Source: Bacteroidales bacterium (GTDB taxonomy: Bacteria > Bacteroidota > Bacteroidia > Bacteroidales > UBA932). From it: a stretch of 37,278 bases of DNA. Of the stretch, positions 1 to 37,278 are shown in pieces. Every line of letters starts with the position of its first letter. The first letter of the stretch is position 1. A program made the position numbers and the translations under genes. A model generated the notes under the pieces. The model worked only from the letters and a program-made list of their open reading frames with translations, had not been told where the DNA came from and ran no database searches. Location of the stretch: contig JAFPGC010000029.1 of the NCBI GenBank assembly GCA_017423025.1, positions 1-37,278 on the forward strand, written 5' to 3'.

Positions 1-1
1 C

Positions 2-1624
2 AGCGTTGCCTCCTGTGCGAAATTCCTGGATGTGAAGGCCGAAGGTTCTCCTACCGCAGACCAGTACTTCCAGAACGACCAGCAGGCCATTGACGCCGTG
101 GACGGTATTTATGCCCGTCTGGCCCAGGAAAGCTGCATGGGTCGTGAACTCTATTGGGAGCAGGCCGTTGCCAACGATATCGTCTGGGGCCGTACCCGTG
201 GTTATCCCACTCTGGCTACCTTTGCATACACCGGAGACGAAAGCCCTCTGCGCAGCGTTTTCGGCAATGCCTACACCGAAGGTATGAACCGCGCCAACTG
301 GATTATCCAGAGGCTTCTTGACAAGCAGTCGCAGGCCGGCAAGCAGCTCACTGCCATTGAAAAGCGCAGCCTGGGTGAAGCTTACTTCATGCGTGCCTAC
401 TGGCACTTCCTCATTGCCTACCGTTATGGTACCAAGGACCTGGGCGTTCCGTTCGTGGCCTACGAGACCGTTGAAGGTGGTTATAACAACGAGATTCCCG
501 AGCAGCAGCCTTCCGTCATGAAGGACTATGAGCTCATTATCTCCGACCTCCAGAAGGCCGAGGAAATCCTGCCCAAGTTCGAGGAATACGGTGCCGCAGA
601 CCGTGGCCGCGCCCACAAGGCTGCCGCCGTTGCCGTGATGGCCAAGGTTTACGCCTACTGGGCAACCTGGGACAAGAGCCAGTGGCCCAACGTGATCACC
701 TGCGTTGACAAGCTGGAGAGCGCTTACGGCCGTGACCTGCATCCCGTGTTCACGGACCTCTTCGCTCCCGATGTGGACAAGTTCTTCACCAAGGAGTACT
801 GCTGGGGCTATCCTTCCAACGGTTCCAACAACGGTAAATCCGGCGGTTCCATCGAATTCCCCGGCGTTTCCCTGGAGAACAAGGGTTGGGGTAAGTTCAA
901 TGGCTGGGGCCAGTTCAAGCCTTCCTATGACATCTATGCCGAAATGGCCAAGGACAACGTAGGTGACGAGAAGAACGAGCGTCTGGCCGCTTCCATCCTG
1001 GAGTATGGCGACGTGTTCCCGTACTTTGGTGAAGACCGCGTTTACTGGTCCACCTCCGATGTTGAGTCCGGTTTCCAGATCTACAAGTTCATGCAGCCCT
1101 TCGCCCCGGCCGATCCTCAGGGCGCCGGTTTCCTGCTGGACAACGCTGACTGGCCTTGCACCCTCATCAACTGGCCCATCATCCGCTTTGCCGATTGCCT
1201 GCTGCTCCGTGCCGAGGCTTATCTCGTAGCCAACAACATTTCCGCTGCTACCAAGGATATCAACCGTATCCGTGAGCGTTCCCACCTGGCTCCCATCGAC
1301 GGCGCCTCATGGCAGGCTCTCTATCACGAGCGCCGCTGCGAGCTGGCCTTCGAAATGGCTAACGACCATGCCGCTGACTGCAAGCGCTGGGCTGTGGGTG
1401 GTGCTGCCGAGATCAAGGCCCTGGCCCTTGCTGAGTTGAATTCTCATCCTCAGGTTCGTCACTATGAGGACCGTTCTGATCCTTATTCCGACTTCACCGT
1501 GGGTGACTACGAGGACTACAAGAATCAGCTCCAGTGGAACGATAAGTACATCACTTTCCCTTATCCTTCCGAGCAGATCAACAAGTCCGCCGGCGCTCTT
1601 CAGAACCCGCCGAGCTGGAGATAA
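2..1624 (+). CDS. SusD/RagB-family outer-membrane glycan-binding lipoprotein (5' end missing)
   Basis: The reading frame is open from base 2 and enters in the signal peptide: the first residues read SVASC followed by AKFLDVKAEG, a lipobox with its cysteine, so only the start codon and the first part of the leader are missing. The mature protein of about 535 residues has the SusD layout: an N-terminal helical (TPR-like) region with the motif EAYFMRAYWHFLIAYRYG, a 'LGVPFV' segment, and a C-terminal half with 'IRFADCLLLRAEAYL' and 'INRIRERS' followed by 'ERRCELAFE'. SusD proteins sit on the cell surface as the lid of a SusC TonB-dependent transporter and bind oligosaccharide. The partner susC is expected immediately upstream, outside the window. 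A terminator follows, so it ends its transcription unit. The glycan cannot be read from the sequence. Family assignment is secure. Confidence 0.95.
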   Translation, partial: SVASCAKFLDVKAEGSPTADQYFQNDQQAIDAVDGIYARLAQESCMGRELYWEQAVANDIVWGRTRGYPTLATFAYTGDESPLRSVFGNAYTEGMNRANWIIQRLLDKQSQAGKQLTAIEKRSLGEAYFMRAYWHFLIAYRYGTKDLGVPFVAYETVEGGYNNEIPEQQPSVMKDYELIISDLQKAEEILPKFEEYGAADRGRAHKAAAVAVMAKVYAYWATWDKSQWPNVITCVDKLESAYGRDLHPVFTDLFAPDVDKFFTKEYCWGYPSNGSNNGKSGGSIEFPGVSLENKGWGKFNGWGQFKPSYDIYAEMAKDNVGDEKNERLAASILEYGDVFPYFGEDRVYWSTSDVESGFQIYKFMQPFAPADPQGAGFLLDNADWPCTLINWPIIRFADCLLLRAEAYLVANNISAATKDINRIRERSHLAPIDGASWQALYHERRCELAFEMANDHAADCKRWAVGGAAEIKALALAELNSHPQVRHYEDRSDPYSDFTVGDYEDYKNQLQWNDKYITFPYPSEQINKSAGALQNPPSWR

Positions 1625-1632
1625 TCGGATAG

Positions 1633-1653
1633 ATGCCCGATCGAGTCGGGCAT
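1633..1653. repeat. Short perfect hairpin after the SusD gene
   Basis: ATGCCCGA and TCGGGCAT form a perfect 8-bp stem around a TCGAG loop, starting 8 bases after the SusD stop codon. No T-run follows, so it is not a classical terminator alone. It may protect the 3' end of the message or be a dispersed intergenic hairpin; a genome-wide search would decide. Confidence 0.5.
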
Positions 1654-1665
1654 GACGATGATTTC

Positions 1666-1696
1666 GGAGCGACCCTTCACTGGGCCGCTCCTTTTT
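1666..1696 (+). terminator. Rho-independent terminator downstream of SusD
   Basis: GGAGCGACCC and GGGCCGCTCC pair with one mismatch around a 6-base loop and are followed directly by TTTTT. It separates the SusD transcript from the downstream enzyme genes. Confidence 0.8.
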
Positions 1697-1724
1697 GATT
1701 TCTTAGGCCGATTATTTATCTTTG
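1694..1724 (+). promoter_or_regulatory. Bacteroidota-type promoter for the phosphatase-GH127 unit
   Basis: TTTG (1694-1697) and TATCTTTG (1717-1724) match the Bacteroides -33 (TTTG) and -7 (TAnnTTTG) elements with a 19-base spacer. The -33 element is formed by the end of the preceding terminator T-run. The start codon at 1746 lies about 20 bases downstream of the -7 box, implying a very short leader. The spacer contains a copy of the abundant word GGCCGAT (1706-1712). Confidence 0.65.
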
Positions 1725-1745
1725 TAAAGATAACACTGGCCAATC

Positions 1746-3311
1746 ATGAAGCGTTTTTTCATCCTGGGAGCCGTGGCGCTGGCGGCGCTGCTCTCCTGCA
1801 GCAAAGGGGATAGCGATCCCCGTCTTGTCATCATCACTTTTGACGGCCTGCGCTGGCAGGAACTCTTCTCCGGGGCCGATGAAGGCCTGGTGGAAAGCAC
1901 CCGCTTTGTCCCGGATCCTGCGGCGTTGAAGCAGGCCTATTGGCGGGATACGCCCCAGGAGCGGCGCGAAGTCCTTATGCCCTTTATCTGGAGCTACGTT
2001 CCTGAGCATGGCTATCTGATTGGCAATCGCGAAAAGAACAGCCTCATGCAGGTGGCCAACAAGATGTGGTTCTCCTATCCCGGTTACAGCGAAATGTTCT
2101 GCGGCTGGCCCGACGACGAGAGAATCAACAGCAACGATCCCGTTCCCAACCCCAATGTGAGCGTAATGGAAGTGGTGAACCAGGACCCCCGCTACAAAGG
2201 GAAGGTGATGATGTATTCCTCCTGGAAGAGCATCCGCTTTGCCATGAACAACGACCGGGGCGGCTTCCCCGGCAGTTCCGGACATGAGCCTTCCTATACG
2301 GACAGCGAGGAGGCCCGCAGGATACAGGACATGGATGCCGGCATTGCCGGTGGCGGTATCGGGCCCACTGAGCGGCTGGACTGCATCACCTACGGCATGG
2401 CCCTGGAAACCCTCAAGAAAGAGCACCCCAAGGTGTTCTATGTGGGTTTCGGAGATACGGATTCCTATGCCCACAAAGGCCGGTACGATCTCTATCTGGA
2501 ATCGGCCCACTGGACAGACCTGTACATCCGCCGCATCGTAGAGTATTGCGAATCGGATCCTTTCTACAAGGGAAAGACCACCTATCTCCTCCTTTGCGAC
2601 CACGGCCGCGGAACGGGTGCGGCTTTCCGTCATCATGGCGACAATCATCGCGGATCCAACCAGACCTGGTTCATGGCCTTCGGCAAGGGTGTTCCCGTGG
2701 TAGGTGAGACGGCCGATGTCGGCATTTTCTACAACAAGCAGCTCGCCGCCACCATCGCCGATATCCTGGGGGTGGATTTTACTCCCGGCAATGGGGAGAA
2801 ATGCGCCCCCATCGATCCCACTTACCGCAGGGAAGAGGATTTCCATCCCGTGGCATCGGCCGTTTTCCCGGCGGTGCAGGCCAGTCCCAAGGGACCGGGA
2901 CTCCGCTATTCGTATAAGGAGGGGGATTTTATGTGTTGTGAGGAAGTGATGGCTGCCTCTGTGAAAAAGAGCGGCATAACTCCCGTCTTCGGAACGGAGG
3001 CCATCAAGGAGCGGGAAGACCACTTCGGCATTGTCTTCAAGGGACTTATGAAGATAGAGAAGGAAGGCGTTTATTTCTTTACGGTGGCCTCGGACGACGG
3101 CTCCAAGGTTTGGCTGGACGGCCAGCTGCTTTGGGACCTGGACCGTCCCGGAGGCGGCAGCAAAGAGGTCTGGATTGAACTGGGCGCCGGTTATCACCGC
3201 CTGGAAGTCCAGTACTTTGAGAATTACGGCGGAGAGTGCATGGACCTGGGCCTGAAGGGTCCGGATATGGATGTGCCCAATCTTCCGGCTTCCATGCTTT
3301 TCCATGAATAG
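1746..3311 (+). CDS. Alkaline-phosphatase-superfamily lipoprotein with C-terminal PA14-like module (copy 1)
   Basis: The 521-residue protein begins with a lipoprotein leader (lipobox LLSC, Cys18). Residues about 25-370 show the alkaline phosphatase/nucleotide pyrophosphatase superfamily pattern: a first metal Asp in TFDG (Asp33), the segment SYPGYSE (110-116) that should hold the Ser nucleophile, GDTDSYAH, and CDHGRG (Asp285, His286). Residues about 381-521 form a PA14-like beta module with DHFGIVFKG, SDDGSKVWLDGQ and the closing NLPASMLFHE. The family hydrolyses phosphate mono- or diesters (sometimes sulfates); the actual ester is unknown. It is first in a two-gene unit with GH127, 14 bases apart. 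A close paralogue at 11645 matches at roughly 70% of positions by eye. The PA14-like module probably binds glycan (inference). Confidence 0.85.
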   Translation: MKRFFILGAVALAALLSCSKGDSDPRLVIITFDGLRWQELFSGADEGLVESTRFVPDPAALKQAYWRDTPQERREVLMPFIWSYVPEHGYLIGNREKNSLMQVANKMWFSYPGYSEMFCGWPDDERINSNDPVPNPNVSVMEVVNQDPRYKGKVMMYSSWKSIRFAMNNDRGGFPGSSGHEPSYTDSEEARRIQDMDAGIAGGGIGPTERLDCITYGMALETLKKEHPKVFYVGFGDTDSYAHKGRYDLYLESAHWTDLYIRRIVEYCESDPFYKGKTTYLLLCDHGRGTGAAFRHHGDNHRGSNQTWFMAFGKGVPVVGETADVGIFYNKQLAATIADILGVDFTPGNGEKCAPIDPTYRREEDFHPVASAVFPAVQASPKGPGLRYSYKEGDFMCCEEVMAASVKKSGITPVFGTEAIKEREDHFGIVFKGLMKIEKEGVYFFTVASDDGSKVWLDGQLLWDLDRPGGGSKEVWIELGAGYHRLEVQYFENYGGECMDLGLKGPDMDVPNLPASMLFHE

Positions 3312-3325
3312 TTAATACCCAAGCT

Positions 3326-5173
3326 ATGCTCAAACCATTATTATCCCTGGGAGCGGCGCTCCTGCTGGTTACCGCCTGTTTGCAGGAGCCTAAAGAGAAG
3401 ACCCTCAAACTGATGACTCCGGTCCCGTTCTCAGATGTCAAAATTGAGGACGGTTTCTGGAGCCCGCGTCTGGAACTGCACAAGTTTGAAACCCTGAAGG
3501 TGTGCATGGACCAGATAGAAAACCAGACGGGCCGCATTCAGAATTTCGAGAGAGCTGCGGAAGGGGAGGGGGAGCATTCCGGCATCTTCTTCGACGATTC
3601 CGACGTCTACAAGGCCCTGGAGGGGATGGCTTATTCCCTGCAGAACCAGCCTGATCCGGCGCTGGAAGCCAAATGCGACGAGTGGATAGATAAGTTTGCC
3701 GCCGCCCAGCAGGCCGATGGCTATATCAATACCTATTTCACGCTCACCGGCCTGGAAAACCGCTGGACCGACATAGACAAGCACGAGATGTACTGCGCCG
3801 GTCACATGATCGAGGCGGGCGTGGCCTACTACAAGGCCACCGGAAAGCGTAAGTTGCTGGATGTCTGCGAGAAGATGGCCGCCCACATGATGAGCGTCTT
3901 CGGCCCTGAGAAGCGTCACTGGGTGCCCGGGCATGAGGAGATTGAGCTGGCGCTGGTAAAACTGTACGAAGTGACCGGGAAGAAAGAATACCTGGATTTC
4001 GCAGCGTGGCTGCTGGACCAGCGCGGACACGGATACGGTGCCTATGTGGGAAGGGATGAGAACTACTGGAAGGTGCATTACCAGGATGAGCATCCGGTGA
4101 GGGAACTGGAAACCATCGCCGGCCACGCGGTACGGGCCATGTACCTTTATTGCGGAATGGCCGATGTGGCCGCCTACACGGGGGATGAAGGCCTCATCGC
4201 CGCCCTGGACCGCCTCTGGGATCATGTGGTAAACCGCAACATGTACATCACCGGTGGTATCGGCCAGAGTTCCAGCAATGAGGGCATCACGGAAGATTAT
4301 GACCTGCCCAACCTGACGGCCTACTGCGAGACCTGCGCCTCCGTGGGAATGGTGTTCTGGAACTGGCGCATGAACCAGCTTTCGGGAGATGCAAAGTATG
4401 CCGATGTTATGGAGCGCTCTATGTACAACGGGGCTCTGGCGGGCATCAACCTTTCCGGGAACAAGTTCTTCTATGTCAATCCCTTGGAGTCTCTTGGGAA
4501 CCATCACAGGCAGGCCTGGTACGGCTGCGCCTGCTGCCCCAGCCAGATCTGCCGCTTCCTGCCTTCCATCGGCAATTATGTCTATGGTGTATCGGCCGAT
4601 GCCCTCTGGGTGAACCTGTATATGGGCAATGAGGCCGACATAAAACTGGGCGGCAAGGAGGTTAAGGTAACGCAGGAGACGAACTACCCTTGGGAGGGTT
4701 CCGTAAAGCTTAAACTCAACCTCAAGGGCAAGGTGAAGAGTGAGATCCGGATCCGCATACCGGGCTGGTGCAAACTGTCCCTGCTGTCTGTGAACGGCGT
4801 GCCCGTGGATCCTCCCGTGGACAAAGGCTACGCAGTGCTGGAAGGTACATGGAAGGACGGGGATGTGATTGATTTTGAAATGGATATGCCCATCGAGGTG
4901 GTAGAGGCCGATCCTCGTGTGAAGGAGGATGTGGGCAAGCGCGCAGTCCAGCGCGGTCCTCTGGTGTATTGCCTGGAAGAGCAGGACAACCGGACGGATT
5001 TCGATGCCATCACCATTCGGCCCGATGCCTCCTGGAATGCCACTTATGACAAAGATTTCCTGGCCGGCGTGGTAAGGATTACGGATGGCTCTGCCACTTA
5101 CATTCCTTATTACACCTGGGACAACCGGATGGCGGGGAAGATGAAGGTGTGGGTGCCTTTGGCCGAAGAATAA
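3326..5173 (+). CDS. GH127 beta-L-arabinofuranosidase-like lipoprotein
   Basis: This 615-residue protein has a lipoprotein leader (VTAC lipobox). It shows the GH127 (formerly DUF1680) pattern: an (alpha/alpha)6 barrel with DGYINTYF, HEMYCAGHMIEAGVAYY and RGHGYGAYVGRDENYWKVHYQ, then a beta-rich C-terminal part. GH127 enzymes such as Bifidobacterium HypBA1 use a zinc-bound cysteine nucleophile with a Glu and three Cys. The matching residues are visible: Glu335 and Cys337 in AYCETC, and Cys403-Cys404 in GCACCPS, with Cys403 the expected nucleophile. It should remove terminal beta-L-arabinofuranose from plant glycans or glycoproteins. It follows the phosphatase gene by 14 bases and is closed off by a strong terminator. 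The family includes other pyranose specificities, so the sugar is less certain than the family. Confidence 0.9.
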   Translation: MLKPLLSLGAALLLVTACLQEPKEKTLKLMTPVPFSDVKIEDGFWSPRLELHKFETLKVCMDQIENQTGRIQNFERAAEGEGEHSGIFFDDSDVYKALEGMAYSLQNQPDPALEAKCDEWIDKFAAAQQADGYINTYFTLTGLENRWTDIDKHEMYCAGHMIEAGVAYYKATGKRKLLDVCEKMAAHMMSVFGPEKRHWVPGHEEIELALVKLYEVTGKKEYLDFAAWLLDQRGHGYGAYVGRDENYWKVHYQDEHPVRELETIAGHAVRAMYLYCGMADVAAYTGDEGLIAALDRLWDHVVNRNMYITGGIGQSSSNEGITEDYDLPNLTAYCETCASVGMVFWNWRMNQLSGDAKYADVMERSMYNGALAGINLSGNKFFYVNPLESLGNHHRQAWYGCACCPSQICRFLPSIGNYVYGVSADALWVNLYMGNEADIKLGGKEVKVTQETNYPWEGSVKLKLNLKGKVKSEIRIRIPGWCKLSLLSVNGVPVDPPVDKGYAVLEGTWKDGDVIDFEMDMPIEVVEADPRVKEDVGKRAVQRGPLVYCLEEQDNRTDFDAITIRPDASWNATYDKDFLAGVVRITDGSATYIPYYTWDNRMAGKMKVWVPLAEE

Positions 5174-5198
5174 GCCCCGCTTGGCTGCGGCACAATTT

Positions 5199-5233
5199 AA
5201 AGGACCGGTTCGAGGCAGAACCGGTCCTTTTTT
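5199..5233 (+). terminator. Strong rho-independent terminator after GH127
   Basis: AAAGGACCGGTTC and GAACCGGTCCTTT form a perfect 13-bp stem around GAGGCA, ending in a run of six T residues. It closes the phosphatase-GH127 unit. The A-rich 5' arm would also allow weak function on the other strand, but no gene is seen there. Confidence 0.92.
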
Positions 5234-5236
5234 CAT

Positions 5237-5267
5237 TTTGAAATACGCCACAAATTTATTAAATTTG
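5237..5267 (+). promoter_or_regulatory. Bacteroidota-type promoter for the long GH92 operon
   Basis: TTTG (5237-5240) and TAAATTTG (5260-5267) match the -33 and -7 elements with exactly 19 bases between them, the same spacing as the promoter at 1694. It lies just behind the terminator and about 38 bases before the GH92 start codon. Confidence 0.7.
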
Positions 5268-5269
5268 TG
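5249..5269. promoter_or_regulatory. Palindrome overlapping the -7 element: candidate operator
   Basis: CACAAATTT and AAATTTGTG are perfect 9-base inverted arms separated by ATT. The right arm contains most of the -7 box (TAAATTTG), so a dimeric regulator bound here would interfere with or modulate RNA polymerase. It stands out as an AT-rich island in a GC-rich region. Part of the symmetry follows from the -7 sequence itself, so the operator role is a hypothesis. Confidence 0.4.
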
Positions 5270-5305
5270 TGATAAAGAAGCTAACCATTGTCAAATTTTT
5301 AAGGA

Positions 5306-8113
5306 ATGCGAGCAAATATAAAAGTTCAGGTGCTGTCAGTGCTGGTACTGGCGGCTGTTTGGGGATGTTCCACTGCCTCCGGGCCCATGGATTCCGTGCA
5401 TGTTTTCAACGGAACCGGCTTTCACGGCCATACCTATCCGGGTGCCACCACGCCCTTCGGCCTGGTGCAGTTGAGCCCTGATACCCGTACCTATGGCTGG
5501 GACGGCTGCTCCGGCTATCATTATTCGGACAGCACCATCCTGGGCTTCAGCCATACCCACCTGAGCGGTACCGGTTGCGCAGATCTGGGGGACTTCCTCT
5601 TTACCCCCGGCATGGGTGGCATCAAGCCCCTTGCGCTGGATCATCAGAATGAATCGGCCCGTCCGGGTTACTACAAGGTGGTGACGCCGGCTGTCACGGT
5701 GGAACTCACCGCCACTCCGCATGTGGGTGTGCATCGCTATACCTTCACCGGCGAAGGAACGCCCCAGGTGCTGCTGGATGCCAATCATACCATAGGCAAT
5801 GACAACCGTGCCGTGGAGGCCTGGTTCAAAGTGGAAGGGGAGAAGGAAGTAAGCGGCAAGCGCCTGGTAAACGGCTGGGTCCAGGGAAGAAGCATTTTCC
5901 TGAACGCCCAGTTCTCCGTTCCTTTCGTAAAGGCCGAAGAAACCGCCCCCGGCCTGCTGCTGCTCACCTTCCCGGAGGACCTCAAGGACCTGACCGTATG
6001 GGCCGGCCTGTCTTACACCGGAACGCAGGAGGCCCGCTTCAACCGCGAGGCCGAGACCCAGGATAAAGAGTTCCAGGAGGTTCTGGGGCAGACCACGGAC
6101 ATCTGGGTGAAGGCCCTTGGCAGCATCGAGGTGCAGGGCGGTCCCGTGGACCAGTTCTACACCTGCCTCTACCATACCTTGGTTGAGCCCAACAACATTG
6201 CCGATTTCAACAGCGACCGGCCCTTTTACTCCACGCTTTCCCTCTGGGATACCTTCCGCAGCTGGAATCCGCTGCAGACCCTCCTGAATCCGCAGCTGGT
6301 CAACGATATGATTAACAGCATGCTGGAGATGTACCGCAAATGGGGAGAGCTTCCCATCTGGCCCCTGGGCCATGGGGAAACCGGCTGCATGATAGGTTAT
6401 CACAGCATTCCCGTCATAGCCGACGCCTGGCTGCACGGCATCCGTGGTTTCAACGGGGAGGAAGCCCTGGCCGCCATGGTGGTGTCGTCCAACAAGAACA
6501 AGGGCATCACCTCGGACCTTTACAACCAGTATGACTACATTCCGGCCAACCTGATGAGCCAGTCCGTCTCCCAGACCCTTGAGATGGCTTACGACGACTG
6601 GTGCATCGCCCGCATGGCCGAGAGCCTGGGCAAGGCCGATATTGCCGCGGAGTACGACGCCCGCGCCCTGCGTTACCAGAACGTTTTCGATCCCTCCACC
6701 GGCTTTATGCGCGGCAGGGAAGACACCGGTAACTGGGTGGAACCCTTCGACCCCATCGCTTCCACGCGGGATTACACCGAAGCCATTCCCTGGCAGGCCC
6801 GTTTCTTCGTGCCCCACGACGTGGCCGGCCATACGGACCTGATGGGCGGCGTGCAGCCCATGCTGGCGGCCCTGGATTCCCTCTTTACCTTCGAGGACCG
6901 CAGCGAAAAAGTGCATGTCTCGGACATCACCGGCCTCAAGGGCCAGTATGCCCACGGCAACGAGCCCAGCCATCATATGGCCTGGATCTACAACTGGCTG
7001 GGTGCTCCCTCCAGCAGCCAGAAAGTGGTGCGTGAACTTCTGGAAGAAATGTACGACATTACCCCCGAAGGTGTGTGCGGCAACGAGGACTGCGGCCAGA
7101 TGAGTGCCTGGTACGTCCTCTCTTCCCTGGGTATCTATCCCGCCTGCCCCACCAGCGGAGAATACATCCTGGCGGCTCCGCTCTTCAAGAAAGCCACCCT
7201 GCATCTGGGCAGCGGCAAGGACTTCACCATCACGGCCGACCATCCCGAATGGATGTATGTGGCCGATGTCAAGCTCAACGGCCAGCCCCTGGAGCGCAAT
7301 TTTGTCACCTATGAGGAGATTATGGCCGGCGGCACTTTGGCCTTCAAGCTTTCCAAGGAACCGGTCAGCAGCCGCAACGACTTCCCGGCTCCGTATTCCC
7401 TGACCCAAAAGCCGGTGGTTTCCACGCCGGTCCTTCCTGACGGACTCCTGCTCTTCAAGGGTTCCGTGAATCTGGTCATGAGCAGCCGTACCCAAGGCGC
7501 AGCCATCCACTATACCCTGGACGGCAGCGAACCCACGGAGGCCAGCCCCCTGTATACCCAGCCCTTCGCGCTGGACCACTCGGCCACCATCCGCGCCCGT
7601 GCCTTCAAGGAGGGGATGCAGCCTTCTCCCGAGGCCCGCGCCGAGGCTACCAAGGCCGTCTTCTCTCACGCAGTCACACGCATCGGCCTCAAAAACGGAT
7701 GCCGCTATACTTATCACCGCGGAGAATTCGGCTGGTCGGCCGATGTCAAGAAGAGCCCCGTGGCAGCGACTGGCGTAATGGCGGCCCCTTCCATCAAGGA
7801 GGCTCCCGACGAAGACCACTTCGGCTATATCTTTACCGGCTACATCAACATTCCCGAGGACGGCATCTGGAGCTTTGCCCTGCGCAGTGACGACGGTGCC
7901 ATCCTGGAAATTGACGGCAAGCTGGTGGTGAACAACGACGGTTCCCATTCGGCCATTACCACCATGGGCCGCGTTCCGCTCCTCAAAGGCCTGCATCCCT
8001 ACAAACTGGTATATCTGGAAGATTACGAGGGTCAGGCACTGTCCTGGGCCTGGAAAGCCGAAAATGCCACCCAGTTCTCACCCATTCCCAAAGACCAACT
8101 ATTTTACCAATAA
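5306..8113 (+). CDS. GH92 alpha-mannosidase with chitobiase-C-like and PA14-like C-terminal domains
   Basis: The 935-residue protein starts with a lipoprotein leader (lipobox VWGC). Residues about 30-690 are GH92, a calcium-dependent exo-alpha-mannosidase family: signatures include YPGATTPFGLVQLSPD, GFSHTHLSGTG, LWDTFRSWNPL, the acid-containing GNEPSHH (Glu553) and GNEDCGQMSAWY (593-604). Residues about 705-780 look like the chitobiase/hexosaminidase C-terminal beta domain (AIHYTLDGSEPT). Residues about 790-935 are a PA14-like module (EDHFGYIFTGYINIPEDG, SDDGAILEIDGK) related to that of the two phosphatase lipoproteins here. It removes terminal alpha-mannose, usually alpha-1,2 or alpha-1,3, or mannose attached through phosphate. 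It opens the long operon and its TAA shares its last A with the ATG of the next gene, so the two are probably translationally coupled. Linkage specificity cannot be read by eye. Confidence 0.93.
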   Translation: MRANIKVQVLSVLVLAAVWGCSTASGPMDSVHVFNGTGFHGHTYPGATTPFGLVQLSPDTRTYGWDGCSGYHYSDSTILGFSHTHLSGTGCADLGDFLFTPGMGGIKPLALDHQNESARPGYYKVVTPAVTVELTATPHVGVHRYTFTGEGTPQVLLDANHTIGNDNRAVEAWFKVEGEKEVSGKRLVNGWVQGRSIFLNAQFSVPFVKAEETAPGLLLLTFPEDLKDLTVWAGLSYTGTQEARFNREAETQDKEFQEVLGQTTDIWVKALGSIEVQGGPVDQFYTCLYHTLVEPNNIADFNSDRPFYSTLSLWDTFRSWNPLQTLLNPQLVNDMINSMLEMYRKWGELPIWPLGHGETGCMIGYHSIPVIADAWLHGIRGFNGEEALAAMVVSSNKNKGITSDLYNQYDYIPANLMSQSVSQTLEMAYDDWCIARMAESLGKADIAAEYDARALRYQNVFDPSTGFMRGREDTGNWVEPFDPIASTRDYTEAIPWQARFFVPHDVAGHTDLMGGVQPMLAALDSLFTFEDRSEKVHVSDITGLKGQYAHGNEPSHHMAWIYNWLGAPSSSQKVVRELLEEMYDITPEGVCGNEDCGQMSAWYVLSSLGIYPACPTSGEYILAAPLFKKATLHLGSGKDFTITADHPEWMYVADVKLNGQPLERNFVTYEEIMAGGTLAFKLSKEPVSSRNDFPAPYSLTQKPVVSTPVLPDGLLLFKGSVNLVMSSRTQGAAIHYTLDGSEPTEASPLYTQPFALDHSATIRARAFKEGMQPSPEARAEATKAVFSHAVTRIGLKNGCRYTYHRGEFGWSADVKKSPVAATGVMAAPSIKEAPDEDHFGYIFTGYINIPEDGIWSFALRSDDGAILEIDGKLVVNNDGSHSAITTMGRVPLLKGLHPYKLVYLEDYEGQALSWAWKAENATQFSPIPKDQLFYQ

Positions 8114-10038
8114 TGAGAAACTTTTTCCTTGTTCTGGCAGCCCTGCTGCCGCTGTCGCTGGCTGCCCAGCAGCCCGTGGTGCTGCATTCGCACAACGACT
8201 ATAACCGCACGGCACCCTTCTGGGAGGCTTATTCCCAGCATTGCCGTTCCATTGAGGCCGATGTCCACTGGCACGACGGCCAGCTCCTGGTGGGCCACGA
8301 TGTGGAAGACCTGAAGCCAGAGAATACGTTCCTGCGCATGTACGTGGATCCCATCGTGCGCACTTTCCGCGCCAACGGCGGCAAGATGTGGGCCGGTTCC
8401 CCTGACCGCCTCATGCTCATGGTGGAGCTCAAGAGCCCCACGGAGCCCGAACTCTCGGAAGTGATCAAGCTCCTGGAACAGTTCCCGGACGTATTCTGCA
8501 GCCCCGACGGAGTGCAGATCTCCATTACCGGCAACACCCCGGCCAAGGAGCATTTCTGCGACTATCCCGCCTGGGTGGGTTATGACGGAGACATCCGCGA
8601 CAACTACACCCCGGAGCAGCTGGAGCGCGTGGCCCTGGTGAGTAACTCCTTCCGCATGTTTGCCAAGAAGTGGAACGGCAAGGGCCGTATGATCGATCCC
8701 GAGCTGGACGCCGTGAAGGCGGCCATCGCCAAGGTGCATTCCTGGGGCAAGCCCATCCGTTTCTGGGAGGCACCCGAAGGCACCACCGCCTACTTCACCT
8801 TCTGGAAACTGGGCGTGGATATCATCAATACGGACAAGCCCGCCGTGGCATCCCTCTTCTTCTCCGACTGGGGCAACAAGAACTTCATCATGGGCAAGCA
8901 CGAGGTTCAGGCCGGTGTGACGGGCACCAAGAAACTGGACGCCGCCACCCGCAGCTTCTCCGGTTTCCAGAACGAGAAACTGCAGCTGAGCCAGCGCGTT
9001 CCCACCTATACGCCCACTTACTTCAACGACGGCGCCAAGAAAAAGATCAAGAACGTGATCCTGCTCATCGGCGACGGCATGGGCCTGAACCAGGTAATGG
9101 CGGCCGCCTATGCCAACAATCGGGAACTGACCATGCTCAACATGAAGAGCGTGGGCATCCAGTACTACAATCCCAATGACGATTTCATCGGCGACTCCGC
9201 TTCCGGCGGCAGCGCCCTTGCAACGGGCGAAGTCTCCTGGACCCGCCATATCTCCTCCAACAAGGACGGCTCCGAGGAGTATTCTCCGCTTACGGATTAT
9301 TTCAAGGCTATGGGCAAGGCTACGGGCGTAGTCTCTTTGGGAGATATTGCCGATGCCACCCCTGCTGTATTCTACGGTCATACCTCCGAGCGTGACAGCA
9401 CCGACAAGATTACCAGCTACTGGCTCACCAGCGACGTAGATCTCATCTGCGGCCCCGGCACCAGCTATGTGGAGCGTCCCCGAAAGGACGGCCTGGATAT
9501 GCTCAACGGCATCAAGGCCAACGGCTACAGCTACACCAAGAACGCCACCGCTGTGGATCAGGTCAGCGGCAAGCTCATCTGCCTGGACGACCGCATGGGC
9601 GCTTACGCTACGGAAGAGACCCTGCCTTTCCTGGCCGATATCACCCGCGCTTCCATCCAGAAGCTTTCCAAGGATTCCAAGAAGGGCTTCTTCCTCATGG
9701 TGGAAGGCGCCAAGATTGACTATGCCGGCCACTCCGACTGCTTCCCGGCTTCCGTGATAGAGGAATTCAGCTTTGACCTGGCAGTGGCCGAGGCCCTCAA
9801 GTTTGCCGATTCCAACGGCGAAACCCTGGTGGTGGTGACGGCCGACCACGAGACCGGCGGCCTCACCCTCCTGGACGGAGACCTGGAGACGGGTCATGTG
9901 CTGGCCGTTTACAATTCCGACGACCATACGCCCACCGTGGTGCCCGTCTATGCCTACGGCCCCGGTTCCCGCGAGTTCATCGGCACCTATCTGAATGTTG
10001 AGATTGCCCGTACCATCAAAAAGCTGGTTACCAAATGA
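8113..10038 (+). CDS. Two-domain phosphodiesterase (GDPD/PI-PLC-like) - alkaline phosphatase fusion
   Basis: A Sec leader ends near LSLAAQ, then residues about 22-260 resemble the glycerophosphodiester phosphodiesterase/PI-PLC-like TIM barrel: HSHNDY (25-30), SIEADVHW, LLVGHD and VELKSP supply the expected His, Glu, Asp, His and Glu residues. Residues about 310-641 are a PhoA-type alkaline phosphatase: LIGDGMG, GDSASGGSALATG with the nucleophile Ser362, MVEGAKIDYAGH, TADHETGG and SDDHTPTVVPVYAYGP. One polypeptide could therefore cut a phosphodiester and then strip the remaining phosphomonoester. This domain pairing is found in other Bacteroidota (from memory). It shares a base with the GH92 stop codon and its own TGA overlaps the next ATG, so it belongs with the mannosidase. 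Substrate unknown; glycerol-phosphate or sugar-phosphate diesters are likely (inference). Confidence 0.88.
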   Translation: MRNFFLVLAALLPLSLAAQQPVVLHSHNDYNRTAPFWEAYSQHCRSIEADVHWHDGQLLVGHDVEDLKPENTFLRMYVDPIVRTFRANGGKMWAGSPDRLMLMVELKSPTEPELSEVIKLLEQFPDVFCSPDGVQISITGNTPAKEHFCDYPAWVGYDGDIRDNYTPEQLERVALVSNSFRMFAKKWNGKGRMIDPELDAVKAAIAKVHSWGKPIRFWEAPEGTTAYFTFWKLGVDIINTDKPAVASLFFSDWGNKNFIMGKHEVQAGVTGTKKLDAATRSFSGFQNEKLQLSQRVPTYTPTYFNDGAKKKIKNVILLIGDGMGLNQVMAAAYANNRELTMLNMKSVGIQYYNPNDDFIGDSASGGSALATGEVSWTRHISSNKDGSEEYSPLTDYFKAMGKATGVVSLGDIADATPAVFYGHTSERDSTDKITSYWLTSDVDLICGPGTSYVERPRKDGLDMLNGIKANGYSYTKNATAVDQVSGKLICLDDRMGAYATEETLPFLADITRASIQKLSKDSKKGFFLMVEGAKIDYAGHSDCFPASVIEEFSFDLAVAEALKFADSNGETLVVVTADHETGGLTLLDGDLETGHVLAVYNSDDHTPTVVPVYAYGPGSREFIGTYLNVEIARTIKKLVTK

Positions 10039-11636
10039 GAAAGGCACTGATTAGCGGCCTCCTGCTGCTGTGTGCGGCAGGTATGTGGGCCCAGGACCTC
10101 AGAAGCGGCCCCTATGAGCTTCCGTACAAGAACACGTACGTGAAGAACATCTTCGTGGCCGAGAATCCCTACCGCACCATGAAGCGGGAAACCCAGAAGC
10201 CGGGCAGCTACGAGCAGGCCCAGAAAGTGCTTCCGGCCCCCTTCTGGGAAGGCCACCAGGCCGAGGTAGACATGTACTGGCACGCCTGGAAGATTGCCAT
10301 CGGCAACATCCGGCAGCCGCAGGAGGGCTCCGGCTTCGTGAGCCCCTACCTGGACGTGGCCTACAACGGTAACATCTTCATGTGGGACGACAGCTTCATG
10401 ATGCTCTTTGCCCGCTACGGCTACCGTTTCTTCCCTTTCCAGAAAACGCTGGATAACTTCTACGCCAAGCAGCATCAGGACGGCTTCATCTGCCGCGAGA
10501 TAAGGGCCGATGGCTCCGACTGCTTCGAGCGTTACGACCCCGTGAGCACAGGCCCCAACCTCCTCCCTTGGGCAGAACTCCTGTATTACGAGCAGTTCGG
10601 AGATATCGACCGCCTGCACCGCGTATTCCCGGCCCTGGTGGCCTACGCCCAGTGGTGGAAACTGAACCGCACCTGGCCCAACGGCACTTACTGGAGCAGC
10701 GGCTGGGGCACTGGCATGGACAATATGCCGCGCGTACCGGAAGGCTACAACCAGATTTTCTCCAACGGTCACATGAGCTGGCTGGACACCAATCTCCAGC
10801 AGTATCTGGTGAATAACTGCCTCATGCAGATTGGCTTCTACACGGAGCGCTGGCAGGAGATTGAGGATATGGAAGACGAAATGAAGTTCCTCAAGGCCTG
10901 GATCAACGACAACATGTGGGACCCCGAGACCGGCTTCCTGTATGATGTGTATGCCGACGGCTCCCGCAATGCCACCAAGGGCATATCGGCCTTCTGGGCC
11001 CTTCAGACGGATGTCCTGGACAAGGAACGCCTGGATGTGCTGGTGGAGCATCTGAATGACACCACCGAATTTGCCCGCACCCACCGCGTGCCTTCCCTTA
11101 GCGCAGACCACAAGAAGTACAATCCGCTGGGCCGCTACTGGCAGGGCGGAATTTGGCCGGGCACCAATTACATGGTGATCGACGGCCTGTGGCGCAAGGG
11201 TTACAAGGACCTTTCCCGCGAGATTGCCGACAACCATTTTGGCAATGTGTTCCAGGTGTGGAAGAACACCGGCACCTTCTGGGAGTATTACGCCCCCGAG
11301 AGCGTGGAGCCCGGGTTCATGGCCCGCAAGGACTTCGTGGGCTGGGCCGGCCTTCCGCCCATCGCGGAGTTCATCGAATGCATCCTGGGCATCCGCGGCC
11401 AGTACAGCGAGAACAAGATCGAGTGGGATGTCCGCCAGCTGGAAGCCCACGGCATCGACCGCTATCCCTTCGGCCCCGAAGGGGTGGTGGGTCTCAAGGT
11501 GGCCGCCCGCAAATCGGCCTCTGAAAAACCTGTAATTACGGTTACAACCAATGTCCCCTTTGACCTGGTGCTTACCTGGGGGAACGGGGAAACCAGCACC
11601 GTCCATGTAGAGAAAACCGGAAAAATCAAATACTAA
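10035..11636 (+). CDS. Clan GH-G (alpha/alpha)6 glycosidase, GH63/GH37/mannosylglycerate hydrolase-like
   Basis: The 533-residue protein has a Sec leader ending at GMWAQ and an (alpha/alpha)6-barrel pattern of the GH37/GH63/MGH-like group: FMWDDSFMMLFARYG (Asp118/Asp119 region), STGPNLLPW, SGWGTGMDNMPR with a likely acid Asp229, RYWQGGIWPGTNYMV, and TFWEYYAPE with a likely base Glu417. Members are inverting exo-enzymes acting on alpha-glucosides, alpha-mannosyl-glycerate or N-glycan glucose. The precise family cannot be fixed by eye. Its ATG overlaps the previous TGA (ATGA), indicating translational coupling with the phosphodiesterase-phosphatase and GH92 genes. A role in trimming the aglycone exposed by those enzymes is plausible (inference). 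Confidence 0.75.
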   Translation: MRKALISGLLLLCAAGMWAQDLRSGPYELPYKNTYVKNIFVAENPYRTMKRETQKPGSYEQAQKVLPAPFWEGHQAEVDMYWHAWKIAIGNIRQPQEGSGFVSPYLDVAYNGNIFMWDDSFMMLFARYGYRFFPFQKTLDNFYAKQHQDGFICREIRADGSDCFERYDPVSTGPNLLPWAELLYYEQFGDIDRLHRVFPALVAYAQWWKLNRTWPNGTYWSSGWGTGMDNMPRVPEGYNQIFSNGHMSWLDTNLQQYLVNNCLMQIGFYTERWQEIEDMEDEMKFLKAWINDNMWDPETGFLYDVYADGSRNATKGISAFWALQTDVLDKERLDVLVEHLNDTTEFARTHRVPSLSADHKKYNPLGRYWQGGIWPGTNYMVIDGLWRKGYKDLSREIADNHFGNVFQVWKNTGTFWEYYAPESVEPGFMARKDFVGWAGLPPIAEFIECILGIRGQYSENKIEWDVRQLEAHGIDRYPFGPEGVVGLKVAARKSASEKPVITVTTNVPFDLVLTWGNGETSTVHVEKTGKIKY

Positions 11637-11644
11637 TAACCACT

Positions 11645-13207
11645 ATGAAAAGAATTATCGTTTTGGGAGTTCTGGCGCTGGCGGCGCTGGTGTCCTGCAG
11701 CAGGGGCGGGCACGATCCCCGGCTGGTAATCATTACCTTTGACGGCCTGCGCTGGCAGGAACTGTATGGAGGGGCCGATGAAGCCCTCATCAACGACGCC
11801 AGGTTTGTGAGAAACATCCCCGAGACCAAGAACAAGTACTGGAAGGAAACTCCCGAGGAGCGCAGGGAAGCCCTGATGCCCTTTATCTGGAGCTATGCCC
11901 CTCAGCACGGTTATATGCTGGGCAACCGCAACAAGAACAGCTTCATGCAGGTAGCCAATGCCATGAGCTTCTCCTATCCCGGCTACAGTGAAATGTTCTG
12001 CGGCTGGCCCGACGACGAGCGAATTGATTCCAACGACCCCAACCCCAATCCCAATGTGAGTGTGCTGGAAGTTGTGAACCAGGATCCCCGATACAAGGGA
12101 AAGGTGATGATGTACTCCTCCTGGGAGAGCATCCGCTTTGCCGTGAACAATGAGCGCGGCGGCTTCAAGGCCAGCAGCGCCCATGAGCCGTCCTACACGG
12201 ATACTCCCGCCGCCCAGCGCCTGCAGGATGTGGACGCCGGCATTGCCGACGGAGGCTTCGGCTATTCCGAGCGCCTGGACTGCATCACCTACGGCATGGC
12301 CATGGAAACCCTTGTGAAAGAGCATCCCAAGGTGTTCTACGTGGGTTTCGGCGACACCGACGAATATGCCCACGGCGGAGAATATGACAATTATCTGGAT
12401 GCCATCCACTGGACGGACCTCTATATCCGCCGCATCGTGGAGGCCTGCGAGGCCGATCCTTACTACAAGGGCAAGACCACCTATATCCTCACCTGCGACC
12501 ACGGCCGCGGTTACGGCCCCGCCTTCCGCAGCCACAGCGCCAGCGTCCGCGGTGCCAACCAGACCTGGTTCATCGCTTTCGGAAAGGATGTCCCTGTAGT
12601 GGGTGAAACCTCCAACAACGGTATGTTCTACACCAAGCAGTTCGCCGCTACCATCGCCGACATCCTGGGTGTGGACTTCACCCCCGGCAATGGCGAGAAG
12701 TGCGAGCCCTTCGACCCCAACTTCTCCAAGGAACCCGAAAAACCGGTGGCCAAGGCTACTTTCGCAGCCGTTGAGGCCAAGCCCAAGGGCCAGGGTCTGC
12801 GTTATACCTATTGTGAAGGGGATATCAAGAGCTGCAAGGATGTCCTGGCATTACCCGTGAAAAAGAGCGGTATCACCCCTGTGTTCGGAACCGAGGCCGT
12901 CAAGATGACGGAAGACCACTTCGGCATTGTGTTCAAGGGCCTGATGAAGATTGAGAAGGAAGGCCTGTACCAGCTTTCCATGTCCTGCGATGACGGTGCC
13001 ATCCTCTGGCTGGACGGCCAGCTCCTGTGGGATGTAGACCGCAACGGCGGCGGTTTCCGCGAGGCCTGGTTCAACCTGGGTGCCGGTTACCATCGTCTGG
13101 AGGTGCAGTACTGGGAGAATTACGGTGGGGAAGATATGTATATAGGCATCACCGGACCTGGCATCGACGTGGACAACCTCCCGGCCAGCATGCTTTATTT
13201 TGAATAA
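11645..13207 (+). CDS. Alkaline-phosphatase-superfamily lipoprotein with C-terminal PA14-like module (copy 2)
   Basis: This 520-residue paralogue of the gene at 1746 has the same lipoprotein leader type (LVSC), the TFDGLRWQEL metal motif, SYPGYSEMFCGWPDDER, GFGDTDEYAH and CDHGRG, and the same PA14-like C-terminus (EDHFGIVFKG, CDDGAILWLDGQ) ending NLPASMLYFE. Differences cluster in residues 45-65, around 170-200 and 255-300, near the expected active-site rim, so the copies may prefer different esters (inference). It lies 8 bases after the GH-G gene. Its last 8 bases overlap the following gene, which starts at a TTG inside the final Phe-Glu-stop codons. The function is phosphoester hydrolysis by family; the substrate is unknown. 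Confidence 0.85.
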   Translation: MKRIIVLGVLALAALVSCSRGGHDPRLVIITFDGLRWQELYGGADEALINDARFVRNIPETKNKYWKETPEERREALMPFIWSYAPQHGYMLGNRNKNSFMQVANAMSFSYPGYSEMFCGWPDDERIDSNDPNPNPNVSVLEVVNQDPRYKGKVMMYSSWESIRFAVNNERGGFKASSAHEPSYTDTPAAQRLQDVDAGIADGGFGYSERLDCITYGMAMETLVKEHPKVFYVGFGDTDEYAHGGEYDNYLDAIHWTDLYIRRIVEACEADPYYKGKTTYILTCDHGRGYGPAFRSHSASVRGANQTWFIAFGKDVPVVGETSNNGMFYTKQFAATIADILGVDFTPGNGEKCEPFDPNFSKEPEKPVAKATFAAVEAKPKGQGLRYTYCEGDIKSCKDVLALPVKKSGITPVFGTEAVKMTEDHFGIVFKGLMKIEKEGLYQLSMSCDDGAILWLDGQLLWDVDRNGGGFREAWFNLGAGYHRLEVQYWENYGGEDMYIGITGPGIDVDNLPASMLYFE

Positions 13208-16200
13208 GATTCGTCTGTTTATCCTGGCGGCACTGGTGGTGCTGCCAGGATTGCTTTCGGCCCAGGAAGTAACGGTAAACGAAGCCCGGTTCCAGCCAGG
13301 GGACAACCCGGACTGGGCCGCTCCGGCCTATGACGACAGCGCCTGGCCGTCCCTTACCCTGGATAAGGAGTGGGACTACCAGGGCGTTTCCAACCCGGGC
13401 AACTATGCCTGGTACCGCATCCATGTGCGCATCCCTTTATCCGTCAAAAAGCGCCTGCCCTTCCCGGGAAAGGTCCTCGTAAATCTGGGCTGCATAGACG
13501 ACTGTGACGAAACCTGGCTCAATGGCAGGCCGATAGGGAAAACCGGTACATTATCTACCGACCCCGAGGGTTACAAGACCAAATACGACGTGCCGCGCCG
13601 TTACCTGGTTCCCGAGGATTGGATCAAGTGGGACCAGGAGAATGTGATAGCCGTGCGCGTATACAATGGGGACAACCCCGGTGGCTTTTACGAAGGCCCC
13701 GTGAAGATTGGAACGCCCGCTTTGTCCGATTATGCCGGATTCACCGTGGCGGAAGAAGGTGGCGTGTGCAAGGTCACTTTTGCCTCCGACGTTAAGACCA
13801 GCGGCATCCTTCTGGTGGAGAGCAAGGACATTTATACGGATAAGGCCGATGCTCCCGTTACCCGCAGGGTGAACTTGAGACCGGGGCAACCCACCGTGCT
13901 CACCATTCCGGTGGCTCCGGCGAGATCCCTCAGCTTCACCTATTCGGACAAGACATCCGGTGATCAACTGAAGGTTGCCTACAGTACCCGTTATATCCTC
14001 ACGCCCGAAGCCCCCGCCACACCGCGTTACAACGGTCCGCTGGTGTTTGGCGTGCGCCCGGGTTCTCCGGTCGTTTTCCGTCTGGCTTTCTCGGGTGAGA
14101 AGCCTATGAAATATGCCGTTAAAGGCCTTCCGGAAGGCGTTGTGCTGGATCCGGACAAAGGTGTTCTTAGTGGCAGCTGCGCTGTGCCGGGAGAATATCC
14201 GCTGGTGTTCACGGCGACCAACGGCAAGGGCAGCGCCCAGGCGGCTTTGACCCTATGCGTGGGGGAAGACAAGATAGGCCTTACTCCGCCCATGGGCTGG
14301 AACAGCTGGAACTGCTGGGGCCTTAGCGTCTCGCAGGAGAAAGTAATGTCATCGGCCGCCGCCCTTATCAACAGGGGATTGGCCGATTATGGCTACGCCT
14401 ATATGAACCTGGACGATGGCTGGGAAGGCGAGGAACGCACGCCGGAAGGCTATATCCAGGGCAATGAAAAGTTCCCGGACATGAAGGGGCTGGGAGACTG
14501 GCTGCATTCCAACGGTCTCAAATTCGGAATCTATTCCAGCCCCGGAGAGCGCACCTGTGGCGGCCATCCGGGCTCGCTGGACCACGAGAAGCAGGATGCA
14601 GAAGTCTGGAACAGCTGGGGGGTGGATTATCTGAAATACGACTGGTGCAGTTACCGCAATGTGTTTTATGAGGGCCGTGACCGGTCTGAGGCGGCCTATA
14701 TGCGTCCTTATTTGAAGATGCAGCAGTTCCTGCGCGAACAGCCCCGGGATATCTTCTACAGCCTCTGCCAGTTTGGCTGGGGCAATGCCATTGCCTGGGG
14801 CATCTTTGTGGACGCTAATTCCTGGCGCACCGCGCACGATATCGAAGATACCTGGGAGTCCCTCTATGTGACGGGTTTTGAGCGGCAAGTGGGACTGGAT
14901 TCCTATTCCGGCCCCGGCCATTGGAACGACCCGGATATGCTGGTGGTGGGCAAGGTGGGCTGGAGCGACAACCTGCGCGAAAGCCGTCTCACTCCCGCCG
15001 AGCAGTACACCCACATTTCCATTTGGTCCCTGCTGGCCTCCAACATGCTCATAGGCTGTGACATTTCGCAGATAGATGACTTTACCTTCAACCTCCTCTG
15101 CAACAACGAGGTGAACGCCGTGAACCAGGATGTCCTGGGCCAGCAGGCGCACCAGGACGTGGACGAGGACGGGGTACAGATCTGGAGCCGTCCCCTGGCC
15201 GACGGCAGCACGGCGGTGGGTATCTTCAACCTGAACGATACGGCCCTTCCGGTTTGGCTGGACGGAGCGCTGGACAAGATTGGCCTTCAAGCCGGGGTTG
15301 TCCGCGACCTCTGGCGTCAGAAGGACATTCCCACGGCTGCGGAGTACCTTATCCCCAGCCATGGAGTGCTCTATGTGCGGGTGAGTCGGACTCCTAGTCT
15401 CATTCCCGCTCCGGTGGAGTATCAGCCGGGGAAAGGCAGCATTTCATCGGCCCAACTGGCACAGCTGACGCCGGTGGTGATTATCTCCGAGAAGAGCCTG
15501 CAGAAAAGGCTGGAGGGTCAGAAACTGACTGAATGGCAACTGAAGCAGGCCTACTGGCTGGATATAGGGAAGGAGGGCGTCCGTATAGAAGCGGCCGATG
15601 AACAGGGTGCCTTCTATGCCCGACAGTCCCTGAAGATGCTTGCGGAACTCTCCGATGTGGTATCCTATTGCTCCATCCTGGACTGGCCCGGCTTTGAGTA
15701 CCGTGGAATGATGCTGGATGTGAGCCGGAATTTCCAGGACAAGGAGTTTGTGATGAAGCAGTTGGAAATGATGGCGGCCCTCAAGATGAACCGGTTCCAT
15801 TTCCATCTGGTGGACAATCCGGGCTGGCGCCTGCAAATAGATGCCTACCCTCGGCTTACTGAGCTGACCGCCTGGCGCCCGGAACCCGATTTCTGGGATT
15901 GGGAAAAGGATGAAATCGGGGGAGATTTCCTGGAAGAAGGAACGCCCGGAGCCTACGGAGGTTATTATACCAAGCAGGATATAGCCGAAATCCTGGCCTT
16001 TGCCCATGAGAGGTTTATCGAGGTCATCCCCGAAATTGAGATGCCCGGGCATAATTATGAAACCCGCGCCGCTTATCCGGAATTGGTCTGTTCCCTCCCG
16101 GCCGATGAAAGGCCCGACCACAGGGAACTGTGTCCTGGCAAGGAAAGCACCTACGAATTTCTGGAGAAGGTGCTGCTGGAGGTCTTTGACTTGTTCCCCA

Positions 16201-16826
16201 ACGAATATGTCCATATCGGCGGAGACGAGGCCGGTAAACGGAACTGGGAACGCTGCCCGGATTGCCAGGCCCGGATGGAGAAAGAGGGCCTGAAGAGCGT
16301 GGAAGAACTCCAGAGCTATATGATTAAGCGGATGGAGCGTTTTGCGCAGGCTCATGGCAAGCGGATCATCGGCTGGGATGAGATTCTGGAAGGCGGTCTG
16401 GCGCCCGATGCCACGGTGATGTCCTGGCGCGGAACGGAAGGCGGCCTGAAGGCCATCGCTGCCGGCCACGATGTCATTTTCACCCCTGGGAAGTATTGTT
16501 ATCTGGATCATTACCAAGGTCCTCAGTACCGCCCTGCGGGATCTATTCTGACTCTGAAGCAGGCCTATTCCTTCGATCCGCTGGCCGATGTGTCCGAGGC
16601 CGATGCCCACCATGTGCTGGGTTTGCAGGGTAACCTGTGGACCGAGTGGGTCCATGAGGCCTGGCATGCGGAGCTTCAGCTTTATCCCCGGCTCTTTGCC
16701 ATTGCCGAGGTTGCCTGGAGCTTGCCTTCCAACAGGGACTGGCCGGATTTCCAAATCCGCTCAGACGCCTGGTCACAGGTGGCCCGCAAGAAGGGCTATA
16801 CGGTTTATCCAGATCACATTAAGTAG
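13200..16826 (+). CDS. GH27 alpha-galactosidase - GH20 beta-N-acetylhexosaminidase fusion
   Basis: A 1208-residue, two-enzyme protein. The start is TTG at 13200, overlapping the previous gene by 8 bases; it is chosen because it gives MNKIRLF and a complete Sec leader ending LLSAQ. Residues about 22-180 are a jelly-roll domain (GH2/sialate-esterase N-domain type; DDSAW, AWYRIHV, WLNGRPIG, VIAVRVYN). Residues about 265-350 are an Ig-like module. Residues about 355-730 are GH27: TPPMGWNSWNCWG, YLKYDWC (nucleophile Asp481) and WRTAHDI (acid/base Asp547). From about residue 735 (IPAPVEY) to the end is GH20: LDVSRNFQDKEFV, FHLVDNPGWRLQIDAYPRL, EIEMPGH and the catalytic pair HIGGDE (Asp1009, Glu1010). 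It has no lipobox, so it should be periplasmic or secreted. Both halves have standalone homologues at 16845 and 28349. It would remove alpha-galactose (or alpha-GalNAc) and then beta-HexNAc. Confidence 0.93.
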   Translation: MNKIRLFILAALVVLPGLLSAQEVTVNEARFQPGDNPDWAAPAYDDSAWPSLTLDKEWDYQGVSNPGNYAWYRIHVRIPLSVKKRLPFPGKVLVNLGCIDDCDETWLNGRPIGKTGTLSTDPEGYKTKYDVPRRYLVPEDWIKWDQENVIAVRVYNGDNPGGFYEGPVKIGTPALSDYAGFTVAEEGGVCKVTFASDVKTSGILLVESKDIYTDKADAPVTRRVNLRPGQPTVLTIPVAPARSLSFTYSDKTSGDQLKVAYSTRYILTPEAPATPRYNGPLVFGVRPGSPVVFRLAFSGEKPMKYAVKGLPEGVVLDPDKGVLSGSCAVPGEYPLVFTATNGKGSAQAALTLCVGEDKIGLTPPMGWNSWNCWGLSVSQEKVMSSAAALINRGLADYGYAYMNLDDGWEGEERTPEGYIQGNEKFPDMKGLGDWLHSNGLKFGIYSSPGERTCGGHPGSLDHEKQDAEVWNSWGVDYLKYDWCSYRNVFYEGRDRSEAAYMRPYLKMQQFLREQPRDIFYSLCQFGWGNAIAWGIFVDANSWRTAHDIEDTWESLYVTGFERQVGLDSYSGPGHWNDPDMLVVGKVGWSDNLRESRLTPAEQYTHISIWSLLASNMLIGCDISQIDDFTFNLLCNNEVNAVNQDVLGQQAHQDVDEDGVQIWSRPLADGSTAVGIFNLNDTALPVWLDGALDKIGLQAGVVRDLWRQKDIPTAAEYLIPSHGVLYVRVSRTPSLIPAPVEYQPGKGSISSAQLAQLTPVVIISEKSLQKRLEGQKLTEWQLKQAYWLDIGKEGVRIEAADEQGAFYARQSLKMLAELSDVVSYCSILDWPGFEYRGMMLDVSRNFQDKEFVMKQLEMMAALKMNRFHFHLVDNPGWRLQIDAYPRLTELTAWRPEPDFWDWEKDEIGGDFLEEGTPGAYGGYYTKQDIAEILAFAHERFIEVIPEIEMPGHNYETRAAYPELVCSLPADERPDHRELCPGKESTYEFLEKVLLEVFDLFPNEYVHIGGDEAGKRNWERCPDCQARMEKEGLKSVEELQSYMIKRMERFAQAHGKRIIGWDEILEGGLAPDATVMSWRGTEGGLKAIAAGHDVIFTPGKYCYLDHYQGPQYRPAGSILTLKQAYSFDPLADVSEADAHHVLGLQGNLWTEWVHEAWHAELQLYPRLFAIAEVAWSLPSNRDWPDFQIRSDAWSQVARKKGYTVYPDHIK

Positions 16827-16844
16827 AATAACACACGTAATCGT

Positions 16845-19019
16845 ATGAAAAGAGTATTGACCATTTTGAGCCTGACACTGGCGGCTTTGACGCTTTCGGC
16901 CCAGACCGTGAGTTTTGACAAAGGCCGTTTCCAGAAGGGGGACGACCCCGCCTGGAGCGCTCCTGGATTTGATGACAGCGCCTGGCGTGAGGTTACTTTT
17001 GACCAGTCCTGGGAAACGCTGGTGGATTATGCGAACGGCTATGGCTGGTATCGCATCCACGTGGTCATCCCTTCCTCGCTCAAAAAGGGAAAGGTGGAAG
17101 CCATCATGCTGGATCTGGGTGCCATCGACGACTCGGACCAGACCTGGCTCAACGGTCATCCCGTGGGCAAGGACGGAACCTTCCCGGAAGAACCGGGCGG
17201 GTACAGCAGCGAGTGGGGGAGACGCCGCCATTATGTGGTGGACCCCAGCTGGGTGAAGTGGGACAAGGACAATGTGATTGCCGTGCGGGTGTATAACTAT
17301 GGAGATCCGGGCGGCTTCTACAGAGGCGCTGCCCAGGTAAGCAAACCCAGCCTGAAGGATTTCGCGAAGCTTACGCTGGAGGCGGGAGAAGGCGGTTACA
17401 AAGCCGTTCTGGCCACTTCCGTGAAGACTTCCGGCTCCCTGCACATAACGGTTACGGATATCCTTACCGGCAAGGTGGAGTCGGACAAAACGCAGAAGGT
17501 GACGGTACCTTCCTGGAAGGAAAAACCATATTTCTGTGCCCTGGCTCCGCAAAAGCGGCTCAAAGTAACCTATACGGACCCCCGCTTCGAAGAAGTGTTG
17601 GAGGCCGAGGTCTGCGCCCCCTATATCCTTACGCCTCCGGCCCCGGCCACGCCGCGTTACAACGGCCCGCTGGTGTTTGGTGTGCGCCCCGGTTCTCCCG
17701 TTATCTTCCGGCTGGCTTTCTCGGGTGACAAGCCCATGAAATATGCCGTCGAGGGCCTTCCGGAGGGCGTTGTCCTGGATCCGGACAAGGGTGTTCTGAG
17801 CGGCAGCTGCGCCCAGGAAGGGGATTATCCGCTGGTGTTTACGGCTACCAATGACAAGGGCAGTGCATCGGCCCAATTTACTCTGAAAGTGGGCACGCAG
17901 ATTGGCCTTACCCCGCCCATGGGCTGGAACAGCTGGAACTGCTGGGCCCTGAGCGTGTCCCAGGAGAAGGTAATGTCCTCGGCCGCCGCCCTGATCAATA
18001 AGGGGCTGGCCGATTACGGTTACTCCTATATGAACATCGACGACGCTTGGGAGGCCGAATACAGGACTCCGGATGGTCGCATCGAAGCCAATGAGAAGTT
18101 CCCGGATATGAAGGCCCTGGGGGATTATCTGCATTCCAACGGCCTTAAGTTCGGCATTTATTCCAGTCCTGGCGACCATACCTGCGGCGGCTTCCTGGGC
18201 TCTCTGGATCACGAACAGCAGGATGCTGAAGTCTGGAACAGTTGGGGAGTGGACTATCTCAAATACGATTGGTGCGGCTATTCCAAAGTGTATGATGCCA
18301 GTAAGGACCATTCCACCGCCGCCTGCATCCGTCCCTATCTGAAGATGCAGCAGTATCTGCGGGAGCAGCCCCGTGACATCTTCTACTCCCTGTGCCAGTA
18401 CGGCTGGGACAAGGTTTGGGAGTGGGGTTCCTACATAGACGCCAATTCCTGGCGCACCTCGCACGACATTGTCGATACCTGGGAGTCCCTCTACGTTACA
18501 GGTTTCGTACGGCAGCCGGACCTCTATCCCTATGCCGGTCCCGGCCATTGGAACGACCCGGACATGCTCATCGTGGGCAAGGTAGGCTGGAGCAGCAGTC
18601 TTCGCGACAGCCGTCTCACTCCGGACGAACAGTACACGCATATCTCGCTCTGGTCCCTGCTGGCGGCCAATATGCTCATAGGCTGTGACATTTCGCAGAT
18701 AGATGACTTTACCTTCAACCTCCTCTGCAACAATGAGGTGAATGCCGTGAACCAGGACGTTCTGGGCAAGCAGGCCCGCCGGGATGTGGACGAAGGCGGC
18801 ATCCAGATCTGGAGCCGTCCCCTGGCCGACGGAGGCACCGCCGTGGGCATCTTCAACCTGAACGAGACCTCGGTTCCGGTGCGCCTGTCGGAGGCGCTGG
18901 GTCAAATCGGCCTCGAGGCCGAAACGGTCCGCGACCTTTGGCGCCAGACGGACATTCCCACGGAGGAGACTTATATGATCCTGCCTCACGGAGTGCGCTA
19001 TGTGAAGGTTAAGCCGTGA
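16845..19019 (+). CDS. GH27 alpha-galactosidase-like enzyme with N-terminal jelly-roll domain
   Basis: The 724-residue protein has a Sec leader (LTLSAQ), a jelly-roll domain (residues about 20-180; WYRIHVVIP, WLNGHPVG, VIAVRVYNYGDPGGFYRG), an Ig-like module (about 260-345, NGPLVFGVRPGSP) and a GH27 barrel with a short C-terminal beta domain. Catalytic residues match the family: Asp475 in YLKYDWCGY as nucleophile and Asp541 in WRTSHDI as acid/base. It is collinear with residues 1-728 of the preceding fusion and ends just where that protein continues into GH20. A 62-base stretch is identical between the two genes. Two GH27 copies side by side suggest either two alpha-galactoside linkages or a duplication still being homogenised. 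Alpha-N-acetylgalactosaminidase activity is a possible alternative within the family. Confidence 0.92.
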   Translation: MKRVLTILSLTLAALTLSAQTVSFDKGRFQKGDDPAWSAPGFDDSAWREVTFDQSWETLVDYANGYGWYRIHVVIPSSLKKGKVEAIMLDLGAIDDSDQTWLNGHPVGKDGTFPEEPGGYSSEWGRRRHYVVDPSWVKWDKDNVIAVRVYNYGDPGGFYRGAAQVSKPSLKDFAKLTLEAGEGGYKAVLATSVKTSGSLHITVTDILTGKVESDKTQKVTVPSWKEKPYFCALAPQKRLKVTYTDPRFEEVLEAEVCAPYILTPPAPATPRYNGPLVFGVRPGSPVIFRLAFSGDKPMKYAVEGLPEGVVLDPDKGVLSGSCAQEGDYPLVFTATNDKGSASAQFTLKVGTQIGLTPPMGWNSWNCWALSVSQEKVMSSAAALINKGLADYGYSYMNIDDAWEAEYRTPDGRIEANEKFPDMKALGDYLHSNGLKFGIYSSPGDHTCGGFLGSLDHEQQDAEVWNSWGVDYLKYDWCGYSKVYDASKDHSTAACIRPYLKMQQYLREQPRDIFYSLCQYGWDKVWEWGSYIDANSWRTSHDIVDTWESLYVTGFVRQPDLYPYAGPGHWNDPDMLIVGKVGWSSSLRDSRLTPDEQYTHISLWSLLAANMLIGCDISQIDDFTFNLLCNNEVNAVNQDVLGKQARRDVDEGGIQIWSRPLADGGTAVGIFNLNETSVPVRLSEALGQIGLEAETVRDLWRQTDIPTEETYMILPHGVRYVKVKP

Positions 19020-19054
19020 AATGGAAATAACTGATAGACTGTAAGTTATTAAAA

Positions 19055-19081
19055 TCCTCCTCTGAAAAATGCGGAGGAGGA
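19055..19081. other. Intergenic hairpin between GH27 and GH78-GH3
   Basis: TCCTCCTC and GAGGAGGA form an 8-bp perfect stem around an 11-base loop. No T-run follows on the + strand, so termination is weak at best; on the - strand the stem would be followed by TTTT. It may be a processing or stability element. The whole 81-base gap holds no recognisable promoter. Confidence 0.4.
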
Positions 19082-19100
19082 AATTAACAAAATATTGAGT

Positions 19101-22100
19101 ATGAGAAGGTTGTGTTTCACGCTGATAGCTGCGTTGAGCCTGGCGGCTTGCCAGCAGGCTTCCAAGAAGGCCGATGTCACCCCTTGGGCCCCTCCCCAGG
19201 TGGAAGTCCTGGAGGTTTCCCAGACTTTGGGCTGCGCCGAAGCCACATCCCAGCCCAACCAGTGGCTGGCCTTCCGGCAGGATGTGACGCTGGAAGACGT
19301 TCCCGTGGAAGCGCCGGCCCGCATAGCCGTGGACAGCAAGTACTGGCTGTGGGTGAACGGGCAGCTGGTGGTATTTGAAGGCCAGCTTAAAAGAGGCCCG
19401 AATCCTCACGACAGTTATTTCGATACCGTAGAACTGGCTACCTACCTGAAGAAAGGGGAGAACCAGATTGCCTTGCTGCTCTGGTATTTCGGCAAGGACG
19501 GCTTCTCGCATCTGGGAAGTGGCCAGCCACAGCTGTGGTTCGACTGCCCGGCTCTTCCGGAGGCACCGTGGTACTGCCGCGTGCATCCCGCCTACGGTAC
19601 GGCGGAAGACCTTCCCAAACCCAATTACCGCCTTTCGGAATCCTGCATAGCCTTTGACGCAAGGGCCGATATCGCCGGATGGCAGACGGGCCCGATGGAA
19701 GGCTTTGCCCCGGCCGTGCAGCTGGAAAGCACGCTGGGTGCCCTGCACAGCCGTCCCATCCCTCAGTGGAAAGATTTCGGCATAAAGGAAATCGCCTTTG
19801 AAACGCACGGAGGGCCGCAGGCCGATACCCTGGTGGCCATTCTGCCGCACAACATGCAGATGACCCCCGTCCTGGCTGTGGAAGACACCGAGGGAGGACA
19901 TAAGATCATCATCGAAACCGACCATGCCAAGGTAGGGCCGGAGTGCCTGAGGGCGGAATACATCACCAAGGCCGGAAAGCAGGAATACGAATCCCTGGGC
20001 TGGCTCAGCGGGCAGAAGCTTATTCTGACGGTGGAGCATGGTGCCCAGGTATCGGCCCTTAAATACCGCGAAACCGGTTACGATACCACTCCCGAGGGGC
20101 AGTTCACCTGCTCGGACGAATTCTTCAACCGCTTCTGGCAGAAGGGTCTCCGCACCATTTATGTGAACTCCCGCGACACCTTCTTCGACTGCCCGGAACG
20201 GGAACGGGCCCAGTGGTGGGGAGACATCGTGACCATCCTGGGAGAGAGTTTCTACACCTATTCGCCCTCCCTTTACTACCTTATCCGCAAGGGAATTTGG
20301 GAACTGGTGGACTGGCAGAGGCCGGACGACATCCTCTTCTCTCCCATCCCCGGCAACTACGGGGTGGAACTGCCCTGCCAGATGCTGGCGGCCGTGGGCC
20401 GTTACGGAATCTGGACCTATTACATGAACACCGGTGACGTGGAGACCATCCGTCACGCTTTCCCCATTATCAAGAAATACCTGGCCACTTACCATATAGG
20501 TTCCGACGGACTGGTGGAATGGCACAACGGCGACTGGAACTGGGGCGACTGGGGTGACAACCGCGATATGCGCCTGCTGCAGAACTTCTGGTATGTACTG
20601 GCCTTGCAGGGCCTTTCCGACATGGCCGATCTGGTAGGTGAAGAGGGAGAGGGCGGAGCCATCTGGGGACAGATGCAGGAGCTTCAGAACGCCATCAACC
20701 GCGTTGCCTGGACGGGCAGCTGCTATCGCTTTCCGGGTTATGAAGGGGAAACCGACGACCGCGTGAATGCCCTGGCCGTTTTGTCAGGAGTGGCATCGGC
20801 CGATAAGTACGACGCTCTGTTTGAGGTGTTTAAGAAAGAGGAACATGCCAGCCCTTACATGGAGAAATATGTAATGGAGGCCCTCTTTGCCATGGGGCAT
20901 GGGGATTATGCCCTGGAGCGCGAACGCCGCCGGTATACCTTTATGGTGAACCATCCCTTCCACGACACCCTCTTCGAAAACTGGAACGTGGGCGTGAACG
21001 GCGACTGGAACTGCGGCAGCGTGAACCACGCCTGGAGCGGCGGCCCGCTGGCCGTTTTCCCCACCAAGATGTTTGGCGTAGTGCCTACGGAGCCTGGCTG
21101 GAAAGTCTTTTCCGTCAGGCTGGACAAACACATTTTTGACCAGTGCAGCCTTTCCTTCCCCACGGTGGCGGGAACCATTTCGCTCTCCTACGACGCCCAG
21201 ACCTCCAAGCTGGACGTGACAGTTCCGGAGGGCACAAGGGCCGATGTCAGCATCCCCTGGGCCGGCATACAGACTTCGCTGGGGCCCGGGGAGCACACCT
21301 TGGAACTGGGAGTGCATACGGAACAGGTCCAGGGCAACTTTGCCTACCGCAATCCCAAGCTTCCGGTGGAGAAGCGGGTGAAGGACCTTATGAAGCGTAT
21401 GTCCCTGGAGGAAAAAGTGGCCCAGATAAGCGCACAGCTGCTTATGGGAGACCATTTTGCCACCGACCGCAATTATAAGCTGGGACACATCCGCAACGTG
21501 GGACATTTCATGGCCAACGCCAGCCCGCAAACCGTTGCCGAGGCCATCAACGAGGATACCCGGAAATCCATGGAGGCCAGCCGCTGGGGGATTCCCGTGC
21601 TGCAGCACGGTGAAGCCCTGCACGGAGCCCAGTGGGGCAATGCCACCTGCTTCCCGCAGAGCATAGCCATGGGAGCTACCTTCGATGAGGACTTGTATTC
21701 CCGCGTGGGACAGGTGGTTGCGCAGGAACTGCGTGCCGTGGGCGTCCGCCAGGTATATGCGCCCGTTATCAATATCACGCGCGACCAGCGCTGGGGCAGG
21801 GGACAGGAGAGTTACGGAGAAGACGTGCTGTTGAATTCCCGCATGGGCGTGGCCTATGTGAAAGCCCTGGAAGAGGGCGGCGTGGTGGCCACCCCAAAAC
21901 ATTTTGTAGACAATTACGGAGAGGGAGGTCACGACTCCTTCCCCTCCGTCACTTCCTGGAGGGTCCTCAGGGAAGTCTATCTGGAACCTTTCCGGGCCTG
22001 TGTGCAGGAAGGCGGTGCCCGCGGCATTATGAGTGCCTACAACTCGGTAGACGGCATTCCGGCCAGTTGCAACCCTAAACTGCTGAAAGACATTTTGAAA

Positions 22101-23483
22101 GACGAATGGGGCTTCAAAGGATATGTTGTATCGGACTACGACGCCGTGGGCATTGTCCAGCGTCACCACAAACTGGTGGAGACGGAGGAAGAGGCCCTGG
22201 CCCTGTGTCTGAACAACGGTCTGGACCTGCAGTTGCACGTCACCCATCCCGGACTTCTGGGAAAGGTACAGGACGGCAGCATTCCCGAGAAGGTGCTGGA
22301 CGAGGCCGTGCGCCGCGTCCTTACCATCAAGTTTGAGCTGGGCCTCTTTGACGAGCCTTTCGTAGAGTCTGAGAAGGCCGATGGCATCGTTCGCAGCCCG
22401 GAACATCGCGAACTGGCCTACGAAAGCGCCTGCAAGGCCATGACGCTCCTGAAGAACGACGGCATCCTTCCGCTCAAGGGTGGGCGCCGCCTGGGGCTCT
22501 ATGGTCCGGCGGCCAATGTTCTCAATCTGGGCGACTACAGCGGCGGCTATGCTGGCTGGCACGGAGAGGGTTCCATCACGCCCTATGAGGGCCTTAAGCA
22601 GGCGTATGACGGTCAAGTTTTGTTGGACCCCGACCCTCGCAGCTGTGACGTCCTGCTTTTCTTCCCGTCCATTACGGAAGAAGAAGGCATGGACCGCAGC
22701 AGTTTCCGCCTTCCTTCGGCCCGGGTAAAGCGTACGGAGACGGCTGCCGTAATCATCGACTCCCAGCAGAATCAGCCGGTGATGATGGACCAGGAAAAGA
22801 TGCTCCGGGACCTTCTGGCCACGGGCAAACCGGTCATCGCGGTCCTGCACAACGGAGCCGATATTGACATCACCGACTGGGTGGACGACGTTCACGCTGT
22901 GCTGGAGGCCTGGTACTCTGGCGAACAGGGCGGCCGGGCCGTGGCCGATGTCCTCACCGGCACGGTGAACCCCGGCGGACGCCTGCCTTTCAGCTGGGTA
23001 CGCAACATCGGCCAGAATCCCTATTATTATTCCATCAAGCCCAGCGGACGCGGATACGGGTATGTGGAGAATGACGGTTCGCCGCTCTTCCCCTTCGGGT
23101 ATGGCTTGAGTTATACTACGTTTGAATACAGTGATTTCCAGCTTCCGGAGAAGCTGGCGGCCGGTTCCAGCCTCAAGGCTAAGGTGACGGTGACCAATAC
23201 CGGTTCCGTGGCGGGTGACGAGGTAATACAGCTGTATGCGCACGACGAACTGGCTTCGGTGGTCCGGCCCATGAAGGAACTGGTGGCCTTCAAACGCGTT
23301 TCGCTGGCTCCCGGCGAAAGCAGGGAAGTGGAACTGGAAGTGCCCTACCGCCGTTTCGCCCTCTGGGATGCCCAGATGAAACAGCGTGTGGAAGAGGGCT
23401 GGTTCGAGCTCTGGCTGGGACGGAATGCCCAGGATAAGGTGACGGAAGGCCGCGTTTATGTGGCCGGTGACTGGATTAAGTAA
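19101..23483 (+). CDS. GH78 alpha-L-rhamnosidase-like - GH3 fusion lipoprotein
   Basis: The ATG at 19101 is preferred over the upstream TTG at 19095 because it gives MRRLCF and a clean lipoprotein leader (lipobox LAAC); the product is 1460 residues. Residues about 40-280 are beta-sandwich domains (RIAVDSKYWLWVNGQ). Residues about 330-700 form a GH78-type (alpha/alpha)6 barrel with DCPERERAQWWGD (Asp363, Glu366/Glu368) and GSVNHAWSGGP. From about residue 750 a complete GH3 follows: MSLEEKVAQI, VLQHGEALHG, RWGRGQESYGED, KHFVDNYGEGGHDS, SAYNSVDGIPA and the nucleophile Asp1012 in VVSDYDAVG, then the GH3 sandwich and a C-terminal Fn3-like domain. GH78 removes alpha-L-rhamnose; GH3 removes beta-glucose, xylose, GlcNAc or alpha-arabinose. 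The two activities in one lipoprotein suggest sequential removal of adjoining sugars (inference). GH3 specificity cannot be told from sequence. Confidence 0.88.
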   Translation: MRRLCFTLIAALSLAACQQASKKADVTPWAPPQVEVLEVSQTLGCAEATSQPNQWLAFRQDVTLEDVPVEAPARIAVDSKYWLWVNGQLVVFEGQLKRGPNPHDSYFDTVELATYLKKGENQIALLLWYFGKDGFSHLGSGQPQLWFDCPALPEAPWYCRVHPAYGTAEDLPKPNYRLSESCIAFDARADIAGWQTGPMEGFAPAVQLESTLGALHSRPIPQWKDFGIKEIAFETHGGPQADTLVAILPHNMQMTPVLAVEDTEGGHKIIIETDHAKVGPECLRAEYITKAGKQEYESLGWLSGQKLILTVEHGAQVSALKYRETGYDTTPEGQFTCSDEFFNRFWQKGLRTIYVNSRDTFFDCPERERAQWWGDIVTILGESFYTYSPSLYYLIRKGIWELVDWQRPDDILFSPIPGNYGVELPCQMLAAVGRYGIWTYYMNTGDVETIRHAFPIIKKYLATYHIGSDGLVEWHNGDWNWGDWGDNRDMRLLQNFWYVLALQGLSDMADLVGEEGEGGAIWGQMQELQNAINRVAWTGSCYRFPGYEGETDDRVNALAVLSGVASADKYDALFEVFKKEEHASPYMEKYVMEALFAMGHGDYALERERRRYTFMVNHPFHDTLFENWNVGVNGDWNCGSVNHAWSGGPLAVFPTKMFGVVPTEPGWKVFSVRLDKHIFDQCSLSFPTVAGTISLSYDAQTSKLDVTVPEGTRADVSIPWAGIQTSLGPGEHTLELGVHTEQVQGNFAYRNPKLPVEKRVKDLMKRMSLEEKVAQISAQLLMGDHFATDRNYKLGHIRNVGHFMANASPQTVAEAINEDTRKSMEASRWGIPVLQHGEALHGAQWGNATCFPQSIAMGATFDEDLYSRVGQVVAQELRAVGVRQVYAPVINITRDQRWGRGQESYGEDVLLNSRMGVAYVKALEEGGVVATPKHFVDNYGEGGHDSFPSVTSWRVLREVYLEPFRACVQEGGARGIMSAYNSVDGIPASCNPKLLKDILKDEWGFKGYVVSDYDAVGIVQRHHKLVETEEEALALCLNNGLDLQLHVTHPGLLGKVQDGSIPEKVLDEAVRRVLTIKFELGLFDEPFVESEKADGIVRSPEHRELAYESACKAMTLLKNDGILPLKGGRRLGLYGPAANVLNLGDYSGGYAGWHGEGSITPYEGLKQAYDGQVLLDPDPRSCDVLLFFPSITEEEGMDRSSFRLPSARVKRTETAAVIIDSQQNQPVMMDQEKMLRDLLATGKPVIAVLHNGADIDITDWVDDVHAVLEAWYSGEQGGRAVADVLTGTVNPGGRLPFSWVRNIGQNPYYYSIKPSGRGYGYVENDGSPLFPFGYGLSYTTFEYSDFQLPEKLAAGSSLKAKVTVTNTGSVAGDEVIQLYAHDELASVVRPMKELVAFKRVSLAPGESREVELEVPYRRFALWDAQMKQRVEEGWFELWLGRNAQDKVTEGRVYVAGDWIK

Positions 23484-23494
23484 ATTGTAAAGAT

Positions 23495-23845
23495 ATGGAT
23501 AGAAGAGATTTTCTGAAAAGTACGGCGGTGGTGGCTGCGGCTGCCAGCGGCGCCGGAGAATGGCTCAAGGCGGCCGAACGGACACAGGCCATGATGCCCG
23601 AGGAAGGGACGGGGAACTTGATTGCATCGCCTCCCATGCTTCAGAACTATGCCGAGACCTCCATAGGTGTAACCTTCGCGGTGAACGCCCTGGCCAACGG
23701 TTATGTGCTCATAGGGGAGAAGCCGGACCTGTCCGACGCCCGGAAAGTGCTTTGCGGCGGTTACAGGCTGGCCGATATTGACGACCGCGTCATCCAGGTG
23801 CGGGTAACGGGCCTCCAGCCGGCCGCCATGCTGTTCCATGAATAA
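23495..23845 (+). pseudogene. Truncated, chimeric remnant of a Tat-exported metallophosphoesterase
   Basis: The 116-residue frame starts with a Tat-like leader (MDRRDFLK) and follows the N-terminal Fn3-like region of the intact metallophosphoesterase at 29895 (shared MLQN, AETSIGV, ANGYVLIGEK, DLSDARKVLCGGYRL). The match ends at TGLQPA, where the intact protein continues with TRYYYKIGA. Here only AMLFHE and a stop follow. The entire calcineurin-like catalytic domain is missing, so it cannot be a phosphoesterase. The tail PAAMLFHE resembles PASMLFHE, the C-terminus of the phosphatase-PA14 protein at 1746, at both DNA and protein level. The simplest reading is a deletion joining the 5' part of a metallophosphoesterase gene to the 3' end of a third phosphatase-PA14 gene. 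It could still be expressed as a small exported Fn3-like protein. Confidence 0.8.
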
Positions 23846-23858
23846 TTACATATTTGAG

Positions 23859-26381
23859 ATGAGAAAGATTCTTATTCTCCTGTTGACGATGGTGGTATGC
23901 TCCTGCCAGGAGGAGAAGCAGGCGTATGTGTTCACCTACTTTGACAATTCCCGGCAGAATGCGGGCCTGTTTGTGGCTTACAGTTATGACGGATATAACT
24001 GGACGGCTTTGAATGACGGCGAGCCCATCATGAAGCCTCTGGTGGGGAAGGAGGGCATTATGCGGGATCCTAGCGTTTGCCAGGGCCCGGACGGCACCTT
24101 CCACCTGGTGTGGACGGTGAGTTGGAATGCGCAAAGCATAGGCTATGCCAGTTCCAAAGACCTGATCCACTGGAGCGAACAGAAGATCATTCCCGTGATG
24201 GAGCATCTTCCCGCCACGCGCAATACCTGGGCTCCGGAGTTGTTCTATGAGGCTTCCGAAGACCTGTTCTACATCTTCTGGGCTTCCACGGTGCCGGGGC
24301 ATCCGGACGTTTCCACGGAAGGCAGCATCAGCGAGGATCAGTACAACCACCGCATCTACTGCACCACTACGCGGGATTTCGAAACCTTTTCACCCACAAG
24401 GCTTTACTTCAATCCTTCCTTCAACGTGATCGACGCCTGCGTGATGCGTGTCCCCAAGACCGGGGAACTCCTGATGGCCCTCAAGAACGAGAACCTGAAT
24501 CCGCCGGAGAAGAACATCCGCCTCACGCGCTCGCCCCGGATGGCCGATGGCTTCCCCACGGAAGTATCGGCCCCTATCAGCGGGGAGGAATGGGCCGAAG
24601 GACCTACTCTTATCCCCATTGGAGATGATATTCTAGTCTACTTTGACCAGTTCCGGAAGCACCAATACGGCGCTTCCCTCAGCCACGACGGCGGCTACAC
24701 GTGGGAAGATGCCACGGACAAGATCAGCGTCCCCTCCGGCATGAGCCACGGCACCGCCATCGCCGTCCCCGAACGTTATGTGAAGGCCTTAAGCCAGCAC
24801 GATTTCAAGGCCGATGCGGCGAACCCGCGCATAGTGAATATCATCAATTTCATCCGCTATACCGAACCTCGTAACGATGAAATTACCGAAAAGGTCCTTT
24901 ATGAGACCGTTCGATCCCAGGCGGAAGATCTGCGCAGTAAGGGACTGGTGGGTACGTACCTTCTTCAGTATGACGCGCTTATAGATCCTTCCTACCAGGC
25001 CCTGATGAAAGAAGAGATTGCCCGCGGTTGTGAAGTAGGCGCCTGGTGGGAGATTACCCAGCCGCACGTGGAAGATGCCGGGTATACCTGGCGGGGCCGC
25101 TACCCCTGGGATTGGCATGCCAACGTGGGCTTTTCCGTGGGCTATACCCCCGCGGAGCGGGAGCATCTGGTGGATGTGTATATGGAACGCTTCAAGGAGA
25201 TTTTTGGCACCTATCCCAAGTCTGTGGGCTCCTGGTTCATTGAGGCGGGAACGCTGGCCTATTTGGCGGATAAGTACGGCATTGAGGCTTCCTGCAATTG
25301 CCGGGACCAGGTGGGGACGGACGGATACACCCTTTGGGGCGGCTACTGGAACGGCGCTTACTATCCCAGCCGGGAAAATGCCTATATGCCGGCCCAAACG
25401 GTGGAAGGTGCGATTAATGTGCCTATTTTCAGGATGCTGGGAAGTGATCCTCTGGATCAGTACGAGGCCGGCGTAGGCGGCGTTGTCCAAAGCGTAGCCA
25501 CCATGGAGCCGGTGTACGGCAATTACGGCGGTCAGCCGGAGTGGATAGACTGGTTCTTCAAGATGTTTACGCAGGAACCCCACCTGGGCTATAATTACGT
25601 GCAGATAGGGCAGGAGAATTCCTTCACCTGGAAGGGTTTTGCCGATGGCTTTGTGTACCAGACCGCGCGTCTGGCAGAGCTCAAAGCCGAAGGAAAGGTG
25701 CGCATAGAAACCCTCTCTGATGCAGGCCGATGGTTCAAGGAGCAATACCCGGTAACGCCTCCTACCTCCGTCGTAGCCTCGGAAGACCACCAGGGAAAAG
25801 GGCGGAAGACCTTCTGGTTCAACTGCCGGAACTACCGCGTCAACCTCCTTTGGGAAGGTTCTGAACTGAAGTTTAGGGACCTGCACCTTTTTGACGAGCG
25901 GTTGCGCAGCCCCTACCTGGATGCTCCCGACACCCAGTCCGTCTTCCATTACGAGACCCTGCCGCTGGTGGACGGATGCCTCTGGAGTACGCCCGAGCAC
26001 ATGGCCGGGCTGTGTTTCATGACACCGGAGTTCCAAGGCGGATCACCTGTCTTCATCCCAGGGGACGGAAAGCAGAAGGTGAAATGGCCTTCCACGGATG
26101 GGAAAGGCCGATTTGTCCTCATCTTCTCGGAGGACCGCGTGGAGATATCAGCCCATGGACAGGTGGGCGAATGGTGCCTGCAACTGAACGTGAATCCCGG
26201 AACGGAACTACCTTTCACGGAGATAGCCCCCAAGCAGGTGAAAGCCCATTATCTGGGTATGAATTACGGCATGAAGCTGGAAAAAGGCCGCTTTAAGGAA
26301 ATGGAGGACGGGTGGAGCCAGGAAACCGGCAATGTGCTCGACATCCTCCCCGAAGGTCACCGGATTACGCTCGTTTTTTAG
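23859..26381 (+). CDS. GH43-like beta-propeller fused to a deacetylase-like barrel (lipoprotein)
   Basis: The ATG at 23859 is preferred over 23838 because it places a lipoprotein leader (VVCSC, then QEEK, an acidic signal typical of surface-exposed Bacteroidota lipoproteins) at the N-terminus; the product is 840 residues. Residues about 20-305 resemble the GH43-type five-bladed propeller: GIMRDPSV, IGYASSKDLIHW, TWAPELF and the probable acid Glu in AEGPT. Residues about 320-600 are different: INFIRY, GTYLLQYDALID, WWEITQPHVEDAGYTWRG, a (beta/alpha) barrel reminiscent of polysaccharide deacetylase-like or DUF3863/DUF3864 proteins of Bacteroides (from memory, unverified). A beta-rich C-terminal part follows. 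GH43 enzymes usually act on arabinose, xylose or galactose units; the second domain's reaction is unknown. It ends the long operon, before the inverted-repeat region. Confidence 0.72.
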   Translation: MRKILILLLTMVVCSCQEEKQAYVFTYFDNSRQNAGLFVAYSYDGYNWTALNDGEPIMKPLVGKEGIMRDPSVCQGPDGTFHLVWTVSWNAQSIGYASSKDLIHWSEQKIIPVMEHLPATRNTWAPELFYEASEDLFYIFWASTVPGHPDVSTEGSISEDQYNHRIYCTTTRDFETFSPTRLYFNPSFNVIDACVMRVPKTGELLMALKNENLNPPEKNIRLTRSPRMADGFPTEVSAPISGEEWAEGPTLIPIGDDILVYFDQFRKHQYGASLSHDGGYTWEDATDKISVPSGMSHGTAIAVPERYVKALSQHDFKADAANPRIVNIINFIRYTEPRNDEITEKVLYETVRSQAEDLRSKGLVGTYLLQYDALIDPSYQALMKEEIARGCEVGAWWEITQPHVEDAGYTWRGRYPWDWHANVGFSVGYTPAEREHLVDVYMERFKEIFGTYPKSVGSWFIEAGTLAYLADKYGIEASCNCRDQVGTDGYTLWGGYWNGAYYPSRENAYMPAQTVEGAINVPIFRMLGSDPLDQYEAGVGGVVQSVATMEPVYGNYGGQPEWIDWFFKMFTQEPHLGYNYVQIGQENSFTWKGFADGFVYQTARLAELKAEGKVRIETLSDAGRWFKEQYPVTPPTSVVASEDHQGKGRKTFWFNCRNYRVNLLWEGSELKFRDLHLFDERLRSPYLDAPDTQSVFHYETLPLVDGCLWSTPEHMAGLCFMTPEFQGGSPVFIPGDGKQKVKWPSTDGKGRFVLIFSEDRVEISAHGQVGEWCLQLNVNPGTELPFTEIAPKQVKAHYLGMNYGMKLEKGRFKEMEDGWSQETGNVLDILPEGHRITLVF

Positions 26382-26382
26382 A

Positions 26383-26518
26383 TTCGCGTTGACACGGAAT
26401 CTTCCTTCTGAGGCGCTGTAGCCGTCAACGCGGCGTGCATATCGGCCCCAGGGGGCGTTCCCCTTGCCTTGTTGACACCTGGAAGGGCGTAGAGTGAAGA
26501 ATCTGTGTCAACGCGGAA
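26383..26518. repeat. Intergenic inverted repeat with four copies of a GTTGAC/GTCAAC core
   Basis: The 232-base gap 26382-26613 holds no gene. Its left part is bounded by arms at 26383-26404 and 26496-26518 that are inverted copies (about 20 of 23 positions). Inside are two further core copies in inverted order: GTCAACGCGG at 26424 and GTTGACACC at 26471. The order is therefore minus, plus, minus, plus. The arrangement can fold into a long cruciform or RNA hairpin and could be a miniature transposable or REP-like element, a bidirectional terminator, or repeated operator sites. I see no terminator T-run and no convincing promoter between 26519 and 26613. Confidence 0.6.
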
Positions 26519-26613
26519 CGGTGTAGACATCATAATTGTCAGCAGGTTGCTGAAGAATTGATGTTGCCGAATCCTTATACAAAGTCTTGAGAATTTCCGT
26601 AACATTGTGTGAC

Positions 26614-27735
26614 ATGAGGAAACTAATCATCATATTCTTTCTATCGGTATTCACGGTGTCGCTCCGTGCGCAAGGTGTGAAGGCAGGCCCCTGGGTCAGT
26701 GACACGGGGGAGAACGCTTTCACGCTTGTATGGACCAGCGAGGTGCCGGGAATGGCCTGGGTGCAGCTGGAAGATGGCCGCATACTGTATGAGACCTTTG
26801 CTGGAAGGCGAATTTTTGGCCGATTGCACCGTATCAAAGTGGAAGGCCTCCCGCGCGGCGTGGTGCGTTACCGCATCGGCGGGCAAAACCTGGAGGACGA
26901 TTCCAGCCCCTACAACCCTGTTTTCGGCGACTGTTATGAAGGAGACTGGCACTCGGTGAAAACGTTTGACAGCATGGCTTCCTCCTGCCGCTTCTCCGTG
27001 TTCAACGACATCCACATGCACACGGACAAATATGCCGCGCTGGCTTCCCAGGTAGATTCTGCCAGAACGGATTTCATTTTCCTGAACGGAGATATTGTAT
27101 CGGCCGGTAATTATGTGATGGACACTATGGTGCGCTATGCCGTGGAGCCCTTGGGAAGCCTGGTAAACGGAATTCCGCTGCAATACACAAGGGGCAATCA
27201 CGAAGGCCGGGGCAACAACGTGCCTCTTGTGGCCGATGTTTTCCCCCGCAGCGGCGCTCCCTTCTACTACACCTTCCGCCAGGGTCCTGTGGCGTTCATC
27301 GTCTTTGACGCAGGGGAGACCAATGCCAAGCGCAGCGCCCTCTACAGCGGGGCGGAAGTGTTTGAGGATTACTTGAAAGAGCAAATCGAATGGGCCCGGG
27401 AAGCCGTCCGGGAACCCCTTTTCCGGAAAGCACCTGTGAAGGTGTGCCTTCTCCATGTTCCCATGATTGACCATCCGGACAAAACGGATTACCTGCTGCA
27501 GCGCTGGCTTAACGAGCATATAGTTCCCCTTCTGAACAAGGCGGGAATAGACCTCATGATAGGGGCTGACCTTCACGAATTCATGCTCTGCGAGCCCGGC
27601 ACCATGGGCAACCGTTTCCCCATTCTGGTGAACGACAACGAGCGCCGCCTGCAGTTCGAATACACCCGCGGCGGCCGCATCCACGTCTCCACCTTCAACG
27701 CCTCCGGAGAAAAGGAGTTTGAGAGGGAGTTCTAG
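26614..27735 (+). CDS. Secreted calcineurin-like metallophosphoesterase with N-terminal Fn3-like domain
   Basis: The ATG at 26614 gives a normal Sec leader (MRKLIIIFFLSVF...LRAQ); an in-frame TTG at 26587 adds only a non-signal stretch. The product is 373 residues. Residues about 25-110 are an Fn3-like domain as in purple acid phosphatases (NAFTLVWTSEVPGMAWVQLEDG). The catalytic domain shows VFNDIHMH (Asp132, His134), LNGDIV, GNHEGRGN and LLHVPMIDHP. The last metal motif reads GADLHE where most relatives have GHxH, so one histidine ligand is replaced by Asp. It is the first gene after the inverted repeat and likely begins a new unit. It should hydrolyse phosphoesters at a two-metal centre in the periplasm; the natural substrate is unknown. 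Confidence 0.85.
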   Translation: MRKLIIIFFLSVFTVSLRAQGVKAGPWVSDTGENAFTLVWTSEVPGMAWVQLEDGRILYETFAGRRIFGRLHRIKVEGLPRGVVRYRIGGQNLEDDSSPYNPVFGDCYEGDWHSVKTFDSMASSCRFSVFNDIHMHTDKYAALASQVDSARTDFIFLNGDIVSAGNYVMDTMVRYAVEPLGSLVNGIPLQYTRGNHEGRGNNVPLVADVFPRSGAPFYYTFRQGPVAFIVFDAGETNAKRSALYSGAEVFEDYLKEQIEWAREAVREPLFRKAPVKVCLLHVPMIDHPDKTDYLLQRWLNEHIVPLLNKAGIDLMIGADLHEFMLCEPGTMGNRFPILVNDNERRLQFEYTRGGRIHVSTFNASGEKEFEREF

Positions 27736-27797
27736 TGTGGCATTTCTCTTGAATTTTCAGTAACTTAGTACCGACATTAAGACAGCTATTTAAGGAT

Positions 27798-28250
27798 ATG
27801 ATAACCATCGGCGACAAGATGCCCTCCTTTGAGGTTTTGGACCAGGATGGCAATACGGTGAAATCTGAGGATTTCATCGGCAAAGGGAAAAAGACCATCA
27901 TTTATTTCTATCCCAAGGACAACACTTCCGGGTGCACGGCAGAGGCCTGCTCGTTCCGGGACAACTATGCCGCGCTTACGGAGGCCGGATACAACGTGGT
28001 GGGGGTGAGTAAGGACAGCGCAAAGTCCCATACGGGATTCCGGGCCAAGTTCGGACTTCCTTTCAGGCTGCTGGCCGATACGACCACGGAGATGCTTCAG
28101 GCATTCGGCGCCTGGGGAGAGAAGAAGATGTACGGGAAAACCACGATGGGGACGCTCCGCCGCACCTTCATCTTTGACGAAAACGGCATCCTGGAGCGCA
28201 TCATCGAGAAGGTGGACACCAAAAATTCCGCAGGGCAAATCCTCGAATAA
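27798..28250 (+). CDS. bcp: Bcp-type peroxiredoxin (thioredoxin-dependent thiol peroxidase)
   Basis: The 150-residue protein is full length for the Bcp/PrxQ family, which reduces peroxides using a peroxidatic cysteine recycled by thioredoxin. Visible motifs are IYFYPKDNTSGCTAEACSFRD, with Cys46 as peroxidatic and Cys51 as resolving residue, then VVGVSKDS, KFGLPFRLLAD and RRTFIFDENG. The usual Pro before Gly-Cys (TPGC) is Ser here. It has no export signal, so it acts in the cytoplasm, unlike every other protein in the window. It lies between a metallophosphoesterase and GH20, 62 bases after the former. Its presence is either a housekeeping gene trapped between two PUL blocks or part of the same transcript; nothing links it to glycan breakdown. 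Confidence 0.93.
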   Translation: MITIGDKMPSFEVLDQDGNTVKSEDFIGKGKKTIIYFYPKDNTSGCTAEACSFRDNYAALTEAGYNVVGVSKDSAKSHTGFRAKFGLPFRLLADTTTEMLQAFGAWGEKKMYGKTTMGTLRRTFIFDENGILERIIEKVDTKNSAGQILE

Positions 28251-28268
28251 GACTGGGAATTGCAATAG

Positions 28269-28343
28269 ATGGGAAGACGTCTCCTCATAATCCTGCTGGC
28301 TTTGGCAATCCCCCTGGGCTTGGGGCTCAATTTTAATATCTAG
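28269..28343 (+). CDS. Possible 24-residue hydrophobic peptide
   Basis: Between bcp and GH20 an ATG-initiated frame encodes MGRRLLIILLALAIPLGLGL followed by NFNI and a stop. It resembles a bare signal sequence or single membrane helix with a positively charged start, and it ends 5 bases before the GH20 ATG. It could be a genuine small membrane peptide, a leader affecting GH20 translation, or the remaining leader of a lost exported gene. No further support is available. Confidence 0.25.
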   Translation: MGRRLLIILLALAIPLGLGLNFNI

Positions 28344-28348
28344 TTGGC

Positions 28349-29893
28349 ATGAGAAGACTGTATTACCTGCTTGTTTGCGCCCTGGCCCTGTCCTGCGGAG
28401 CCCCCAAGGATAAGGATACTGCGCAGGGGGCACAGCCGGGGGACATTATCCCGGCACCGGTGGAGTATGCGCTCACTTCCGGTAGTGTGGAATCTGCTAA
28501 GGTGGCGCAATTGCCTCAGAAGGTAAAGATTTCCGAAAAGGCCCTTAGCAAGCGCTTGAATGGAAAGGAATTGACCGATTGGCAACTCAAAGGCGCATAC
28601 TGGCTGGAAGTGGGAAAGAAGACTGTAAAGATAGAGGCGGCCGATGAAGAAGGCGTGTTCTATGCCCGGCAGTCCCTGAAGATGCTGGCGGCCCTGGACA
28701 GCACAGTTACCTGTTGCACCATCCTGGACTGGCCGCGTTTCCAGTACAGGGGACTCATGCTGGATGTGAGCCGGAATTTCCAGGACAAGGAGTTTGTGAA
28801 GAAGCAATTGGAGATGATGGCCCTCCTGAAGATGAACCGCTTCCATTTCCATCTGGTGGACAACCCGGGCTGGCGGCTGCAGATAGACGCTTACCCCCGG
28901 CTCACGCAGTTCACCGCCTGGCGCCCCATCCCCGATTTCTGGGAATGGGAAGATAGCGGAGGAGATGTGTCGGGAGGCGCTTTTGTGGAGGAAGGCACCC
29001 CAGGAGCCTATGGCGGCTATTACAGCAAAGAAGATATTGCTGAGTTGTTGGCATTTGCGGCCGAAAGGCAGATAGAGGTAATCCCGGAGATAGAGATGCC
29101 GGGGCACAATTATGAGACCCGGGCCGCTTATCCCGAGCTGGTATGCAGCCTGATGAAGGCACCGGATGACTGGGAACTCTGCCCGGGCAAGGAAAGCACC
29201 TATGAATTCCTGGAGAATGTGCTTCTGGAAGTGTTTGAGATGTTCCCCAGCCCCTATATTCACATTGGCGGGGACGAGGCCGGAAAGCGGAACTGGGAAC
29301 TGTGCCCGGACTGCCAGGCCCGGATAAAGGCCGAGGGTCTCCAAAACGTGGAAGAGCTTCAGAGCTACATGATTAAGCGCATGGAGCGCTTTGCCCACGA
29401 GCATGGCAAACGCATCATCGGCTGGGATGAGATCCTGGAAGGAGGCCTGGCCCCAGATGCTACCGTGATGTCCTGGCGCGGGACGGAGGGCGGCCTGAAG
29501 GCGATTGCCCAGGGCCACGATGTCATCTTCACGCCATCCCGCTACTGTTATCTGGACCATCAGCAGGACTCCCTCCAGTACAAGCCTGTCAGCAGTCCCG
29601 TGCCATTGGAGAAAGTGTACTCCTTTGAACCGTTGGTGGAAGGTATCTCCGAGGCCGATGTACACCACGTACTGGGCTTGCAGGGCAGCCTGTGGACAGA
29701 GTGGGTCCACGAGGCCTGGCACGCGGAAATCATGCTCTATCCCCGCGCTTTCGCCATTGCCGAGGTGGGCTGGAGCCAGGCCGATAAGAAGAACTATCCG
29801 GACTTCGAACGCCGTGCCCGCGCCTGGTCCGCCGTGGCCCGCCAGATGGGTTACAACGTGTATGATTCTAAAAACAAACAATATACGAAATGA
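28349..29893 (+). CDS. GH20 beta-N-acetylhexosaminidase lipoprotein
   Basis: The 514-residue protein has a lipoprotein leader (lipobox ALSC, Cys16). A short N-terminal GH20b-like domain (about 33-125, IPAPVEY ... YARQSLKML) precedes the catalytic barrel with LDVSRNFQDKEFV, FHLVDNPGWRLQIDAYPRL, EIEMPGHNYETRAAYPEL, the catalytic pair HIGGDE (Asp309, Glu310) and SLWTEWVHEAWHAE. GH20 enzymes remove terminal beta-GlcNAc or beta-GalNAc using the substrate's acetamido group. It is very similar to the C-terminal half of the fusion at 13200, starting at the same IPAPVEY motif. Here, however, it is membrane anchored and alone. A tail lysine/asparagine-rich (DSKNKQYTK) is the only notable difference at the end. 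The following gene begins 1 base after its stop. Confidence 0.93.
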   Translation: MRRLYYLLVCALALSCGAPKDKDTAQGAQPGDIIPAPVEYALTSGSVESAKVAQLPQKVKISEKALSKRLNGKELTDWQLKGAYWLEVGKKTVKIEAADEEGVFYARQSLKMLAALDSTVTCCTILDWPRFQYRGLMLDVSRNFQDKEFVKKQLEMMALLKMNRFHFHLVDNPGWRLQIDAYPRLTQFTAWRPIPDFWEWEDSGGDVSGGAFVEEGTPGAYGGYYSKEDIAELLAFAAERQIEVIPEIEMPGHNYETRAAYPELVCSLMKAPDDWELCPGKESTYEFLENVLLEVFEMFPSPYIHIGGDEAGKRNWELCPDCQARIKAEGLQNVEELQSYMIKRMERFAHEHGKRIIGWDEILEGGLAPDATVMSWRGTEGGLKAIAQGHDVIFTPSRYCYLDHQQDSLQYKPVSSPVPLEKVYSFEPLVEGISEADVHHVLGLQGSLWTEWVHEAWHAEIMLYPRAFAIAEVGWSQADKKNYPDFERRARAWSAVARQMGYNVYDSKNKQYTK

Positions 29894-29894
29894 A

Positions 29895-31208
29895 ATGAAA
29901 CGAAGAGACTTTATCAAAGTATCCGGCGCTGCTGCACTGGTGGCCGGGAGCGGCCAGCTGGTATCGGCCGCTGAGCATCTGAGCCAGGAGGAAAAGCCTG
30001 AGAAACTGATAGCGACGGCCCCCATGCTCCAGAATTTTGCCGAGACGTCCATAGGCGTAGCCTTTGCGGTGAACGACCTGGCTAACGGCTATGTGCTCAT
30101 AGGAGAGAAGGCCGACCTGAGCGATGCCCGCAAGGTGCTTTGCGGCGGCTACCGCCTGTGCGACATTGACGAGCGCGTGATCCAAGTGCGCATCACGGGA
30201 CTGAAGCCTGCTACGCGCTACTATTACAAGATAGGCGCGGACCGCATCCATTACGGCCACGGTTACGACATGAAGGTGCTGGGTAATGAGGAGGATCCCC
30301 GGGTTTATACTTTTGTAACGGCTGGCGAAGCCTTGAAAGGCAAGTTCTGCGTAATTAACGACACCCACAGGAAATGGGAGTCCCTGGGCCCGGTGCTGGA
30401 TAAAGTGGAAGCTCTGGCCCCTGCCTGCGTGGTGTGGAATGGAGACGCCTCCAATTCCGAGGAAACCCTGGAAAAGCAGGTGCAGATTTTCCTGGACCAC
30501 GACCTTCCCCGCAAGGACTATGCGGCCGAAATCCCCTATCTCTTCTGCCCGGGCAACCACGATTCCCGCGGTCGGGCCAACCGGCATTTGGAGCGCGTGT
30601 GGATGTACCGCCAGCCGGAAGAAAGGGACGTCCGGGACTGGGACCTGGGCCGTAACTTTGCCATCCGCCTGGGCGATATGGCCCTCATCGGCCTGGATAC
30701 GGCCGAGGACAAGCTGGACACCAACCCCATCTTTGCCGGCCTGTTCAAGAGCAAGGAGTACCGCGAGGCGCAGACGGCCTGGCTGCGCGATGCCCTGGCC
30801 CGTCCGGAGATTGCATCGGCCCCCTTCCTGGTAGCCTTCTGCCACATTCCGCTCTTTGACGACGATCCTACGCACAACCCCGGCGATGTGGCTCCTGCCG
30901 ACAAGGACCCCCAGTATCTCACAGACTTTGCCTTCTGGCAGCGCACCTGCGCGAACATGTGGGGACCGCTGCTGCACAAGGCCGGTTGCCAACTGCTGAT
31001 TACGGCCCATATGCACCAATACCGCTGCGACAAACCGACTGCAGACCGCTGCTGGACCCAGATTGTGGGCGGCGGCCCCCACATGAAGCCCGGCCCCGAG
31101 TATCCTACGGTGATAGAAGGTGCAGTGAAGGGCAACAAGCTCCACATCACGGTCCATAACATTCTCACCGGTCAGGTGCAGGATGCGTTTGAATTCAAGA
31201 GAAGATAG
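29895..31208 (+). CDS. Tat-exported metallophosphoesterase, purple-acid-phosphatase-like (intact copy)
   Basis: The frame is open far upstream inside GH20, but the ATG at 29895 gives a twin-arginine leader (MKRRDFIKVSGAAALVAG) and 437 residues. Residues about 45-145 are the Fn3-like N-domain (AETSIGVAFAVNDLANGYVLIGEK ends here in segments shared with the remnant at 23495; TRYYYKIG follows). The catalytic domain has VINDTH (about 155), WNGDASNSEE, CPGNHDSRG (about 218), AFCHIPLFDDDP and TAHMHQY (about 370), a complete two-metal set. It should hydrolyse phosphoesters in the periplasm. It follows GH20 by one base, so the two are probably co-translated, linking phosphate removal to N-acetylhexosamine release (inference). 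Confidence 0.88.
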   Translation: MKRRDFIKVSGAAALVAGSGQLVSAAEHLSQEEKPEKLIATAPMLQNFAETSIGVAFAVNDLANGYVLIGEKADLSDARKVLCGGYRLCDIDERVIQVRITGLKPATRYYYKIGADRIHYGHGYDMKVLGNEEDPRVYTFVTAGEALKGKFCVINDTHRKWESLGPVLDKVEALAPACVVWNGDASNSEETLEKQVQIFLDHDLPRKDYAAEIPYLFCPGNHDSRGRANRHLERVWMYRQPEERDVRDWDLGRNFAIRLGDMALIGLDTAEDKLDTNPIFAGLFKSKEYREAQTAWLRDALARPEIASAPFLVAFCHIPLFDDDPTHNPGDVAPADKDPQYLTDFAFWQRTCANMWGPLLHKAGCQLLITAHMHQYRCDKPTADRCWTQIVGGGPHMKPGPEYPTVIEGAVKGNKLHITVHNILTGQVQDAFEFKRR

Positions 31209-31221
31209 TAAGGCATTTTCC

Positions 31222-33180
31222 ATGGACAGGAGGTATTTCATCCGGTTTCTAGGCGTAGCGGCGGCTGGTTTTCTACTGGCCGTTTCCTGCTGGGATCATG
31301 GCGGCTACCGCTGGGAAAAGCAACCCGAAGGGATGGCCCTGAAGGATGGGGAAACCCTTATCGGCCTTTATCAGGTTTTGCCCGTGGAAGGAGTATCCCA
31401 TACGCAGAAGATAGAGAGGCTGGACGATTATACCTATAAGATTGTCAATTCCTTCCGGGCATTGGAAGACCGGGAATCCCTTCGTCTGGAGGCCCGTTTC
31501 GTGACTCCTTCTCCGGCCGGTTTCTGGATGATTCCTTCGGTCTCCTATAACGGGAATGAGTGGGGGCAGGGTCATGAGCCCAAGGGTGCCCGAGAAAATG
31601 GTGAGTGGCGGACGGTTTCTTACAGGCGTACTCCCATTCCCGGCGCCATGTATTCCGAGGGAGAGCGGTACGCCGTGGCCACCTGGTCGGACGTTCCTGC
31701 ATCGGCCCGGGAAGATTTTTCCATCTCTCTCCAGCCCGAGAAAACCCAAACCAGCCACTGCTATGTGTGGCCGGAAGAGGAAATGCCCCTGGTTTATGAC
31801 GGGCGAGACCATTTTTCGCTGGGCTACAGAAGCACTTTGACGCTAAAAAAGGGAGAGAGGGTCTCTTTCCCGGTTTATCTCCAGGTGGGCCTGGTACAGA
31901 AAGAGCACGGAGCCATGCGCTCTTTTCTGGACAAAGCCTGGGAACTGGCAGAGAAACCTTTTGTAGAAGTGTACTCTCCGGAGAAACTGTGGGAACTGGG
32001 CATCCGCTATGCCAAGGAATCCCTTTGGGCCGAAGAAGGGGACTACAAGGGTCTCAGTATAGGGCTTTTGCCTACGCCTGAGGGAGGCTGGAAGCAGCGG
32101 GGCGGCGGAAAGTATGAAATTGGCTGGTGTGGCCAGAACGCCTCCTATGCCATTTCCCTCCTGCAGGATTACCTGAAAAACGGCTCGGAGGAGTCTCTGA
32201 ACAAGGGAATGGCTACCTTGGACACTTGGAGCCGCTGCCTGTTGCCCAATGGCCTTTTCCGGGTGCGTTATGACAATCCGGAGGGCTCCATAGACGCCTG
32301 CAATCTGGGAACGGCTGCCGTGAACTTCTTTGAGGCATATGACGTAGCCCGGCAGTGCGGTAAGAATCGGCCCGAATATGAGAGCCTGGCTTTCCGGATC
32401 TGCGATTTCGTCAAGGCCGATCAGCAGGAGAACGGATGCTATGCCAAGGGCTGGCGGCCGGACGGCACCTGCCTTTACCGGGAGGGAACCGTAGGCTGCT
32501 TCCTGGTGCCGGCGATGCTTGAAGCGTACAAGCGAAGCGGTAAGGAGGAGTATTTGGAATCGGCCGAGAAGGCTTATGACCACTATCTTTTGGAATTGAA
32601 AGAGAAGGGCTTTACCACGGCCGGCGCTTTGGATACCTGGTGTATCGACAAGGAGTCGTCCCTCTCCCTGCTGCGTTCTGCCCTGCGTTTCTATGCGCTG
32701 GAAAAGGATCCGGATTATGTGGAGGATGCCCTGGCCATTTCCTATTACCTGTCCACCTGGCTCTGGCATTATGATGGGGTTTATCCGGAGGACAGCGATT
32801 TAACGCAGTACGGCTTTCATACCTTTGGCACCACCAGCGTATCCGTTCAGCACAATCATCTGGACCCGTATGCGCTATACTGGGTACCGGAGTGGATAGA
32901 ACTTTCGGCCCTCACAGGAGACCCCCAGTGGCAGGAAAAGGCCCTGGCCATCTGGCGTGCCGGAAACCAGCTGGTCTCTGACGGAAACCTTATGGTAAAC
33001 GGCCATCTCCGCCCCGCGGGCTCGCAGAACGAGGCCTATTTTGAATGCCAGTGGGGACTGGCAGCTGCCGGTGCCTACAAAGATGAGGGCTATCGCATCA
33101 ACAACTGGCTGGTGGCCTGGCCGGGTGCTTTCCGCCTGGAAACGCTTCGCCGCCTGGATGACTGGCAAATCCTTAAATAA
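31222..33180 (+). CDS. Unassigned (alpha/alpha)-barrel glycosidase-like lipoprotein
   Basis: The ATG at 31222 gives MDRRYFIRFLG with a Tat-like pair and a lipobox (LAVSC); an in-frame start at 31183 would place 13 residues ahead of it and is unlikely. The product is 652 residues. Residues about 30-255 look beta-rich (a sandwich domain), and residues about 270-650 are helical with repeated aromatic and Gly-rich turns: LWELGIRYAKESLW, EIGWCGQNASYAISLL, LPNGLFRVRYDNPEGS, EGTVGCFLVPAMLEAY, WCIDKESSLSLL and CQWGLAAAGAY. This is the general look of six-hairpin glycosidases or lyases. I do not recognise a specific GH family, and no catalytic pair can be named. Its place between two metallophosphoesterases in a glycan operon supports a glycan-processing role only. 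Confidence 0.75.
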   Translation: MDRRYFIRFLGVAAAGFLLAVSCWDHGGYRWEKQPEGMALKDGETLIGLYQVLPVEGVSHTQKIERLDDYTYKIVNSFRALEDRESLRLEARFVTPSPAGFWMIPSVSYNGNEWGQGHEPKGARENGEWRTVSYRRTPIPGAMYSEGERYAVATWSDVPASAREDFSISLQPEKTQTSHCYVWPEEEMPLVYDGRDHFSLGYRSTLTLKKGERVSFPVYLQVGLVQKEHGAMRSFLDKAWELAEKPFVEVYSPEKLWELGIRYAKESLWAEEGDYKGLSIGLLPTPEGGWKQRGGGKYEIGWCGQNASYAISLLQDYLKNGSEESLNKGMATLDTWSRCLLPNGLFRVRYDNPEGSIDACNLGTAAVNFFEAYDVARQCGKNRPEYESLAFRICDFVKADQQENGCYAKGWRPDGTCLYREGTVGCFLVPAMLEAYKRSGKEEYLESAEKAYDHYLLELKEKGFTTAGALDTWCIDKESSLSLLRSALRFYALEKDPDYVEDALAISYYLSTWLWHYDGVYPEDSDLTQYGFHTFGTTSVSVQHNHLDPYALYWVPEWIELSALTGDPQWQEKALAIWRAGNQLVSDGNLMVNGHLRPAGSQNEAYFECQWGLAAAGAYKDEGYRINNWLVAWPGAFRLETLRRLDDWQILK

Positions 33181-33212
33181 TATACTTTAAGTCTACAGAT
33201 CAGATATCGGAT

Positions 33213-34238
33213 ATGGACAGGAGAGATTTCATCAAAGTTTCGGGCGCAGCGGCCGCCGGAATCGCACTTACCGGATGCGGTCCCCGGCCGGAGAAAACGG
33301 CTGTTCCCGTGTTAACGCCCACGGATCCTTCCCGGATTGCCCGCGACATTGAAGCGCTTCCGCCGCTGTATGTCAAGGAGATACACGTCCGGGTCGGTGC
33401 CTCGGAACCTTTTGGCGTCCTGCACGTTTCGGACACGCACATCGTCCGGGCCGATGACCGCGACGACGAAAGGAAAATTGCCCTGGCTTCCCACCGTGTC
33501 CGGAGTATGACCTATGGGGAGCATTATCTGGACGAAGCCATCCGCTATGCCCGGGACAAGGGCTTGTATATGATGCACACCGGCGACCTGTACGACTTCG
33601 TGTCCGAAGCCAACCTGGACAGCTGTGCCGCCCACATGCTGGCGGCCGACTGGTTCGTCTGTGCCGGTAACCATGAGTATTCTAAATACGTAGGGGAAGC
33701 CAAAGAGGACGAGGCCTATAAAGAGAGCAGCCGGGAAGCCGTCCAGGGCGCCTATCCCAACAACCTGTTCTTCGCCAGCCGTATCATCAACGGGGTCAAT
33801 TTTGTGGCCCTGGACGATGTCTACTACAATTTCACGGAACGTCAGCATGCCCTTATGGAGGAAGAAATGAAAAAAGGTCTTCCCGTGGTGATGCTCTGCC
33901 ACGTCCCGCTTTACACGCCGCAGGCGCTGGCCGATGAACTCAGTTTCACCAACGGTAATTGCGGTTATCTTACCGGTGTTCCGGAGGAGTTCACCTCGAA
34001 GTACGACCCTGGCGTCACCTATCCGGCAGGCCAGGAATGGCGTTACCGCAAGGTCCAGCAGCATTCCGATGAACCTACCCTGGAGTTTCTGGCCTGGCTC
34101 AAGGAGCAGCCTCAGTTGAAAGCCATCCTTTGCGGCCACTGCCACCGTTTTTACGAAGAGCGCTTCTCTCCCACCGCTATGTTGTATGCCGTAGACGCCA
34201 CCTATCATGGCGGCGTCCAGGCTGTTTATTTCGAATAA
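33213..34238 (+). CDS. Tat-type lipoprotein metallophosphoesterase without Fn3 domain
   Basis: The 341-residue protein starts MDRRDFIKVSGAAAAG with a twin-arginine motif and a lipobox (ALTGC). Its leader is nearly the same as that of the gene at 29895. The calcineurin-like core is complete: HVSDTH (about 73), HTGDLYD, CAGNHEYSKY (about 152), LCHVPLYTP and CGHCHRFYEE (about 308). It lacks the Fn3-like N-domain of the other two and has its own insert rich in charged residues (VGEAKEDEAYKESSRE). It is 32 bases after the unassigned barrel gene and 44 bases before GH28-CE15, so it is part of the same run. It should be a membrane-anchored phosphoesterase; the substrate is unknown. Confidence 0.88.
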   Translation: MDRRDFIKVSGAAAAGIALTGCGPRPEKTAVPVLTPTDPSRIARDIEALPPLYVKEIHVRVGASEPFGVLHVSDTHIVRADDRDDERKIALASHRVRSMTYGEHYLDEAIRYARDKGLYMMHTGDLYDFVSEANLDSCAAHMLAADWFVCAGNHEYSKYVGEAKEDEAYKESSREAVQGAYPNNLFFASRIINGVNFVALDDVYYNFTERQHALMEEEMKKGLPVVMLCHVPLYTPQALADELSFTNGNCGYLTGVPEEFTSKYDPGVTYPAGQEWRYRKVQQHSDEPTLEFLAWLKEQPQLKAILCGHCHRFYEERFSPTAMLYAVDATYHGGVQAVYFE

Positions 34239-34282
34239 AGCTGTTCTAGCCGTGGGCCGAAATTATTAGTAATTAATGGTTT

Positions 34283-36874
34283 ATGAGAAAACGATTGACT
34301 GACAACGCACAATCGATTTTATATAAATTGCTCATAATCAGCAGCTTCTTCTCCACGCCCCTGCTGGCGCAGGAGCGTTTTCCCGACGGGAAGAAGATTC
34401 CGGAATGGTTCTCCACGTCCCGGAAGGCCGATTTGAAGGCCCTGGGCAAGCAGTATATCCTCACGGATTATGGGGTGGAGGCCAATAAGGCTGAGGTTCA
34501 GACCCAGGCCATTCAGGGCGTCATCGACCTTGCCGCATCCAAGGGCGGAGGCGTAGTGGTGGTGCCCGAAGGAGTCTTTGTCAGCGGCGCTTTGCACTTT
34601 CCCCAGGGAACCAACCTCTGGGTGAAAGGAACGCTCAAGGGATCGGACCGCGTCAAGGACTTTCCGCTCACGACCACCCGCATCGAGGGGCAGACCTGCC
34701 GGTATTTCCCGGCACTCGTCAATATTGACGGAGTGGACGGCTTTGTGCTGGGTGGCCCAGGCCTCATCGACGGCAACGGGACGGAGTTCTGGCGGGAGAT
34801 GAAGATTCGCTGGGCCTGGAAAAAGGATGCCCTTAACAAGGACGGGCAGCGTCCCCGGTTGGTGTATATTTCCAACAGTTCCAACGTCACGGTTCAGGAC
34901 CTTCGCATGAAGGACAGCCCTTACTGGACCAACCATGCCTACCGCTGCCATCACCTGCGCTTCCTGGACCTTAAAGTCACTTCTCCGTCCAGCGGTGAGG
35001 TGGTGGGCTACAGCACGGATGCCATCGACCTGGACAATTGCCACGATGTGCTGGTAAAAGGTTGCTACATGGACGTTTGTGACGACGGCGTGGCGCTCAA
35101 AGGCGGCAAGGGAACCTGGGCCGATAAAGCCCCGGAAAACGGTCCCAACAAAGACATCATCATCGAGGACTGCACCTTCGGCCAGACCCATGCCTGCCTC
35201 ACGCTGGGCAGCGAATCCATTGAAGACAGGAATATTATCCTGCGTCGCTGCGTATCCGAGGCCGCCTACACCATCCTGCATCTGAAAATGCGTCCCGACA
35301 CTCCGCAGCTTTATGAATTCGTTCATGTGGAATCCATTACCGGTCGGTCCGGGTCGCTTCTTAAAATCCGTCCCTGGACGCAGTATTATCAGATGGAAGA
35401 ACGGGAGAATATGCCCGTCTCCCTTTGCCACGACATAGTCCTCAGGGATATCCATGTTGAGGCCCGTCAGACCCTGGATGCAGAGCTTTCTCCCCAGTAC
35501 GAACTGGCTGGCATTACGCTGGAAGGAAAGGATGTGGTGGTCATGCTGGGCAGTATGGCCGATGATGCGCCCGCCCCGGCCATTCCCGGCGCCCTTTCGG
35601 CCTCACAGCAGGACGAACTTCGAAAGAAGGCGTATGCCACGGTAAATTACGATGAATCGGCCGTTGCTCCCTATACTCTGGAAGACCCTTTGCGCTTTGC
35701 CGATGGCCGCCGCGTGCGTTCCCGGAATCAGTGGCTGGAGCGGAGGACGGAGATTCTGGAGCTCTTCCAGCGGGAGATGTACGGGGAGATGCCGGCATCG
35801 GCCCCCATCTTCCTGGAAACGCTGGAAGAGGGGACTACGATGGCGGGGTTTGCCCGGCGCCGGCAGGTGCGCATGTGGTTTAAGGAGGACCATACCGGCC
35901 CCCATATCGACTGGCTGGAACTGATTCCCGCCCAGGTACAGGGACCCTGTCCCGCCATCCTGCTCCTGAATTATTCGGGCAACCATGAGTTATTGGAAGA
36001 TAAGGAAATCCTTGTTACGGAGTCCTGGATGCGGGAGACGCCGCACAAGGCCACTACACGCACCCGTGGAAAGTTCAACCGGGACGGCTACGATACGGTG
36101 TTCCCCGTCAGTACCTTGCTGGCCAGGGGATATGCCCTGGTAACCGCCTGCTACTGTGACATTTCCCCGGACCCCGACCCGCTGGTGGAAAAAGACGGAG
36201 CCATCCTGCAGGATACCTTCGCCTATACCGGGGTGTTTGACCTCTGGGGACCCCGGAATCCGGAAAAGACGGACAATACTACCGCCCTGGCTGCCTGGGC
36301 TTGGGCTCTGATGCGGGGCATGGACATGATTGTGCAGGACCCTGCGCTGGACCAGAGCCGGGTGGTCCTCACCGGCTATTCCCGCCTGGGAAAAGCCGCC
36401 CTGCTGGCCGGGGCCTTTGACGAAAGGATTCCCGTGGTGGTGCCCGTCCAGACGGGCGGCGGCGGCGCTCCGCTGGCCAAACGCGACTATGGCGAAAAGA
36501 TTGCCACGGAGGTTTCCTCCTTCCGGCACTGGTTCTGCCGTGCCTACGACAAGTATGCCTATGACACGGCCTCCATGCCCTTTGACCAGCACCTGCTGCT
36601 GGCCTGCGTGGCTCCCCGCGCCCTGCTTCTGGAAGGCTTCGACAAGCCCTGGTTCGACACCAAGGGAGAGTTCCTGGCCCTGCAGGCCGCTTCCCCGGTC
36701 TGGAAGTTCCTGGGAGAAAAGGGACTGCCGGAAGTGGCATGGCCGGACGATTACGATACCTCTGCCATCGGCCCCCGCATTGGGTATGTGCGGCGGGATC
36801 AGGGACATGGCATTTCCGCCCTGGACTGGCTGTGGATGCTGGATTTTGCCGATGGAATTTTTGAAAGATTATAA
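34283..36874 (+). CDS. GH28 polygalacturonase-like - CE15 glucuronoyl-esterase-like fusion
   Basis: The 863-residue protein has a Sec leader ending PLLAQ. Residues about 50-420 are the GH28 right-handed beta-helix: ILTDYGVEAN, GGGVVVVPEGVF, GPGLIDGNG, STDAIDLDNC (Asp246), VCDDGVALKGG (Asp267, Asp268) and QTHACLTLGSE (His303), matching the family's three Asp residues and His. Residues about 450-863 are alpha/beta-hydrolase of the CE15 type: PCPAILLLNYSGNH, GYSRLGKAALLAGAFDERI with nucleophile Ser700, and RDQGHGISALDW with His842. GH28 hydrolyses alpha-galacturonide bonds (polygalacturonan, rhamnogalacturonan or xylogalacturonan); CE15 cleaves esters of glucuronic acid. The pairing suggests a substrate with both uronic acid glycosides and uronoyl esters (inference). 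NTD of classical GH28 reads STD here, and the RxK motif is not obvious, so exo specificity is uncertain. Confidence 0.85.
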   Translation: MRKRLTDNAQSILYKLLIISSFFSTPLLAQERFPDGKKIPEWFSTSRKADLKALGKQYILTDYGVEANKAEVQTQAIQGVIDLAASKGGGVVVVPEGVFVSGALHFPQGTNLWVKGTLKGSDRVKDFPLTTTRIEGQTCRYFPALVNIDGVDGFVLGGPGLIDGNGTEFWREMKIRWAWKKDALNKDGQRPRLVYISNSSNVTVQDLRMKDSPYWTNHAYRCHHLRFLDLKVTSPSSGEVVGYSTDAIDLDNCHDVLVKGCYMDVCDDGVALKGGKGTWADKAPENGPNKDIIIEDCTFGQTHACLTLGSESIEDRNIILRRCVSEAAYTILHLKMRPDTPQLYEFVHVESITGRSGSLLKIRPWTQYYQMEERENMPVSLCHDIVLRDIHVEARQTLDAELSPQYELAGITLEGKDVVVMLGSMADDAPAPAIPGALSASQQDELRKKAYATVNYDESAVAPYTLEDPLRFADGRRVRSRNQWLERRTEILELFQREMYGEMPASAPIFLETLEEGTTMAGFARRRQVRMWFKEDHTGPHIDWLELIPAQVQGPCPAILLLNYSGNHELLEDKEILVTESWMRETPHKATTRTRGKFNRDGYDTVFPVSTLLARGYALVTACYCDISPDPDPLVEKDGAILQDTFAYTGVFDLWGPRNPEKTDNTTALAAWAWALMRGMDMIVQDPALDQSRVVLTGYSRLGKAALLAGAFDERIPVVVPVQTGGGGAPLAKRDYGEKIATEVSSFRHWFCRAYDKYAYDTASMPFDQHLLLACVAPRALLLEGFDKPWFDTKGEFLALQAASPVWKFLGEKGLPEVAWPDDYDTSAIGPRIGYVRRDQGHGISALDWLWMLDFADGIFERL

Positions 36875-36886
36875 ATACACTACGAT

Positions 36887-37278
36887 ATGAAAAAGCTTGT
36901 TTTGATCCTGGGCCTTGCGCTCTCGCTGTTCAACTTGCAGGCCCAGCAGAAGTACGATGTAGCCGCTTATCTGTATCCCGCCTATGCGGCGGGTGATCCG
37001 CGCCTCAGGCCCTTCTGGCCCATGGGTATGGGCGAATGGGAGACGGTGCTCACCATGCAGAAGCGTTTCCCGGGCCATCCCTGGAACCGGACCCCTCTCT
37101 GGGGCTACATCAACGAGGCCGATCCGTCTGTAATGGAGATGGAGATAGACCAGGCCACCAGCCATGGCGTGAACGTATTCATCTTCGACTGGTATTGGCT
37201 GGACGGCCGTCCCTGGATGGAAACCACCCTCACGGAAGGCTTCCTGAAGGCCCGCAACCGCGACAAGATGCAGTTCTA
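36887..37278 (+). CDS. GH99-like / WbsX-type protein (3' end beyond the window)
   Basis: The ATG at 36887 opens a frame that runs to the end of the window (130 residues visible). A Sec leader (MKKLVLILGLALSLFNLQAQ) is followed by DVAAYLYPAY, FPGHPWNRTPLWGYINEADP, VMEMEIDQATSHGVNVFIFDWYW and TTLTEGFLKA. These are typical of the start of WbsX/GH99-like barrels, which relate to endo-alpha-mannosidases of GH99 but include uncharacterised PUL enzymes. Catalytic residues lie outside the window. It follows GH28-CE15 by 12 bases and continues the same unit. An alpha-mannan-directed activity would fit with GH92 upstream (inference). Confidence 0.8.
   Translation, partial: MKKLVLILGLALSLFNLQAQQKYDVAAYLYPAYAAGDPRLRPFWPMGMGEWETVLTMQKRFPGHPWNRTPLWGYINEADPSVMEMEIDQATSHGVNVFIFDWYWLDGRPWMETTLTEGFLKARNRDKMQF

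Follow-up and report, generated by a model that had tools for sequence, protein, structure and literature searches.

When glycan loci are surveyed on a large scale, the enzymes compared are glycosidases, lyases, and esterases, to which one survey (PMC6499787, available part) adds sulfatases and peptidases only. Thus, phosphoesterases located inside CAZyme-rich loci go uncounted. In the same part of that survey, 576 of 14,713 SusC/D loci are recorded as carrying PF00149/PF01663 while lacking CAZymes, sulfatases, and peptidases. In Flavobacterium johnsoniae, the PUSII locus comprises PusCD2 and PhoA1 (Fjoh_3249; pf00245 and pf13653) and, as described in the accessible portion of PMC8115612, contains no CAZymes and is strongly induced by phosphate depletion; PUSI and PUSII are set there against CAZy-containing loci. 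PafA of Bacteroidetes is an exported phosphatase that makes phosphorylated carbohydrate usable as a carbon source (PMC8812569, available part). A literature search of titles and abstract openings, mostly outside subscription journals, returned no description of the locus analyzed here, which occupies a Bacteroidales contig cut at both ends (the window, the whole stretch of 37,278 nucleotides). Its 19 proteins were scanned against Pfam, and the features are as follows:

2..1624, +, SusD-like lipoprotein (PF07980, 3e-22; PF14322), 5' end lost at the contig start
1746..3311, +, AP-superfamily hydrolase with PA14, lipoprotein, copy A (PA14, 2.8e-12)
3326..5173, +, GH127 lipoprotein (PF07944, 1.7e-111)
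5306..8113, +, GH92 alpha-mannosidase-type enzyme with C-terminal PA14 (PF07971, 2.1e-157; PA14, 9.8e-14)
8113..10038, +, fusion of a GDPD/PLC-like phosphodiesterase-type domain with alkaline phosphatase (GDPD-like-ALP; PF00245, 1.9e-50)
10035..11636, +, GH63/MGH1-like glycosidase (PF22422, 9.6e-31; PF03200, 9.7e-10)
11645..13207, +, AP-superfamily hydrolase with PA14, lipoprotein, copy B (73% identical to copy A)
13200..16826, +, GH27-GH20 fusion (PF16499, 6.3e-46; PF00728, 2e-110)
16845..19019, +, GH27 (PF16499, 2.4e-50)
19095..23483, +, GH78-like and GH3 fusion, lipoprotein (PF17389, 9e-28; PF00933, 1.5e-65)
23495..23845, +, remnant, metallophosphoesterase N-terminus fused with the extreme 3' end of a PA14 gene
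23838..26381, +, GH43-like domain with a domain of ~520 residues without assigned family (PF04616, 2.7e-8)
26587..27735, +, metallophosphoesterase 1 (PF00149, 1.5e-11)
27798..28250, AhpC, no export signal at the N-terminus
28349..29893, +, GH20 lipoprotein (PF00728, 7.6e-109)
29895..31208, +, metallophosphoesterase 2, Tat-type start (PF00149, 1.9e-10; PF16656, 2e-5)
31183..33180, +, 665-aa lipoprotein (no Pfam family at E<=0.001)
33213..34238, +, metallophosphoesterase 3, Tat/lipoprotein start (PF00149, 2.3e-10)
34283..36874, +, fusion of GH28 (rhamnogalacturonidase-like) with a glucuronyl-esterase-like (CE15-like) domain (PF00295, 3.4e-19; PF22244, 1.5e-31)
36887..37276, +, WbsX (GH99-like) N-terminus, truncated by the contig end (PF14307, 1.1e-9)

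The locus appears to combine a phosphoesterase core of the PUS type with a glycan locus. With PUSII it shares a SusC/D-type pair beside an alkaline phosphatase with a GDPD-type domain, an architecture already known from PhoA1, as well as the combination of SusC/D with phosphomono- and diesterases; unlike PUSII as portrayed in the accessible portion of PMC8115612, where PUS loci are marked by the absence of CAZy hydrolases, it encodes AP-PA14 lipoproteins together with glycosidase domains numbering more than ten, and in its relatives glycosidases are fused to phosphodiesterases. The locus SusD is not akin to the SusDs of flavobacterial fusion loci (25% identity over 102 residues and separate places in the tree; two flavobacterial SusDs, F. 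johnsoniae not among them), a weak test of kinship since that portion of the paper describes PusD as polyphyletic. Phosphoesterases beside SusC/D also recall the loci counted in PMC6499787 (available part), whereas here CAZymes are present too. The likeness to PafA as presented in PMC8812569, phosphatase activity opening phosphorylated carbohydrate as carbon, is for this locus a proposal only, and PafA is a single pf01663-type enzyme whereas several folds occur together here.

The features of a polysaccharide utilization locus are apparent. SusD is present, SusC precedes SusD in the neighborhoods of relatives, and the susC of this locus would lie beyond the contig start; exported glycosidases are encoded downstream of susD, all on the + strand. 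The GDPD-like-ALP start overlaps the GH92 stop by 1 base, and the GH63-like gene overlaps the GDPD-like-ALP gene by 4 bases. All glycosidase families named in the original prediction are there, but the gene taken for GH78 is a GH78-like/GH3 fusion, and two further genes proved to be GH27-GH20 and GH28-CE15-like fusions. The enzymes that the original prediction described as exported do have an N-terminus that is hydrophobic or bears a lipobox or Tat-like motif (judged from motifs and by eye rather than by a signal-peptide predictor); AhpC shows none of these. The sole NCBIfam match of the GH127 protein is to aceric acid hydrolase, with a score below the model cut-off, and the GH28-CE15-like protein reaches 556 bits with the BT4153 model, under its cut-off of 650. 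The GH63-like protein matches a Chaetomium alpha-glucosidase in the PDB (4.8e-8). The ~520-residue domain had no match among solved structures at the thresholds used; its counterpart in G019 is a separate protein of 545 aa, 66% identical. The 665-aa lipoprotein has weak Pfam similarity to C5-epimerase/GlcNAc-2-epimerase models and, among solved structures, one odd match to a 'flagellin hook IN motif' chain (residues 14-77, E 1.9e-4). A hairpin that might form in the gap following 26381 was discarded, being absent from the repeat-tool output and not recurring in the loci compared.

For the phosphoesterases, content and coordinates were correctly predicted: six intact genes representing three folds (two AP-fold-PA14, one GDPD-like-ALP, three metallophosphoesterases), plus one remnant. 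Pfam assignment of the AP-PA14 catalytic part is weak, and its profile gives weak matches (E 0.005-0.05) to structures of phosphoglycerate mutase and NPP; residues D33, S110, D239, H243, D285, H286, and H297 are invariant in an alignment of 14 rows. The GDPD-like part, which matches PF13653 below the family cut-off (4.9e-4), has H25, H27, E48, D50, H62, and K107 invariant in eight rows; its profile found two chance-level matches among solved structures and nothing more, and the GDPD-like-ALP protein matches PDB 2w5v (1.5e-49). Metallophosphoesterases 2 (DTH, GD, GNHD, HIP, AHMH) and 3 (DTH, GD, GNHE, HVP, GHCH) show recognizable motifs and no solved-structure match at the thresholds used, and metallophosphoesterase 1 has DLH in place of the G/AHxH motif. 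The remnant resembles roughly the first 100 residues of metallophosphoesterase 2 (84% over 174 bases of the gene) and the end of the 1746 gene (85% over 34 bases), and this joining of a metallophosphoesterase start to the final codons of a PA14 gene looks like a deletion scar. Over 125 residues the truncated WbsX shares 84% identity with the beginning of the WbsX-GDPD-DUF4996 fusion of G003, which makes a seventh phosphoesterase possible.

The phosphoesterase load was compared with that around 130 SusD matches from seven genomes, all holding a GDPD-like-ALP fusion, in counts uncorrected for contig ends and with the window susD seeing one side only. Within 37 kb of SusD, the window ranks first of 130 with six phosphoesterase domains, as against none in 66 neighborhoods and one in 42, which bears out the claim that this load is unusual for such loci. 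Within 25 kb it has three, three other neighborhoods having four; within 15 kb its three are equaled by four others and exceeded by one with four. In the genome, 22 phosphoesterase domains were found, six of which sit in 1.6% of its length; when the domains were placed uniformly, the richest 37-kb interval attained six in 0.0002 of 20,000 trials, so that the clustering exceeds chance by a control picked post hoc in which the duplicated AP-PA14 pair is counted twice.

The neighborhood search for the same combination, proposed with the original prediction, recovered part of the locus in Bacteroidales relatives, some with names pointing to ruminants, but with varying metallophosphoesterases. The conserved heart consists of SusC/SusD, GH92-PA14, the GDPD-like-ALP fusion, the GH63-like glycosidase, and the AP-fold-PA14 hydrolase. 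Among 20 loci with the fusion, 14 have a GH63-like gene, 12 a GH92, and 15 either of them, and the order GH92-fusion-GH63-like is kept in 10; neither gene was found within the stretches compared in the other five (Croceitalea, Maribacter MAG, G864, G866, G785). Related stretches contain up to three GH92 genes, against one in the window. Joint occurrence of the AP and fusion genes extends to other genera and a second family. Metallophosphoesterase 1 has no relative in the stretches compared, metallophosphoesterase 2 one (G003, 76%), and metallophosphoesterase 3 relatives in two (G033 and G005), so that these three enzymes appear accessory; lying outside the conserved core, they do not deserve the equal weight that all six genes had been given. 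The SusDs of the window and five related loci form one clade (100/100) in a tree whose control rows are 'longest ORF', the conclusion being confined to this clade. Six controls that group together (L125-L128, L132, and L140) are unlikely to be SusD, length being the sole ground for three of them.

Thirteen stretches have an AP homolog and no GDPD-like-ALP fusion in the sequence compared, most of them ending early (L074-L077, L081, G741, G581, G663, G614, G693, G014, C125 of G017, and C55 of G005); G017 and G005 carry the fusion on other contigs. Two AP homologs of G014, without PA14, adjoin a GH92 (37%), with no fusion within 20 kb, and the stretches of L075 (Prevotella MAG) and L081 hold no further gene of the query set besides the AP homolog. 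G050 was dismissed as a relative, having a broken AP match alone and no other window gene within 17 kb. L070 and L073, which by length equal G003:C56 and G033:C7, were each counted once; the comparison took in part of L078 and left out L082. The gene next upstream of AP-PA14 encodes a Peripla_BP_3-AraC-type regulator in G033 and its homolog in G017.

In relatives, glycosidases and phosphodiesterases are joined in single ORFs as GH97-GDPD (G012), GH78-like-EEP (G005), and WbsX-GDPD (G003), which points most simply to one substrate carrying both bond types; an EEP-GDPD fusion also occurs as a single ORF. A metallophosphoesterase of G012 has a weak PA14 match (E 0.003), and in G377 a single ORF of 1120 aa encodes GDPDlike-ALP-MPE-PA14. 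The latter belongs to a minimal locus, all on one strand, of a Peripla_BP_3-AraC regulator, SusC, SusD, GH92, this fusion, the GH63-like glycosidase, and an ROK kinase; G844 and G754 have similar gene sets, and no pectin-type enzyme of the query set was found in these minimal loci.

On balance, we favor, by a modest preference, the reading that the locus is of the polysaccharide-utilization type and forages on a phosphodiester-containing glycan as a source of carbon, with a PUS-related phosphoesterase core enlarged by glycosidases. Surface and periplasmic glycosidases and PA14 lectin-like domains would trim or hold a branched glycan; GDPD/PLC-type domains, joined in relatives by EEP and true GDPD, would cut the phosphodiester by which a sugar is attached to a polyol or to its neighboring sugar; and ALP, AP-fold enzymes, and metallophosphoesterases would strip the leftover phosphomonoester, whereupon the sugars would be imported and used as carbon. 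The core is probably of common origin with PUS-type phosphate loci, the glycosidases being added later. If so, gut Bacteroidales would feed on phosphate-bearing glycans, the locus would supply candidate enzymes for phosphoglycan opening, and it would tie phosphate-scavenging loci to glycan loci by a testable route from one to the other.

The main rival, unlikely but real because a phosphate-starvation locus has the GDPD-like-ALP architecture too (PMC8115612, accessible portion), a point missed in the original prediction, is that SusC/D and the phosphoesterases harvest organic phosphorus in the manner of phosphate-induced PusCD2 and PhoA1, and that the glycosidases expose phosphate or are unrelated neighbors. 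Croceitalea and the Maribacter MAG fit this idea in combining an AP homolog, GDPDlike-ALP, SusC/SusD, and a metallophosphoesterase or PhoD without GH92 or GH63-like genes, as do G864 and G866, where SusC-type genes and GDPDlike-ALP share the stretch with a solute-binding-protein or ABC gene. However, the glycosidase domains here number more than ten, relatives join glycosidase and phosphodiesterase in three kinds of fusion, the minimal locus has a sugar-type regulator and an ROK kinase, the SusD is not close to the flavobacterial one, and rumen fluid is rich in phosphate. The Croceitalea stretch is not free of glycosidases, since a GH1 gene lies ~10 kb off on the opposite strand (L080:2168-3535).

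Similarly doubtful is an ordinary large locus for plant cell-wall or glycoprotein glycans, with accessory phosphoesterases acting on debris of GPI-anchored proteins, phospholipids, or nucleotides. GH28-CE15, GH127, GH78/106, GH43, GH2, and GH27 (in the window or relatives) could serve pectin, arabinogalactan, or extensin, and the variable metallophosphoesterases together with a cytosolic AhpC suggest patchwork gain in the second half; against this stand the overlaps of the GDPDlike-ALP gene with its GH92 and GH63-like neighbors, the retained order of the trio, and minimal loci devoid of the pectin-type enzymes searched for. That the genes are misannotated, or clustered by accident and local duplication, seems very improbable. 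The AP-PA14 pair is a duplication, metallophosphoesterase 1 lacks a usual histidine motif, and the Pfam assignments are weak for the AP-PA14 catalytic part and below the cut-off for the GDPD-like part, but the expected metal and nucleophile residues are invariant, the AP and fusion genes are found together in further genera and a second family, and the uniform-placement control rarely yields such a cluster.

For the favored reading, foraging on a phosphodiester-containing glycan, the original prediction of a phosphorylated substrate finds partial support in the conserved association with glycosidases and in the fusions, but its specific example of phosphomannan does not. Alpha-mannan and N-glycan PULs of Bacteroidetes combine SusC/D with GH92, as here, and those for yeast alpha-mannan have GH92 together with GH76 and GH125; in contrast, GH76 and GH125 had no Pfam match among the 19 window proteins of a contig cut at both ends, and GDPDlike-ALP is linked to GH92. 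The best solved match of the window GH92 is PDB 6f8z (1.6e-156), and CcMan5, a GH92 phosphodiester-mannosidase, ranks last of 14 solved GH92 matches (2xsg, 7.3e-29; 4aq0, 9.3e-29). A CcMan5-type activity is therefore not indicated, and yeast phosphomannan was set aside as the specific substrate. The GH28-CE15, GH127, GH106, GH2, and GH43 set found in the window or relatives also fits phosphate-free plant glycans, and domains of the AP-fold and calcineurin-like kinds are able to act on other bonds. Rather tentatively, the substrate might be a glycosyl-inositol-phosphate or glycerol-phosphate glycan whose chain is opened by phosphodiesterases and not by glycosidases alone, a range covering GPI anchors of rumen protists, plant or fungal glycosyl-inositol-phosphoceramides, and teichoic-type polymers. 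GDPD/PLC-like, EEP, calcineurin-like, and AP folds each have a eukaryotic counterpart working on GPI. The PGAP2IP nuclease-like model, without a match in five other EEP domains scanned, is matched (1.3e-7) by one EEP protein of G751, encoded in a stretch with the GH92-fusion-GH63-like trio.

The assigned genes of the window (contig C34, 37,278 bases, in an assembly of 2.39 Mb, 88 contigs and 87% completeness) all lie on the + strand and are arranged as follows.

5' end, + strand: susD, cut
1746-3311, + strand: alkaline-phosphatase-superfamily (AP-fold) hydrolase with PA14 domain, first copy, directly after susD
Between 3311 and 8113, + strand: GH127, then GH92-PA14
8113-10038, + strand: GDPD-like-alkaline phosphatase fusion, preceded by GH92-PA14 and followed by a GH63-like gene
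11645-13207, + strand: AP-fold-PA14, second copy, after the GH63-like gene
After the second AP-fold-PA14 gene, + strand: GH27-GH20, GH27 and GH78-like-GH3, in this order
23495-23845, + strand: metallophosphoesterase remnant, after GH78-like-GH3
After the remnant, + strand: GH43-like gene with a 520-residue unassigned domain
After the GH43-like gene and before AhpC, + strand: metallophosphoesterase 1
27798-28250, + strand: cytosolic AhpC, before GH20
Between AhpC and the 665-aa protein, + strand: GH20, then metallophosphoesterase 2
31183-33180, + strand: 665-aa protein, no Pfam family
After the 665-aa protein, + strand: metallophosphoesterase 3, then GH28-CE15-like
3' end, + strand: WbsX gene, cut, last gene

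The GH92, fusion and GH63-like genes overlap successively by 1 and 4 bases, with an 8-base gap to the following gene, as in an operon. The alkaline phosphatase half of the fusion matches alkaline phosphatases, including the solved 2w5v (1.5e-49), and the sole match of its GDPD-like half is PF13653 (4.9e-4, below the family cut-off), with H25, H27, E48, D50, H62 and K107 invariant in eight rows of 45-87% identity to the window's domain. Pfam matches of the AP-fold domain are weak; D33, S110, D239, H243, D285, H286 and H297 are invariant across 14 aligned rows (two being the window copies and four PA14-less), and we take these to be the residues expected of the superfamily, their roles being assigned from general knowledge of it. 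Metallophosphoesterases 2 and 3 carry the usual motif set, and metallophosphoesterase 1 is without the final GHxH-type motif.

Gene content confirms the phosphoesterase-rich glycan locus described in the original prediction. Three of the eight PF00149 matches in the genome fall in the window, as do six of 22 metallophosphoesterase, EEP, GDPD, alkaline phosphatase and AP-PA14 domains; a simulation of uniform placement gave P = 0.0002 for any 37-kb stretch reaching six, with domain types and controls chosen post hoc and the count inflated by duplication. A nearly full-length fusion occurs in 7 of 61 relatives searched (own genome included). In seven genomes selected for holding it, the 130 matches to PF07980, two of which score under the family cut-off, served as a SusD baseline. 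At 37 kb, these neighbourhoods contained no (66), one (42), two (12), three (5) or four (3) domains, with five at the orthologue in the relative G003 and six at the window's own susD, whose neighbourhood is one-sided. At 25 kb the window has three domains and three other neighbourhoods four; at 15 kb it has three, as do four others, and G003 has four. The top rank therefore hinges on the more distant metallophosphoesterases. For comparison, 576 of 14,713 SusC/D loci, all lacking CAZymes, sulfatases and peptidases, hold PF00149 or PF01663 according to PMC6499787.

At the cut-offs used, the AP homologue and the fusion are both uncommon: counting the window's own genome, the former occurs in 7 of the family's 299 genomes (E<=1e-60) and the latter in 2 of 395 of the class (own and G377, from another family of the order; E<=1e-90), although a G377 query finds six further fusions within its own family. 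The named relatives are mostly uncultured Bacteroidales, two record titles mentioning the caecum of water buffalo and the omasum of roe deer; RUG/RUI in the names denotes rumen genomes. Twenty fusion loci, the window included (12 Bacteroidales, two Flavobacteriaceae and six from a second Bacteroidales family), were selected by similarity to the AP gene, fusion or G377 protein, never to a glycosidase. GH63-like genes occur in 14, GH92 in 12 and either or both in 15, with GH92-fusion-GH63-like adjacent in this order in ten (window, G003, G019, G033, G017, G005, L071, L072, G377 and G751); the L069 and G453 stretches end before any GH92 could appear. Metallophosphoesterases 1-3 lie outside the core conserved among these relatives. 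A Tat-type metallo-beta-lactamase-fold protein (L085:16167-17090), possibly an additional hydrolase of the system, recurs in the G003, G033, G017, G581 and G663 stretches.

Some loci are compact. G377 encodes, on one strand, a Peripla_BP_3-AraC regulator, SusC, SusD, GH92-PA14, a single 1120-aa GDPDlike-ALP-MPE-PA14 phosphoesterase, a GH63-like protein and a ROK kinase. G844 retains regulator, SusC, SusD, fusion, GH92, GH63-like and ROK; G754 retains SusC, SusD, fusion, MPE-PA14, GH63-like and ROK, with an extra GDPD gene and no GH92 seen in the stretch; in G751, GH92-fusion-GH63-like is preserved downstream of an EEP gene. In G033 a Peripla_BP_3-AraC-type regulator, and in G017 its homologue, immediately precedes the AP-PA14 gene. 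These regulator and kinase types suggest sugar sensing and use. Single ORFs join glycosidases to phosphodiesterases (GH97-GDPD in G012, GH78-like-EEP in G005, WbsX-GDPD-DUF4996 in G003), a relative encodes EEP-GDPD, two joined phosphoesterase domains, and a G012 metallophosphoesterase has a weak PA14 match (E 0.003). The window's terminal WbsX gene is 84% identical to the G003 protein over 125 residues.

The main alternative to a phosphodiester-bearing glycan is phosphate scavenging. According to PMC8115612, PUSII of F. johnsoniae, induced by phosphate depletion and contrasted with CAZy-containing loci, combines a SusC/D-type pair with PhoA1 (pf00245 and pf13653), the architecture of which is identical to that of the 8113-10038 protein. 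In Croceitalea and a Maribacter MAG, an AP homologue (40% and 43%) occurs together with a GDPDlike-ALP fusion, SusC/SusD and either a metallophosphoesterase or PhoD, and neither GH92 nor GH63-like was found within the stretch compared; Croceitalea has a GH1 gene ~10 kb away. Neither glycosidase was found in G864, G866 and G785, where ORFs are partly annotated. In addition to the fusion, the G864 and G866 stretches (L168, L169) contain a gene for a solute-binding protein or an ABC transporter; with none of the sought glycosidases found, they resemble a phosphate-scavenging version. Given such loci and the PUSII architecture, the enzyme core has phosphate-scavenging kin. However, the window's SusD and those of five related loci, G377 among them, form a 100/100 clade apart from flavobacterial SusDs, in a tree where some control rows are not true SusDs.

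We regard the locus as a conserved hybrid, a glycan locus with a phosphate-utilisation-type enzyme core. The substrate originally proposed, bearing phosphomono- and phosphodiesters, is partly supported: judged from sequence, the locus most likely serves a phosphodiester-bearing glycan. The closest solved structures to the window's GH92 are 6f8z and 7zgm, with the phosphodiester mannosidase CcMan5 far off; for GH28 and GH127 the matches point towards pectin-type models, both scoring under the NCBIfam cut-offs. Glycerol- or inositol-phosphate links would suit GDPD/PLC-type chemistry, and a glycan so linked is the boldest reading.

Several further features were observed in the window. A gene for a cytosolic AhpC/TSA-type peroxiredoxin (27798-28250) lies inside the locus, flanked by metallophosphoesterase 1 and GH20. 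The remnant (23495-23845) ends in the final residues of a PA14 gene, which suggests a deletion between two locus genes. Parts of a ~200-base gap (26382-26586) appear by eye roughly inverted to each other; the repeat tool reported nothing there, and no recurrence was found in the compared loci. For the ~520-residue domain (24801-26381), attached to GH43-like here and a separate protein, 66% identical, in G019, neither a family nor a solved-structure relative was found. The 665-aa lipoprotein (31183-33180), to which Pfam assigns no family at E<=0.001, has weak likeness to C5-epimerase and GlcNAc-2-epimerase models and is a candidate new glycan-active family.
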